A stretch of 64,000 nt of DNA, from the NCBI GenBank assembly GCA_030068145.1, contig JAPJBO010000113.1, forward strand, positions 248,001-312,000, given 5' to 3'. The notes below the pieces were generated by a model. It saw only the letters and a program-made list of their open reading frames with translations, was not told the origin of the DNA and did not search any database. Positions 1 through 64,000 of this stretch are shown in pieces. The stretch comes from Diplonema papillatum. Lineage: Eukaryota > Euglenozoa > Diplonemea > Diplonemida > Diplonemidae. Each line of letters begins with the position of its first letter. Position 1 is the stretch's first letter. Position numbers and translations under genes: made by a program.

Positions 1-1526
1 TTGAAGCCTCCAGTCTTGATGGAAGCTTTGAGGCGTGCCCATGTTCCATCTGCAAGCTGTGTTCCTGCAAACCAGTTAACCAGATTGTACTTGTGGTGCA
101 GCTCCAAGCCTGCATCTCCCTGCAAGTTTCCTTTTTTGATGGCTTCCAAGACACTTGTTTCTTGGGCGAATGTGGCACCAACACCAAACTTCTTTTCTAA
201 CTTGGTGGATTTTTGCACCCATGAAGTCACCAATTTGGTGAACTCATCCTTCCCATGGTTCACCCATGCGTACTTCACCTTTCCTCTTGACTCTTTTTCT
301 TCACGCCAAAAGAACTGGTCAGACATGGGGTTGAGGAGTGAGCGGTAGGTGGCTGCTCCGTCGGATGTGATAAACAGAGGGGATGAAGCGGTCCCCAACT
401 CAATAATGTCCTCGTCAAGGACAGCTGAAAGCTCTTCAGCAGAGATCGGTGGCGGTGGGGGTACTACAGACACATCTGTTGAGTTTGTCCACTCACCGTG
501 CCCGGATGGCAGAGTCACTTTTGATTGGGGTTTGATTAGGCTCATCCACTTCTGTGGAAGCTGCCTGATCACCATCTTGCACCCCTCCCCTCTCTGCACA
601 ATACCAAGAAATCGCAAGTAGGAGTACTCCCGCTCACCCTTGCTGTTCTTCCGTTTCTCTGTTCCCACAGAGAATTCGTCTAACTCCAGGCACTTGCCTG
701 GGCCTCCAAGAGGCAGATTCTGTGCTTCCAGCAGCCGGAGGCCACTATGAGTGAGGTGAGTCAGGATCTTGTTGTACTTTGCATGCGTTCCCTTGGACAT
801 GTGGATGAAAGAATTTTGTGCTCTGTGAGACAGGCCATGAGCAAACCCACAAATCTTTTCCAAGAATTGCAAGGGTGAGATGAGAATGGTCTTCACGATG
901 TCTGCAAGCTCCTTCTTCCTCTCTTCCTTGTTTGCACATGTTGCCTTGATCGACAAGCTCACCGCCTTTCCGAGGGCATCCCCAAGAACAGAACAGCCCC
1001 CAATGCAGCTGCCACACCTGCAAGACCATGTTGGCCAACCAGCTGAACTTGTTGTTGTTGACAGCTTCCACTTAGTCAGCTTTCGCTTGCAACCAGTGCA
1101 CTTCACTGACATTGGAAGCACTTGGTATGCCATGAGTGTCTCTATTACACTTTCAGCTCCCTCTGAGGCCACCTTCAGAAGCTCCAATTCAGGCTTTGCG
1201 AGCCAGGCTGAGCGAATCACTCCTGAATACCATGCAGGGTCAAAACCTTGTGTCTTTTTAAAACGCTCCCGCGGGGCCGATGGACCCCAAAAAAATTTTT
1301 CGGAAAAAAAAAATTTTGCTCAACTTCCTCAAAAATTACTGCAGAGTTTGTTCCAAACTTTTAAAATTCAAAAAACCCATTTTTTTTCCGGAAATTATTT
1401 TTTGGCCATTTCCAAAAAGACACAAGGTTTTGACCCTGCATGATACAACAGTTTTCGGTCACCCCCACGCGTACCAGTCAGCCATCTTCTTTGTTTTCCT
1501 TTCTGGAGGTGTGCTTGTTCCGCCAT
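1..1526 (-). pseudogene. Merlin/IS1595-like DDE transposase, interrupted by a MITE and cut by the window edge
   Basis: The minus strand reads openly from an ATG at 1526 to base 1, about 436 codons once the MITE at 1231-1442 is removed; the two parts join in the same frame across its target duplication. The N-terminal third has a zinc-ribbon-like pattern (CTGCKRK, then CRCGSC). The core has LELDEF (about 672-686), then ITSDGAATYRSL (about 350-371), then a VNHGKDEF block and a W-x2-LK motif near base 30. This order of zinc ribbon, V/L-E-x-DE, DG and W..LK matches the ISXO2/IS1595 transposase fold shared by eukaryotic Merlin elements. The third acidic residue could not be placed with confidence. 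The element end lies outside the window, so whether the C-terminus is intact is unknown. The MITE makes this copy non-coding as it stands. Confidence 0.7.
1231..1442. mobile_element. MITE family M, copy 1 (inside the transposase gene)
   Basis: The element is 212 bp with TIRs beginning CATGCAGGGTCAAAACCTTG and ending in the inverse. It is flanked by ATAC at 1227-1230 and 1443-1446, a 4-bp target-site duplication. The interior holds A and T runs and a GCTCCCGCGGGGCCGATGG block shared with copies 3 and 4. There is no coding capacity, so it is non-autonomous. It sits inside an open transposase frame that is restored when it is removed. Confidence 0.85.
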
Positions 1527-1819
1527 GTTTGCTCTGTTTTTTTTTCTTCACCTGCAATTGCAATTGTGTTTTGTGTTTGCCTCATCTTGTTGCACAGTGG
1601 GACATAGATCAGAATGAAAGGGTGCTGAAAGGGACCAGAGAGGAAAACAATCTAATCTGGAAGCTAGGGAGAAGGAAGATTACCCAACATGGAGCAGGTG
1701 TCCACATCCTGTGTGATAGGCTGCCGCGTTTTTTTTGCAAATAGAAAATTTTGGCACGCCCCAGTGCAAAAAACTCGGAATTTCTCCGAAATTTTTTTTT
1801 TCTGTGAAAAAAAATGACC

Positions 1820-2040
1820 CAAATTTTTTGAAATTTTTGACCCAAAAATTTTGACCAAAAATTTTGACCAAAAATTTTGACCCAAAATTTTTGACCCAAA
1901 ACCAAAAATTTTGACCAAAAATTTTGACCCAGAATTTTTGACCAAAAATTTTGACCAAAATTTTTGACCCAAAATTTTCGACCCAAATTTTTGACTCAAA
2001 AAATTTGACCCAAATTTTTGAACCCAAAATTGCTTGGGCC
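1820..2040. repeat. Minisatellite of TTTTGACC(C)AAAAA units
   Basis: Tandem 11-14 bp units of TTTTGACCAAAAA with C insertions. The same unit family recurs at 57.69-57.97 kb. Long minus-strand open frames here (K/F/W/G/Q-rich) are products of the repeat, not genes. Confidence 0.85.
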
Positions 2041-2275
2041 AAAGTCTAAAGTCTACTTTAGACTTTGGCCCAAGCAATCTTGGGTTCAAAATCTCAAAGT
2101 CTAAAGTAGCCAAGGTCTAAAGTAGGACTTTAGACTTTGGGACTTTAGACTTTGAGATTCTGAACCCAAAATTGCTTGGGCCAAAGTCTAAAGTAGACTT
2201 TAGACTTTGGCCCAAGCAATTTTGGGTTCAGAATCTCAAAGTCTAAAGTCCTACTTTAGACTTTGGGGACTTTAG
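2036..2275. repeat. Nested palindromes built on GTCTAAAGTAGACTTTAGAC
   Basis: Two copies of a palindromic block, AACCCAAAATTGCTTGGGCC followed by TCTAAAGT and its inverse, are linked by further TCTAAAGT/ACTTTAGA inversions. The region could fold into several alternative cruciforms. No coding capacity is seen. Confidence 0.8.
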
Positions 2276-2295
2276 ACTCCCGCCCCGGTGGAGTC

Positions 2296-2451
2296 CTAAA
2301 AAATTTTTTGGGAAAAAAAAAATTTCCTCAACTTCCTCAAAAATTACTGCAGAGTTTGTTCCAAACTTTTAAAATTCAAAAAACCCAATTTTTTTCCGGA
2401 ATTTTTTTTTTTTGCCATTTTCAAAAAGACACAAGGTTCTGACCCTGCATG
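2296..2451. mobile_element. MITE family M, copy 2 (left end eroded)
   Basis: The right half and right TIR (to GACCCTGCATG at 2451) match copy 1 in the same orientation, including the block containing CTCAACTTCCTC and CTGCAGAGTTTGTTCC. The left TIR is missing or diverged beyond recognition, so no target duplication can be assigned. Confidence 0.7.
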
Positions 2452-2654
2452 ATAAGAGATGGCAGGAGGTTGCCACCAGTTGATTTCAGTGTGTGGGGTC
2501 CCTATTTCAGGTGTTAAAGTTTCGTTTGCAACACTCAAATTTCGTCTGCTTAGGAGCACTTGATTTCAGTGTGTGGGGTCCCAATTTCACTTTGGTGAAA
2601 ATTTCGCTTGCAACACTCAAGTTTTGTCTGCACAGGAGCACTGCATTGTGTGAG

Positions 2655-2865
2655 GAAATCGAAAACCTCAGATTTTGCAGACCTGAAATCTCAGATTTTG
2701 CAAAATCGAAAATCTCAGATTTTGCAAATCTCAGATTTTGCAAAATGGGCCAATCTCAGATTTTGCGTATTTCGCCAAAATCTCAGATTTTGCAAATCTC
2801 AGATTTTGCAAAATCTGAGATTTTCGATTTTGCAAAATCTGAGATTTCGCGTTTGCAAAATCTGA
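2655..2865. repeat. Minisatellite of ATCTCAGATTTTGCAA units, partly inverted
   Basis: Sixteen-base units (AAATCTCAGATTTTGCAA and variants) run in tandem, and the last two units are inverted relative to the rest. Open frames on both strands are repeat artefacts. Confidence 0.85.
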
Positions 2866-2959
2866 CACCCGCCCTCCGAACCTTCTCAGCGGCCGTCCCG
2901 GACGTGGGGCGCTGCGGCTTCGGGGACGCAGCGGGACGTCGCTTGCGAAGGGGTAACCA

Positions 2960-3951
2960 TCACCACCGATTTCCCTTACCGGAGGGCCACCCCCCTTTCT
3001 TCCCGCCTTTTCGGCTGTCACCTCGAAAAGGAGCGTCTCGGTGGGCGCTGCTTCTGCGGTACCCTTTGCCGCCCTGCCGTACACGAGACTCGGAGCCCCT
3101 GGACCGGAAGCGGGGTTTCGTCTTTTTGACCTCCTTGTCGTACTCCTCTCTGAGCTCGACAATCTCTGACGGGAAGTCGGCCCACTTCTGGCGCTGCTCA
3201 GCCGCCGCCAGCGCCCTCGGGTTCCACCTCCGTGTGATGGCGTCCCGGATGAGGCCGGCGACGGTGTCCTGTATAGCATGCAGGGTCAAAACCTTGTGTC
3301 TTTTTGCAAAAAAAAATTCCGGAAAAAAGATGGGTTTTTTGAATTTTAAAAGTTTGGAACAAACTCTGCAGCAATTTTTGAGGAAGTTGAGCAAATTCTT
3401 TTTTTTCCAAAATTTTTTTTTGGGCTCCATCGGCCCCGCGGGAGCGTTTTAAAAAGACACAAGGTTTTGACCCTGCATGATAGCAGGGTCCTGTATCCGT
3501 GGGACCAGCTGCTGGATCACCTCGAAGGCGCGCGTCACTTCGCGCTTGTTACTCGCCGCCCTCAGGGTCGATGGGCCCCAAACCCGCTTCGCTTCTTCAA
3601 ACGCCCGCCACGGGTCGCGCAGCCACTCCGTTGGGTCTGCCAGCTCCCCCTCCGAGAACGGAGGCCTGGTGTGCCATTGGGGCTCGGGGTGGAGTGGGGG
3701 GCGCGCGCAGTCCTTCGCGTGCCAGGTGTGCCCCTGCGCCCGGGTTGCTCGCCCCCATTTCAGGTGCCTGCCCAACGCCATCTTCAGAGTCCTCTCCGGT
3801 GGATTCGTCGTCGCTGTCCTCAAGGGGGGCGCCTCCCTTCTTTTCTATGAGGCGCGCCTTGACTTCCGCCTTGGACGACCTCGACGCCGAGCTCCGCGGC
3901 GACCGCTCGCAGCTCTACCAGCTTCAGGCTGGACAGGTATTCTTCCGTCAT
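2960..3951 (-). pseudogene. SAP-domain protein, possibly Gag-like, broken by a MITE and frameshifts
   Basis: From an ATG at 3951 the minus strand encodes LSSLKLVELRAVAAELGVE, then after a one-base frameshift SSKAEVKARLIEKK. Together these form a SAP DNA-binding motif. An acidic stretch (EDSDDESTGEDSED in one frame) follows, then a W-rich helical region with AFEEAKRVWG. MITE copy 3 (3277-3479) splits the frame; the other side resumes with QDTVAGLIRDAITRR and ends in a basic G/K-rich tail at 2960. The layout resembles retroelement Gag-type proteins with an N-terminal SAP, but that is an inference. With a frameshift and an insertion it cannot be functional. G+C content is much higher than in the flanking repeats, suggesting a separate origin. 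Confidence 0.5.
3277..3479. mobile_element. MITE family M, copy 3 (inverted, inside the SAP gene)
   Basis: The element is 203 bp, inverted relative to copy 1, with both TIRs intact. It is flanked by ATAG at 3273-3276 and 3480-3483, again a 4-bp duplication. It interrupts the SAP-domain reading frame. Confidence 0.85.
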
Positions 3952-4099
3952 GTTTTCCAAGTGTGGGCAAGCGAGGGGTGAAGTTGCGATGTTTTCGGGA
4001 TAGCGACGGGGTTATTCAACCTGTAACGAGTGTTAGGTATTCGTCGGATATATTACTTCTAAGATCTGCGAACTTATACGACAAAAAAAAATTTTTTTC

Positions 4100-4310
4100 T
4101 CTCACTCCCAGCAGTTTTTCGCACTACCAGTGAGTTTTTCCCTTTTCATCTCACTCCTTTGTAGCACTGGTAAACCAGTGAGTTGTTAAAAGTTTCTCTC
4201 ACTGCTACCAGTGAGAGAAACTTTTTTCTCTCACTGCTACTAGTGAGAGAAACTTTTTTCTCTCACTGCTACCAGTGAGAGAAACTTTTAACAACTCACT
4301 GGTCCCAGTT
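4100..4310. repeat. Tandem repeat with internal CACTG...CAGTG palindromes
   Basis: About 32-bp units of TCTCACTGCTACCAGTGAGA plus AAACTTTTT, repeated three to four times. Each unit is a small hairpin. A degraded unit lies at about 4860-4900. Confidence 0.8.
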
Positions 4311-4448
4311 TTTTTCTCAATGGTACTGTACTGGTACAGTGGCGGCCAAAAAAGCCAAAAAAAGCAACGGTTTGGCCCGAGAACGCTTCCTGTGAGTTTT
4401 GATTTTTTGCCCCCCAGCCCCCACACTTCCTTCCACCCTTTCCTGTAA

Positions 4449-4660
4449 CATGCAGGGTCAAAACCTTGTGTCTTTTTGGAAATGGCAAAAAAAAAAATTC
4501 CAGAAAAAAATTGGGTTTTTTGAATTTTAAAAGTTTGGAACAAACTCTGCAGTAATTTTTGAGGAAGTTGAGCAAAGTTTTTTTTTTCCAAATTTTTTTT
4601 TTGGGGTCCATCGGCCCCGCGGGAGCGTTTTAAAAAGACACAAGGTTCTGACCCTGCATG
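4449..4660. mobile_element. MITE family M, copy 4 (inverted)
   Basis: The element is 212 bp with intact TIRs and GTAA duplicated at 4445-4448 and 4661-4664. Copies 1, 3 and 4 have targets ATAC, ATAG and GTAA, suggesting an A/T-rich 4-bp preference. Confidence 0.85.
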
Positions 4661-4904
4661 GTAACTACCTAGCCTTGCCAGAACAACAAAGTTGGTTTCT
4701 CTTCCTCGTTCCCCCCTGCACCGTGACTTGGCGTGAGCACAGTTAGGGCCACCAAGGGGCCAAGGGCAGAGCAGCTCAGAACCAGGTGAGTGTGCCACAA
4801 CACCACAAACACACAGGGAAACCACACATAAAAAAAACACAGTGGGTAAAATTGGTGTTTTGCCCACTGCCAGTGAAAAAAACTTCTCAGAGTGAGAGAA
4901 AACT

Positions 4905-5050
4905 AAAACTGACAAACATATGCACCGCGCATATATTTGTCAATTTTAGTTTTTTTGCACATATATTTGTAAAAAAAACAGTTTTTCGCGCATACGTTTC
5001 GTATGCGCACAGTTTTTTCGGCAGTTTATTGCACATATATTTGTAAGTTT
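4905..5050. repeat. Inverted and tandem GCACATATATTTGT repeats
   Basis: Several copies of CACATATATTTGTAA and its inverse lie around CGCATACG palindromes. No gene is seen here. Confidence 0.6.
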
Positions 5051-5204
5051 CCCTTTTTTTTTTGGCCCAAAAATTTTTCGGAATTTTTTCGGACTTTTTT
5101 TTTGGCCCGAAAATATTTTCGGGAAAATTTGGTCACAATCCCAAAAAAGGTAGAGATAACCCCAAAAAAGGTCACAACCCCCAAAAAAGGTCGAGATAAG
5201 GGAA

Positions 5205-5335
5205 CAAGCTCCGCTCGTGGCTCGGGGTTGCAAACCCCCCCTCGGGCCTCCCTCGGGACTAAAACCGACACCTCGGCAAAATAAACGGAAATTATCTTGC
5301 CGAATAAATGCTTATTATTCTGCAAAATAAACGTC
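5205..5335 (+). repeat. Fold-back family arm, outer copy
   Basis: This block (CTCGGGACTAAAACCGACAC, then TGCCGAATAAATGCTTATTA) has the same orientation as 8290-8420 and is inverted relative to 6315-6505. With the latter it makes a second hairpin enclosing the short frame at 5634-5957. Confidence 0.8.
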
Positions 5336-5633
5336 CTCGACCCAAAACGTGTTGGGATGCCGGGCAAATCGGTGTTTATTGTCCCGCATGATTACATCCA
5401 AAACGTGTGGGAGCGTGAAATAAACTGGGGTCTGCGGGGCAATAAATTCGTTTATTGCCCCGACGCGTTTTTACACTGAGATGCTCTCAGAAAAGTGCGT
5501 GTAATAAATTCGTTTATTTTTTTACACGTGTTTTGGGTTAGTCTAATTCCAAAAAAAAAATTCTCGGCAACCCAAAAAATATCACAAAAAAAAAATTCAA
5601 AATAAATTGCGCGATTATTACCGGAAACACAAC

Positions 5634-5957
5634 ATGATGATATCGATGACCCGCTCAACGTCTCGGAAGCGACCGCGTTGTAGCCCTGACACTCAAGTTT
5701 ACTTTCGGAAACTCCTAACACCAGTAAGGAAACCTACACTCTTTTTCGGATCAAGAATCTGGCCAAAAATGCTGCCACCAATGTCAGCCAAGCGTAAGAG
5801 ACGAAGCGGCGGAGATATCCGCCAGTCAAAGGATGAAGAACACAACTGCAGCCTTCATCCACCAGCACCAAAGCCACAACCGTGCCCGAACCAGCCCCGC
5901 CTGGCGCCGAACCTCCCGATGCCAGCAGCATCTATGGCCACCCAAAAATCTACGTAA
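5634..5957 (+). CDS. Short basic protein of unknown function
   Basis: The frame opens at an ATG after an AT-rich stretch and encodes 107 residues. It begins MMISMTRSTSRKRPR and has a second basic cluster, KRKRRSGG, that could act as a nuclear localisation signal, then a proline-rich tail. An overlapping frame from 5882 to 6091 is also open, and a possible 5' splice site (CCAG|TAAGG) lies near 5726, so this may be two exons rather than one gene. It sits between the inverted arms at 5205-5335 and 6315-6505, so it is probably cargo of the fold-back element. No family was recognised. Confidence 0.3.
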   Translation: MMISMTRSTSRKRPRCSPDTQVYFRKLLTPVRKPTLFFGSRIWPKMLPPMSAKRKRRSGGDIRQSKDEEHNCSLHPPAPKPQPCPNQPRLAPNLPMPAASMATQKST

Positions 5958-6174
5958 ACCGTGAACTACAACATCAATCTTTCCGCACTTCCGCAATAGA
6001 CTGCCTAAGCACCGAGAGTTTTCATCATTTCCGTTATAAATTCCCGGCACGTTTCTGCAAACCGTTATTTTCCCACGTAATGCCGCGGTGAAAGAGAAAG
6101 CCAAAGCCAAAGATGCTTGCCGGAATGGAGTGTGGCAGCGAGGTTAAGACGCAGGATGGATGATGGGGGTATTT

Positions 6175-6325
6175 TTGTGCGGTCGACAAGTTCTTTTGAG
6201 TCTCGGGCGTTTACTGGATGATGGGGGTGTTCTTTTGAGTCTCGGGCGTTTATTGGAGGTGTTTCTTTTGAGTCTCGGGCGGTTGCTGGATGATGGGGTG
6301 TCTTTTTTGAGTCTCGGGCGTTTAT
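6175..6325 (+). repeat. Minisatellite of GAGTCTCGGGCGTTTA units
   Basis: Four units of about 35 bp contain GAGTCTCGGGCG and GGATGATGGGG. Confidence 0.8.
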
Positions 6326-6741
6326 TTTGCAGAATAATAAGCATTTATTCGGCAAGATAATTTTTGTTTATTTTGCCGAGGTGTCGGTTTTAGTCCCGAG
6401 GGAGGCCCGAGGGGGGTTTGCAACCCCGAGCCACGAGCGGAGCGAGTGGCGAGGGGTTGCAAACCCCCCCGAGGGCCTCCCGAGGGACTAAAACCGACAC
6501 CGAGGCTACTACTAACTAAGTTCCCGAGGATAGAAAGAAAACCATACTGCTTTGCAGTTATGTTGGTGTCTAGCAGAACGTTGCGTAGCAAATGTGCACG
6601 GCAGAACGTTGTGTAAGACGTTGAGCATATTGCTTTGCAGTTACGTTGGTGTTTAGCAGAACGTTGCGTAGCAAATGTGCGCGGCAGAACGTTGTGTGTC
6701 TGAGACATTGCGTAGAGTTGTTGTAAGTGACGGGTCACAGA

Positions 6742-6905
6742 TCAATGTGCCTGGTTGTTCTGCTGCAACTGGGGGAGTCCCGGCAGGTTGACGTTGTAGT
6801 TCACAACATACGATGCCGCTTGCATGGGCGCTTGCATGAAGGACTGCACAGGTGCTGTCGTGCTGGGTAGGACTGTTGGATGAGCGCTGCTGACAAGTGC
6901 TGCGG
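6742..6905 (-). pseudogene. Captured 3' coding exon, left-arm copy
   Basis: The minus strand reads to a TGA at 6742-6744 in the same frame as the right-arm copy, ending in LPQLQQNNQAH. Relative to the right arm it differs at a few residues near its start (VSSAHPT versus VRSAYPA), yet the frame is uninterrupted. The upstream splice-acceptor-like CTCGCAG of the right arm is altered here. Confidence 0.4.
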
Positions 6906-7787
6906 TCGAGTTCTTGATATGGATCAGAAAGGATGAATTAGACTCAAAACGAGCTTAAAACACGCGACCACAGGGAGAAAAAAAAATTTGCGAGGGGTCT
7001 CCCCTACAGATTTCTGCCTACGACCTTATTTTGCGCCGCCAGCTATTTTCAGTCGGAAAAATAAACGAATTTATTTCCCTAGGGACAATAAATTTCATTT
7101 ATTTGTTTCGACTGAAAATAGCTGGCGGCGCAAAATAAATTCCGAGATCGGAAAAAATAAATTCGTTTATTTGTCCGGCCTGTGCAAACACAACGGAATC
7201 CTGTCAAAATTAACGAAATTTATCGTCACGCTCCTCAAGCCATTTCCACCAGAGGGAATAAATCTTTCCCAATAAAATCATTTATTCGGCCATAAATACC
7301 GTTTATTTCACCTCGGGGTCGTTTTTAGTCCCTCCCGCTCGGGGCTCGGGGTTGAAAACCCTCCCTCGGGACTAAAAACGACCCCTCGGTGAAATAAACG
7401 ATATTTATTGGGAAAAATAAATTCCCTCTGGTGGAAATGGCTTGAGGAGCGTGACGATAAATTTCGTTTATTTTTTGACAGGATTCCGTTGTGTTTGCAC
7501 AGGCTGGACAAATAAACGAATTTATTTTTTCCGATCTCGGAATTTATTTTGCGCCACCAGCTATTTTCAGTCGAAACAAATAAATGAAATTTATTGTCCC
7601 TAGGGAAATAAATTCGTTTATTTTTCCGACAGAAAATAGCTGGCGGCGCAGAATAAGGTCGTAGGCAGAAATCTGTAGGGGAGACCCCTCGCAAAATTTT
7701 TTTTCTCCCTGTGGTGAGTGAAATCGCGTGTTTTGAGCTCGTTTTGAGTCTAATTCATCCTTTCTGATCCATATCAAGACCTCGCAG

Positions 7788-7959
7788 AAAGAAAACCGCA
7801 GCACTTGTCCGCAGCGCTTATCCAGCAGTCCTACCCAGCACGACAGCACCTGTGCAGTCCTTCATGCAAGCGCCCATGCAAGCAGCATCGTATGTTGTGA
7901 ACTACAACGTCAACCTGCCGGGACTCCCCCAGTTGCAGCAGAACAACCAGGCACATTGA
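7788..7959 (+). CDS. Captured 3' coding exon, right-arm copy
   Basis: An acceptor-like ACCTCGCAG precedes an open frame of 57 codons ending in TGA at 7957-7959. The product is Q/P/N-rich (APVQSFMQAPMQAASYVV, then NYNVNLPGLPQLQQNNQAH). It looks like the disordered C-terminal tail of a larger protein. Both palindrome arms keep the frame, which suggests that the duplicated unit began as part of a gene. The parent gene was not found in the window. Confidence 0.4.
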
Positions 7960-8439
7960 TCTGTGACCCGTCACTTACAACAACTCCACTCCTACACAAC
8001 GTTCTGCTACGCAATGGCTCAGACACACAACGTTCTGCTACGCAACGTTCTGCTAAACACCAACGTAACTGCAAAGCAATATGCTCAACGTCTTACACAA
8101 CGTTCTGCCGTGCACATTTGCTACGCAACGTTCTGCTAGACACCAACATAACTGCAAAGCAGTGTGGTTTTCTTTCCATCCTCGGGAATTTAGTTTTCCC
8201 AATAAAATCATTTATTCGGCAATAATTTCCGCCAATTTTGCCTCGGTGTCGGTTTTAGTCCCTCGGGAGGCCCTCGGGGGGGTTTGCAACCCCTCGCCAC
8301 TCGCTCCGCTCGTGGCTCGGGGTTGCAAACCCCCCCTCGGGCCTCCCTCGGGACTAAAACCGACACCTCGGCAAAATAAACGGAAATTATCTTGCCGAAT
8401 AAATGCTTATTATTCGGCCGAATAAATGCTTATTACTAG

Positions 8440-8740
8440 TGGCACTAGTCATTTTACTAGTCAAAATTTTGACTAGTAAACCCAGTCAAAGTCGAAAAAG
8501 TCCTTGACTAGTGCACCGTGTAGGTACACGTTAATTGTTTACTACTATTGCTCTCGCCACCCGTATCGCAATATGATATAGTCACGGGTATTCAACCTGC
8601 GCAAACCATAAGCAGCACCACAAATTCACGAAAAGAGACGGTCATACGGTACCATTTCACTCTAAAAAATCCCTAAGCGAACTTGCACTCTAAAAATAGG
8701 CCCAGACCTGCCCACGTTTGGTACCTCGGTCCCCGCATGC
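8440..8740 (+). repeat. Penelope-associated untranslated region (ACTAGT repeats and shared block)
   Basis: 8440-8510 has inverted ACTAGT motifs. 8637-8715 (ACGGTCATACGG, then AAGCGAACTT, then ACTCTAAAAA) aligns by eye with 51,232-51,300, just beyond the third deubiquitinase remnant. ACTAGTGC[AG][CT]CGTGTA also occurs in both places. This fits terminal or pseudo-LTR sequence of one retroelement family. Confidence 0.45.
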
Positions 8741-9207
8741 TGAATATCTATGAGAACACAAAGTTCGTAAAGGAATGAAAACACACTGCCCAGACCCTGC
8801 TCTAACAGCACAAAAGGAAAACCCCCCCTTCCCCCTCGCCTCACAAGTCAAACGGAGACTTCAAAAAACCGACCGCTTACTACAAGATCAGTCTAGAACA
8901 AAGAAGGGATGGCGGAGAGGCCGTGGTGTTTCAAGAAAGAGGTGTTCAGAAAATATTGTGTTTCAAGAAAGAGTTGATCAGAAAATGTTTGGTTGGGATG
9001 GGGGGCCTCGTATGTTGAGCAACTCTACGAGTAACGGCTTCGTACTCACCCACTCGTCCTTGACTTGACTTCCACACGAGCTTCCGCGGCCTTCTCGCGT
9101 GGAGTGTAAGCGGGGAAGCGCGGGTACTCGGACCTGAACACCATGGCGGTCCTGCGCATTCGGCTGAGCTTCCTCATTCAAGTCAAACTTTCGTCATTGT
9201 CGCCGAA

Positions 9208-10710
9208 ATGAAAGCGAGGTTTGCCAAATATCCACACCTCACACCAGATACCCTTCCAAAAAGAGTCCTGGACTCACTGAAAGTGCTAAAGTCACACTTC
9301 GTCCTGACGAAAGTTGACAAGAGCAGACACGACGTAGGATTCGTGTGTAAAAAACACTACCACCGCATGCTGCAAAATCAGCTCCGTTCGAACTGTTATG
9401 CAGATATGCATGACATCGACGAGCTGCGAACCACTCTGGCAGCAAGAAACGTGTCACTGGGTTTCAGCCCTGTAGGTAAGCTACCCTACCTCTACGGCCT
9501 CCCGAAACTACACAAGGAAAACAAAGGCATGCGCTGGATAGCAGGAGTTTCTTCCCGCAGCCCGCCCCTTTGTGAGAAAGAACTTGACGGCCTTGACTTT
9601 GACGACGAACCCCCTCCCGCACCTCGACCCCCTCCCCAATCGAAACCCGCGAAAGGAAAACCGAAAGCAGCGACCACGGAAGCCAATACCTTACTTTCGC
9701 AACTCTTGAAACTAGTGATGCAGTTCCTAAAAGCCAAAGATGATATCCTGAAGGCGGAAAAAGGGATATCCAGGTACTGGATCATCGAGAGTGCCGATGA
9801 AGTCGCAGCGGAAATCAAACAACGATACCGAACATTCGACTTCAAAACGATGTTCAACGAACTTCCGCAAGAAGACCTTAAAAAAGGTGTTTCAAATGCG
9901 GTGAAGGAAGCCTTCGAGTTCTCTAAAACATCCGAGTTTACGCTTTTTGGAGGTACCAAAAAGGAAAAGTCCTATACCCAGCAAGATATCGAATCTCTCA
10001 TCGCCCTCTGCGTTGATAACTGTTATGTAGAGCAAGGCGGTATTTGCATGAGACAGATCTTTGGACTTCCTCTCGGAGCCAACGCGTCACCCGATTTAGC
10101 AAACTTATACTGCTATGACGTCGAGTCCAAATATATAGACGAACTCATGAAGGAAGATGAGGCGAAAGCAAAAGCGCACAGAGACTCAAAAAGGTACATG
10201 GACGATTTTCTTACGTGGGGAGTGGAGCCGCCCCCAGCAACACTTTATAAAATGGTGTACAAAGAAACAACACTAAAAGAAGGCGACGTAGAGTATCTAG
10301 GCATACGGATACGGATGGAGCAAAGCACCAACGAGCACCTTAGCTTTGTCAGGCTCTCAGTCAATGACAAAACAAGGAACTGGCACTTTAAACCAGTAAG
10401 GTTCGTTCACCAATGGTCAACCATCCCTGACCACCAGGGGTCAGCCATCCTGAAAAACTTGCTCATTCGCTGCCTCAACTTGTGCAACAACTGGCACGAC
10501 GCGCTGAGAGAAATTCAGCTAGTACTTTACTTACTGCTGAACAGAGGCCATCGCATTCAGAAGCTGAAAACAGTCTTCCACCACGGTGTGCAAGAACGTT
10601 TGCCGAACCTCGGCGCGTCGCAACGGTCCCTAAAACAATGGTTTCAAAAATGCACCGTCTCGTACTACGCGGGGTTTCCACTTATAGAAGAACAAAATAA
10701 TAAACGCTAA
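9208..10710 (+). CDS. Penelope-like reverse transcriptase (copy 1, 5'-truncated)
   Basis: The 500-residue frame holds RT motifs in order: VDKSRHDVGF (about 35-45), LPYLYGLPKLHK (about 93-104), motif A DFKTMFNEL (about 211-219), motif B MRQIFGLPLGANASP (about 280-294), the catalytic motif C RYMDDFL (about 328-334), then EYLGIRIRME. These align with the longer element at 30.8-35.3 kb, so the two are one family. The P-K-x-H-K box and the [YF]-[IM]-DD centre are typical of Penelope-like RTs. No GIY-YIG domain is present upstream, so this copy is 5'-truncated or never had one. The frame ends in a single TAA at 10,708-10,710, and the next codons continue in the same frame into the OTU frame. The linker after the motifs is rich in basic residues. 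Confidence 0.8.
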   Translation: MKARFAKYPHLTPDTLPKRVLDSLKVLKSHFVLTKVDKSRHDVGFVCKKHYHRMLQNQLRSNCYADMHDIDELRTTLAARNVSLGFSPVGKLPYLYGLPKLHKENKGMRWIAGVSSRSPPLCEKELDGLDFDDEPPPAPRPPPQSKPAKGKPKAATTEANTLLSQLLKLVMQFLKAKDDILKAEKGISRYWIIESADEVAAEIKQRYRTFDFKTMFNELPQEDLKKGVSNAVKEAFEFSKTSEFTLFGGTKKEKSYTQQDIESLIALCVDNCYVEQGGICMRQIFGLPLGANASPDLANLYCYDVESKYIDELMKEDEAKAKAHRDSKRYMDDFLTWGVEPPPATLYKMVYKETTLKEGDVEYLGIRIRMEQSTNEHLSFVRLSVNDKTRNWHFKPVRFVHQWSTIPDHQGSAILKNLLIRCLNLCNNWHDALREIQLVLYLLLNRGHRIQKLKTVFHHGVQERLPNLGASQRSLKQWFQKCTVSYYAGFPLIEEQNNKR

Positions 10711-10752
10711 CAAAAAAGAGTAGGCCGCAGAAGAACAAAGAAAGTAAGTGAG

Positions 10753-11727
10753 GTGGTATCATCACTTTCGAGAGAAAACTGCATTCCAATTCTTTCCCCA
10801 TCCGCCAACGAGGACAACCCTCGCGACAGACTTCTCAAACGCGAACTTAAACTTACAGCAAGATTGAGAGAAATAGGGTTGCAACCGCGAACCGTATCTG
10901 GTAATGGTAACTGTTTGTTCTTGAGCTTGACTTACGAACAAGGCGACCAGATGGTTCTCCGCAACGAACTGGCAGATTACTGGGATGCACACAGAGACGA
11001 TCTGGAACTCTTCTTACCCGACATGAACATTTCTCAATACATCGAAAAGCTACGTGAGAACTACACTTGGGGTGATTACCTCTCCCTCGTAGCCTTCACA
11101 AAGCTTAAGAAGGTGCAAATCCGCCTCTTCTCAATCGATGAGAGAAACAGGTTCCACACACAAACGGTTGGAGAAACGGGTCCTCTTGTATTGCTCGGTT
11201 ACATAGCTCAGGTGCACTACATCCCAGTCACAGGCACAATCTCCGACACACAACTCAAAAGGTTCCTTGACCCCCGAGCGAAATCTGCAGAAAGTCCTTC
11301 TGTCTCCTCGACATTCCCAGAAGAGCTCGCCCGCCCGCAAGAGCAGCAGCCGGTAGCGCAACCGGCATCTCCGAAAGAGCCACTCGCTCAACCGGAACCA
11401 CCGGAACAGCCACCTGCTCGCCCGGCGACACCGGAGCATCTAGAAAGTCGATCGCAAACGCCGGATCAGCCGCAAACACCGGAACTACCGCAAGGACTAT
11501 CGACGCCGTCACAAACACAAACCCGGCACGCAAGCCCACCAGCAAACATCCCACGAACACAAGAACGCAGCTTCCAAAACGAAATGGTTCTTCAATGCCG
11601 CCATTGTGGCGTAACAACAACGAGGTCTGGCAACCCGTTTGCCAACCAGTTCGGTGTGGGTGTGCATGAACGGACCTGTGAAAAGAATTCAGAAGGACTA
11701 CACAGTCCAAGTCCAGACAGAAACTAG
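10753..11727 (+). CDS. OTU-family cysteine protease with C-terminal zinc finger (retroelement-encoded)
   Basis: The frame is open from 10,711, directly after the TAA that ends the RT; the annotated start at 10,753 is only the first GTG. The OTU core shows SGNGNCLFLSL with the nucleophile Cys at 10,912-10,914, the TWGDYLSLVAF helix, and VHYIPV with the catalytic His at 11,215-11,217. OTU proteases remove ubiquitin from proteins. Next comes a proline/glutamine-rich linker of about 100 residues with PEQP-like repeats. The end has CRHC...H-x4-C, a C2H2-like finger resembling that at the end of the USP protein at 35.3 kb. The usual acidic residue before GNC is replaced (SGNGNC), which is tolerated in some OTUs. 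Activity is inferred, not shown. Confidence 0.8.
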   Translation: MVSSLSRENCIPILSPSANEDNPRDRLLKRELKLTARLREIGLQPRTVSGNGNCLFLSLTYEQGDQMVLRNELADYWDAHRDDLELFLPDMNISQYIEKLRENYTWGDYLSLVAFTKLKKVQIRLFSIDERNRFHTQTVGETGPLVLLGYIAQVHYIPVTGTISDTQLKRFLDPRAKSAESPSVSSTFPEELARPQEQQPVAQPASPKEPLAQPEPPEQPPARPATPEHLESRSQTPDQPQTPELPQGLSTPSQTQTRHASPPANIPRTQERSFQNEMVLQCRHCGVTTTRSGNPFANQFGVGVHERTCEKNSEGLHSPSPDRN

Positions 11728-12072
11728 CCCAGCATCTACCTGGCGCGCCTGACCCAGCGAGCTACGAGGGTCCAAAAATACAACCTGCCCCTTTTCTTTT
11801 AGAAACATTTTCTCCTTTCCTCCTTTACTTTGATCATAGGTGTCACGGCAAGTTTTGGCAGCCGCTGCTTAACAAAATTTGACGTGGGCGGCTTTGGATT
11901 TACATCTGAATGACACCTCAATACAAAAAAAGTTGTGGACAACTAACAAGTAAAAGAATAAAACAAAACTACGCATTTCTTTCAGTTCAGCAAGCGTCAG
12001 ACATCACTAAACAACAGGTAGGGTGGGGGAACGCCGCGTAGTCGGCACAGTTTTTCACCCCGACCCTCAAAT
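11728..12072 (+). other. Intergenic gap between the OTU frame and the WD40 gene
   Basis: This is 345 bases with a CT-rich tract (11,800-11,830) and an acceptor-like TTTCTTTCAG near 11,980-11,990. No gene is seen. It probably holds the retroelement 3' end and the host leader. Confidence 0.4.
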
Positions 12073-12861
12073 ATGGCCTACCTATCCGATGTAACACACA
12101 AGATACTGGTTGGCAAGCATCAGCCAGCTCTTGGCATACCGATCGAATACCAGTGGTCGCCTCGCCACAGCAAGAGACCAGATGGTCTTTCTGATCATGA
12201 AGAAGTTGGAATATCAATCAGTGGCGAGTTTGTCGGCGGAATCCGATGTATGGAAGTTCATCGTACCCCGGGGAGCTCGATTGACAACCTGAAGGTCTGG
12301 ACAGGAGAGCAAGATGGTGCTCTCTGTGTACGGGACGGCCGCGGATTAGGTAAATTCACGATAGAGAAGAAGAAGAAGATTTTTGTGACGGCCCTAATGT
12401 GCCATGGCTGGGACAGCACACCCGGGCGCTACATGTATGCAGGGCTGAGTGACGGTTACATCCGTGTGTATGACCAAACACCACTACCAGACGGTGGCGT
12501 AGACTACGAAATGGTGAGCGAAACCAAAAAGCATACCGCTAGTGTCACGTGTATGCTCTCTGTCCGCGACCTCATTATCACTGGCGGCCGAGATTGGCAG
12601 ATATTCATGTGGCGTTGGGATGGAAAGCCGGGCGCAGGCGGTGTGTTTCGTGCTATCGATCAATTTTGGGGCCACCAGAATGCTGTTCGCTGCCTCGCAT
12701 TCGATCAAGGACCTGACAGACTTCTGTACTCCGGAGGAGATGATTGCTCGATCAAATGTCTTGAGCTTGAAACTGGGGTTTCCCGCTCTGTGCCAGGCGG
12801 CTTTCCAATCGAAGGACACAGCATCAGTCGACATGGCCACCAAGGCGGTATTCGTGCATTG
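12073..12861 (+). CDS. WD40-repeat protein, exon 1 (host gene)
   Basis: This exon has 263 codons from ATG 12,073 to a G|GTATGA donor at 12,861/12,862, phase 0. It encodes several WD40 blades: a diverged one around VWTGEQDGALCVRDG, then MYAGLSDGYIRVYD, LIITGGRDWQIFMWRW and LLYSGGDDCSIKCLE, and it ends at GHQGGIRAL just where the next blade should start. WD40 propellers are protein-interaction platforms. Exon 2 at 25,797 continues in frame with VVYEKHLFSASEDGSIKVWD, completing the blade. Codon use and amino-acid composition differ from the flanking TE sequence. The N-terminal 60 residues have no clear blade. The specific function is not recognised. Confidence 0.75.
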
Positions 12862-13269
12862 GTATGAGTTTTGCTTTCGGAAAATGATTACAGGATAGAC
12901 GGTAATTCTGGCATTTTTATTTCTGGCGGATTTGCCTGTCGGTGATGTCCTTCATCAACTGCTTCTCCTGCATGCGCCCCAACTCACAGGGTACCCCCTT
13001 CCTCACCAGGTGTGAGCTTCGATGCGTCCCAAACCTTTGCGGGAGTCCCATCTTTGCGTCTCAGTTAGATTCAGGGGGCAGAAGACGCTCTTTGCGACAG
13101 GCTTGCAGAACGAGCGAGCGTTAATTGTGGCGTTTTTAATTCTGGCGGACAATTTATTTCTGCTGGAATCTGGCGGTGGGCCCCCGGTCCGGCAGGCCAC
13201 AGTGCGGTTGCGTGGGTGTAAAAGCCAGGTGAGAGGGAGGCAAAACAACCACGCATCAATCGCATTTAC

Positions 13270-13300
13270 CATGCAGGTTCAAAACCTTGTGTCTTTTTGG
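13270..13300 (+). mobile_element. Solo TIR of MITE family M
   Basis: CATGCAGGTTCAAAACCTTG plus TGTCTTTTTGG matches the MITE terminus with one change (GGTTC for GGGTC). No partner TIR follows, so this is a relic. Confidence 0.7.
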
Positions 13301-13445
13301 TAACAGGGGTTTAGACCCAAAAAAAATGGCCACCCACTTTTTCTGGAAAAAAATTGGGCAGAGGATTAGCTTCTATATCCACATTTGGACTGTCAGTCCA
13401 ACTTTGGAAAGGTCGCCGAGAAAAAAAGAAGAAAAAAGATGACAC

Positions 13446-13649
13446 TACACCACCACCCAGGCCCTGGCAGAGGTAGCCAATGTGCAATTCGAGGGCCTCT
13501 CAGGGATCAGCCTTGTCGTGAAGATACGTCGCGTCGCGCCCTTTCGTGGGCTGCAGGTCTTCAAAGAATTCAGCGAACACAATGTATCGAATGGGTCGGG
13601 GGGTGTGAGGCAGCTTCTGTTCGCACCGTGCCTTCGCGACAGGTGGTGA
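13446..13649 (+). CDS. Orphan exon-like open frame
   Basis: After a TGA and an acceptor-like CACCACCCAG, this frame encodes a well-mixed sequence (LAEVANVQFEGLSGISLVV, then FRGLQVFKEFSEHN) ending at TGA 13,647-13,649. Composition looks coding rather than random, and a second frame is also open. No domain was recognised. It lies in WD40 intron 1 and may be debris of an older element. Confidence 0.25.
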   Translation, partial: YTTTQALAEVANVQFEGLSGISLVVKIRRVAPFRGLQVFKEFSEHNVSNGSGGVRQLLFAPCLRDRW

Positions 13650-14444
13650 GGAGGGGGCAAACTAGTTTGCATGTCTGCGCATGACGGACACGCGACCCGG
13701 GAGATTGGTGTACCATACCGTTCTTTTCCCGGCTCGCTACGCGAGCCAGGAAAATTGCTTATTTGCATTTGAAGAAAACTGGGTGGAGTGGGAGATGACC
13801 ACTAAATTAGGAGGGCCACACATGATACACCCATTAATTAGAGTGCAGTGTGTAATACTAGTGTGTTATACTTTACTGAAAGACAAGGTGCCGCGGTACC
13901 GGGGATTCCGGCCGGCAGTCCTGCTGTTGCTTACCACCGCGACACTGGGGGTTGAGGCCGGAGAGGAGGAGACGTGCAACACTGGCAGGTAAGCCCCCTA
14001 AGTGCAGAAAACGCTGAAAAACAGTGGAAACACAAGAAGCCGTTAAAGCCCCCCCCCTCGTACTATTTAGGTGAAAATCATCAGATATTTCCTGAAAAAG
14101 CTAAAAGTACACCCCCCAAACTTTCAGGGTGACTCGTACTATTTAGCCACTATTTAACCACTGTTTAACCACTATTGAACCACCATAAAGAACCGAGAGA
14201 ATCGGGGCTCGGCGTCATTTAGGGTGAGGTCTCACTCTAAGTGATGCTGAATGCTCTACTCTTTAGTGACACTGAAGTCGCTAAAGGTTACTGGGTTTCC
14301 GCCGAAATCTTCCGTTTTTCTAATTCTTCTAAGTGACACTGAAACCGCATTTTTCAGTCACAGTGGACAAAAGTGCATGAGTGTCACTTAGAGTGCGCCT
14401 CACTCTACGTGCCCCAACTGTCTATGGGCTCAGAAGTCTCCTAG
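13650..14444. other. Gene-poor spacer with small repeats
   Basis: It contains a C-run followed by CTCGTACTATTTA (about 14,052), recalling the C-run termini of TIR elements elsewhere in the window. Inverted AGTGACACTGAA / CTCACTCTA motifs lie at 14,230-14,410. The open frame at 13,681-13,992 shows nothing recognisable. Confidence 0.4.
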
Positions 14445-14798
14445 GCTAAAAGCCTCTGGCCGACAGAACAATGTAGGTAAGGGAAGTCGGCAAACTGGAT
14501 CCGTAACTTCGGGAAAAGGATTGGCTCTGAGGACACATGCGGGATTGTCAGTGCGGGTCAGGTCTGGGCTCAGATTGAAGGTGCTGTGAGTGGCGCTCTC
14601 GGGTGCTACCCGCGGCTCCTGATTTCTTTCAGGCCTTCTTGCATGTTGTGCCCGCAATGAAGTGTCAGCTTGGAACTGTTACGAACAAGAGGAATCCAAC
14701 TGGTTAATTAAACCACAGCATTTCGCTTCATCACAGCGGTGGCGAGTGGAATGTGACTTCTGCCCAGTGCCCTGAATGTCAACGCTGAGAGATCAGGT

Positions 14799-14858
<60 letters not shown>

Positions 14859-15380
14859 TTCTAATTAAAGACGCGCATGAATGGACCAATGAGATTCCTT
14901 CTGTCCCTACCTACTATCTGGCGAAACAGCAGTCAAGGGAACGGACTTGAAACTGTCAGCGGGGAAAGAAGACCCTGTTGAGTTTGACTCTAGTCTGACT
15001 TTGTGCAGTGACACGAGAGGTGTAGAATAGGTGGGAGGCCGCAACAATGAAATACCACTACTCTTGTTGTCGCTTTACTTATCCAATGATGGGAAGACGG
15101 CAGCTGCTCCCTTGTGGGGTTAGGGTCTTCGGATCCGTAGCTTATCCGTTTCCAGCGACAAACGGGCTTCGGCTCGCGAATCCTCGTTTGGAGACACCAG
15201 TCAGGTGGGGAGTTTGGCTGGGGCGGCACATCTGTTACACATTAACGCAGGTGTCCTAAGGCAAGCTCAGCGGGAACAGAAATCTCGCGTAGAGCATAAG
15301 GGTAAAAGCTTGCTCGATACAGATTCTTCAGTACCGATCCTCGGTGTGAAAGCATGGCCTAACGATCCTTTGGTCTCGCT
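14445..15380 (+). rRNA. 28S (LSU) rRNA fragment, 5' flank of the LINE
   Basis: Conserved 28S stretches are present in order: AATGTAGGTAAGGGAAGTCG, CGGCGGGAGTAACTATGACT, CTCTTAAGGTAGCCAAATGC, GCGGGGAAAGAAGACCCTGT, GAGAGGTGTAGAATAGGTGG, TGGGGCGGCACATCTGTTAC and a GCATGGCCTAACGATCCTTT end. This spans roughly LSU domains IV-V, about 935 bp, not a whole gene. The R2 target site (TTAAGG|TAGCC near 14,840) is unoccupied. Similarity stops near 15,380. It is a displaced or interrupted copy rather than an rDNA array. Confidence 0.9.
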
Positions 15381-15509
15381 TCGTGTTCAAGGGATGAAGA
15401 AACGATTTAAAAGCTACAGTTTCTGTACTTTATTGGACAAACACCCTCCATAACACAACAGCGGTACCCATCCGCGAAAAGAACGCGGGCTACCCGTAGC
15501 TCCGTCAAA

Positions 15510-15785
15510 ATGGACAGGATTAACGCCCTGATCCAGCAAGCGCGCGGGATGGCGGAACGCGCCAACCGCGACCAGCTGGATGCCGTTTTCGGCATCCTCG
15601 AAGTCGCCACGACGCTGCTCCGGCGTCAGATCGAGGCGAACAGCGGGGAGCCGGCGCAACAACGACAGCAACACCAGCAACACCAGCAACACCAGCAACA
15701 GTAGCAGCAACCACAACAGCAAGCGCAGCAGCAGCGTCAGCCGCCGAAACAGCATCAGCAGCAACCTCAACAGCAGCAGCGACCA

Positions 15786-15816
<31 letters not shown>

Positions 15817-17528
15817 CACAGCCGCAACAGCAGCGACGACAGCGACAACGGCAACAACAGCCGCAACAACAACAACAACAACAACAACAACAGCCGCAGC
15901 AGCAACAGCAACAGCAACAACAACAACCGCAGCCGCTGCAAGGGGAACAACCGACGCCCCAGCGCCAGCAGCAGCGACAGGAGGGGACGTGGGTGGAGGT
16001 CGCCAGGCGCCGCCCCGTCTTCGACGTCAGCCCCGAGGACTGGAACGTGCCAGTCTTGGGAAGCGGCGACATCGAAGGGAAGGAGGAGGGCGTTGTTGTC
16101 GCCCCTAACGCAGACGCAGCCGTCGATGCGGTAGGTGCGGCAGCCGACGCCGCCGATCAGCTGGCAGGCTCGGAGAAGGCCGCGCGGTTCGCGGTGCTGT
16201 GCCGCGACGCGTTCGAAGGAAGCACGCTACGGCACGTGCTGATGAAGGACGGGCAAGTGCGCGCGATGCACGCCTGGACGAAGGGCGAGGCACGCCAGCT
16301 GGGCAGGGTGACGGCCCGGGCGGAGAAGGCGGTCGCCGACGGAGGCGAACCCCGGGTGGCGGCTACCACCGTCCTCGCGTTTGTGGTGGCCCGGAAACAC
16401 GCGCCCCCCGGCGTCTGGGAGTGCGTCGAACGTGACCCGCTGGCGGCGATGACACGTCTCTGCCGCCGCGCTGTCACGACGGCGTACCCCAAGGCGCGGC
16501 TCGAGGCCGGCGCGATGTGGGGCTTGACCTCGCAGCGAGGCCGCCGCGAGCTTCTGGTGCGCCTGTCGTGCGCCCACGCGGAAGGCGTCGTCGAAGGCTC
16601 CGGCAGAGACGGCGGGTTCTGGCGGCCTATCGAAAAGGCCGCCCGCGACGCGATGCCCGTGGTAGCTCTCAGCGAGGACGTCTCGCGAGAGGCCGCCATG
16701 GCGATTCTGGGGAAGGCGGGCAGGGCCGGGTGCGGGCTCGTGCTCGGCACGAAGCGCCTCCTCGTGCGTGTGCGCGGCGCCGGCGGGCTGGAACAGGTGC
16801 GCGCCGCGGCGGGGAAGCACGCCGCGGCGCCGCTCGTTCTGGCGCCTCGGTTCATGGTGACCGGGGCCAAGCCGCGTGAGCACGAGGCAGACGTCGTGGC
16901 GGACCTGAGACGGGCCGGTTGGGCTGTGGAGCCCGTCTCAGCGTTCGTCCGCGGCGGTAGCAGGACGTGCGTGGTGGCGACGATTGAGCCGCCGCCGTTC
17001 CGGGTGCTGGAGCGGGGGAACGCGCCGCCGCTCGTCGTGAACGACTACGACAGGAGCGAGCTGCCGCGGGAGGCCCGCAAGAAGCTGGCCGGCGGGGGGC
17101 CTGCCAAGACGCGCCGCGTGAAACTGCCGGCGGCTGAAGCGGGCGCAGGCCCAGCGACTTCGCCCCCGGCTACACAAGGCACGAAGCGGAAGGGGCGAGA
17201 GCCTGAGGAGCCCGCCAAGGCGGCGACCGTGGAGCCCGGTATCCTCCAGCGGGTCGTTGAAGGAGTGGTGAACGCCCTCTCCCCGCCCCGCCAGCGCCTG
17301 CGCGTGTCTGGGGAGGACGAAGAGATGACGGGGGGACCGGCCATCGATGCGACCGCGGGCGGGCAGGAGCAGGGCGGCCACCGTCACTCCTTCGACACGA
17401 GCCGCGTGAGCAAACCGAAAAACGGCTTCACTTGCGCCATCTGCAAGGAGGAGAAGCTGCCGAAGCAGGTGCGGAGGGCGTGCAAAGGCTGCGACATCTT
17501 CGCATGCCAACTGTGCAGCAAGTGTTGA
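15510..17528 (+). CDS. LINE ORF1 protein: polyglutamine N-terminus, Cys-rich finger C-terminus (nonsense TAG inside)
   Basis: ATG at 15,510 begins MDRINALIQQARGMAERAN, and the frame runs 672 codons to TGA 17,526-17,528. A TAG at 15,702-15,704 (codon 65) lies within a CAG/CAA run, so a single C-to-T change (CAG to TAG) explains it; the rest of the frame is open. Residues about 48-150 are mostly glutamine. The middle is A/R/G-rich and well ordered (RFAVLCRDAFEGSTLRHVL). The C-terminus (about 641-672) has C-x2-C...C-x2-C-x4-C-x2-C, a zinc-binding finger. ORF1 proteins of LINEs bind element RNA; that role is inferred. As read with the standard code, the present copy makes only a 64-residue peptide unless translation restarts or reads through. 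Confidence 0.65.
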
Positions 17529-17840
17529 CTGCCATCGCACCACGACGCCAGTGCCGGCGGGGATGCCGCCAATCTGCGCCTTCTGAGGTGCGGGGACGTC
17601 CACCCCAACCCAGGGCCGGCCCGCGCCGTCTGCCTCGCGACCCTCAGCGGGGCCTCGTTCCCACTGTTCCTGGCCGCCCAAGGGGACCGGTGCCGGTACC
17701 ATGGGCACGCCCCCTGCTCTCCACGACGGCGGGCTCGCCCCCTGCCGCCCCTCTGTCCGGCTCCTCGCCTGGCGATTCGCCGCCGCACTGACGGTGACGG
17801 ATTTCGCCGCGAGGCCAAGGGCCCCCGACGTCGTCGCACT
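17526..17840 (+). other. ORF1/ORF2 junction: in-frame UGA followed by an open frame with a first 2A peptide
   Basis: After TGA (17,526-17,528, context TGT TGA CTG) the same frame stays open into ORF2. The first 2A-like motif, RCGDVHPNPGP, is at 17,586-17,618. The roughly 100 codons before the second 2A include hydrophobic stretches (LATLSGASFPLFLAA) and an R/P-rich section. ORF2 could be reached by UGA read-through or re-initiation, then released by 2A ribosome skipping. Confidence 0.6.
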
Positions 17841-20800
17841 TTGCGCTTGTTGATCTTCCTCTTGCTGCCTTCGCGCCACAGTGCCCGTACCGCGAGCGGT
17901 ACCGCCAGGCTCCGTCTGAGAAGGTGCGGGGATGTGCACCCCAACCCGGGGCCCGCTCCGACGATCTCTCTTGCGGTGATCAACACCACCGCCTTCCCGA
18001 ACCACGTTGATGAGGTGCGTAGCCTCATCCCTGCGGACGTCATCGGCATCCTGGAGACGGCGATGTCGAAGAAGCAGCAGGGCGAGATGTCGAGGTACCT
18101 GGCGGAACCATGCCCCGCCGACTCTGGAAGATGGGGATCGCTGTGGGGGCCCCCGCGACCTCCCAGGGGTGGTAACCCCAACTTCGGAACGATGGGCGGA
18201 GGTATTGGCGCCATCAACCGGCGGCCGGGGGTCGTACATGCGGTGCACAACGGCGCCATCGCGGGATCATCCGAACGGGTCCTGCACATGATGGTGGCGC
18301 TAGGAGCAGGAAAGACTTTCCTACACTGCTTCGTGGTGTACGCCCCCTGCGGCCCGAATACGATGGCAGCCAGGGAACGCCTGCTCCAGGCGGTCCTCTT
18401 CGACGCGCAGGCAATGGTGGGAGGGGCCCCGGCTGTCGTCCTCGGGGACCTGAACACGGACACGGACAGGTCTCCGGCGCTGCGGAGCGCGCTCGGCAAT
18501 GGCTGGGTCGATGCCGCGCAACTGCAGGCGCAGCACGACGGCGCGGTGCGGCCTCCTCCGACTTATACGACGTCGAAGGCGGAGACGCGCATCGACTATG
18601 CGCTGATGAACAGGTCTGCGGCCCTTGCATTTGCCGGGTGCAGCACCTTCAATGTTGGTAGCGTCGGTAGCCACCGCTGCGTCTGCGTGCAGCTGTCGCT
18701 ACCGGCGTTCAACCAAATGACGCTGCGTTACTCCGTGCCACGTGCGCTCCCTCCGGTGAGCAAGCCCGACGCCCCTGTGCCTTCGCTGGAGGCGTTCGAG
18801 GGGGCACTGGCAGACGGGGACGTAGAGCTGGCTTGGGGTGAGCTTTCGGCGGCATGCGAGCAGCATCTCCTCGACAGGTGCGATGTGCCGGCGGCAAAGG
18901 CACGCCCGTATGTAGGCCGTGGCCTCGCGAGGGAGCCGAGGCGGGTCCGGGCGGTTGCCCGGAGCTGCCCGGGGAAGGGCGTTACGTGCGAGGCCGAGCT
19001 GAAATACGGCAAGGCCATCACACGGCTGATGCACTACGTGCACGCACGAAGCCGCCTGGAGGTGTCCGGGCCGTTCGTCGTGCCGCAGGATCTGCGCGCT
19101 TGTTGGGCGCGGTGCATCCCGGTGCTGACGTGTGAAGGGGAACCTCCGCCGCCGGCTGAACCTCCGCCTGCCGAGGCCGCCCGGGCTATGCTGCATCGAG
19201 TCAGAGCCCGGAGCGCCCAGCACAATGCGGCGGCCAGGCAGAGCCGCGAACGGCAAGCCCGCCAGGGGCTCCGAGAGAGGTATGCCACGGACCGCAGATC
19301 GCTGGTTTCCATGCTGAGGGGTGACACCAAGCCCTCGGCGGACACTCTCAGAGCTGATGGCGGCCGCCTTACGGCGAACCTCGACGAGATGGATGATGTC
19401 CTCCAGCAAGCTTGGGGCCCCATCCTGAGGCTGTACTCGCCGGAGACCCCCGAGCCCAGCTACGACGACTTCGCCAAGGCCTTTGGGGAGCACGTCCAAC
19501 ACCGGCCGATGCAAGTCACCGACATCACTGGTGAGGAGCTGCGAACCATCCTTCGAGAGAGGAAGAAGAAGTCCTCGGCGTGCGGTGTGGACGGGTGGCG
19601 CATGGACGAGCTGAAAGCCCTGCCCGTCCCACTGATGGACGCCTTCGCCAGCTTCTTCAACCTGGTTGAAAAGGAGGGGCGGTGGCCAGAAGGGCTGCTG
19701 ACGGCGTTGGTGTCGCTCATTCCAAAGAGCGAGGATCCATCGCCCACCAACATGCGGCCCATCACGGTCACCAGCTGCGTGTACCGCCTTTGGGCGTGCC
19801 GCAGGCTGCGTGACATCATGGCGTGGCAGGAGGAGTGGGCGCTCCCCACCCAGCATGGCTTCCGGACGGGACACCGCTGCGACGACGCCCTCATGGAGAT
19901 GGCGACGCTCGTCGAGGAGACGCTGCTCGACGAGACGAAGTCGCTCGTCGTCCTGGCCTTGGACTTTGCCAAGTGCTTCGACAGGGTGCCGCAAGGGATT
20001 GTTCTGCGACTTGCGGAGGAGATGGGGCTGGACGCCCGCATCCACAAGCCGTTGCAGGCGATGTACCGCGGGCTGAAGCGGCGGTTCAAGCTGCCGCTAG
20101 GCGTTGGGGCCTACTTTGAGGTCACCAACGGCATCCTGCAGGGATGCCCGATCTCGGTCATCCTGATCAACGCGCTGTTGTCAGTGATGCTGAGGGCGGT
20201 GCCGGTGGCGTCGGAGTCGTACGCCGACGACGCCACACTGCACGCGTCCAACGAGCCCGCTGTGCAGAAGGCGGTCGACGTTGTGAGCCGGTTCTGCGAC
20301 GTTACGGGCATGCGCCTGAACGTGAAGAAGACGGTAGCGCTCGGGATCCTCGAAGGCAAGACGCAGCAACGCATGCAGCGCCCCTACCGGTCCACGCTGC
20401 ACATTGGCGAGGGCGACGGCAAGGAGGTCTTCCCCACCGTGTCGTCCACGAAGGTGCTGAGTGGCAGGTTGAACACCTCGACCAAGAGGTGCGACCGCAC
20501 CAACGACGCACGGCTGGAGGCCCAGAGTGGGCTGATGGACGCGTTAGGTCTGTCGCCACTCCCCTTCGACGAGCGGTGCGAGATCGCGAGCTCCAGCACG
20601 CTGGGCAGCGCACTGTCTGGGTGTCAGTACACACCCTTCACGAAAGCGGGCCTGAAGAGTCTCCGCACGAGGATTGCGCGAGGGGTCTTTGGGCCGGTAA
20701 ACAGGGGCACCTCCCGGAGCGTTTCTGCGGTGCTGACCGTCCTGGCGAAGGGCCACCGGGTCGACCCCGTGCTGGCGCGCCCTTACTGGGTGCTATGCTC

Positions 20801-23012
20801 ACTGCTGGACTCGTGCGAGCGGTTGCCGGGCGTGCGCGAACGCATGAAGCGCATCTGCCGGCTGTATGGCGAACGGGGCGGGATGCTCGGACGGGGTTTG
20901 GGTCCCGTCGGTATCGCGATCACCGACGGGCTCCCCCCGGTCGGGGCCGAATACGACGGGTTTGACCTCGGCACCATGAAAGTGCAAGGGCGGGTCCTGC
21001 TGGACATGCGACGGGCCGAGCGGCACCATGTGTTGCGGGGGCAGCTGCGACAGTCCGCCTGGACGCAGCTTGCTGCGGAGCGCCCGTCCTTTGACGGGGT
21101 GCAGCACGGTGTAGACTACGTGCGCACCAACGAGGAACGCCGCCGAGCGACGGCGAGTGCTGCGCTGCGGAAGGCCCTCACGACCATCCTGGCCGGCGGC
21201 GTCTACTACGCAACGCGCTGGGGGCGCGGCGCCGGCAACGGAGACCGCCGGGGCGACTCCGGCGACGGCGGTGACGGTTCGGCCGCGTCCCCCGCCGCCT
21301 CCTCCTCCTCTGCTGAAGGGTCCTCCGGGCCCTCCTCCGGCGGCGAAGACGATCGGACCGCATCAGCTGATGCTTTCGACGAGGTGACCTCGAGCAGCGA
21401 AAGCGCTCCCCGGGCCCGTGGCCGTGACTGCCCCGACTGCGAGCTGCGGGTCCCCGACACCGCGGAGCACCTGTGGTGGGCATGCCCCGCGTACGACAAC
21501 ATCCGGAGAATGGACTGCTTCGCGGCCCTCGTACGGGCTGACCGCTCGCGCTGGCCCTCCTGCACCCGGGTGCACGGTGTCATCACCGTGGGACTGGATA
21601 TTGATGCCACGGCCCTGCATCGCATGATGGGAACGATCCTTGCAGCCAGGACTGAGGCGAGCCTTGCGCGCTGGAAGTCCGCGCCGGTGACCCACGCCTG
21701 GGTGCTCGCCGCCTCCACACAGGCGACCGCCCACAGATTTCGGTACAACGACCTACCGGATGCGCCGCGGAAATGGAACTTTGGCGCCCCGATGATGCGC
21801 GCTCTGAAGGGCTGGTTGGCGGCGCTGCGGTGGACCACCTTTGAAGGGGTCTCCAATATCGAGCTCGCTCTGGACTTCGAGCTGTTCACAGGGATGGATG
21901 TCAAGCACTGCCCCAAGAGGCCGAAGGTTCAGCGCCCCGCTGGCCCCGTATCGGTGGCCGAACGGGGTCAGCGGCTAGGAGCGATGCTCGCAGTGCTGTG
22001 CCGCCTATGCGAGACTCTGAAGCTGCCCTCGCCGCTGCCGACGGCGAGACTGGAGAGGGTGAAGAGCCTCCACACGCTCGGTGTGCCGCGGGTGATTGGC
22101 GGGCTGCAAGTACGTCCCGTCTTCGCGGCGGGCGCGGAAACGGCGGCTGTCCTGGAGGCCTGTGCCACGCGTGCCCTGCCCGTCGGTGGGCTGACAAGCC
22201 AAGTGTGGGGTAGGGACGTGTTCCCGCAGTACGACTCGGCTCTACGCGCTGAGCGCGCTCAGCAGTGGGAGGTGCGGAGGCCGGTGCTGACACGCTCTGC
22301 GCACCCAGTGCTGGTGCCCGCGTCGCAGGCCATGACGCGAGGGCGTTTTCAGGTCTGCGACAAGTGCGCGAAGAAGAAGTGTCCGTTGTGCGCCTCGAGC
22401 TCACAGCGCACGCCGGAGCAGTGTTGCCGGGACCACCACGAGCCCGGTGACGGTGTCCTCACGCAATGCTGCGGAGCGCACCACCTGACGCGTTGCGGCG
22501 GCTGCGCCAATGCCTCCGTGTGCTGCCGGAGTGGCCACCACCGGGCGGGAGACCGGCCGGACGACGCCGACGACGAGAACGAGGCACCTGCACCTCCGGC
22601 GGGACCTCAACCGGCACCGGCAGCGCCCCGACGCGGGCTCCGACGCAAACGCGGGGAGACGAGCGAGGAATCCTCCGGCTCCGGCCAGGGAGACTCACCA
22701 ACGATCGATCGCGCTGCGCCGCTGCGGCGGCGTGCTGCGGAGGACCCTTCCGTCCCACGCACCCCCCCAGCGCGGCGGCGCCGACGCACTCAACTGCCAA
22801 CGCCGCAACTCCGGGCCAACACCCCCGCCCGACGAACGCCGCCCAATGCGCAGCCCCCGGCTGCGTCCATCCGACGCGCGAACCGACGCAAACGCGAAGA
22901 AACGAGCGAAGGGTCATCCAACGATGGCTCCGGCCGGGAGGCCACAATGACACCCACTCGTAGGCCGCCTCCGCGGCGACGTAACAGACGCGTTCCATCT
23001 GCTGTGACGTAG
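17841..23012 (+). CDS. LINE ORF2: 2A peptide, APE endonuclease, reverse transcriptase, zinc-finger tail
   Basis: Numbered from ATG 17,841, the frame has 1,723 residues. A hydrophobic start (LLIFLLLPS) leads to a second 2A-like RCGDVHPNPGP (residues 28-38). APE-type endonuclease follows: ILETA, VVYAP, VLGDLNTD (about 200), RIDYALMN and SVGSHR (about 275). RT motifs are VSLIPK (about 624), LALDFAKCFDRVP (motif A, about 706), GILQGCP (about 764) and the catalytic YADD (about 794). A CPDCELRV...HLWWACP finger is at about 1197-1216. The region about 1315-1447 is shared with the fragment at 46.4 kb. A Cys-rich CDKCAKKKCPLC segment (about 1506) precedes a basic, R/P-rich tail with repeated RRxKREETSE-like motifs. 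The enzyme nicks target DNA and copies element RNA. No disabling change was seen. The true N-terminus may lie upstream via UGA read-through. Confidence 0.9.
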   Translation: MRLLIFLLLPSRHSARTASGTARLRLRRCGDVHPNPGPAPTISLAVINTTAFPNHVDEVRSLIPADVIGILETAMSKKQQGEMSRYLAEPCPADSGRWGSLWGPPRPPRGGNPNFGTMGGGIGAINRRPGVVHAVHNGAIAGSSERVLHMMVALGAGKTFLHCFVVYAPCGPNTMAARERLLQAVLFDAQAMVGGAPAVVLGDLNTDTDRSPALRSALGNGWVDAAQLQAQHDGAVRPPPTYTTSKAETRIDYALMNRSAALAFAGCSTFNVGSVGSHRCVCVQLSLPAFNQMTLRYSVPRALPPVSKPDAPVPSLEAFEGALADGDVELAWGELSAACEQHLLDRCDVPAAKARPYVGRGLAREPRRVRAVARSCPGKGVTCEAELKYGKAITRLMHYVHARSRLEVSGPFVVPQDLRACWARCIPVLTCEGEPPPPAEPPPAEAARAMLHRVRARSAQHNAAARQSRERQARQGLRERYATDRRSLVSMLRGDTKPSADTLRADGGRLTANLDEMDDVLQQAWGPILRLYSPETPEPSYDDFAKAFGEHVQHRPMQVTDITGEELRTILRERKKKSSACGVDGWRMDELKALPVPLMDAFASFFNLVEKEGRWPEGLLTALVSLIPKSEDPSPTNMRPITVTSCVYRLWACRRLRDIMAWQEEWALPTQHGFRTGHRCDDALMEMATLVEETLLDETKSLVVLALDFAKCFDRVPQGIVLRLAEEMGLDARIHKPLQAMYRGLKRRFKLPLGVGAYFEVTNGILQGCPISVILINALLSVMLRAVPVASESYADDATLHASNEPAVQKAVDVVSRFCDVTGMRLNVKKTVALGILEGKTQQRMQRPYRSTLHIGEGDGKEVFPTVSSTKVLSGRLNTSTKRCDRTNDARLEAQSGLMDALGLSPLPFDERCEIASSSTLGSALSGCQYTPFTKAGLKSLRTRIARGVFGPVNRGTSRSVSAVLTVLAKGHRVDPVLARPYWVLCSLLDSCERLPGVRERMKRICRLYGERGGMLGRGLGPVGIAITDGLPPVGAEYDGFDLGTMKVQGRVLLDMRRAERHHVLRGQLRQSAWTQLAAERPSFDGVQHGVDYVRTNEERRRATASAALRKALTTILAGGVYYATRWGRGAGNGDRRGDSGDGGDGSAASPAASSSSAEGSSGPSSGGEDDRTASADAFDEVTSSSESAPRARGRDCPDCELRVPDTAEHLWWACPAYDNIRRMDCFAALVRADRSRWPSCTRVHGVITVGLDIDATALHRMMGTILAARTEASLARWKSAPVTHAWVLAASTQATAHRFRYNDLPDAPRKWNFGAPMMRALKGWLAALRWTTFEGVSNIELALDFELFTGMDVKHCPKRPKVQRPAGPVSVAERGQRLGAMLAVLCRLCETLKLPSPLPTARLERVKSLHTLGVPRVIGGLQVRPVFAAGAETAAVLEACATRALPVGGLTSQVWGRDVFPQYDSALRAERAQQWEVRRPVLTRSAHPVLVPASQAMTRGRFQVCDKCAKKKCPLCASSSQRTPEQCCRDHHEPGDGVLTQCCGAHHLTRCGGCANASVCCRSGHHRAGDRPDDADDENEAPAPPAGPQPAPAAPRRGLRRKRGETSEESSGSGQGDSPTIDRAAPLRRRAAEDPSVPRTPPARRRRRTQLPTPQLRANTPARRTPPNAQPPAASIRRANRRKREETSEGSSNDGSGREATMTPTRRPPPRRRNRRVPSAVT

Positions 23013-23062
23013 ACACGGAGTGTGCATAGTGCGTTGCTCAGGGTAGTCGAAGGCCTGACAAT

Positions 23063-23083
23063 CACACTAATGCAACAAATTTA
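23063..23083 (+). repeat. Internal copy of the LINE 3'-terminal motif
   Basis: CACACTAATGCAACAAATTT here recurs at the very 3' end of the element (24,447-24,467). The RNase H frame lies exactly between the two copies. Confidence 0.8.
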
Positions 23084-23084
23084 G

Positions 23085-24284
23085 CGGAGGCAGGAGAACA
23101 TCGCGCAGCGGCAGCCGAAGGAGCGCTGGACCGTGGCGGACACGCTGCCGGGAGAGGAGACGGCGGCATTCTTCGACGGCGGCAGTCGGGGGAACGGGAC
23201 CAACGGCGCGGTCGCGGGAGCCGGGGCGGTCTTCTACGACAAAGGCGTCAAGCAGTGGGAAGTTGAGAAGCCCATCGCCGGGAGAGCGACGAACAACGTG
23301 GCGGAATACGTCGGGTTCGTCAGCGTGTTGGCGAGGTTGCTGCGGGACCCCGTGCCGCCGACACCCCGCACCATCGTCGTCAAGGGCGACAGCGAACTGG
23401 TCATTGGTCAGATAAAGGGCACGAAGAGGTGCAACGAAACACTCCGGCGATACTACGACCAGGCGCAGAACCTGTTGGCGAAGCTGCACGACCGACGGAC
23501 GACGATCGAGCCGGTGCACATTCCTCGCGAGCTCAACAAGGATGCGGACGAACTGTCGAACCGCGCCATGGACACCGCACAGCGACAGGCGGCACAGGCC
23601 TACAGCGACTCGGCGACCGCGAAAGGGTGGGCGATGAGGACCGCGCTGAGCAGGTTGGGCAAGATTGCGCGCGTGAAAGCCGTCCACCCGGCCCTCGAGA
23701 TGCGCGTCAACCACCTCACCAGCCTCGGGGGACCCATCCTCCATGGCCTCAACAAACGGCCGCAGATCAACAACCGGGAGGCCTTCGAAGCGGTGATGCG
23801 GGCGTTCGAAGTCGCCGCCGTACGGCACGTGCCCAAAAAGATGGCGAACAAAGGACGGGGCGACCAGGGCGGCCACTGGGAGAAGGCGGGTGTCCTGACC
23901 GGCAGCTTCCGACCCCAGGCCCATTACCCACGGGGGTGGCAACACAGCGGCGAGAAGTGGAAGGCACGGGCAAGACACGACCGGGCGACGCACCGTCGCG
24001 CACGCGGCGGCGGCAGCCGCCACCTTTGGGACGTCCTAGCGAACGCCGAGAAGAAGAAAGCCGACGCGCAACGGGCGGGGTGCAGACCGGGATCGTCAAC
24101 CAACCGCCCGACAGCGGCTGCAGCGGCAGCAACAGCGGCAGTGACATCGACAGCGGCGACGTCGCGAGGACGCACGGAAGGACCCGCGGCACAGCACCAG
24201 TCCATTCCCCACGCGGGGGGAGATGGCCGTGGAACCCTCCCCCGGGATGACGAAGGCCGGGGAGAGCCGGGGGCAGTGAAGTAA
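23085..24284 (+). CDS. RNase HI as a separate LINE frame (ORF3)
   Basis: The frame is open from the TAG at 23,082-23,084; no early ATG exists, and GTG 23,133 is the first common alternative start (383 residues). The RNase H active site is complete: FFDGGSRGN (Asp), NNVAEY (Glu), GDSELV (Asp) and LNKDADEL (Asp). The spacing resembles bacterial/archaeal-type RNase HI with RGN and NNVAEY signatures. It would degrade RNA in RNA:DNA hybrids during second-strand synthesis. The C-terminal 200 residues are basic and alanine-rich without recognised domains. It is in the same register as ORF2 but separated by two TAG codons, so it may once have been fused. How it is translated is unclear. Confidence 0.8.
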   Translation, partial: RRQENIAQRQPKERWTVADTLPGEETAAFFDGGSRGNGTNGAVAGAGAVFYDKGVKQWEVEKPIAGRATNNVAEYVGFVSVLARLLRDPVPPTPRTIVVKGDSELVIGQIKGTKRCNETLRRYYDQAQNLLAKLHDRRTTIEPVHIPRELNKDADELSNRAMDTAQRQAAQAYSDSATAKGWAMRTALSRLGKIARVKAVHPALEMRVNHLTSLGGPILHGLNKRPQINNREAFEAVMRAFEVAAVRHVPKKMANKGRGDQGGHWEKAGVLTGSFRPQAHYPRGWQHSGEKWKARARHDRATHRRARGGGSRHLWDVLANAEKKKADAQRAGCRPGSSTNRPTAAAAAATAAVTSTAATSRGRTEGPAAQHQSIPHAGGDGRGTLPRDDEGRGEPGAVK

Positions 24285-24468
24285 CGAAGCCCGCGAACGG
24301 TGGGTGGTGACCCCTTCGAACAGTCTCCCTGGCCCTGGCCCACGCCTGATGCCGCAACCCCTTAACCCGGGCGGCGGCGCTTTGGCATGAGCCAGGAACC
24401 TCAAGGGGAGCAGCGCGAGAGGCATCATCCACGCTTCAAAGGCCCCCACACTAATGCAACAAATTTAC

Positions 24469-24629
24469 GACTCTAGTCTGACTTTGTGCAGTGACACGAG
24501 AGGTGTAGAATAGGTGGGAGGCCGCAACAATGAAATACCACTACTCTTGTTGTCGCTTTACTTATCCAATGATGGGAAGACGGCAGCTGCTCCCTTGTGG
24601 GGTTAGGGTCTTCGGATCCGTAGCTTATC
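24469..24629 (+). rRNA. 28S rRNA fragment, 3' flank of the LINE
   Basis: The 161 bases from GACTCTAGTCTGACTTTGTG to GTAGCTTATC are identical by eye to 14,986-15,146. Afterwards the sequence leaves 28S (TTGCGCCATC). It is the downstream partner of the 28S fragment at 14,445-15,380. Confidence 0.9.
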
Positions 24630-24659
24630 TTGCGCCATCACTGCCGTCTGAGACGAAGA

Positions 24660-25345
24660 GTTGACCGCGAAAATAAAAAAAAGTGCAAAAAACGACCTTC
24701 GATGAAAAAAGTCGTGGGGGTCCGGTGGAGGCGTGGGTTAGGCCGCTGTGCCAGGAAGCTGGCTGGCGATCAAGGGCTGGGCTGGCGGTCAGGGGCTGGG
24801 CATCAGTGGGTCGCCGCTGGGCATGGTGGGCTGGCTGGCAGAAGTGGGGCTGCCGCGGGAGCTGAGCCGAGTGAGGGAGAGTCGAGGCTCAGAAGCAGCC
24901 CGGAGTTCTTGACAGATTCTTTCCTGAGTTCTTGTTCCGTGTGATCATCAAGTGCCTTGTTCCGTGTGATCTCCGGTCTGCAACTACTCGTGCCAATGAT
25001 TTACCAGCACACAGTATCTGAGTGGTGGATGAATTTGAAATGGGCGGTTGGCTTCAGGAATGTGCACCCGGGGGAGCGGGCGAGGGTCATACAGGTGGCA
25101 AACAGTGCCACCAGTACGTTGGTCGTATGGTTAACGCGACAAACGGACTGAGAAGTACAAACGCTTTCTCCAGCTGAATGTACCATACCGTTTGCCGGGG
25201 GGCGGTGCCCCCCGGACCCCCCCTTTTGGAAGCTTCGGGTGGCCCAAACAAAGGCTTCTCGGTTTCAGAGCGGGAAAAGCAAATTGGCTATTGAGACGGA
25301 ATTTGGAAAACTGAGGCAAAATGAAGCTGATAGCCTGCTGTGTGG
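24660..25345 (+). repeat. Dispersed repeat A, copy 1
   Basis: It begins at AAAAAAGTGCAAAAAACGACC and passes through CGGGGGGCGGTGCCCCCCGG (a strong hairpin near 25,195) to ATTGAGACGGAATTTGGAAA. It matches 42,043-42,680 over its length with scattered differences. Small open frames in it are not conserved between copies, so it is probably non-coding. Confidence 0.8.
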
Positions 25346-25796
25346 AACCCCCACAAAAAAAAGTCGAAGCCGCAGCAACGCCTGCGAACGAGGAGTGCAC
25401 ACTAAAGGTGGACCGCCCGCGAGCCCAACCGAACTGAGCGAAGACGAGCAGGCGACGGCAAGATAGGATTCGAGACCGCCAACCCGCGAGGGAGAAAAGG
25501 AAGTTCCCCGAATCATCTGGAGATTCCTCGGGCTCATCAGACTCCACAGCGGACGTGCAGCGCGCAAGAAGCGACCGAAATATGACACGACGTGTGCAAA
25601 GAGGTAGTCAGTCGCGGCTTGTGCAGTTATGGTCACAGATTGTTGCTGCATATCAGGTTCAGAAACTACTACAACTACTCTCCTTTTGGACCGTTTCCGC
25701 AGGTTCCGCGTGTGAATTAAGGTTGAGCCAAAAAACATTGGAAACCATGAGTGTAGGCCAAATCTACATGGACCGACGTTAAACGCGAACAAACAG

Positions 25797-25935
25797 GTAG
25801 TCTACGAGAAGCATCTCTTTTCCGCATCCGAAGACGGCTCCATCAAAGTTTGGGATTCACAAGATGGCACTTTCGTGAAGACGATTTACAGATGTGCGCC
25901 AGGCAAAGAAGCTGCAGTCTTGTCCCTTCTGAAAG
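25797..25935 (+). CDS. WD40-repeat protein, exon 2
   Basis: The acceptor ACAAACAG|GTAGTC is preceded by 13 kb of intron holding the LINE. The 139-nt exon encodes YEKHLFSASEDGSIKVWDSQ, a textbook WD blade strand (SxDGSIKVWD), then DGTFVKTIYRC and KEAAVLSLLK. It ends at G|GTATGA (phase 1). Joined to exon 1 it keeps phase 0 and completes the blade begun there. Confidence 0.7.
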
Positions 25936-26289
25936 GTATGATTCTAGAGGCAGTCCGCGCTTTCTCATCAGGCTCTTCTTTTCTTTGGGTGGTTCGTCCG
26001 GTTTTGAGGTGTGGGAGTGCCTACCTTGGTCCCCCATGAGTAGGAAGCCGACATGTATCCCGTAAACGGCACACATGCCGGACTCCAGGGTTCTCAGAGC
26101 GGGTCACAGGCCCACCTACCCTACGCGAGGCACGTGCCCAAGTCTCGTGCAGGACTACTGTAGCAGTCTCCAAGTTTGCACCTTCCTCAACTAAACCCCC
26201 CCTCACATAATGTTAGATAACTCGTATTATTAAATAGCGCGTATTATTAAATGGTGTAGTTCCCTTGGGATTGATGATTAGCTTACAGC
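25936..26289. other. Intron sequence
   Basis: It starts GTATGA. Near 26,197 there is a C-run followed by a short A/T-rich tract with CGTATTATTAAATA repeats, resembling TIR-element termini. No gene is seen. Confidence 0.4.
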
Positions 26290-27245
26290 CAGCAAGAAAC
26301 TTTTTATTTAGCTTTAATTTCGCGATTTCTCCGTGACGCCTGTCGTCTACAGCCATGCCGCACTCTTCGAGAAACTGATGCATAACCTCCCAGTAATCGT
26401 CGTATTTCGACGATTACTCGAAGACGTGCGGTACACGATCTTGCTAAACTCCTCCGCCGTGAAGTCTGTTCCAGGAAGTTGCGCGAGCTGCTGCTCTGTT
26501 GATGTACGGGGCACATTTGCGTACCCCTGTCACAAAAGGGTACATCAAGTGCGCTTTGTCCCGGACACCCTCCAAAGTTGACGAGTTAATTTCTCATTGC
26601 TCTTATGAAACTTCGTCCCCGAGCCCGTTAAACGTGTTCTCGACTCTGATGGTCTCAAAGTAGTGTGTCGGCTCACAACCTTCGGCATTGTACTTGTACA
26701 CCCAATCGAAATGCTGGTGAGCTGTTGCAGGAATCTGACCGGGCATGACGACAAACAGGCAGTCCCAGCACGGTGTCGAGCGCAAAGGGCTCGAGCTCAG
26801 ATGTTGCCGTCAGCTTGGTTTCCGGCTCCTTCCAAGATGAACTTCCTTGCGTCGATGACATCTTGCTGCCAGTCACGTGTGGGGTCCCTAGGCAGGGACG
26901 TCTGCGCTGTGTTGCGTAGCGCAAAATACTTCGATTCTGAAAACCAAAGCGTAGCAAACAGCTCGGCGAAACTTCGCTCTTGTTGCTGTCAGTTTTCAAG
27001 CGTGCAGCGGGGGATCGGCGTTGGACGATGGCCTTGTTGACGCCCTTTGCGTTCCGTCAGCAACGTCGCCACAGGAAGTCCATCAAGGCTGAGCAAGATC
27101 TTTGTCAGCTTTTGGAATGGGGTGCGGCCCTTTTTGTACAAGCGCACGAAGCCGATCGGGTAGTAGGTGATCATACGGATCACCCACGACTTGCACTCCT
27201 CAGCCAGCTCTTGCAAGGGAGCAACACGCACGGTATTTCTCTTTG
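26290..27245 (-). pseudogene. Degraded coding remnant, family unknown
   Basis: Consecutive minus-strand frames read as one decayed protein with several frameshifts: EECKSWVIRMITYYPIGFV, FQKLTKILLSLDGLPVATL, then WQQDVIDARKFILEGAGNQ, then FVVMPGQIPATAHQHFDWVY and HYFETIRVENTFNGLG. Composition is protein-like, but no catalytic motif is visible. It lies in a WD40 intron and is probably TE-derived. Confidence 0.3.
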
Positions 27246-27984
27246 AGGTCTAACGCGTGGCTGGCACGGGCGGTACTGCGTTGCGAGCTGTCAAGACGTA
27301 CGTGTATTAGCTGCAGTACGTAGTACTGTAGCTCGACTGCGCAAAACCCTGAGTAACCATAAAGGGGGGGTAGACCTATTATCCACCCGATTTCTTTCCG
27401 GAAATTCCGCGAACATTAAAACTAGTGGCGTTAAAAATTGCTATTATCCAGGCTTTATCCAATGCTTATCCAAGGGCTATCCAGGGTGGTGGTGTTTTGT
27501 TCCTTCGCGCCTTCGGCGCGATATTGATTATTGTTTGATAAAACCAATTACTGGCTCGCGCTCGCGCGCGCCCGAATTTTTGCGAAACCTCGAAAAAATA
27601 GTTTGTGCAGGGTCGACATGAAAACTCGGACGACTCCGCCATTTCTGGGTCACCTGGACCACATCGGGACTCGGAAATTTTTGAGTCATCTCGGACGCAA
27701 AAGTCCCCGCCTGGGAATACCTGCAAACTGCAGACACGACTCCAATGGCGGCCAATACCAGGTGCACAGCCAAAAGGGATCTCAACCATATTTGGGGCAG
27801 CCCTAGGGCATGGCAAGAAACTATTCCTTGAACGATGCACGGTCGTGCAAGAAACCTTCTTCCTACAGCAGGACAGGTTCTGCATCTGTTCATTGGGTAA
27901 CTATTTTTGTTCCCGTTTTTCCCAGTGAAAGAAACCAAGGACCTAGAAGACCCACCCTTCCTGTTGATCTTGCAGCACCAACCG

Positions 27985-28262
27985 CCAGGGCTTGGTCTGG
28001 TCAGGCAGTCCAGGTCGGACTCTGGGTCAGCCGGACTAGACTGGTCAGGCTCCAGCCTCCAGCCTGCCAGGCTTGTCGGATTGTCTGGTCAGTCCGGGCT
28101 GGTCGGACTGACTGGTCTGGTCAGGCTGTCCAGGCTGTCTGGTTTGTCCAGGCTGGTTGGACTGTCTGGTCAGTCCGGGCTGGTCGGACTGACTGGTCTG
28201 GTCAGGCTGTCCAGGCTGTCTGGTTTGTCCAGGCTGGTCGGACTGACTGGTCTGGCCAGGTT
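27985..28262 (+). repeat. Minisatellite of GGTCTGGTCAGGCTGTCCAG units
   Basis: Units of about 100 bp, made of GGTCTGGTCAGGCTG / GTCCAGGCTGTCTGG / TCGGACTGACT modules, are repeated about two and a half times. All frames through it are open by repetition only. Confidence 0.8.
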
Positions 28263-28264
28263 CT

Positions 28265-28395
28265 GCGGTCAACAAATTTTGTTCCCTTATATCCCAACCA
28301 ACAATTTTTGTTCCCTTATATCCCAATGGGCAAGGCAATCCCATTGGGATATAAGGGAACAAAATTTCAAGTGTTGGGATATAAGGGAATTACAC
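28265..28395. repeat. Inverted repeat of GTTCCCTTATATCCCAA
   Basis: Two direct copies of TTGTTCCCTTATATCCCAA are followed by two inverted copies (ATTGGGATATAAGGGAAC), which could form a large hairpin. Confidence 0.8.
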
Positions 28396-28689
28396 CTTCA
28401 TTTATTCCCCGAAGAAGCCAGCTGTTTCTTTGACATATATACATATATGGTACGATGCCAAAAGGGGGGGGGGGGGTTTGGGCAGATGTTTTCTGGCATA
28501 GTAAGATACTGGGCAAGTGGGGTATAGGACCCACACCCCCCCAAAAACCATGTTTGCGAGCCGATTTCGAGCTCAAATGCTCTCGGCGAGCCTTCTTTTG
28601 AGCACAAAACGCTGTTTTTCTGGATTTCGATGTCCCTTGATTGATTCTGATGAAGGAAGGAAAAGAGCAGCGGAATACCATCGAGTTGG

Positions 28690-29529
28690 CTACCGCTTCG
28701 TGCCGCGACTTGCTGACTTTGCTACAGGTTTCCTGCCAGTGGTTCTTGCTCTCTTAGCCTCTTTTTGGTCTTTCGCAGCCAGCTCGTCGAAAACCTGTTT
28801 CTTCTTGAGCCGCTTTTTATGGAGCCTTCCTTTCAGACCTTCGCTTGAGCTAGATGACGAGCACTCACTCCTGCTACTCAGTACGTCACACTCACTATCT
28901 GAGTTGCACAGCGGCAGCTTGTCCGAGACCTTTGGCGTGAACGTGAAGGCCACAGGGCGGGTTTTCGCTCGAAGTTTGCACCCCGGTTCACCACTGAAGT
29001 CATGAACTGTCACATTGCCAAGGCTGTCTTTCTCATATGACCCGATGACCATGACGTTCCCTATCTTTCTGACGTTGAAAGTGGCGGTTTGTGAACGGAT
29101 ACGAACTTGAACTGCCGCTGTGCAAGCAATCCTTTCTATCACTCCTTTGACATCGTTCAACGTTTGCACGGCGTTCTTGCGGGATGCCATGTCGAGTGCC
29201 CGGCTAACAGAGCCGAAGTGCTGGTCACGGTCGTTCTTGCCGTGCCCGCCCTCAAAGAAGTTTATCGAAGCCGTCGATTTTTCTTCGAGAAGGCGACTGA
29301 TGAAGAGGAGGCTTCGGAAATGCCTACCAGAATCACACCAGTAAACACACTTTTTGTCTTCCGGAAAGAATTCCTTTGCCCGCTCCAGAGCACGCACTGC
29401 GGCAAACGAGCACTGATTGTGCGTGCGCATCAGTATGTCAATGTGCTGGCGTTTGGTCGAATCACCAGTTGTCCAATGCAAGCCAAACCCAAGGAGAGAG
29501 AAGGCCCCCTGGTTGTAAAAAAGCTCTAC
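28690..29529 (-). pseudogene. DDE-type transposase C-terminal remnant (HGK-x3-D motif)
   Basis: The minus-strand frame is open from after a TGA at 29,530-29,532 to its stop at 28,690. It encodes TKRQHIDILMRTHNQC, then YWCDSGRHFRSLLFISRLL, then NFFEGGHGKNDRDQHFGSV. An Asp followed by an HF segment and then GHGKxxxD is the layout of several eukaryotic cut-and-paste transposases. The C-terminal 100 residues are acidic and serine-rich, then strongly basic (KKRLKKKQ), possibly a nuclear signal. No Met begins the frame, so the N-terminal half is missing. The superfamily is not assigned. Confidence 0.5.
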
Positions 29530-29537
29530 TCAACGCA

Positions 29538-30150
29538 ACATGCTGCTGCCGACTATCTACCGTAGCACTTACTCGACTCCTCTACTCCTCTACTCCCGGC
29601 GGCGCCTGTTCCCTGTACAGTCTGTTGCTCCATTGAGGCCAGCGACCCACGCACGGACGCGAGCCGGAGACACGAAGCGCGACGCTATCGCGGAAGACCA
29701 TAAGACGGCTCTCCCGGACGGGATGTGAGTTCAAGTTCAAGGGTACATGTACCTTCGGCGTTGCACTTTGCCGGACGACGCCCATTTGGAGCTACGCTCT
29801 ACACACCGGCCCCCGGATGGCGGTCCACCTCCTGCGACGCGCATCGCCGAGTAGACCGCCAACCGGGCTGCCCGTTGATATTGGATGCCACGGCTGCCTG
29901 CTGACTGACATACAGATTAGTGCAACGCGCCGCCCCCCTCTCCCCTACACTACGTCCCCATGTTTACATGCCGCTGCCGACTACCTGCACTATCACCTCC
30001 TCTACAACTACGCCCGGTACCCAGTCCGCTGCTCCGTCAGAAGCCAATGACCCATCCACGGACACGAGCCGAAGACGCGATGCGCGACGATATCGCGGAA
30101 AAACTTAGGGCGGATGATTTAGACTGTTCCCCTGGACGGAATGTGAGTGC
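29538..30150 (+). repeat. Diverged direct repeat upstream of Penelope copy 2
   Basis: 29,538-29,735 and 29,962-30,150 share ATGC[TC]GCTGCCGACTA[TC]CT, then CC[CA][AT]CGCACGGAC-like and CG[AC]GACGCTATCGCGGAA-like segments. Each copy encodes a similar short peptide (DP-x-TD-x-SRR then RRYRG). They may be 5' terminal subrepeats of the retroelement. Confidence 0.4.
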
Positions 30151-30844
30151 TTCGTTTGTTGTGTCCTTCTCCCATCAACGACAGGGGAACCCGGTTCATT
30201 CCGGGGCCTAGGTGGACGGAGCGGCCGTACCCACCCAGTCACCCCAAACGCCGCGGGGTGACCTCTCAAAAAAAGAACCCGCTCGCTTTCTGAGGGCTCT
30301 GACGCGAGGGACGTACAGAGCCCGAAAAAAACCCGCCTTGTGCACACAACCGACGAGAAGGAAGCAACCGGTACAGGTAGGGAGACGGTCCACCCAAATC
30401 GACTTCGCCCCGCTGTACCACCAACCACGGCATCGAGACCGGGCAGAGTTTAGGTGAACTCCATCCTGCCCCCGTACGGTCTCGTCACTACCAATCGGGA
30501 CCTGTTCCATTGTACAACCGAAACCCCAGAAAATCGACAAAAGACGCGTCGGGCCCTGAGCCTGGCAAAAAAACCAGTAGCAGTAGTTTAGAAGCGTGAA
30601 TTCCCTACCCCCCCGTGTATTGCACCGCCGACCGTCCAGACGAACAAGCCGCCCCATCCGCCCGCCCCTCCCTATCACCCCTTCCGTTACGTTACGTTAC
30701 GTCATAGATCTTCCCTCCGACTCGTTGGCCTTCCTCCACGACGACCCACCGTCCCCCCAAAAAAAACCCCCCGACTGTTCCGCGTGTCCGGTTTTGCGAC
30801 GACCCGGTCCACAAACGCGCGAGGTCCTACCGGAACGGGTCAAG

Positions 30845-33800
30845 ATGCGTGTACCGCCTGCCGACGCGGATATGCGGCGGCGCCCGGAGTTTGCGAAACC
30901 ATTCCTCGCACCCTTCTTCCAAACCGACTGCGTTCGTACGAAGACGGAAAAGACGACGCAGATCGACTGGTCGAAATGGAAGGAGCAAGGCGTGGAATTC
31001 ACGAGCCGGTTCCTGAGAAGATACGGGAGGAAGCTTGCACACACATACGCGACGCTCAAGCTCCAGCAGCCGGAGAACCCGAGCAACTACAAGGCTTCGG
31101 GTCTCATCTATGGACTCGTGGACTCGCATGCTAACCTGTTATATATCGGCAAGACAGGCAAGACGATGCAGGAAAGGGTCGCCAAACACTGGTCTGGCAG
31201 GAACAGCAAACAGGACCAGTTCAAGCGTCACTTACAGAACCTCCCTTCCCCGCCGTACGCTTTCGTGCTCTACGACATCCCTGGTGCGTTTTACTCCGAC
31301 GGGAGTTCGTTCGACAGGGTGTCGGAGCCGATAGAGATGGCGTTCATCGCGATGCTGCAGCCGATGTTCAACACGGTGAGGACAGCCAGCGATTTGAACA
31401 GACGGAGGAAAAAGCCCCGCACTGCACCATCGTTCACAAAGGCACCGGGCAACGAACGGGACGCCCAAGGAGCTTCACGCGAGCGTGGGGAGCCGTGGGT
31501 TCACGTGGATGGCGAAGAGATACGGATCAACCAGGGACGGGGTAGATTCTTCGGCATCCGTAGGCAGTTGCAGCACCTCTTCGGACTTGAGGAGGACGCA
31601 CTGCGGGAGTATGACGTGAACCCGTGGATGAAGAGCCGGGTGTACAGGGTTCGGACGTGGGTTCGGCGGTTCATGATCGAACACCTGCAGCATCCGAAGG
31701 TGGGGATCCTGGACGAGCTGCTCACTGCACGGCTTGGTGAGATAAACCACCTCGCGAAAAAGAAGAAAAGTGCGGCACGAACCCCGTGGTTCTGCATCCA
31801 ACAGGTCAGCAAGCTGCTGGACGAGCGCAAACTTGCCGCTATCTTCCGCCATGATGCCCAACTCCGTGCTCTCCTCGCCGACCCCACGGAATTCATCAAC
31901 ACGAGAGTCTCTACGTCACTCAACCCCCCTCTCGGGGTCCTCCTTTCCAACTTCACAGAGGTTTCAAGACAGACGACCCCGGAGCCGGCCCCTCCGCCCG
32001 AAGACTGCCCGTGTCAAAAGTATCTGCTGCAAGGATACCACATTCAAGGCCATGCGTGTGGGCAAGCACACCTCCTCGACACCTGCAGCGAACTAGTTAC
32101 GCTCTTCGACAAAGGTCGCAAGTTCCGCCCGGATGGCGGCGACGAAGCTATTTGTACTGAAGTGGATAGGGCGGTGGCTTTGTTCGTCGAGGGGTACTTT
32201 AATGACTCCCCGCCTAGTTTCGCCAGACTGCTGCGGGAGAAGATAATGTCGACCGTCGGCGTGACGCGTATTGGTGCCGAACCGGAGGTGACAACCACAT
32301 CGCGTCGACGCCTGCGAGAACTGCACAAGGACCTCGTAATTCTCCCGGTCGACAAGAGTTCTCACGACTTCGGGTTCGTGTGTAGAAGATTCTACAACCA
32401 GGATCTGTACACGAAGGTTAACCACAGCGTGAACTACGCCCCGAGCGAGAAGACACCGGAAGAAGTCGTAGCAGATCACAAGACGTACCTGGAGCAAAAA
32501 GGGCTGAGCCCCACGAACACCCTCCCCTACCTTTATGGCACCTTGAAACTACACAAGGAGGTGATAACCATGCGGTACATCGCCGGGGTCTCCCGCAAAA
32601 ACACTGTGGGCCCGGGGGAGACTTTTCCTGAACGCGAAACACGCCGCCCCGATGCAACATTTTCATCGACGACGGATGCACAGCTGGATCTAACGGGTCT
32701 GTTGAAATCAGTCATGGAGATCCTACGGAGGGAGGACAACGACCGATTCAACGCGACCGGGTTTAGATTCTTCTGGATCACGGAGTCCAGTGACGACACC
32801 GCCTTCTTTCTGAAGACGCATGTTGACGAGCTCTCGGGCCTGGTCGCGGGTACATGGGATTTCACGACCATGTACGACCAGCTGGGACTCGAGGAACTGC
32901 TGGAGGAAATCGCTGGTACCATCGACGAAGCCTTTGCAGCGGAGGCCGAACGGCTCGGCGTTCGGGTTGATGAACTGGTCCTAGTACGACCGAAGAGCCA
33001 ACATGGGCCGCAGAAGAAGAAACGTTGTTTTGCGTTCATGCTGTTGACGGATCTGAGCTCACAGCAGGCAGCATATTCTGCACACGACCTCAAGGCCCTC
33101 CTCGCTTTCTGCCTGGCGAACACGTACGTACTGGTGAACGGCATCCTCATGCGGCAAATATTGGGCATCCCGATGGGCGCTAACGCCTCCCCAGACATTG
33201 CCAATCTCTTCTGCTACGCAAAGGAGAAGAGGTACATGATGAGACTCCTGGCTGAAAGGGACATCCGGCGGGCTACACTCCTCAGCATGACGCGCCGTTT
33301 TATAGATGACCTGCTCTGTTTCGGGACGAAACCCCCTCCCGAGTCCATCTACAGCATGGGGTACAAGCAGACGAATGCATGCGTAGGGGATGCGACTTTC
33401 CTTGGCATACGGATACGACATGAGGTCTCCGGCGCGTCTGGAAGGCGATACATGCGACTGTCGGTCTTGGACAAGGCGAAAGCCTACCCGTACCGCCCCC
33501 TCGCGTACACGTCAGTCCTGTCTACGGCCCCGTCAAACTTCGGTTCGAGCATCCTCATTGGGGCCCTCGTTCGCAACGGTAGGATCGCCAACAACATATA
33601 TGATTTCAAGACCGAAATGAACAACACGGTCTTGAAACTCATGCGGCGTGGTTACCGGAAAAGCGTTTTGAAGAGTGGATTCCGCAAATGGCTCCTGGAC
33701 ACATACCCAGAGGCCAAATTTGGCGAGCATTGCGGGAAGGTGCGGAGGCACTTCTTCTGGCTCATTCACGAGGTGGAACGCACTCTATCACTGCCAGAGC

Positions 33801-35344
33801 CGGCCGCGATGGACCTTGCGATCGAGCGCCTTCTGGCTGAAAGACCCTTCGTGAAATACAATGGCCGCCCCCAACCTGTCCCGGAAGCTGAAGATGACGC
33901 CCCCCGATCACCGCCCACCGAAGCACCGACCCGACAGGCTGACACGACCGCCCCCCGTGAGTCCACGCGGAAAGGCCACAAGCGAAAGGCTGAAGAGGAC
34001 GAACAACGGGCTTCAAAGCGACGCCGCTCGAATGTCCACAAACCGGTTCTAACAGTTGCCCCTCCATCCACGTGCTACCGATCAGACGTTTGTACACACC
34101 CGCCTTCCGTGAGGCATGATCCGACGCTGTTTGGCCCCGCCGGCCTCCCGAATCTGGGGAACACGTGCTTCTTTGGTGCGGTGCTGCAGCTCCTGCTACG
34201 GGTTGGGCCGATCAGAGAGATGTACTGGAGCCTTGCGCAGGACCTCCCCAACTGCCGTGGATTTCTCGGGGACTTCCTGGCTTACTTTGCCATGCTGTCA
34301 AGCTCTCGCGACAGTGGTGACCAGCGTAGCCGGGATTGTCGGAGAATGGGTGTCCAAGCCATCCTGAGCATGTTCGCAAACTTCTGCGATGCACGGCAGC
34401 ACGATGCGCACGAAGCTCTGGTAGCGATACTCAGCGCGACTAGTGCGACGCTGGGTCCGGACGAAACGGGGACCCCCTGCCCGGGCTACCAACTCTTCGT
34501 AACATGCTTGGAGAACGGCTGGACCAGCTCAGTACGATGCAGTGCATGTGGACGCACTTCTTCCAGCAGTCAGGTAATGCAATGTTTGCAAATTCCTTGC
34601 GGAAGGAAGCTGGAAGACTCTCTCCACGTGCACGGGTTTGTGAATCCGGAGAGAGTATGCGACTGCAAGGCTGTAGGTACGGTGGTTGAAAGCATGGATC
34701 TCCGTCTGACAGCTGAATGTGTTCTGATGCAGTTTGGCATCTACACGAGAAACGGTGCCAGGCGCCAGAATGACGTGAAACTGCCCCCCTTCTTCGGACC
34801 GCCGGACCATCTGCTACGCCTCGCGGCCGTCGTGGTGCACATGGGGGAGGATACGGCTAGCGGGCACTACGTCACGTACGTTGCGCAAGACACGGGGTGG
34901 ATCCTCTTCGACGACCTGCACGTCACCTCTGTCGACGACATTCCGTGGGGTGACGTTTACCTCGCGGCCTTTGTCCGGATCCCCCGGAATGCCCACGACA
35001 TGACTGTCCGTGCCCCGTCACCCTCCATGGTGCTTCCCACTCAGGATCGGCTACCCGACTTGCCTGCACCCCCAGGTTCAGCCGGTAATTTGATGAGCCG
35101 GCAGTCGGAAGGATCACCTGACTCCTTCTGCCCCTTTGGTAATTCGCCACCCTGCCCGCCCTTGCCGGACTCCCAATGTCTGACACCGCATGGTCAGTTG
35201 TTTGAACAGCAGTTAACAGGTTCCCCGGTGCTGCGATGTCAACACTGCTCCGTCGAATGCACGAAGGATGGCCAGACGTTCCAAGGTCTGAGGGGACTCC
35301 GCGCGCATGAGAGACGTTGCCACCTCGCGGGTGTGAGATTCTGA
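30845..35344 (+). CDS. Penelope-like polyprotein: GIY-YIG endonuclease - reverse transcriptase - ubiquitin-specific protease - zinc finger
   Basis: The frame is open from 30,596; ATG 30,845 is the first Met, giving 1,499 residues. In order: GIY-YIG nuclease (GLIYGL, LLYIGKT, a conserved Arg in MQERVAKHW, Glu/Asn in EPIEMAFIAMLQPMFN; about 31,095-31,375). RT follows with PVDKSSHDFGF, LPYLYGTLKLHK, motif A DFTTMYDQL, motif B MRQILGIPMGANASP and catalytic RRFIDDLL (about 33,294). A basic KRKAEEDEQRASKRRR linker comes next. The USP domain has the Cys box GLPNLGNTCFFGAVLQLLL (Cys 34,166-34,168), zinc ligands CSAC and CDC, and the His box ASGHYVTYV (His 34,865-34,867) with WILFDD. It ends in CQHC...H-x4-CH. 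The N-terminal GIY-YIG is permuted relative to classical Penelope, as in the Naiad/Chlamys-type clade. All catalytic residues are present and there is no stop, so this copy may be active. Confidence 0.85.
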   Translation: MRVPPADADMRRRPEFAKPFLAPFFQTDCVRTKTEKTTQIDWSKWKEQGVEFTSRFLRRYGRKLAHTYATLKLQQPENPSNYKASGLIYGLVDSHANLLYIGKTGKTMQERVAKHWSGRNSKQDQFKRHLQNLPSPPYAFVLYDIPGAFYSDGSSFDRVSEPIEMAFIAMLQPMFNTVRTASDLNRRRKKPRTAPSFTKAPGNERDAQGASRERGEPWVHVDGEEIRINQGRGRFFGIRRQLQHLFGLEEDALREYDVNPWMKSRVYRVRTWVRRFMIEHLQHPKVGILDELLTARLGEINHLAKKKKSAARTPWFCIQQVSKLLDERKLAAIFRHDAQLRALLADPTEFINTRVSTSLNPPLGVLLSNFTEVSRQTTPEPAPPPEDCPCQKYLLQGYHIQGHACGQAHLLDTCSELVTLFDKGRKFRPDGGDEAICTEVDRAVALFVEGYFNDSPPSFARLLREKIMSTVGVTRIGAEPEVTTTSRRRLRELHKDLVILPVDKSSHDFGFVCRRFYNQDLYTKVNHSVNYAPSEKTPEEVVADHKTYLEQKGLSPTNTLPYLYGTLKLHKEVITMRYIAGVSRKNTVGPGETFPERETRRPDATFSSTTDAQLDLTGLLKSVMEILRREDNDRFNATGFRFFWITESSDDTAFFLKTHVDELSGLVAGTWDFTTMYDQLGLEELLEEIAGTIDEAFAAEAERLGVRVDELVLVRPKSQHGPQKKKRCFAFMLLTDLSSQQAAYSAHDLKALLAFCLANTYVLVNGILMRQILGIPMGANASPDIANLFCYAKEKRYMMRLLAERDIRRATLLSMTRRFIDDLLCFGTKPPPESIYSMGYKQTNACVGDATFLGIRIRHEVSGASGRRYMRLSVLDKAKAYPYRPLAYTSVLSTAPSNFGSSILIGALVRNGRIANNIYDFKTEMNNTVLKLMRRGYRKSVLKSGFRKWLLDTYPEAKFGEHCGKVRRHFFWLIHEVERTLSLPEPAAMDLAIERLLAERPFVKYNGRPQPVPEAEDDAPRSPPTEAPTRQADTTAPRESTRKGHKRKAEEDEQRASKRRRSNVHKPVLTVAPPSTCYRSDVCTHPPSVRHDPTLFGPAGLPNLGNTCFFGAVLQLLLRVGPIREMYWSLAQDLPNCRGFLGDFLAYFAMLSSSRDSGDQRSRDCRRMGVQAILSMFANFCDARQHDAHEALVAILSATSATLGPDETGTPCPGYQLFVTCLENGWTSSVRCSACGRTSSSSQVMQCLQIPCGRKLEDSLHVHGFVNPERVCDCKAVGTVVESMDLRLTAECVLMQFGIYTRNGARRQNDVKLPPFFGPPDHLLRLAAVVVHMGEDTASGHYVTYVAQDTGWILFDDLHVTSVDDIPWGDVYLAAFVRIPRNAHDMTVRAPSPSMVLPTQDRLPDLPAPPGSAGNLMSRQSEGSPDSFCPFGNSPPCPPLPDSQCLTPHGQLFEQQLTGSPVLRCQHCSVECTKDGQTFQGLRGLRAHERRCHLAGVRF

Positions 35345-36009
35345 TCCGCGTCGTTTGAGCCTCATCGGATTCTTGATTGCTGGCTGGTCTATATTTCACT
35401 CCGCACCCGTTTACCCTGACTAACGGGAAAAACTCGAAGTGTCTGTACGAGTGAACGCACACTAACATGAGAGGATGAAGGCACGTATATGCCGCCTGGC
35501 CCTGTGCTAGGCGTAGTTTGAGGTTGTACTTATTTCCGAACAACCTACCACGAGCTTATCCACCCACACCCCCATTTTTCCCCTTTCTTTTTATTTACTT
35601 TTTCCCGCCCGATGTCGCTGATGACTAACGGACCGTCGGACCCGTCCCAACGGGGGTGCTTATGGAAGCTGCAATGAAGGCTTAGACCGGTACGGGCTAC
35701 ATGGCAACCCCTGCTCAACATGTAGAACGTGGGGGGCCCTTGATCACATTCATTACGGGTGTGGTCGTGGTGTCGGTCGCAATAGTCGCTTTGCTAGCCA
35801 AAGAGAGAGATAGAGAGAAAAAGAGCGCCAGAGAGAAAAGAAAAGATAACGTTATCTTCCGGAAAAGAAGGGTTACGCGAACCCCCGAAAAAATAATTAC
35901 CCCCCAAAAAAAATATACAGAAAAAAAAAATAAAAACACAAACCGACGGTGACCCCCAAAACCTTTTTCAACCTTTCCAACACCCTTCAAGCTAAACCAT
36001 TATACAACG
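35345..36009 (+). other. 3' untranslated region of Penelope copy 2
   Basis: This AT- and purine-rich stretch holds the block at 35,684-35,740 shared with copy 3 and a GATAACGTTATC palindrome near 35,846. It contains CTGATGA at 35,619, but the rest of a hammerhead core is not present. No gene is seen. Confidence 0.5.
35684..35740 (+). other. Conserved Penelope 3'-UTR motif, copy 2 element
   Basis: AGACCGGTACGGGCTACA, GGCAACCCCTGCTCAAC and TGTAGAACGTGGGG match 51,031-51,084 at nearly every base. A conserved non-coding block at the 3' end suggests RT recognition or RNA structure. Confidence 0.7.
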
Positions 36010-36323
36010 ACCCCCCCCCTTTTGGCATCGTACCATATTTATATTAGCGCCCAAAATAGCCGCTGTCATCAACCTACGGAGCCGGAAAAAATACTCCAGG
36101 TGTCATACGTGCATATCTTGCACGAAAGTTTGTCAGCCCTCAAAACCCCAACTCCCCCTCCCGGGGTTATAAACTCAGTGCAGTAGTTAAAGTGAAAAAG
36201 GTGTTTCGTGCCCTACCTGTGCCCTACCTAATTACGACCGGGCGAAACCCGGCGACAACACTCGGGCTCTAATGCCCGCTTTCTGACAGTCGCCATCTTG
36301 CACCGTTTAATCAGCCAAACCAG

Positions 36324-36431
36324 AACATCTCATCGTTTGTCAACCTCAACACAGATCCCGCTGGTGGTAGAGTTTGGTCTGGTGGCGCAGACGGCGTGAT
36401 TCGCATTTTCAGTGCCGACGATCTGTACCAG
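36324..36431 (+). CDS. WD40-repeat protein, internal exon (exon 3 of those found)
   Basis: After AAACCAG (acceptor, 36,321-36,323) the frame encodes FVNLNTDPAGGRVWSGGADG then VIRIFSADDLYQ, a WD blade, ending at CAG|GTATTG (phase 0). An earlier acceptor at 36,312-36,314 is possible. Exon 2 ends in phase 1, whereas this exon starts in phase 0, so at least one exon between 25.9 and 36.3 kb has been missed. Confidence 0.6.
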
Positions 36432-37224
36432 GTATTGTAGCATGTTTCTAGTGAGGTTACCAGCAGGGGTTCTTCCCTTCCCTGAGGGTACTGCACGACC
36501 AAATAGGACTTATGTAGGGACAGGACTTGATGGTGCGAGGGTCACCGTTCTTCGCCCGTCTGCTGATTCAGCAAGATTTCTCATCTCGTTGTTGGACATT
36601 TCACGCGTACCATGTCATCCAAAAATATCCAAGGCCGCTCTTTCTTTCGACTTGGCGAGAGATCCAATCTGGAAGCCCCCCGGCGAAGAAAAAGCCACAC
36701 TAAATGCTAAAAAGATGTGCAAGATGACAGGACAGGCTAGGACAGGGATGCCACGAAATCCGTTAGAAACTGCAACAATTTGTTGTTGCCAACAAAACAG
36801 TGTCAAAAAAAGAAAACACGAAGCTGTCGGTTCAGGGGCACGTTTCAACTTGGCAAGAGAGAGAGGATCACGTTTTGGTGTGGCCCGTGGTGCGTTCACA
36901 TGGCGATCCCTAACTCAAGACACACCAGGAAAGGAAAATGAAAAACCGTACGTGAAGACAAACTCGGCCTGGTCAAAAACAAAAAGTCCCGTTCCTCGCA
37001 TGAACGGATTCGTGCTGGTTGAAACGACGACCGGAAACCCGGTGCATCAGCTGTGTGAGACTTGGATATGGGCCTGTTGGTGAAGTGTTCAAATTATTCT
37101 GACCTCAGCGACCGGTCAACGTTGCGCTCACGACCATGGTCCCCCCTGTTCCTTGAGGCACAGCAGAAAGCGGCCGCATGACGCATTCTGGTCAACCGCC
37201 CACTCACAGATTTGTCAAATAGAG

Positions 37225-37635
37225 GAGCCCCACAATGGCGCAATGGTCTCAAATCTGACGACGTTGTGTCGACTCAACGCTATAAAAGGATGGTACGTGA
37301 GCCGGGATGGAACCTTAAAAGTCGTCTACTCCGAATCTGATGCTCCAGAAGACGTATGTCATCACTCTTTCAACAAGCGCACAGAAAAGCACCCTCTCAC
37401 TTTTCTCAACCCCCCGCCATACTCAAGCCTCTACGGTCAACCGGAGACTTTAAAATACCGACCTTCCAATCCACAAATAACGCTAGAAAAGGACACGCTA
37501 GTGAACACGGTACAATTGTACCACACGATTGTAAACCGAGCACTGTACTCACTTCTTCGTGAAGGCAAGCGGCACCGGGTTCTCCTGAGAATACTCGAAG
37601 TAGCTGCTGTTGACTCCGAATGGAAGGGAGAAAGG
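37225..37635 (+). CDS. WD40-repeat protein, exon 4 of those found
   Basis: After ATAGAG (acceptor) the 137-codon exon reads LCRLNAIKGWYVSRDGTLKV, a diverged WD strand (SRDGTLKVVYSE), then a helical stretch (LEKDTLVNTVQLYHTIVNRA, LREGKRHRVLLRILEVAAVD), and ends at AGG|GTATAG in phase 0. Phase matches the preceding exon's donor. The stop two codons later is intronic under this model. The tail resembles an inter-domain linker rather than a blade. Confidence 0.55.
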
Positions 37636-37646
37636 GTATAGCAGGG

Positions 37647-37924
37647 TAGCTAGCGGGGTAAACCTCGGTCAGCCTGACTGAGATTGTCTACTGTACAGTA
37701 CAAACCTCGGTCACCCAGGGAATTAGGTTACGTTTCAGATTTAGACCGTCGGTCTAAATCTGCAAACCGGGATGCTGAAGTAAGATAGCTAGCGGGGTAA
37801 ACCTCGGTCAGCCTGACTGAGATTGTCTACTGTACAGTACAAACCTCGGTCACCCAGGGAATTAGGTTACGTTTCAGATTTAGACCGTCGGTCTAAATCT
37901 GCAAACCGGGATGCTGAAGTAAGA
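37647..37924 (+). repeat. 139-bp tandem duplication in a WD40 intron
   Basis: 37,647-37,785 and 37,786-37,924 are essentially identical. Each unit contains a TTTAGACCGTCGGTCTAAA palindrome and a GTCTACTGTACAGTAC hairpin. The unit begins 11 bases after the exon donor. Confidence 0.9.
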
Positions 37925-38422
37925 GACTTCTGCCTGGGATGTCGCCGATGAAGAAGTCATCATCGTTGTGGCAAGCACCGCAATGGAAACAGTTGGCATA
38001 CGGGCCACCCTGGGCGCTGCGTCGCGCTCAGAAAAGCGCATCAGCAGCATATCGGCTGCAAACGCAAGGGGCCTTGTCTCAAAGACCCGGCCTATGTGGC
38101 CAAATTGGCCACCCCCCAGAGAGCGCGGTGGGCTCATATAGACCAACGAAGCTCGTACTATTAAATATGCTCGTATTATTCGAGACTGGAGGTCCTATGA
38201 AAATGCAATGTGAATAGCCTCTATTCGAGCCAACCCCACTTTTCTGTAACACTCATTCCACGAAAACGTGTCATAGATTTTGCTTCCTCATTTCCGCCAT
38301 GTTTAGGTCAAATTTTGAGCAACATTCGGAATTTTTTTTGGGATGGAAAGAGCTATCCACGGCAAGTATCGGCACACTTTTGGAACTCGATGTAGCCAGA
38401 AATCTGACCCCCAGACGGCACT
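37925..38422. other. Intron sequence
   Basis: An open stretch at 37,928-38,105 (DVADEEVIIVVASTAMETVG) looks protein-like but lacks matching splice sites. CTCGTACTATTAAATA motifs at about 38,150 recall TIR-element termini. Confidence 0.3.
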
Positions 38423-38603
38423 TTAAACCCCCTCGCTTAATATTTACATTTTTTTTTTTTGTAAATATTATGAGCATCGTAAATATTATGAGGTTTTGTA
38501 AATATTATGAGACTCTGCCCTTAATATTTACAAAACCCGAAATCTCACCATAGCAACCCCAAGAAATGACTGACCTGCCATCACGGGAAGATGGTGTTTG
38601 CAG

Positions 38604-38754
38604 TGCTCGTGTGCAAGCTCCATCGTATCGGACGAAGACACTGGAGAAGGTGAAGACGCCTTCGAGGGACTGGCATCACGGGCCAGATTATCCGTTGTCC
38701 GGGCCGAGCAAGAAGCAGCCGGTGTCTTCGACGGCTTCGGAAGTTCACTATCTG
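38604..38754 (+). CDS. Possible exon, acidic protein segment
   Basis: The acceptor TTTGCAG|TGC and donor CTATCTG|GTGAGA bound 50 codons (SIVSDEDTGEGEDAFEGLAS, then ARLSVVRAEQEAAGVFDGFG). It could be the next WD40-gene exon (phase 0 fits) or a gene of the TIR element that surrounds it. Its donor differs from the GTAT-type donors of the other WD40 exons. Confidence 0.25.
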
Positions 38755-38792
38755 GTGAGATATCAAACATCTTGTGTTCGATGCCCTTACAG

Positions 38793-39222
38793 GGGGCTAA
38801 ATACAATTGTGCAGTTTACCACGATTACCATTTCTACAGAAGTCGCCTTGTCACGCGGCCAAGCTGCTGCTTCGCCACCGCCGACCACTTACGACAAACC
38901 ACGTCCCTGCCGGGTCATCACGCTACTTAGTACGCTTGGGCAGTGACTCGTAATAGCCTACAAAGGTTTCACAACAGGCACTGACAACTTGACAAACGTG
39001 ACCACCGGTCTCCAGTCTGGTCACCGGAGTCCAGACCTGTTGTGGAGGGTCCACGATTAGAAACCGTGTGCACAATTGTATTCCAAGGCAACTGCACCAA
39101 AACCAACTGTGTTCCAACACAATTCTATTCAGCTGGACGGACTCTGAAACCGGCCAAAAAAAAGACAGTTGTATTCAAAGGACAATTGTATTCCAAGACA
39201 ATTGTATTTAGCCCCCCCCTGT
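38793..39222. mobile_element. Nested short TIR element (ACAGGGGGCTAAATACAATTG)
   Basis: TTACAGGGGGCTAAATACAA at the left end mirrors TTGTATTTAGCCCCCCCCTG at the right. Subterminal ACAATTGTATTCCAA units are repeated. It is about 430 bp with no coding capacity seen. Confidence 0.65.
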
Positions 39223-39489
39223 AACCCCTGGAGAGACCACATCAGAGCATGACCAACCCCGCCAGCAACCCAGCAGCTGAAAAAGACGCTGGAAGGGAGA
39301 ACAATGGTGCCAAGAAGCGTGCACGTTTAACAGAATACTGCAAAGATGAAGTTGGCGGCCGCCACGTGGAGCACGGCACTGCAGAAAGCTCGTAGAGCAG
39401 GTACTCCCAGGAAGGAAAGTTGCTCGCCAAAATAAAAAATGGAAAATGTAAATATTAAGAGCATTTTGTAAATAGTAAGAGAATGCAAA

Positions 39490-39705
39490 TATTAGACAAA
39501 TGAAATGTCGTACATGTCCAACACAGTTTCAAAAGTTGTCGTAGGTGTCCGACATAATTTCAAAGTTGTCTTGCATGTTTGACAAAGTTTCAGAAGTTGT
39601 CTTACATGTCCGACATAGTTTCTGAGCATGTTCGACATAGTTTCATTAGTTGTCTTACATGTCCGAAATAGTTTCAGAAGTTGTCTTACACGTCCACGGC
39701 ATAGT
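39490..39705 (-). repeat. Minisatellite of GTCGGACATGTAAGACAAC (inverted array)
   Basis: Units of about 34 bp (TTGTCTTACATGTCCGACAT, then AGTTTCAGAAG) are the reverse complement of the array at 41,393-41,925. Together they bracket the element's interior. Confidence 0.8.
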
Positions 39706-40245
39706 TCTCGGAGAACAGCGAAGCAAGCACCTTCTCGTCCGCCACTATTTCATTTGCAGCCGCCTTGCTCCGCCCGACGCAGTTGACTGGAGGATTTCGT
39801 GACCAGTACCCGACACCGCCAGGATTCGAGCTGTTCGAGAAGAACGGGCATCGTTGAAGGTTCTTCAGGACACCAATGAGGTTGAAGAATGGGGGTGATT
39901 ACCAGACCTTTTCGCGCAGGCTCTGGGGGTGACGCCTCACTTGCCTGGTGTCTCTAAACGGGGGGTCGCGGACCGTGGAAAAATGAGGACACGTCACCAA
40001 AAAACAGTAAAAACGATGAGGGGTGGAAATCGCTTTTCGGCATCGGCATCCGAGCATTAGGAGACGGGGAAAAACTGATTCAGCTTTACTAGACACTGGG
40101 TGATTTCTGTCTGAGGGGGTCAATGTGGTTTCGGTTCCGCATCTACGACTACATGGCCAACTGTACGACAGAGCGATGATTCTGCTTGATGCCCTGCAGC
40201 AGGCGAGTGGGTCTCGTCGTCACCAACCAGTACTGCCCCTGGTCA

Positions 40246-40862
40246 TTAAGGAGAGGGATGGATGTGACCGTGCTTCCTGGTGGCACTGTGTTCGTCAGCT
40301 TCCCACTGAACGTTCCCCCTTGTACCAATCTTGCATGTGAAGACGGCGAGTTGAACCTTGAACGCGCACGCCATCAGCAGCAGAGTTATGGCATCCGGGG
40401 GTGTGCCAACCCTATTCTGAACTATCGCTTCCGCCCATCTGCCTTCAAATCTTTGCACAATATCCGCACTCAGGGGCTGCGCGAATAGATTCTTCTGCAA
40501 GAGGGCATGGGGGTTAGCTTTCTCTCGGAACTGAAAGAAATACCAAAAGTTAGCTGCTGTTAAGCAGCTGTAGAAGGACCCGTTCTTAGGTGCGGTCGGT
40601 GAAAGTTTCACCCCCGCTCTTACTATGGCTTCGCGCAGCTGACGGGAACAAGTTTCACCCACCACAACCTGTCCATTCACTTCCTCTGTGTGCTGTCCCA
40701 CTGGCCGCACCAGAGCTTCGTCCCCGTGCGTTCTGGCCTGTGCTTCATTGCGACAACCAGTCCATTCACTTCCTCTTTGTGCTGGGCGGTGTAGGCCATA
40801 ATCCTGGCGGCGTCTTCCTCGTTCTCAAATGAAAGCTCGTCCACTGTAACGAGTAGATCCAT
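40246..40862 (-). pseudogene. OTU-like protease remnant (nucleophile position Ser), one frameshift
   Basis: Two minus-strand frames join across a frameshift near 40,700: MDLLVTVDELSFENEEDAAR..., then EVNGQVVVGETCSRQLREAI. The segment APKNGSFYSCL, a long helix region, and GTPPDAITLLLMACAFKVQL then AVFTCKIG follow the layout of the OTU core (DGNC-F, then WGD..L..A......I.V). Compared with that consensus, Ser stands where the catalytic Cys is expected, so the copy would be inactive. The match is weak and made by eye. It lies inside the TTAA-flanked element. Confidence 0.35.
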
Positions 40863-41392
40863 TTTTCACTGCAGAACAGATACAGAGGCCACCCCTGCCT
40901 GTGACCAGTGACAAGGGTACCCAGGTCGGCCGTGGGGGGTGTTTGGGGGTTTGTTTGCGCATGGCTATTTTGCCGTCCAGTCGCCCACGTGTAAACGTAA
41001 AAACTCATTCTCGATTCGATACTCGAACTCAACTTTTGTGGTACATAATTTGGCTCCAAAAGCAGTCGAACTCAACTTTTGTGGTAATGTGGTTCAAAAG
41101 CAGGTTCAGAAGGTACGTGGTTCAGGGCGTGCGTAAGCAAAGTGATAGGATAGCTGGAGAAGTCTTCAGAAGGTGGTGAGGGTCATGACTGTGTTCTGCC
41201 AGAAGGACAGATGGTGAGTAACCTAAAAGTATATACGACAACTTCTGAGACGTTCTGGCCTGCAGACACGAATTGCATTCCTCGGACAGCAGGTCGACTT
41301 CTTCGGCTTCGTCTCTGTCGTCGTCGTCGGAAGTCTCGTCGGCGCCTCTTGTGGCAACCCTGGCGGGTAAGCCCATGAAGGTATACCAAAGC

Positions 41393-41925
41393 TATAGGAC
41401 ATATAAGACAACTCTTTAAACAATGTCGGACATGTAAGACAACTTTTGAAAGTATCTCGGACATGTAAGACAAATTCTGAAACTATGTCGAACATATAAG
41501 ACAACTTCTGAAACTATGTCGGACATATAAGACAACCTTTGAAACTATGTCGGACATACAAAGCAACCTTTGAATCTATGTCGGACATGCACGACAGTTC
41601 TGAAACTATGTCGGACACGTAAGACAACTTTCAAAACCATTTCGGACATATAAGACAACTCTGAAACTATGTCGGACATGCTCAGAAACTGTGTCGGACA
41701 CGGCTAGACACTTGTGAAACTATGTCGGACATATAAGGCAACATCTGAAACTATGTTGGACATGCTCGGAAACTGTGTCGGACACGGTTAGACAACTCTG
41801 AAACTATGTCGGACATATAAGACAACTTTTGAAACTATGTCGGACATATAACAGGTTGAATTAAACTTTCCACAACCACGAAACTTTCTCGGACATATAA
41901 GACAACTCCTGAAACTATGCCGGAG
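41393..41925 (+). repeat. Minisatellite of CTATGTCGGACATATAAGAC
   Basis: About 15 units of 30-36 bp (GAAACTATGTCGGACATATA, AGACAACTTTT), in opposite orientation to 39,490-39,705. Confidence 0.9.
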
Positions 41926-42042
41926 ACAGTTTGTTCGTGTAAATATTAAGCGACGGGGGGGTTAAGACGTTTTTGGGCCGGTTTCAGGGCATTAGCTTCC
42001 CATTCCAAGTTCCGTCAGCTGACGGAATTTGGAAATCCGGGC

Positions 42043-42680
42043 GGCTCATAAAATAAAAAAAAAGTGCAAAAAACGACCTTCGATGAAAAAAGTCGTGGGG
42101 GTCCGGTGGAGGCGTGGGTTAGGCCAGCTGTGCCAAGCTGGCTGGCGGTCAGGGGCTGGCCATCGGTGGGTCGCCGCTGGGCATGGTGGGCTGACTGGCA
42201 GAAGTTTGGGGCTGCCGCCGGTGCTGAGCCGAGTGAGAGAGTCGAGGCTCAGAAGCAGCCCAGAATTCGTGACAGATTCTCTCCGAGTTGACACAAGTGC
42301 CTTGTTCCGTGTGATCTCCGGTCTGCATCTACTCGTGCCAATGATTTACCAGCACACACTATCTGAGTTGTGGATGAATTTGAAATGGGCTGTTGGCTTC
42401 AGGAGTTCGCACCGGGGAGCGGGGCGAGGGTCACACAGATGGCAAACGGTGCCACCAGTATGTCTTACGCGACAAACGGACTGAGAAGTGCAAACTCGTT
42501 CTCCACCTGAATGTACCGTACCGCTTGCCGGGGGGCGGTGCCCCCCGGACCCCCCCTTTTGGAAGGTTCGGGTGGCCTAAATAAACAAATCGATTTCAGA
42601 GCGGGGAAAGCAAATTGGCTATTGAGACGGAATTTGGAAAACTGAGGAAAAATGAAGCTAATAGCCTGCCGGTTTTCGGT
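42043..42680 (+). repeat. Dispersed repeat A, copy 2
   Basis: It matches 24,660-25,345, including the CGGGGGGCGGTGCCCCCCGG hairpin near 42,530. It begins directly after the TIR element that ends at 41,962. Confidence 0.8.
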
Positions 42681-42694
42681 CCTCAAAAAAAAAC

Positions 42695-42772
42695 TCTCCT
42701 CGGAGGAATCGAATCAAGTACCCCCAGAACCACAAGTGGGCGTGCTACCCGTTAGACCACGGGCGAAACAAA
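42695..42772 (-). tRNA. tRNA-like sequence, probably a pseudogene or SINE head
   Basis: The minus strand has an A-box match (TGGTCTAACGG) and a B-box match (GATTCGATTCC) at tRNA spacing, with TTGTGGT between them as a possible anticodon loop (GTG, His). The anticodon stem and T-stem do not pair properly, so it is unlikely to be a working tRNA. Confidence 0.4.
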
Positions 42773-43608
42773 ACGCGGTTATCGGTTATCGGTGGATACC
42801 TGTCTCGGGTTAGTTCTTGAGAACCGGTGAGGGGGTTCCTTGTGCCTCCCCGTCGCCACCCTTGGCGCGTTGTTTGCTTTCGTGTTCGGTTTCGTTGTTT
42901 GTTTTTACGGTCTCACGTAGTGGTGGGGGGGTTCAGTGAGCTTTTTACTTTGCCCGCCCTCCCCGTCTCCCGGAACTGAACAGAGGGGAAATGAATAAGA
43001 AGTGGAGAAAAGAGAGATTCGGGGTGGTCTGCGCGGTGCGGCAGTCCGATGCGGGCTTTTCCTGGGGGTCGGTGGGCGTTTGCGTCTTAGTTCGCCCTCC
43101 CGACGCCGGTTCTGGACCAGGAGATTGTGTTGTTGGTTGCCAGTGCACTTGTAATACGATCTTTCATGCAGTTTTCTATCTGCATCCCGGTGACCGCTCG
43201 TAAGCTTGCTGCACCCTTACTTTGACCTTTTATGGTCAGGTGTGCATGCTGTCGGTGCACCGTGCATTCCTCTGACTCAGTCTGAGCGGGCGATTTCATT
43301 TTCTGTATTCGAACGATCCTTCCGGAAGTTCGCGTGACCCGTCAGGAAATCTGCGGTTTGGCCCCCGCTGCACCACCACTGTAGCAGAACACGCACTACG
43401 AGCTCCAAAACGCTCGACGGCGCGAGGAATCGAACCAGCGACCATTTTGGTGGAGACCCCCTCGTCGTGCCTTACGTGGCAGGGCCCCCTTCAAAATGCA
43501 AAAATAAAGGCACTTTGAAACGCCCATAGAAGGGAACAGGAAGAAGAACGGGACCTGGTTTGCGCGGTTACTGTTGGGTGCTCCGTGCCAGTTCTCCAAC
43601 ATTGACAC
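42773..43608. other. Gene-poor spacer
   Basis: A second B-box-like GGTTCGATTCC (minus strand, about 43,420-43,430) occurs without a convincing A box. No gene is seen. Confidence 0.3.
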
Positions 43609-43952
43609 GAAGGGAGCAGCTTTTAAATGCTGTTGCGAACGACGCCTTGGTCATTCCCGACTCTGACGCCCTTCCCAGCTCCAGCCCCTACAACGATCCC
43701 AGTTTTCTCGACGCGAAAACGCACCGGTGTTGTGTGTGGCTACCATCTGCCATGATTTTCTTCGTCGGCGTTGAGCCTCCTGAAGGATTCGTCGAAGGAA
43801 AAGAAACAAAGAGCCGGCGAACTACCCTCTTCGCAAGAAAGCCCTCCTGAGGCCCGCCAACGCCTAGCGCAGATTGGCACAATCAAGACTTGCCTGCCGC
43901 AATGGCTTCCAAGATCGCTGCATGGCTTCACGCGGCGGAAAGCCTAGACACA
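43609..43952 (+). CDS. Exon-like open frame with one in-frame TGA
   Basis: One register reads LLNAVANDALVIPDSDALPS, then PYNDPSFLDAKTHRCCVW, a TGA near 43,850, then DWHNQDLPAAMASKIAAWLH up to CAG|GTAGGC. Protein-like composition and a good donor suggest a former exon. The family is unknown. Confidence 0.25.
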
Positions 43953-44137
43953 CAGGTAGGCGCGCTGCTGTGTACGTGCGCAAAGCTCACGCCCAGACGT
44001 TTGTCGCTTCTGTGACCCAGCTAGTGTAGTCAGTAGTCCGAATAGACGGGGCATCTTACCGCCACTTCGGCAACCAACGACTTCGCAGAAGGATGCCACG
44101 GGACACTGTCATCTCTGAGCAGCCGTCTGCGGCTTAG

Positions 44138-44528
44138 CAATACCTATCGAATTGCATCGCCTACTCAGCCTGCACACAACTCTGATACCGCTCGGAAGCT
44201 TTTCGACGACACCTTCCCGGCTGACGAAGACCTTGATGAGGCAGGAGTTTCCAAGTTTCCAAGACTCCCTTCTGACCGATCAGTGCCCCACGAGCGCTAT
44301 ATGGCACAAACCATGTCTCTGGTTGAGCCAAGCCACGGAAGCTGCTTCGTCTGGCCCCCTTCGCGTCAGCAGACGAGCTCCAGCTCCCTCATCAGGGGCA
44401 TCCCAGTTGAAGATCGCCGGGGAATTATGGTTACAGCCATCCAATCTCGCGGCTTTCCATTTCGCCCCCGGCAAAGAGAGCATGCCAGGAGTAACGGTGC
44501 ACAGACGACTGCTTGCTATCTTGTGTGA
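44138..44528 (+). CDS. Exon-like open frame
   Basis: After the acceptor-like GGCTTAG the frame encodes 129 residues to TGA 44,528 (ARKLFDDTFPADEDLDEAGV, VPHERYMAQTMSLVEPSHG, IPVEDRRGIMVTAIQSRG). An acidic segment is followed by a basic, R-rich end. Two other frames are also open here, which lowers confidence. It may belong with the frame at 43.6-43.95 kb. No domain was recognised. Confidence 0.3.
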
Positions 44529-45055
44529 CCCTGGTGACCAAAAATACGCGTGGTGTGCTCCCGTGCCCCCTCCAAGATTGCGTATGTCTTCCCACGTGAC
44601 AAACGGTGGCGTTTTGACAAACGGTGGCACCAAACGGGCACGTTTTTTTTACTTGCGCTCGAGCACAGCTGTTAAGCCCTGCGGAGACCATCCAGGTCTT
44701 TATTTCATGTTTTTTCCGGGGTTTGCCCTGGGGTATGTAGTCACGGGCTCGTGTACGCGCGTTTTTCGCCTTAGAAAAAAAATACCCCAATTGGTGTGAT
44801 CCACCCTGAGTTTTTCCGGGTTTGTGCCGGGTTTGTACCGGGGGGGGGGGTCCGGGTTTTTTATTTTTGTCTCCCCAGCACCCGCTAGCACCCTTGGTCG
44901 TGGAGATTTCAGGCTTCGCGGTGGATTTTGCCACGTTTCATGATCGTCTGGTGCTCGTGGGGGGTTGTCCCGCTCTTTGCGGTCCCTCGCCCTTCTGTCA
45001 TGTTCAGCCTACGGGCTTCGGTATCGTGTATATTTTGTCGAGGCCCCTTCCGTAG

Positions 45056-45306
45056 CTTGGAAAACGGAAAGAGAAGCAAGCATCTCCATCGGATCAGAAC
45101 GAGGGACAGAAGTTCCCACGCTCAACCCGCTCGGCTGTGCCATCGGAACAGAAGTCGGCAACAAGCGGTTCGGACGGGCAGGGGTTTCGATGCACTCCAA
45201 AATGCGGGTACCAACAACCCCGGCAGCTGAGAAGAATGGCTACCGAGCATGGGTGCGTGGCGTTCGTGGACGCGCAACTGCGTGCAAACAAGCGTCACGC
45301 AATTAA
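45056..45306 (+). CDS. Exon-like open frame
   Basis: After TTCCGTAG the frame reads WKTEREASISIGSERGTEVP, GCAIGTEVGNKRFGRAGVSM, then AAEKNGYRAWVRGVRGRA to a TAA at 45,306. Composition is protein-like and the family is unknown. Downstream at 45.33-45.73 kb a basic frame (ERRNGAAPVADPDVGVKQSK) is also open but unassigned. Confidence 0.25.
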
Positions 45307-46382
45307 CAGGTCACCACTCGTTCTGCAGTGGAGTTAGCATTAGCTCAATGTGTCGGGAGCAGTAGTTGTCGACTGAAAAGTAAGCACGTACCGCGGATGC
45401 AGAACATCGATGCAGACGATGATGCCGCAAATGCAGCGTTCTGCGAGCAGGCAAGATGGCAAGCGAGAGAGCGTGCCGTACCTCAGGCAGGTCGCTCGAA
45501 AACGGCGACCCGAAATGGAAAACCCACCCCCAGGAAGCAGAAGAGACAGAGGAGCGGAGAAACGGGGCCGCACCAGTGGCAGACCCGGACGTTGGGGTTA
45601 AACAATCGAAGAAGAAGTGTAACGACGAGGAAACACCGACTCGCGCATACCGGCCGAGACAGCCAATCATGGAACCCAGGGCACAAGGGAGGCTACGGCG
45701 CGGTGGTGAAGTAACGAAGCTTGCTCGCTAGCATCCAGCATGACACATGAATTTGGAAATGATGCTTCATTTGGAAACAGCGAGGGCAGAGGGTTAATCT
45801 GCTTGTACTCGGCTCCTCGGTTCCCGTAGTATCGGGGGAGCTTGAGGCAATTGCTGGCTGGTGGTCGGTTGCAGTCCGTTGCGTCAAGCACAACCGGGCT
45901 TGCCCTCTGGAGGCTTTGGGAAATAGTGGTTCCTGTCTGTCAGAGATGTGCATTCAGCGCTGCAATGGCAAAGCATTCCGGCTACCTTCTGCGGTGGACC
46001 TACGCTTTCGGTCCTGCCTTACATATCAATCGGTGTTGGTTTTTAACCGACAGCACCCTGGTGCAGTCGGTTTAGCTTGATTGCAGCGATCACCTGCCAT
46101 AACCTGAAGGGGTAGTGCAAAATAAAAGATCGGGCATATGGATCACACCACCAATGGGACACTTTTTTGCCTTAGTTTGACCCCCCCTACCCCAAAATCG
46201 GTGAATTTCGGGGTGATTCCTTTGTGGCGACCACTTTCTGCAGTCGGCCCTGGGCGGAAGAGCTATAAAGGTGCAGTAATACGGCCCAACTTGCGCAGAG
46301 CGGCCATGTGCTATGCGTGCCCCGAAGAGGAAGGAATAGGATGAGAAGGAAGGACAGACTGGGAGTCACGGTTTGACAGGTA
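45307..46382. other. Unassigned region
   Basis: Low-complexity basic frames lie at 45,328-45,731, and nothing is recognisable after 45,750. A C-run followed by TACCCCAAAATCGG at about 46,180 may be another element edge. Confidence 0.25.
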
Positions 46383-47027
46383 GTGACAGGATCAGCTGCG
46401 GTAAGGCGAGCAGGAAATGTTCTATCAGAGGCCCCGCGCCGGCCGGGTTTCGAAGCGATCGCGGGACCGGAGACCTTCGCGGCGGTCGGAGGAGAGAGGT
46501 GGTTCCGGGCGCTGCAGTATTGGCTGGATGGGATGTGCTGGTCGGTGGCGGGTGACGTCTCGATGGCGGAGCTCGCCGTCGACTTTGAAGTGTGCACCAA
46601 ACTGGATCTTCCGGGCAGTGTCGTAGCGACGACGGACGGGACACCGTTGAGCATGCGTGCGAGGGTACTCTCAAAACTTTTAAAACCCGTCGGGGATGCG
46701 CTGGAGCGAAACGGCGACGGACCGCTTCTGCCAGACAGGAAACTGGAGATGATACGGTCGCTGAGAACGGTGGGAGCCCCGCCGTGCCTCACGGGGTACG
46801 AGATGAGGCCGATCTTCCGTGGTGGTACGGAGACGATGGAAGTGCTCGAGACACAGCTGACGACGGCACGAGTTCAGCGGCGAGGCGTGGGGGATGGATC
46901 TTTTCCCGACGTACGGAGGTGGAAGGGCGGAGCGTGCGGCGAGATGGGCGGTGTTCAACCTACGGAACACGAAAAGTGGAGTGAGCGGGTGTGCCACGAG
47001 CACCAGAAAGTGAAGTGCGGCGTGTGA
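46383..47027 (+). pseudogene. LINE ORF2 C-terminal fragment (relative of the 17.8-23.0 kb element)
   Basis: ALQYWLDGMCWSVAGDVSMA, ELAVDFEVCTKLDLP, LKPVGDALERNGDGPLLP and KLEMIRSLRTVGAPPCLTGY then EMRPIF follow in the same order as LKGWLAALRWTTFEGVSNIE, LALDFELFTGMDV, LCRLCETLKLPSPLPTARLE and KSLHTLGVPRVIGGLQVRPVF of the full LINE. Only the region after the RT survives, consistent with 5' truncation. The match defines a conserved domain downstream of the RT finger. The frame ends at TGA before the Cys-rich tail, although EHEKWSERVCHEHQKVKC shows a residual Cys/His segment. Confidence 0.7.
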
Positions 47028-47668
47028 AAGCGCCGGTGCAGCAACCGATGAACCTGGACGAGCAATCGAAGAAGAAGCGAGGCACCTAACGCGCGCCTGA
47101 GCGCGACGATCAAGTCGAGCTAGAGAGGCGAAAGCATGATACATCACGTACGAAGAGAAAACCGCGACACCGCAAATCGCCACAGATTATTTGTATTCTA
47201 ACCCAAACTATCAGAGGCGGTCGCGGTCGAAGACGGCAACCCGAGGAGTAAGGTTGATAACCAGAATGACTGAAGGCAAGGTTGCGTTGCAGGAGGAGAA
47301 ACTGGTGCTTGGCCGCGGATAAGATGGCTGGCCTTTCCCAAGAGGACGAGTTGGAATGCAGGTACCATCTCCTGAGAGCTTCCGGGCTCTCCCAGAGTAG
47401 AGGAGCTGATGCAAACGCCACCTGGGCTTCTGAACGTGATTGCGGATCACCTTCTTGCCCAAACCCAAGAGGGGTTGGAGTGTCGGAATGGCGCGCAAGG
47501 AGAGGCTCTGGCTTGTTTGCTTCTTTCGCTGGCGAGAGGGAGACTTCGGACACGGCAAAGCCTTGGGTTCTTCGGGCTCTGCATCCTTCTGTTCCAGAGA
47601 TCTTGCCCACAACAACATTAGCCTTGAATGGCATGCTTCGGGTCGGCATGCAGTTTATCAAGAAGTAA

Positions 47669-47971
47669 CTTCACCCACGCCTACCTCCGGCTGACATCAA
47701 CCGACAACGCTCGCACGCCGACCTATTCCTATCGCAATCCGCATCGTTTTTCGACATTTTGCACCACAAACCGCAGACGACACCTCAAACTTTCCCGAAA
47801 ACCCAAAACCCGTTTTCACATTTCTTCTCCCTGTCTACCACATGGGTCTCGCACGAGCAACCAGTGGAGGATATGGCTAAAACGTGGGTGTCCCCTCGGC
47901 AACAACCCATTGTTCCCCTAAAAGACGAAAGGAGTCCAAGAAAGGAGCTTCCGATCGCCACTCTACGTTAA
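47669..47971 (+). CDS. Unknown protein fragment
   Basis: The frame is open from a TAA at 47,666 to its own TAA at 47,971, 100 codons: RQRSHADLFLSQSASFFDIL, PFSHFFSLSTTWVSHEQPVE, SPRQQPIVPLKDERSPRKEL. Codon use looks coding and there is no early Met. It may be an exon or an element remnant. Confidence 0.25.
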   Translation, partial: LHPRLPPADINRQRSHADLFLSQSASFFDILHHKPQTTPQTFPKTQNPFSHFFSLSTTWVSHEQPVEDMAKTWVSPRQQPIVPLKDERSPRKELPIATLR

Positions 47972-48617
47972 GTGTTAGTCTCATCAGTTTCTTCAATTGT
48001 CTACCACCTCTCCCCCAGCCAACGAAAGCCTACTTAGTCCTTGCCATAGCTTGCCGAGCCGATCAATACCCAGTTTGCCACCTTTAACGAAGAAATCTAA
48101 ACCTCCCTAGCTACCCCTGGGAAGCTGCAATCCAGGGCCTGCGGGCAATGAAATCAGCAGCTGATCGGAGATACAGCGTTATAACTGGGGTCTACGACAC
48201 CTAAATCCCCCGGGCGACCGGCCGATCAGTGATGGCGTGAGGGGTATTTATCCTAGTGATGAGTGTGTGCGCTCCTAAAATCAAAGGCTACTCATCGGTG
48301 TCCGTCGGGTGCTCGGGCGGGGTATCCCGAGCAACAGGGGGAGCGATCCACCTGGCCTTAGTCGTTAAAACAGTCGACCTGCTGCTTCTAAATCCACGAA
48401 GGGGGGCCCTCCCCGAAACGGGCATACCAAAGGGTGTCCTCCCTCAAAAGGACAGAAAAACGTTCGCTCTCCGGCAAAAGGGCGAAAGACACCAATCGAC
48501 AAGGAAGGCTCAAAAGGAAAAAGCAAGGGACAAACGTCAGGGAAAGGTTGGAAAGGTAATGAACGAAGTCACGTTCGCAGTCGCACTCCTCCTCCCCCGA
48601 AAAGCTCTGTTCAGGAC

Positions 48618-49169
48618 TTGACTGGTCTTGTCGTGAGCCTTCTTGTGAGGAAGAACCTGCACCGCGACTTCCGTGTCGCAGCTGCACACCTGGGAAAAGA
48701 CCGTACACTGAACGTGTTTGGTCATTTCTTAAGAAAGTCGTCAACTGGGGAGCTTCAAGGTTATTTGGAGCAAAACCTCCTCGGTAGGCTCAAACCATCG
48801 AGCTCAAACCATCGAGAGTTTGCATCCACCAAACCAATGCCCCCCCGAAAGCTGCAGACAAAAAGAGCAGAGCTCCTCTGCCGAAGCCGACGATTGCACT
48901 CGTTTAATCGGCCAGAGGTGAGGAAGAATCCGTGGATGACCCCCTTCAACTGCTACGAGGTCCTGCGGAACAAAGAGGCCTTCCACAAAGAAGAATTCTT
49001 AGCGTTCTCAGGGCACAGCATTGCGCGTTTCAAGAACGGCAAACCGCGCATGAAAGAGCCAGAATACATTCTGTTCCATTGCATTGTGGGGCCGGTGCAA
49101 GAGAAAACGCTATCTGGAGGCGGGGCTAAAACGCAGCTGACGCTTCCGACTTTGCAATGCGTGGCTTGA
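48618..49169 (+). CDS. Unknown protein, possible element gene
   Basis: The 183-residue frame contains KNPWMTPFNCYEVLRNKEAF, HKEEFLAFSGHSIARFKNG and EPEYILFHCIVGP. No motif is assignable. It ends 30 bases before the deubiquitinase remnant. The phrase GGGGCTAAAACGCAGCTGA[CT]GCTT occurs at its end (about 49,125) and again at about 49,184, possibly an insertion footprint. Confidence 0.25.
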   Translation: MTGLVVSLLVRKNLHRDFRVAAAHLGKDRTLNVFGHFLRKSSTGELQGYLEQNLLGRLKPSSSNHREFASTKPMPPRKLQTKRAELLCRSRRLHSFNRPEVRKNPWMTPFNCYEVLRNKEAFHKEEFLAFSGHSIARFKNGKPRMKEPEYILFHCIVGPVQEKTLSGGGAKTQLTLPTLQCVA

Positions 49170-49197
49170 CACGGTAAGGGGGGCTAAAACGCAGCTG

Positions 49198-50880
49198 ATG
49201 CTTTTTGACTTATGTAAGCTCATGGCCCGAAGACACCAACCCCTCAACTTCAAACCAGCCGAACTGCCTGTAACACCGGATGATCGCGACTCGATGACAG
49301 GCAGCCACTCCACAACTACCCACGAACACGAGAAAAGACCAACAACCCTCCTTTCACAACCACAACCACAGTTCACCTTGAAACACCGAGTAGCCAACCT
49401 AGCAGCAACCATCACTTTAGCGGCAGCAATCGCAGCCGCCGGAGCGAGGACCATGTCGAAACTCACGAGATACACCACCACAAACTCCTGTTTTCTGCAA
49501 GCTGCCCTCAACTTGATCTGCCACAGACATGGCACAACAAGTAGTCACATACCACGACTGCCCAACACACACGAAAGGCGAATGCACGGCAGCTGTCCAC
49601 GCTTGGGTGACAGGAAAACGGACGCAAGCAATACTGCTGCACGTTTTTGCCAACATTGACGGACCGTTCGGCAACGGGCAGCAATGCGACCTCGGGGAAG
49701 TGCTAAGAGCCATCACCACAGCACTTCTTGACGAAAACCTCGCACACCAAGCTTGCCAGCAACATCGCCCTGACGCTTTCAACGGTCTACGACATACAAC
49801 GACGACGACAACTAGTTGTAAAAATAGTTGTAAAAACTGCAACCACAACAAAACCAACCCCCCCGAAGACCATAACCTTTCTACCTCCAATCGACAACTC
49901 GATCCAACGGTGCTTGAACAACCACATCAAACCTGGCCCCGCCGCCGACTACAGATGCGAAGTCTGCAAAATCACCGATACCACCCTCACAACAACAACA
50001 TTTCACCGCATTAATTCAATGCTGTTGATCCAGCTTCAAAGAGCCCGTAGACACGAAGCGACGAACCGTACCGCTATATATACGCGCCGACCACTCCATC
50101 ACGCTTCCAGGACAAAACACACCACTCGTTCTCAGAGCCATGGCAGTACACTCCGGCCACAACAACGCAGGGCACTACGTCATCCACGCCCTCAACGATA
50201 TCGACGCTAACCAACGATGGACGCGCTTCGACGGACTACAGACGCACTCCACTTCGACACAAAACTACGCCGACAACGAAGTTTACCTCTGCATCTACCT
50301 CGCTCAAAGACTACCCACAGACGGATGTCCCGCCACCCATAGACGCATCATACCACAACCACTATGAACCCCCAAAGCCTGCCACGTCCAGAACCACAAC
50401 ACAAGAGCCGGACTCGACTCAAAGTATACTTAGAGCCATGCGCGGAGACGAGACTTCTACCGACACACCCACAACGACGCGACAGCACACCCCCCACACG
50501 AACACCCACAACACCAGGCACGTCACAGCCTCCAGTACCACCGCGGAAACAGAGACCAGCAGTGAAGACGACTTACGATGTCCCCACCACAACAACAACA
50601 ACCGGCCTCAAACTGAAGGGAGAACAAGGATTGCGGACGCACCTACTGCAAGAAGAAACCACCCAGAACTAAGTCACAAGCAGAAACAACGCTGCGAAGC
50701 ACCACCCAGAAACGAGAGAGATGTCCCTACTGCCACAGCGACGGACGAACCGTGGGGAAACCACTCTTCAAAAGTCTACGCCACCGTGCAAAAAGAAGCA
50801 CTGTAAACGACGCACAGCAACGACGACTCCATCAGACAGATCACAAACCACAGGTACCCAGTGTGCCCAGAGTGCCTTAA
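49198..50880 (+). pseudogene. Ubiquitin-specific protease of a third Penelope-like copy (5'-truncated, frameshifted)
   Basis: Three frames read as one USP with at least three shifts. Cys box: TTTNSCFLQAALNLICH (Cys 49,489-49,491). Then HVFANIDGPFGNGQQCDLGE and AITTALLDE. Finger and palm: FLPPIDNSIQRCLNNHIKP, ADYRCEVCKITDTTL, INSMLLIQLQRAR. His box: VHSGHNNAGHYVIHAL (His 50,173-50,175) and RWTRFDGLQ. USPs cleave ubiquitin from substrates. Two C2H2-like remnants follow (RCPHHNNNN... at about 50,575 and RCPYCHSDGRTVGKPLFKSL then RHR at about 50,720-50,780). No RT is present, so the element is 5'-truncated. The USP is only loosely similar to that at 34.1 kb and is more Thr/Asn-rich, so it is a distinct lineage. 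Confidence 0.65.
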
Positions 50881-51030
50881 CTGTGGCGAGCAACGAACAG
50901 TTTTACCCTGCAAATCTACCCAAAAAAAACCTTATATTAGGGCGGAAACAACCCGCACCACATGAAGTACCGCAAGTGTCGCGAAACCCAAGCACTACTC
51001 TACGAGAAAATACATAAAAACGCGGACAAC

Positions 51031-51084
51031 AGACTGGTACGGGCTACAAGGCAGCCCCTGCTCAACTTGTAGAACGTGGGGCCC
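51031..51084 (+). other. Conserved Penelope 3'-UTR motif, third copy
   Basis: AGACTGGTACGGGCTACA, GGCAGCCCCTGCTCAAC and TGTAGAACGTGGGG match 35,684-35,740. This ties the USP remnant to the same retroelement family as the intact copy. Confidence 0.7.
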
Positions 51085-51646
51085 AAGACTACACTCCACG
51101 AAGGAATGTACTTTGGTGTCGGTCACAAACAGTCCCGGACATGGCTAGCCATAACCCATAACGAAAGCGTGCACTAAATATACAACCCGTAACCACATAG
51201 CCCTTTCTTGCTCTAAGAGAACCCATTCATGAACGGTCACACGGAGACCCTAAAACGCCGGAATTTCAAGCGAACTTTAACTCTAAAAAGCGGGCCAGGA
51301 TACCTAGTCTGAGCGCTGAAGTTGGAAGTCGTCTTTTTTTTGACTCAGCTCAATGCAGGTTCACTGTATTTCACTGGTTATTGAGCTAGTTTCTTCTTTC
51401 TACTGGGAGAGCTAGTTATGTGCTAGTTGCTACTTATGTCCGAAATCTCACTGGTCATTGAGCTAGTTAATAACTAGTGAAACCCCAAAACTAGTGCGTC
51501 GTGTATGCCGGCAAGTGTCCGCCAAAGTCTAACTGACACGTTCCCACTGTGTTCGACTCAGCCGTTTCCCACTTGAAGCCCCGAACTTAAACACAGACAC
51601 CTATAACACACAGCACGTTGGAGCTTTCAGCCCAAACGAAGAAGCA
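51085..51646. other. Penelope-associated terminal region and upstream of the next gene
   Basis: 51,232-51,300 resembles 8637-8715, and CTAGTTATGTGCTAGTT / CTAGTTAATAACTAGTG repeats follow to 51,500. 51,550-51,646 is probably the leader or intron end before the next exon, with an acceptor-like GCTTTCAG near 51,622-51,630. Confidence 0.4.
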
Positions 51647-53200
51647 ATGTCGAAGGAGATTGAAAAGAAGCGCGCGATCACTATCCAGGATTACAAAGAT
51701 CTAGACATGAAAAAGTCTCAGCTGGAGACCATCAAGAATCGAGCTGGTCGACGCAAAGGTTTGGTGATGGACGTTCTGAACCGGATGCGCAACACACTGC
51801 TAAAAAAAAGGTACTGGTCAAAGCTATCGGAGTGGTATCAACGCAGCAGAAATGAACGAAAACGAATCGAACTTGCACACATCGTTTCTGGCACAACAGG
51901 AAAACTTTTGGCGTGTGTGTACTTCAGAAAACTCATGAAGCATGGAAGATCAAAGAGGCGTGTCAGACAGATCAATATCATTGCCACTCAGATGATGAAA
52001 ACTACAACTAGTAACTTGCAGATATGCTATTACAAGAAGCTGAAAGAGTGGATGCAGATCGAACAGCGGCGAACCCATCGGTATCAGCTTGTGCAGTGTT
52101 TGATGAAAGGAACAGTGGATGGCTTCCGCACAATGTTCTTTTACAAGTGGCAGAGATTTGCTTTCAAGCAGAGACAGAGACACAAACGGAGCATTATCAG
52201 TGGATCACTTTTGGGAAGCACCAAACGCGGGCTCATTACAGCGTATTACTACAAACTTGTTGATTATTATCGGCGGGAAACGACGAGTTTGTCACGAAAG
52301 GTGCTCTCTCGTGCCCTGGTGTCATCTCACACGGCTGGATTGCGACGATTGTACTACGGTAAGTGTCTCGACTTCATTCGTAGAAGCCGCCAGCTAAAGA
52401 CACAGCGACTCGCTGCCGAGCAGCTTCTGGCATGCGCTGAGAACGGGTGCCGACGAAAGTATATTGCACGCGCACGTTTATGGTTGTCTCTGAGGCGCCG
52501 AAAAGCGCACGAAGGCAAGCTCGAAGACTTGCAATCCAAAGTTGAAGACCTCCAGCGAAATCTCCGCGAATCTCGAGCGCTCAGCGACGACGACATTGAC
52601 CACCAGACACACGAGGTCAGTGCTGAAATCTCAACCCTCGAGTCTGATGTCGACGCCCTCAACGTCACCATTCAAGGTCTTGCTTCCAATAAACACGACC
52701 TTGAAGAAGACGTCCGAAACGTTGGCAAGCCTTCCTTTGCCATCAACGACGATGAAAAGCTGACACCGCAGGCATTTAAAGTATTGGCCCACCTCAAGTG
52801 CCACGGAGTTCACTGCGGCGATGACCTTGCTGCTATCCACATTCTCCACGAGAAGAAAAAGAGCCAAGATCCCGCAGCTCTCTTCAATCAAGGCTTTAAG
52901 CGCTTCAAAGATGCCCTGCAGTCCGTCTGCGCTCGCGAGAGAGTCCAATGCGACTTAACCGCCGATACTTGGAGCGTTCCGCATGACTTAGTATCTCGGT
53001 TACTGGACAAGAAGCATCTTGATACAGCACACATGGGAATCAAGGAGATGGTTATCGCTGCGGATCAAACTCAATACGCGAAGTCAACACGGGAAGTTAT
53101 GGCGAAGATTGAGCGCGGCGGTGCTTCCAAGCAGATACTCGGAAATCAAGCTCTGTTTGTTGATACAGTACTGAAGATCCATCGCAGACGAATAGCTAAG
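51647..53200 (+). CDS. Helical-repeat / coiled-coil protein exon (host gene)
   Basis: This exon has 518 codons from ATG 51,647 to AAG|GTATGT (phase 0). Residues about 45-250 contain five or six copies of a roughly 37-residue repeat with the signature [LF]-x2-xYY-x-KL-x2-W/Y (KRYWSKLSEWYQRSRNERK, QICYYKKLKEWMQIEQRR, TAYYYKLVDYYRRETT, RRLYYGKCLDFIRRSR). Residues about 285-365 form an E/D/L heptad coiled coil. The rest is mixed helical (CHGVHCGDDLAAIHILHEKK). Similar Y-x-KL-x2-W repeats occur in large cytoskeletal proteins, but no specific protein is recognised. Met 51,647 may be internal, because an acceptor-like site lies 20 bases upstream. It could be a downstream exon of the WD40 gene or a separate gene. 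Confidence 0.65.
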
Positions 53201-53340
53201 GTATGTTTTCGCCGTGTCTTTTATTCTGGGTCAACGACAAAACGGTTTCTATATAACTGGATTACGACAAAGTGGATTTATAATCCACTTTGTCGCGACA
53301 GACTGGATTATAATCCACTTTGTAGTGGATTATTAGTGGT

Positions 53341-53460
53341 ACCGTCTTCGGAAAAATATTGGATAGGAAAATATTTAGATAGGAAATGTATTTGATAGGA
53401 AATATTTTGGATAAAACGGCCTTCCGCGGAACATTTGGATATTTTCCCGGAATTTTTCTT
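53341..53460 (+). repeat. Half copy of the GGATAGGAAATATTTTGGAT terminus
   Basis: TACCGTCTTCGGAAAAATAT, TGGATAGG and GGAAATATTTTGGATAAAA match the right TIR of the 61.4-64.0 kb element (63,872 onward) in the same direction. Only one end is present. Confidence 0.7.
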
Positions 53461-53462
53461 TT

Positions 53463-54484
53463 CGAATTTAAACCCCCCCCCTGCATATAATTTACATCCG
53501 CATATAATTTACATACCGTATATAATTTACATTTTACGCCAAACTCGCATATAATTTACATTTTTCTATAATTTACATACGGTTTTTTCATTTTTCCCGG
53601 GGACAAACAAGCCATGCTCAAGTGTACCAGGGAAGGTCAGCAGGTGTGGCAGCTGTGCCTTCGTGTTTCAGCTCCACGTCTCTCTAAGATGCGCATCGGA
53701 GTGAAGTCAGAACAAAGGGGGGAACACTGCAGAAAGACTTTCCATTGCTGACTCAAAAACGAGGGGTGATGATGATGTTCTCGCTTTTTAAAAATAGAAG
53801 AAGGACGGCTCCAAAGTCTTGAAAGGAAAAAGGCTGCTACTGTTGTGAGCCGGGGTTGGGCTGTGAAGCCTCTGCTTTCACCTCTGTTTTCACCTGGGTA
53901 AACATTGTGATCTTCTGCACCCCTGGGGGAAGCGGCTTTTTGTGTTTGCCCTTGGGCGCATCCCGAGCGGAAGCGGCAGCCATTTGCCGGCCCTTTTCTT
54001 CCGCTTCCTTGATTTTCTTTTCCAGTCTCTCCTTGTGGTCTTCCGTGTCAGCTGGGGGCGGGGCAACGAAGGTGTAACTCGTATCGTCTGTGCCGTCGTC
54101 GTCTCCGCCGGCGAACGAAGCCACGTCACCGTCGGAGCCCCCGTCTGTGCTTACAGCCCCGGGATCGTCTTCAAGCTCGGAGAACTCGCTTCCACTTTCG
54201 GACCCGACAACAACGAACTCGCTTGCCTCATTCTGGAGACGCAGCTCCTCCAAGGCTGCTGGCTGCAGTGCCTTTAGTTCAGCCATCCCCGCCCCTTTGT
54301 GCGGTGTTCTAGCCCTGTAAGGGGTCTGTGTAAGCACCTCGTAATGTAAATTATATACACCACGAAGTGAATCTCGCGTATTATTTACATAGGGGCCCAA
54401 ACTCGTGTATAATTTACATACCGTATATAATTTACATTTTTTGGACCCCAAAAATGTAAATTATATGCGAGAGGGGGGTTTATG
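53463..54484. mobile_element. TIR element with ATAATTTACAT subterminal repeats
   Basis: AAACCCCCCCCTGCATATAA at the left mirrors TTATATGCGAGAGGGGGGTT at the right. Copies of TATAATTTACAT are clustered inside both ends in inverted orientation. A/T-rich flanks (TTTA on both sides) may be the target duplication. It is about 1.0 kb and carries the frame at 53,837-54,286. Confidence 0.65.
53837..54286 (-). CDS. Acidic low-complexity protein carried by a TIR element
   Basis: From ATG 54,286 the frame gives 149 residues: MAELKALQPAALEELRLQNE, an acidic GSD-rich middle (DGGSDGDVASFAGGDDDG), a charged helix (ERLEKKIKEAEEKGRQMAAA) and a basic tail. The frame also extends upstream without a stop. No catalytic motif is seen. 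It occupies most of the element interior, so it is cargo or an accessory protein. Confidence 0.4.
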   Translation of the reverse strand: MAELKALQPAALEELRLQNEASEFVVVGSESGSEFSELEDDPGAVSTDGGSDGDVASFAGGDDDGTDDTSYTFVAPPPADTEDHKERLEKKIKEAEEKGRQMAAASARDAPKGKHKKPLPPGVQKITMFTQVKTEVKAEASQPNPGSQQ

Positions 54485-54687
54485 TCTCCACTGAATGCCC
54501 GCACAGCAGTAGCTGCGGACGGGACTTTCTGTTCGGCTCTCTTGATGTACACCCCGGACACCCACTCCGGATTGCGATGGTGGTTGCGGTCATTTGTGCG
54601 GTTGGCCTCACTCCTTCAATGCGGGAGTGGGACCCCCTCAATGCGGGAGTGGCACTCCCGCACTTTTTCACTCCTCATTGACTTAGT

Positions 54688-55460
54688 ATGGCTGCTGAAG
54701 TCCGGGGTGTAAGAAATGGGGCTAGTGCGAACGGCCACTCGCGCTCGTACGCTGTACGAAAAAAAGCAACTGCCATTGCGCACGCTCTGGGCGGAAGTCG
54801 GAGTGAACCGATCGACGTTAACGAACCAAAGGCCAAGAGAGGCCGTCCATTGTCATTAAGACAAAAGGAGACCGCGATCCTTTTAGAACTGATCGAGCGA
54901 AAACGAACGAACGGGGCCGCTATCACTTACTCGCTCGTGAGCGTGCTTGCACGCGCGACCGTCGCCCGAACTACTGGGTTGCCAGTCATCGAATCAGATT
55001 TTGCACAGAATGGGCTGAAGTGGTGTCGGAAGCACAACCACGCACAGACGAGCTAAGACAAGCAGAGTACTGAATGAAACCCAGACGGCACAAAAGAAAT
55101 GCGTAGTTTTGTTTTATTCAAAAGGAAGAAGAGCTTAATGGAGCAACACGATACCCCACAAAGCTGCGTCTTCAACTGCGACCATGCTGCGGCGCTTTTC
55201 ATGCCCAGCCCGACTGCAACACGCCCCGAAAGGTACTCGTGATGTGCGCATTGGCTATGGGCGACAAGCGAAGCGTTACTGTTGTGACTGGTGGGGCTGC
55301 GGACGGGACTCCCATCCCCTACCAAGTGATCCTTGTGGGAAAACCGAGCCGGGTCATTCCCCAGGTCGCAGACACGAAGGGGTTCCACTTGACCTAGACC
55401 CCGAATGGGTCAACACCGTGACAGCAAAGCAGTACATCGACGGGGGGGTGAAAAATGGTG
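54688..55460 (+). pseudogene. Pogo/Tigger-like transposase (CENP-B HTH + DDE_1), disrupted
   Basis: ATG 54,688 begins a frame with a basic N-terminal HTH region (SYAVRKKATAIAHALGGS), then a CENP-B-type HTH (KRGRPLSLRQKETAILLELI, NGLKWCRKHNH), ending at a TAA at 55,056. From about 55,150 another frame gives KVLVMCALAMGDKRSVTVVT, GGAADGTPIPYQVILVGKP and SRVIP, the DDE_1 core with its G-K-P box. A shift then leads to PEWVNTVTAKQYIDGGV. HTH followed by DDE_1 is the pogo/Tigger order. At least two frame disruptions make it non-functional. Confidence 0.6.
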
Positions 55461-55727
55461 AGGGCGCAAGAAACGGTTCCATCAGCATGTGCTTTTTTCT
55501 TCTGCGAATCGAACCATCAGCGTCCCCGTTGCTTCCTAGCCGCTGGGTCGGAGCGTCCAAAGCGCTCTCAGCCTAGGATTTCGTAGCTCATAAGGCGGGG
55601 GGGAAACCATAGTTAGGGGGGCGGGGGAATGTGTTATGGACCTAACAACCGGAAAATCGTGACAAAACCTTGAACTTTGATCAAACCGGAAAAATAACTG
55701 GATCAGTGGAATTCGTTGTCATTTACC

Positions 55728-58470
55728 CCCCCCCCCCCCGGGTCGGGGTGTTTTATTTCTGGAAGGGTTCGGTTTTGGGGTCGGTTTCGGGTTCGGTTTT
55801 GAAACCGACCCCAAAACCGAACCCAAAACCAAACCTTCCAGAATTAGATTTGGAAACCGAACCCAAAACCGAACCCAAAACCGAACCCGAAACCGAACCT
55901 TCCAGAACTAGATTTGGAAACCGAACCCAAAACCGAACCATCCAGAATTAGTTTTGGAAACCGAACCCAAAACCGAACCCGAAACGGAACCTTCCAGAAT
56001 GAGTTTTGGAAACCGAACTTGGAAACCGAACCCAAAACCGAACCCGAAACTGAACCGAAACCGAACCGGGAAGCCGACCCACGAAACCGAACCAGTGCCT
56101 GATAGACCGAACCCAGAACCGAACCAATGCCCGATAGGAAACCGGACTCGGAACCGAACCGGATAGACCGAACTCGGAACCGAACCCAGAACCGGGGAGG
56201 ACGGTGGGCTAACAACCCAAGGCAAGGTGGCAACAGACGGAATCTGCAGCTCCACATTACATCACGCAAGAATGGCTGATTCCTTCCTGAAGTCATCAAC
56301 TGTCTTTGTGCCCACAGGAAGCGCGAACTGAACGCAAGGACCTTCCAGACGTGGAACGCTGTACGGAGAGAAGACCACGCAACGGAGCAGGCGCCCACAC
56401 GTAGTTTCTAACAGGACTAATCCCTCACACCGAAGTGATCATGAGTTGCCTTAACGAAACGAACCTTGTGGAGCTGAACTCAGGCTGATAGGTGGGCCTT
56501 CTACAACGTTAGCACCGGTCAGCAAGTAAACGTATCCGACCCCTGGCACAGAAGGCACGCGGTGGCTATCAGTAAACTGCGTCGCGCACTCAGACAGAAT
56601 TGACAGCATGTACTTGGAACCCCTTCTCACGGTCAGTAACCTGGACGACAACTATGCTGGACGAATATCAGGATTCGACGACGACGAATATCTTCGGGAT
56701 GTTTCGAAAATCTTCTCAAAAAATAACACTAAAATATCGGGTCAAAAGGGTTTCCCCCCCCCAAAAAAAAGACTCCAGATACGCAAACTCTTTCGAATGC
56801 TGCACACGGGTATCCTTCAAGTGACCTCTAACTATCTGTTGCATACGCGTATCCGGATCTGAAAGCCGAAGACCTTGTAACACTTTACCGCAACCGAAGT
56901 CGCGAACCGGGTTCGGCTTGCACTGCAAAAGCAGCATAATTGTGTCTTGCGCCCGAGCGCGGAAATCCGCCACCCGCCATTCGGCTAGAGTGCAAGAACA
57001 CAATTGCGAAGCGTACTACAAACGGATAGTGTTACAAAGGCGAACGAATCATGCGAGAACCTATGGAGGGGCCCCTCGACAGCTTTCAGAACACGGCATA
57101 GTAAGTCAAGAGTCGGATAAGCGTGTGCACATTCTACTCCCGTTTGATCTGCATTTTCCACCTTGCCCCCCTTTCTTTGATCTGCTGTGTGTATTTGCGG
57201 GACTATTGCAAAACGTATCGAATGAAAGCTAGAAGAAAGTACAAACTAATTTTCAGTTTGCTCTGTTCAGTTTCTGTTTGCTCTGGAGTAGGTTTGATGT
57301 CATCTGGCGGGTTTTCTAAAGCCAGGTACCTCAGCACATAAGTTGACGATGGAGAATTGCTTCTCAATGGTTGCGCCTTCGTTCTAAAGTTGTGTACTGA
57401 GCCAGGTAACTGACTGATCCGTACATGCAGCCAGTTTTAGTTTGCTGGGGGGGCGCGCAACGTTTCAGGTTCGGGTTCGTGATGTTCACCTTGCACTACA
57501 CGTTCCAAGTGAAAGGTTCGAAGAATGGTTGAGGCGCAGCTCTTGATGGATGGAGGCACGGTTAACTTCACTTGTTGTTTGTGCGATTTAACCTACACAC
57601 CTGGGTTCTGGTTAAACCGCTGCCAACAACGTTCTTTTTAGCTGTAACAAATACTGTCTCCAGGGAAGCAGAAATTGGTAGTCGGAATTTTGGTCGGAAA
57701 ATTTTCGACCAAAATTTTTCGACCAAATTTTTTGACCAAAAATTTTCGACCAAAAATTTTTGACCAAAAATTTTCGACCAAAAATTTTGACCAAAATTTT
57801 CTGACCAAAAAAATTCGACCAAAAATTTTGACCAGAAATTTTCGACCAAAAATTTTGACCAAAAATTTTCGACTAAAATTTTTGACCAAACATTTTGACC
57901 AAAATTTTGACCAAAAATTTTGACCAAAAATTTGGACCCAAATTCTGGGTCCAAATTTTGGACCCAAATTTTGGACCCAAAACCGAACCGAAAACCGAAC
58001 CGAAAACCGACCCCGAAACGAACCTTCCAGAATTAAATCTGAAAACCGAACCCGAAACCGACCCCAAAACCGACCCCAAAACCGAACCTTCCAGAATTAG
58101 GTTTGGAAACCGAACCCAAAACCGACCCCGAAACCGAACCTTCCAGAATTAAATCTGAAAACCGAACCCAAAACCGACCCCAAAACCGAACCCGAAACCG
58201 AACCTTCCAGAATTAGATTTGGAAACCGAACCCAAAACCGACCCCAAAACCGAACCCCAAAACCGAACCTTCCAGAATTAAATCTGGAAACCGAACCCAA
58301 AACCGACCCCAAAACCGAACCTTCCAGAATTAAATCTGAAAACCGAACCCAAAACCGAACCCGAAACCGAACCTTCCAGAATTAGATTTGGAAACCGAAC
58401 CCGAAACCGACCCCAAAACCGAACCCTTCCAGAAATAAAACACCCCCACACCCCCCCCCCCCCCCCCCTG
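55728..58470. mobile_element. Inverted arrays of AACCGAACCC units bounded by C-runs
   Basis: GGGTGTTTTATTTCTGGAAG plus GGTTCGGTTTTGGGGTCGG at 55,740-55,795 is mirrored at 58,380-58,450. Inside each end are arrays of AACCGAACCC and CCTTCCAGAATTAGATTTGG units (55,795-56,200; 57,965-58,440). The interior (56,200-57,690) has no recognisable gene. A short frame at 56,608-56,715 (LLTVSNLDDNYAGRISGFDD) looks protein-like but is unsupported. Confidence 0.65.
57690..57965. repeat. Minisatellite of TTTTCGACCAAAAA units
   Basis: About 20 units of AAAATTTTCGACC / AAAATTTTTGACC. This is the same family as 1820-2040. Confidence 0.85.
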
Positions 58471-58479
58471 AGGCCTAAA

Positions 58480-58930
58480 TTTTGGCCGAGGGGGGTAATT
58501 TCCAGGGGGGGGGTAAAGGAGGCTCCAGGGGGGGGTAAAGGACACTGTCCTGGGGCACCTGCAGGGTTCCTTTATGATCGCCACCTCTAACCAGGGAGAC
58601 TACCTGGGGGGCCGGACAGTGTGAAGCTAGGGGCATAAAAGTGGATGCTGGGCCATGGCAAGACCCTGAATCCTGCTGCTACTTCTGCCTGCTCAGCACT
58701 CTAGCTTTTCCTTTTGCATCAGAACAGCGGCGGTGGAACTCCACAGCGGCTGTGGAACTCCTGTGAAAGAGCCCCGGACCCCTTGTGAACACTGCAGACC
58801 CCATTTCACAGGCAGTTCCGTGACCGTTCCAGGGGGGGGGTAAAAGACACTGTTTTTCCCAGTGTACATCGAAAATCCCAAAAAAGTGGTAAATTTCAGG
58901 GGGGGGGGGTAGGGGGGGTCAAAAGCTGTC
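58480..58930 (+). repeat. Cluster of GGGGGGGTAAA runs
   Basis: At least five G-runs of 7-10 bases are each followed by TAAAGG, TAAAAG or TAGGGG. They resemble the outer TIR (GGGGTAAATGAC) and have strong G-quadruplex potential. Confidence 0.6.
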
Positions 58931-59088
58931 AAAATAGGTCATTTTTTTGGGAACCACATAGGGGCTCCTAAAAGGCAATAAAATTTGGTAAACCGCCCCA
59001 GAACCGTATAGAAATGCCTAAAACATGCTTTTTGGCTGCTGAAGTGCCCCGAAAAGGCCTTTTTACGAGTGCCCAATTTTTGGACTCA

Positions 59089-59941
59089 GGGTGGACACCG
59101 TTTGGTACCGGTGTTCTTCTTTTTAGGTGACAACCCCAAAAATAGTGACAGCATGAACCGAAGAAGGAAAACAACACTGCCCAAACCTATGTATTTTTAC
59201 TCAAAAGACTTTCCTGAGAGTTGGGGATGGTGGGGCTTCGTAGGAGGCATCGACAAGCGACTCAATGAGGTACGGCTTCGTAACGTGCCGCCCCCTCGAG
59301 TCCTTGACGTCAGCGCCAGCTTTCGTAGTGGCCTGTGTCGTGTAGCGTGCTACCGCAAGCTGCAGATACCCTGCCCTGAGCTGCTATGTCGTGGCAGCCC
59401 TATGAATCCACCGCCGAACCTTTTCGTTCAAGTCCAGTTTTCTATTTTTGTTCAAGCTCAACGTGCGTTGGGGTTAGGTACCAGATACACCCCGGTGACC
59501 AGTATTGTCTTCCGTGCGTGTGCAATGCGACCCTTTCGGGGTGGTGTACGAAAGGCGAACTTGAATAAAAGACACTGTCGCGTGCATCCCTTCAACAAAA
59601 ACGTTGGGATCTGGAAAATCCCACTACGGATGAGAGCATCTCATTGTTTTTCTCGGAAAGACATCGAACTTTGTGAATATCGCCCCAGCAGCAGTTCGGG
59701 GAAGAGCTGCTGCCTGCGGTGTCAACAACACCTCAGCTTGCGCAAGACTCAGAGAGCCTTTTGGGACGTTGTTAACCATCCAGACGAGCAACGTTCATAG
59801 CTGCCTTCCTCCTGGGTGTCGTTTGCCCTTTTGTTGCTTCCATTTGTGGCTGCCTGCACGTGATTGTAGCCTCATCTTTGCATGGTATGAACAGTGAAGC
59901 ACACACACAGGCTGCTAGCCGGTACCAAACGGTGTCCACCC
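59089..59941. mobile_element. TIR element GGGTGGACACCGTTTGGTAC
   Basis: GGGTGGACACCGTTTGGTAC at 59,089 is perfectly mirrored by GTACCAAACGGTGTCCACCC ending at 59,941. It is about 0.85 kb and holds a single long frame. No target duplication could be read. Confidence 0.75.
59153..59800 (+). CDS. Unknown protein carried by a TIR element
   Basis: From ATG 59,153 the frame gives 215 residues: MNRRRKTTLPKPMYFYSKDF, PESWGWWGFVGGIDKRLNEV, a Cys-containing middle (SGLCRVACYRKLQIPCPELL) and a basic end. It fills the space between the TIRs. A second frame overlaps its middle. No family was recognised; a DNA-binding role would be only a guess. Confidence 0.3.
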   Translation: MNRRRKTTLPKPMYFYSKDFPESWGWWGFVGGIDKRLNEVRLRNVPPPRVLDVSASFRSGLCRVACYRKLQIPCPELLCRGSPMNPPPNLFVQVQFSIFVQAQRALGLGTRYTPVTSIVFRACAMRPFRGGVRKANLNKRHCRVHPFNKNVGIWKIPLRMRASHCFSRKDIELCEYRPSSSSGKSCCLRCQQHLSLRKTQRAFWDVVNHPDEQRS

Positions 59942-60111
59942 TAAAACCATCAACTAATACACCCCCCCCTGGGCCATTTTCCATGAAACTTTCCCCAAAA
60001 ACACGTTTCCGGGCATTTCTGAGGCGGGTTGCATGTTTTTTTAGCCTTAAACTGCCGTTAAGTCTACAGGCTGAAAATGTCACCATTTTGACGCAAAAAA
60101 AGACCTTTTGA

Positions 60112-61381
60112 CCCCCCCTAGGGCTATGTAGGATGGAAACGTTGGAAACGTTTCCGTTTCCGTTTCCGTTTCCGTTTCCTTCTTTTTGGCGGTGGATGGA
60201 AACGCCGTTTCTTTTCAAAAGAAACGGCTGGTATGCCACCAGTATACTGGCTGAAGGTCCGACCGGAAATGTGTTCCGAACGGCGGACCCCCAATCCAGT
60301 GGGAAACCATGGACAAGGAGGCTCCGAAAAAGAGGGAGGAATGAAGCATAAGAGTTGCGACCGCGTGGAGCAGACGCAACCACACGCATCCGGTTGTGAT
60401 GACTTGAGGTCTGCAGCTCTTTATACCAATGGCTGTTGTGGCGACGATGCTCTGTTAGGCCGGTTGGCCAACGCGCTGAAGACGATCGAGAAAGCACATC
60501 CGCTTCCAATAATAGGCTATACAGATACGATCGTTCAGGACAGCGGGAGCACCGCCGCGCCACAGGCTACAAGACCGGGGTTTTTCGGCGGCGAAAGACA
60601 AAGAGGGAGTGCAATCAGCATCAGGAGGTGAGAAGGGCACACGTATGCCGGGGCAATGTTAAACCCGCCAGAAAAGCGATGGCCACGCAGTAACGTGTGC
60701 GTCATCGCTTGCCACAGTGCACCTTGCATACGACGACGGGTGGCAACCGTCACCGGAAGGGGCACCATCGGGCGGTGTTGTCGGAGCATAGACAGCGACG
60801 GCAGGAAGAACCCCACCGACAATGCAGAAGAGGACGGCAGATTCAAAAACCCCCACTCGGCACGGCCGCCGATACAAGTAAACATGAGAACGCGGGTTGG
60901 AAGCAGCAGAGGACGAAGTGGTAGGCACAGAAGAGTGGAATCTGGTGTCAGAAAACCTCAGCATCCGCATGTGATTACATTCTGCATCACTAGCTTGTGG
61001 TTACCTATTTGCTCGTGTCAGATCGCCGACGAAAGAAAGCGGTGAGCATCAGCGACTGCTCTGCACAAACGAAACCGCGACGACACACAAGAAGGGGCCG
61101 AGACGGAGGAAGAGAAGTGCCTGCTGGTAGATCAAAAGAAGAAGGTGATACCGCCCTCTGAAAGGAAAGCCAAAATTTGGCTGGAAACGGACACCCGACG
61201 GACACACAGAAGGACCCGCGAAGTGGTTATCCTATAGGACCCCTCAGCATGAGGAGCCTTCCGGCGTTTCTTTTAAAAGAAACGGAAACGTTTCCGTTTC
61301 CGTTTCCGTTTCCATATTTCGAAAAAACTAAAAGAAACGGCGTTTCCATCCAACTTAGCCCTAGGGGGGGGGGGGGGGGGG
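60112..61381. mobile_element. TIR element CCCCCCTAGGGCTA with GTTTCC subterminal repeats
   Basis: ACCCCCCCTAGGGCTATGTA plus GGATGGAAACG at the left mirrors CGTTTCCATCC plus AACTTAGCCCTAGGGGGG at the right. Just inside both ends lie runs of CCGTTT / AAACGG. It is about 1.27 kb and carries short frames, including 60,341-60,631. Confidence 0.75.
60341..60631 (+). CDS. Unknown short protein carried by a TIR element
   Basis: ATG 60,341 gives 96 residues: MKHKSCDRVEQTQPHASGCD, DDALLGRLANALKTIEKAHP, LPIIGYTDTIVQDSG, then a basic tail. A second protein-like frame ends at about 61,235 (EKCLLVDQKKKVIPPSERKA, KIWLETDTRRTHRR). The two could be exons of one cargo gene. Confidence 0.25.
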   Translation: MKHKSCDRVEQTQPHASGCDDLRSAALYTNGCCGDDALLGRLANALKTIEKAHPLPIIGYTDTIVQDSGSTAAPQATRPGFFGGERQRGSAISIRR

Positions 61382-61668
61382 TAAAGTCTAGGGGGGGGTA
61401 AATGACAACGAATTATACTGACAGGAAAAATGTTTGGATAGGAAATATTTTGGATAAAATGGCCATCCCAGAAAAAATGGATCTTTTCCTATCCAATATG
61501 GCCAAAATCTGCCAAAATCTGGAAAAATCGGCAGAAATGGCCAAAATCTGCCAAAATGTGGAAAATCGGCAAAATGACCGAAAATGGCCAAAATCTGGAA
61601 AATTGGCCAAAATCTGCCAAAATCGGCAAAAATGGCCGAATATCATACTTGTACCCCGCCTAAAAAAA

Positions 61669-62541
61669 AGCGAGGAAAGCGGGGGAAAGAGCGGGGGAAA
61701 AGCGGGGATTTTCCCCGCTTTTTCCCCGCCTTTTTAAAAAGCGGGGGAAAAGCGGGGAAAAAGCGGGGGATCAGACTACACAATTCTGGACGAATATGGG
61801 CGAACAGGTCATCCACACCTGTCGGGGCATGCGTCGATGAGGCTCGGAGGTCCTCGGGTCGTATTGCAGGCATGCTTCCGTCCGATGCCGCGCACGGCTG
61901 AGTCCCCGTGGAGACACAAGTGCAGGATCCGCCTGCTGACGGGAGCGCAGGGCGGCACAGGCGTTATATGATATAGGCCTGGGCCATCAGCGTTAAAGGA
62001 ACACTGCAGGCGCGAGAAAAAAAGGGCGAAAAAAGAAATGCCTGCACAGACCAAGCGCGGTGCCTTGACTCCTGTCCTTTGGACAGACGAGGCAGCTGCT
62101 GAATACCGCACGTGGCTCAGCGACAACACAGTCGAAGTCGGACGCGACATGCGGTCTGTGTGGAAGGCAAGCGACAAGTTCGCTGCCCTCCGCAGCTGCG
62201 CACTGGGCATGCTGAATACATGCCCAGTTGTCCCTGGGGTCGACTCGGGGTTCTCAACCTTGAGTACGATCTCAGGCCAGCGGCTGACTCCGAAGGAGCT
62301 CTCGCTCAGGGCAAAACTCCTCCTCAACGGCGACACCACACAGTGTTTGGCTCCAGGAGACTGTGACGATGAGTACCCGACGGGTAGTGAAGAAGAAGGT
62401 GAGCTCTGAAGCAGGTAGATGAGTATTGAATACCCCGCTTTTTCCCCGCTTTCCCCGCCTTTTCCCCCGCTTTTCCCCGCTTTCCCCCCGCTTTTTCCCC
62501 GCTTTTTCCCGCTTTTTCCCGCTTTTTCCCCGCTTTTTCCA
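61669..62541. mobile_element. Inverted AGCGGGGAAAA arrays around a hAT-like fragment
   Basis: AGCGGGGGAAAAGCGGGGA repeats at 61,669-61,768 are mirrored by CCCCGCTTTTTCCCCGC repeats at 62,434-62,541. Between them lies one frame, 62,038-62,409. Confidence 0.65.
62038..62409 (+). pseudogene. hAT-transposase-like C-terminal (dimerisation) fragment
   Basis: ATG 62,038 gives 123 residues. VWKASDKFAALRSCALGMLN, PVVPGVDSGFSTLSTI and RLTPKELSLRAKLLLNGD follow the pattern of the hAT C-terminal dimerisation domain (W...F..L...A...L, then P..S...FS......R..L......LL). The end is acidic (GSEEEGEL). The catalytic part is absent, so it would be only a remnant or an accessory protein. The match is by eye and modest. 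Confidence 0.4.
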
Positions 62542-62574
62542 TATTTGGGGGGGGAGGGGGGGGTGTGGGTCTAA

Positions 62575-63005
62575 TTTAGTGATTTATTTCGAATTTGGTG
62601 ACGCCGAATTTAGTGACGCAAGTGCAATTTGGTGACGCAAGTCGAATTTGGTGACGCCGAATTTAGTGACGCAGCGCCGAATTTAGTGACACAGCGCCGA
62701 ATTTGGTGGTATAGGGCCGAACTTAGTGATTTTTTGGGCCGGGTTTAGTGATGCAGCGCCGAATTTAGTGATGCTGCGCCGAATTTGGTGACGCCGAATT
62801 TAGGGATGCGAGGCCGAATTTAGTGGTAGATGCCGAATTTGGTGGTAGAGGCCGAATTTAGTGATGCAGCGTCGAATTTAGTGCTGCAGCGTCGAATTTG
62901 GTTACACCGAATTTGGTGACACAGCGCCGAATTTGGTGACACCGAACCCTCGAATTTAGTGATGCTAGGTCGAATTTAGTGATGCAAAGTCGAATTTGTT
63001 GCAGA
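62575..63005 (+). repeat. Minisatellite of GCCGAATTTAGTGACGCA
   Basis: About 22 units of 17-20 bp alternate GAATTTAGTGA and GAATTTGGTGA cores. Confidence 0.9.
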
Positions 63006-63010
63006 ATGTG

Positions 63011-63821
63011 ATCACTTGTTATATCAGTCATTCTCCTGGCGACCGTTCAAAAATGACCATCCTATTGCAGCGCACACAGTCACCAAAGGTGTCACTAAAT
63101 CAACCAATCTTTGATGCTATGAGCGCAGGTGTCCCTGGTCTCTCTGTTCCCGGGGTTTTAGAAAAAAAATGACGACCCCCCTTGGACAAGTTCGGTCCGA
63201 TATAATTATACTTAGATTATACTGGGGGCGCGTGTGATACGTGCCTGTTGCTCCCGAGAAGACACGGAATGGAAAGATCGGTCACGAAATCGTCAAAATA
63301 CCACCTCGGATCACACAAAAGGTTGACCCCCATGGCCCTCCTGCTGCACCCCACTTCACCAGGCAAATTACCATCACCCTATGAACGCACTTCAGAACTG
63401 GGATGGCGGGTACTGAGCCCACAGGGTGCTAGGCCCTCGTGGTGCCCCTTGTGGTATAGTACGGTGCCACAGGGGAAAGCTGTTGCAGCCCATACACCCA
63501 CCATCCCCGCCTCTAATTTGGTCAATCAAAGATGGTTTTAATCCGGAGCATGCCTGGGAACTCTGTTCCCGGGGTGCTACAGAAAAACTGGCGACCCCCT
63601 CGATGGCAAAACACGAGAATGCGTTTTTCGCAAAACCTAATTTTGGGCTTAAGCCCGTCAATATCGAGCTTCGGAGCCCACCGAGGGTCGGAATGAAAAG
63701 ATCGGATTCAAAACAGTTCAAAAACGCCCTCGGACCAAAGAAAATGACGAGGGGTTGACCTCCAGATGGTTTCTTCCATATTTGAACGGTCGCCAGGAGA
63801 ATGACTGATATAACAAGTGAT
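63011..63821. mobile_element. TIR element ATCACTTGTTATATCAGTCA with internal direct repeat
   Basis: The left TIR 63,011-63,051 (ATCACTTGTTATATCAGTCA, TTCTCCTGGCGACCGTTC) is mirrored at 63,782-63,821. Inside, 63,140-63,340 and 63,560-63,760 are diverged direct repeats (CTGTTCCCGGGGT, ATGGAAAGATCGG, AGGTTGACC). TTGTTATATAACAAGTGATT is repeated three times just outside the right end. Confidence 0.7.
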
Positions 63822-64000
63822 TGCTTGTTATATAACAAGTGATTGCTTGTTATATAACAAGTGATTGCTTATTACCGTCTTCGGAAAAATATTGGATAGG
63901 AAAAATATCCAAATTTTTCTGGGATGGTCATTTTATCCAAAATATTTCCTATCCAAACATTTTTCCTATCCAAATATTTTTCCGGTCCGATCAAAGTTCA

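Follow-up and report, generated by a model that had tools for sequence, protein, structure and literature searches.

The genome of Diplonema papillatum carries numerous copies, some of them recent, of Penelope-like retroelements whose proteins combine a GIY-YIG endonuclease, a reverse transcriptase (RT), and a predicted deubiquitinase (DUB) with a conserved active site that, judging from the sequences, has evolved mostly under purifying selection. Domains of two DUB families, USP and OTU, and in relatives of a third one, Josephin, occupy the same slot behind the RT, where the DUB is evidently an exchangeable cassette. The presence of three DUB types at one protein position suggests that the element needs ubiquitin removal. 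This supports a proposal from an earlier sequence-only reading of this DNA, that ubiquitin removal was selected rather than accidental; three outcomes that would speak against it (no further RT-DUB copies in the genome, neutrally evolving DUBs, and host exons fused by chance) were looked for, and none was found.

The window, i.e., the whole stretch of 64,000 nt that was analyzed (assembly GCA_030068145.1, contig JAPJBO010000113.1, positions 248,001 to 312,000, forward strand; all positions below are in whole-window numbering), contains three loci of these elements, all on the plus strand: copy 1 (OTU), copy 2 (USP), and copy 3 (decayed USP). D. papillatum, the host of this jumping-gene family, is a marine protist. 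Copy 2 (positions 29525 to 36019; 6,495 bp) is a recent element, 99.8 to 99.9% identical to L025, L026, L027, and L030; four other copies of the same element extend ~770 to 1,040 bp further in the 5' direction. Its open frame spans positions 30587 to 35344 (1,585 codons), and an in-frame ATG at 30845 starts an open reading frame (ORF) of 1,499 amino acids (30845 to 35344), the first residues of which are identical to those of P0002. This frame encodes a match to the GIY-YIG endonuclease core (31100 to 31231; 22.4 bits in Pfam, narrowly below the cutoff of 22.6), the RT (32312 to 33718; positions 1 to 451 of the 452 in the family RT model), the USP (34115 to 34981; UCH domain of Pfam at 74.4 bits versus a cutoff of 23.9) with the catalytic Cys, His, and Asp codons at 34166, 34865, and 34910, respectively, and a C-terminal C2HC finger region seen by tblastn and by pattern (35207 to 35341). 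The Pfam scan of this frame detected no RT, which was assigned there by homology and the invariant aspartates. Thus, the presence of GIY-YIG, RT, and USP within a single frame, as originally noted, was borne out.

Copy 1 is a 5'-truncated OTU-type element (9192 to 11960) that matches the DNA of L041 with 98% identity from 9192 to 11819; its 3' end lies at or past 11960, and the stretch from 11730 to 11960 matches 40 scored places at 92 to 100%. It begins inside the element, without GIY-YIG, and encodes an RT (~9277 to 10605; 34% identity over 483 amino acids to the copy 2 protein in tblastn, E value of 1e-68), an OTU domain with the catalytic Cys and His (10852 to 11232), and a C2HC finger region (11563 to 11682; tblastn with copy 2 and pattern). 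The identification of this protease as OTU is upheld by Pfam (37.8 bits, cutoff of 23.3), and its match in the PDB is OTUD3 (E value of 1.4e-5). The RT and the OTU domain do share a frame, as had been claimed, but they are not parts of one ORF: a TAA stop intervenes at 10708 to 10710, whereas the 1,523-codon frame of L041 has no stop.

Copy 3 (49222 to 50838) belongs to a third subfamily and consists of a decayed USP and finger, with no RT match at the locus. Pfam found nothing in four frames of copy 3, nor did tblastn with the proteins of copy 2, P0004, P0009, and copy 1. However, when all 1,576 segments from the six frames of the window were searched, the USP model built from relatives gave two matches here that are colinear but lie in different frames (E values of 4e-5 and 1.5e-4), and L047, a protein of the third subfamily, matches this region by tblastn in pieces and in several frames (2e-39 for a group of four pieces and 1.7e-6 for the last one), so that the initial description as a decayed USP holds. 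Upstream lies a fragment that had been overlooked, the 5' portion of an OTU-type element with the N-terminal part of its ORF (48274 to 48996, plus strand; 93% DNA identity to L044, with 79% protein identity over 48369 to 48995).

Copies 2 and 3 share, as had been observed, a 3' untranslated region (3'-UTR) motif (35691 to 35740 and 51038 to 51086, respectively; 51 bp at 92% identity), and a 31-base pattern derived from it has two matches, with none in 100 shuffles. A looser version, missed in the first description, is present in copy 1 (11844 to 11895). The motif is predicted to form a pseudoknot, based on covariation across five sequences; thermodynamic folding of two UTR stretches on its own indicated no extra stability (z-scores of 0.63 and -0.26). 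An Rfam search of the copy 2 3'-UTR stretch returned a single match with an E value of 2.2, and no hammerhead family is among the 77 Rfam matches in the window up to an E value of 1. Inspection by eye revealed nothing that convincingly resembles a hammerhead or an HDV-type ribozyme, and a reading as a ribozyme was dropped.

Penelope-like elements with an N-terminal endonuclease have a CxC motif between the endonuclease and the RT and an insertion-in-fingers domain in the RT; they are not known to carry a canonical hammerhead ribozyme. By their own domain composition, the elements described here belong to this type (the RT tree holds only proteins found in this analysis). GIY-YIG precedes the RT, scoring 26.9 bits, above the cutoff, in the relative P0063, and its core pattern is seen in 88 of the 92 rows with enough N terminus (54 incomplete rows were set aside). 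C-x-C followed by GH is found in 98 of 133 rows, 29 have C-x-C alone, a loose pattern that partly occurs by chance, and 6 have neither; 13 further rows were too short. The RT aspartates are invariant in 43 aligned rows, and some elements have the terminal C2HC finger behind the DUB. Copies are truncated at many points at the 5' end and have a single 3' end, and in 11 of the 16 copies with a real left flank visible (hand count), a run of C residues lies at the left junction or close to it, as expected for target-primed reverse transcription. In L026, another copy lies a short distance upstream, oriented the same way.

Elements of this type, Naiad and Chlamys, were reportedly described by Craig et al. 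in 2021. The likeness includes GIY-YIG before the RT, CxC between them, a single ORF, truncation at the 5' end, copies in tandem, a preference for simple-sequence targets, and no known hammerhead. In contrast, the Diplonema family and its relatives have a C-terminal DUB (USP, OTU, or Josephin), the C2HC finger in some members, and the predicted 3'-UTR pseudoknot, none of which is known from Naiad or Chlamys.

Genome searches returned 136 USP and 166 OTU match rows. Open frames of at least 1,400 codons contain 38 of the 136 USP rows, and at least 23 such frames were found among the OTU matches listed (both hand counts), which refutes the possibility that no other copy links RT and DUB. Six frames that were fetched each encode GIY-YIG and CxC (by eye) and an RT and a DUB (by model). 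RT-DUB proteins recur in other records as well. Josephin was detected in the relative P0140 (40.5 bits, cutoff of 26); P0141 resembles P0140 in that region and scores 17.9 bits, below the cutoff. These carriers are relatives, the D. papillatum examples being USP and OTU. P0137, labeled by eye as a Josephin carrier, proved unsupported (E value of 6.5) and keeps the JOS label in the RT tree and in the nuclear-signal and finger counts. Among the 120 relatives listed out of 202 proteins, 67 end within 35 residues past the RT, including a few whose RT is incomplete; as a short tail may reflect the end of a contig, only long tails entered the count of DUB presence. The many relatives without a DUB indicate that it is dispensable in principle.

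The DUB types are intermixed within one 14-row RT group of the tree, which was obtained by a quick method with long branches meeting and therefore used solely for this observation. It left out 16 near-duplicates or broken models (P0002 to P0008, P0129, P0130, P0132 to P0134, P0136, P0142, L043, and L045), rows with fewer than 330 RT model positions, and two-thirds of the DUB-less rows in P0084 to P0128; some rows labeled "none" or "trunc" may be merely incomplete. RT and USP distances covary (r of 0.87 over 53 rows, some of them near-copies; none of 999 permutations was as high), and the RT-DUB fusion is found in two groups whose RTs average 26% identity; both findings run counter to host exons fused by chance.

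The USP domains have the catalytic Cys, His, and Asp/Asn boxes, the zinc cysteines, and a conserved aromatic residue after the His, which in DUBs touches Gly-75 of ubiquitin and restricts cleavage (PMC7391069). The third catalytic position is Ser in 3 of 53 rows, and the following Asp is kept in 52; these counts omit P0002, P0003, P0129, P0130, P0132, P0133, P0134, and P0142 and include both members of a nearly identical pair, L046 and P0004. In the OTU domains, Cys and His do not vary across 5 rows, of which two are identical. When the RT-USP model was used in a fold search, the matches listed were USPs, in agreement with a USP fold and uninformative on the RT. The L041 OTU model matches OTUD1 in Foldseek (E value of 2.6e-6) at a mean pLDDT of 51.9, with the best blocks at 67 to 87 and residues 7 to 28, including the Cys, below 50. 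The sequence-only reading had called OTU and USP unrelated folds with the same chemistry; they are indeed separate families, but both belong to the clan-CA "Cys-before-His" proteases (PMC7391069). The dN/dS ratios were 0.11 (at dS of 2.6), 0.16, and 0.21 in three USP comparisons and 0.05 in one OTU comparison, versus 0.64 and 0.76 upstream of the ATG, with dS saturated (infinite) in several of these comparisons. This argues against neutral evolution of the DUBs, although in one comparison the linker, at 0.24, is near the USP (0.21), and copy 2 and L047 give 0.47 for the USP at 23% identity and dS of 2.4, too diverged to be trusted.

We lean toward the explanation that the fused DUB acts in cis, stripping ubiquitin from the RT-endonuclease-RNA complex of its own element and sparing it proteasomal turnover. 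The deubiquitinated complex would evade the proteasome long enough to reach DNA, and the surviving complex would copy the element into it. We infer all three components of this scheme, namely, ubiquitin cleavage, the element's own complex as the substrate, and protection as the benefit. Points that weigh against it are the many DUB-less relatives, the occurrence of a nuclear-targeting-like pattern behind the RT in no more than 4 of 60 rows, the Ser at the third catalytic position in 3 of 53 rows, and the dN/dS values of the linker and of copy 2 versus L047.

An unlikely, although plausible, alternative is that the DUB acts at the insertion site, on histones or on repair or replication proteins (H2A/H2B, PCNA, or FANCD2-like), enabling nicking, priming, or second-strand synthesis. 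It would fit the closest solved relatives of the USP by profile, USP12/46, the presence of USP1 with FANCD2 and of the SAGA Ubp8 module among its top fold matches, and the proposal by the authors of the Ginger paper that DUBs carried by DNA transposons are linked to DNA repair (PMC2836005). However, the USP matches are at ~20% identity and carry little information on the substrate, the occurrence of OTU and Josephin in this slot speaks against a single conserved nuclear substrate, and a basic bipartite, nuclear-targeting-like pattern behind the RT, found in 4 of 60 rows, is not general and was dropped as a nuclear signal. It appears rather improbable that the DUB works in trans as a counterdefense, deubiquitinating host silencing or sensing factors, with the exchange of DUBs reflecting an arms race. 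The USP diverges faster than the RT (mean identity in the P0009 group of 32% versus 57%) and one RT group contains a mixture of DUB types, both as expected under conflict, and RNA interference components are reported in the D. papillatum genome paper (PMC10161547); yet accessory domains commonly change faster than the RT, the USP comparisons point to purifying rather than diversifying selection, and the DUB is seen fused to the RT, not in a separate ORF of the element. Processing of a polyprotein, with the cysteine protease cutting the long product into the RT and other units like retroviral proteases do, is very doubtful: single frames are long (~1,500 codons, and as many as 2,210 in one related family) and the RT-USP linker is probably flexible (pLDDT below 50 at model residues 516 to 607), but DUB-less relatives exist, and the USP keeps its zinc cysteines and the cleavage-limiting aromatic residue. 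The idea that host exons were fused by chance, or that the annotation is at fault, could account for the host gene names on some D. papillatum models with pieces of these proteins (P0006, P0008, and P0132 to P0134) but is already contradicted by the recurrence in the genome and in other records and also by the RT-USP codivergence and the constraint on the domains, so that it can practically be dismissed.

Proteases are known from other mobile elements. Ginger1 transposons follow the same cassette logic, with either an OTU or a Ulp1 protease, and according to that description never both, at the C terminus of the mobility enzyme; however, they are DNA transposons with an integrase-like transposase and without an RT (PMC2836005). 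No integrase or transposase family was detected by Pfam up to an E value of 0.1 in the proteins scanned here, including relatives; the DDE integrase-like transposase of Ginger-type DUB transposons was thus not among the findings. The Ginger paper also cites one transposase of Trichomonas vaginalis that has a Peptidase C19 (USP) domain (PMC2836005). Helitrons and Helentrons have an OTU protease within the mobile-element protein but are rolling-circle DNA elements (PMC6431247; PMC4067079). Terminons, telomeric retroelements of rotifers, combine a Penelope-like RT with accessory functions; however, those named in the source are exonucleases, esterases, and stand-alone GIY-YIG-like and Rep proteins, with no DUB among them (PMC6431247).

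More broadly, it could well be that a deep Penelope-like lineage depends on built-in ubiquitin removal, its slot having been filled at least three times (USP, OTU, and Josephin) since ubiquitination would be a general barrier to retroelement complexes in protists. Proteins labeled as host "ubiquitin carboxyl-terminal hydrolase" in such genomes, as are P0002 and P0004, may then be transposon products. If the proposed role in cis is correct, ubiquitin would be a barrier for retroelements, with the counter-tool encoded within the element, where several interchangeable versions of it occur. The limiting ubiquitin event in retrotransposition, and its place, would then be testable by single catalytic mutants in one protein, with natural RT-USP, RT-OTU, and RT-Josephin fusions available for comparison.

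All three retroelement loci that the sequence-only reading had proposed to carry deubiquitinase (DUB) domains are real. Copy 2 (29525 to 36019) indeed contains GIY-YIG, Penelope-like reverse transcriptase (RT) and USP domains in a single open frame of 1,585 codons. Over the region searched, its protein is 100% identical to a record of Diplonema papillatum, in whose assembly the window occupies contig C113, 248001-312000. In copy 1 (9192 to 11960 or beyond), the RT and the OTU protease share a frame, as claimed, but not an uninterrupted open reading frame, as a TAA codon separates them; in L041, a copy 1 relative from the same genome, the corresponding frame of 1,523 codons has no stop. Copy 3 is a decayed USP, as described, with pieces over several frames that are detected by a USP model made from its relatives; the protein of L047, an element of another subfamily, matches it at 49222 to 50838. 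Protein-level and model comparisons at this locus revealed no RT. Directly upstream, at 48274 to 48996, lies the 5' portion of an element of the OTU type, missed earlier, with 93% DNA identity to the genomic stretch L044.

Other sequences in the window include nested inverted repeats at 1228 to 4663 and 6318 to 8429, which are fold-back elements. The sequence of 1227 to 4663 is found again, at 89 to 97% identity, beside the L047 element, whose last 1,300 codons contain a USP and two terminal fingers (assigned by eye). Downstream of copy 1, a coding piece with WD40 repeats (12022 to 12864) is probably a host gene fragment. A 28S rRNA piece (14462 to 15442) adjoins a GC-rich (66 to 71%) LINE encoding an endonuclease, an RT and an RNase H in the stretch 15705 to 24629; an identical 161-bp repeat, located inside the rRNA piece (14986 to 15146) and beyond the LINE (24469 to 24629), resembles a very long target-site duplication.

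The linkage of RT and DUB recurs in the 271-Mb Diplonema papillatum assembly, as expected of a family: all six long frames examined, four OTU-type and two USP-type, combine both domains (identified by model) with GIY-YIG and the CxC motif that follows it (identified by eye). The USP domain has 136 scored genome matches (of 667 candidates) in identity bands of ~100, 95 to 98, 87 to 88, 76 to 78 and 60%; by hand count, 3 of the 136 contain a stop codon and 38 rows lie in frames of at least 1,400 codons, although two pairs on contig C97 may share a frame. For OTU, 132 scored of 5,296 candidates yield at least 166 match rows, some being several pieces of one place; among the matches listed, identities fall at ~100, 94 to 96, 77 to 81, 61 to 66 and 41%, and at least 23 frames reach 1,400 codons (hand count). 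The C97 pairs (G000:C97 318644-322219 and 380756-384331) each join a 78% and a 60% type USP match, separated by 2,718 bases and reported in 1,459-codon frames; they may represent elements that have fused, and this stretch appears to be duplicated. Also encoded in the assembly are additional RT families related to these, that of L047 among them, whose open frames reach up to 2,210 codons.

In the genome, at least 40 places match the copy 2 3' UTR: of 1,669 candidates, 40 were scored, each at 100%. In a comparison with 20 further 10-kb stretches, four copies span all 6,495 bp of copy 2 at 99.8 to 99.9% identity and extend ~770 to 1,040 bp past its 5' end; other copies start at many points but terminate at the same 3' end. 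A run of C is found at or near the left junction in 11 of 16 copies (hand count; 4 of 20 left flanks were set aside as still element sequence). This combination is consistent with target-primed reverse transcription and truncation at the 5' end, as well as with recent activity of copy 2-type elements.

A conserved 3'-UTR motif, predicted to form a pseudoknot, is located at 11844 to 11895, 35691 to 35740 and 51038 to 51086. The loops GGCA, UGCUYAAC and ACGUG are common to copies 1, 2 and 3 and the genomic elements L031 and L034, with a variant in L004. Both sides change in 8 of 11 stem pairs (five sequences), and the covariation score is 0.59 versus 0.06 to 0.23 when slid, for a structure drawn from the same five, hence few, sequences. 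Folded one at a time, the sequences are not unusually stable, and no Rfam family credibly matches the motif. Its pattern has 1,806 genome matches versus 0 in the control. The predicted motif links the OTU and USP element types and is possibly an RT recognition or binding site.

A search with the RT of P0009, a distant relative outside the diplonemid group, retrieved 202 proteins, mostly without a source name among the best 120 examined. In these 120, USP is present in all 46 proteins with a post-RT tail of at least 200 residues and in none of those with tails of 36 to 199 (7 proteins) or fewer than 36 residues (67 proteins). The copy 1 RT retrieved 18 proteins, including USP carriers in D. papillatum, a USP-carrying EukProt protein labelled Rhum (presumably Rhynchopus humris) and the Josephin carrier P0140, with 40.5 bits for that domain against a cut-off of 26. 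Thus, three DUB families follow related RTs, two of them in the D. papillatum genome. In a quick RT tree of 106 rows, one 14-row group (SH-aLRT 98) unites 7 USP, 4 OTU and 3 Josephin-labelled rows; the last include P0137, whose by-eye label had no support on a later check. A terminal C2HC finger is found in 4 of 4 OTU rows, 2 of these 3 Josephin-labelled rows and 3 of 53 USP rows (these three all from D. papillatum), and in none of the 36 DUB-less or 10 truncated rows. In finger-bearing elements, the predicted DUB is a cassette between the RT and the finger.

Five D. papillatum gene models with host names (P0006, P0008, P0132, P0133 and P0134; Rrp12, Mg/proton exchanger, STIP1-like, UNC93-like and dynein chain) hold RT or RT-USP pieces, representing either mis-annotation or exonised elements.

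The USP catalytic Cys is present in 55 of 55 rows and the His in all 53 that reach that position; 50 of 53 have Asp or Asn as the third catalytic residue, and there is almost no variation at the zinc cysteines. Directly after the His stands a residue that is aromatic in the majority of DUB families (PMC7391069); here it is Tyr or Phe in 53 of 53. For OTU, all 5 rows compared, two being identical, retain the Cys and the His. Between copy 2 and its relative L045, dN/dS is 0.05 for RT, 0.16 for GIY-YIG, 0.21 for USP, 0.24 for the linker, 0.69 for the tail and 0.76 before the ATG; with L046, it is 0.11 for USP (dS 2.6), 0.46 for the linker, 0.32 for the tail and 0.64 before the ATG. L045 versus L046 gives 0.16 for USP and 0.27 for the tail, and the OTU-type pair L041 and L043 gives 0.07 for RT, 0.05 for OTU, 0.10 for the linker and 0.44 for the tail. 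The USP value of 0.47 between copy 2 and L047 comes from a divergence too high to trust. The USP is therefore constrained, though less than the RT and in one comparison barely more than the linker. The correlation between RT distances and USP distances is 0.87 (53 rows), 0.90 (P0009 group, 44 rows) and 0.98 (diplonemid group, 9 rows, near-copies included), values reached by 0 of 999 permutations; inside the P0009 group, mean identity is 32% for USP versus 57% for RT, so USP diverges faster.

Among DNA transposons, carriers of OTU or Ulp1 have already been described, as has a single transposase bearing a C19 domain (PMC2836005); OTU has also been described in Helentrons (PMC6431247). The main text of the D. 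papillatum genome paper (PMC10161547) contains neither "Penelope" nor "ubiquitin," the latter is also absent from the main text of a 2024 Penelope-like element paper (PMC11167929), and the open-licence full texts searched yielded no Penelope-like element with a deubiquitinase.

At the level of sequence, we could thus demonstrate recent copies, RT-DUB linkage, conserved active sites and constraint. As to function, action of the DUB at the insertion target site is a less likely alternative, and action against host factors appears less probable still. Cutting of the element polyprotein is unlikely, because the DUB has ubiquitin-specific features. We favour action in cis, given the fusion of the DUB to the RT and the use of different DUB families at the same position: the fused DUB would cleave ubiquitin on the element's own complex.
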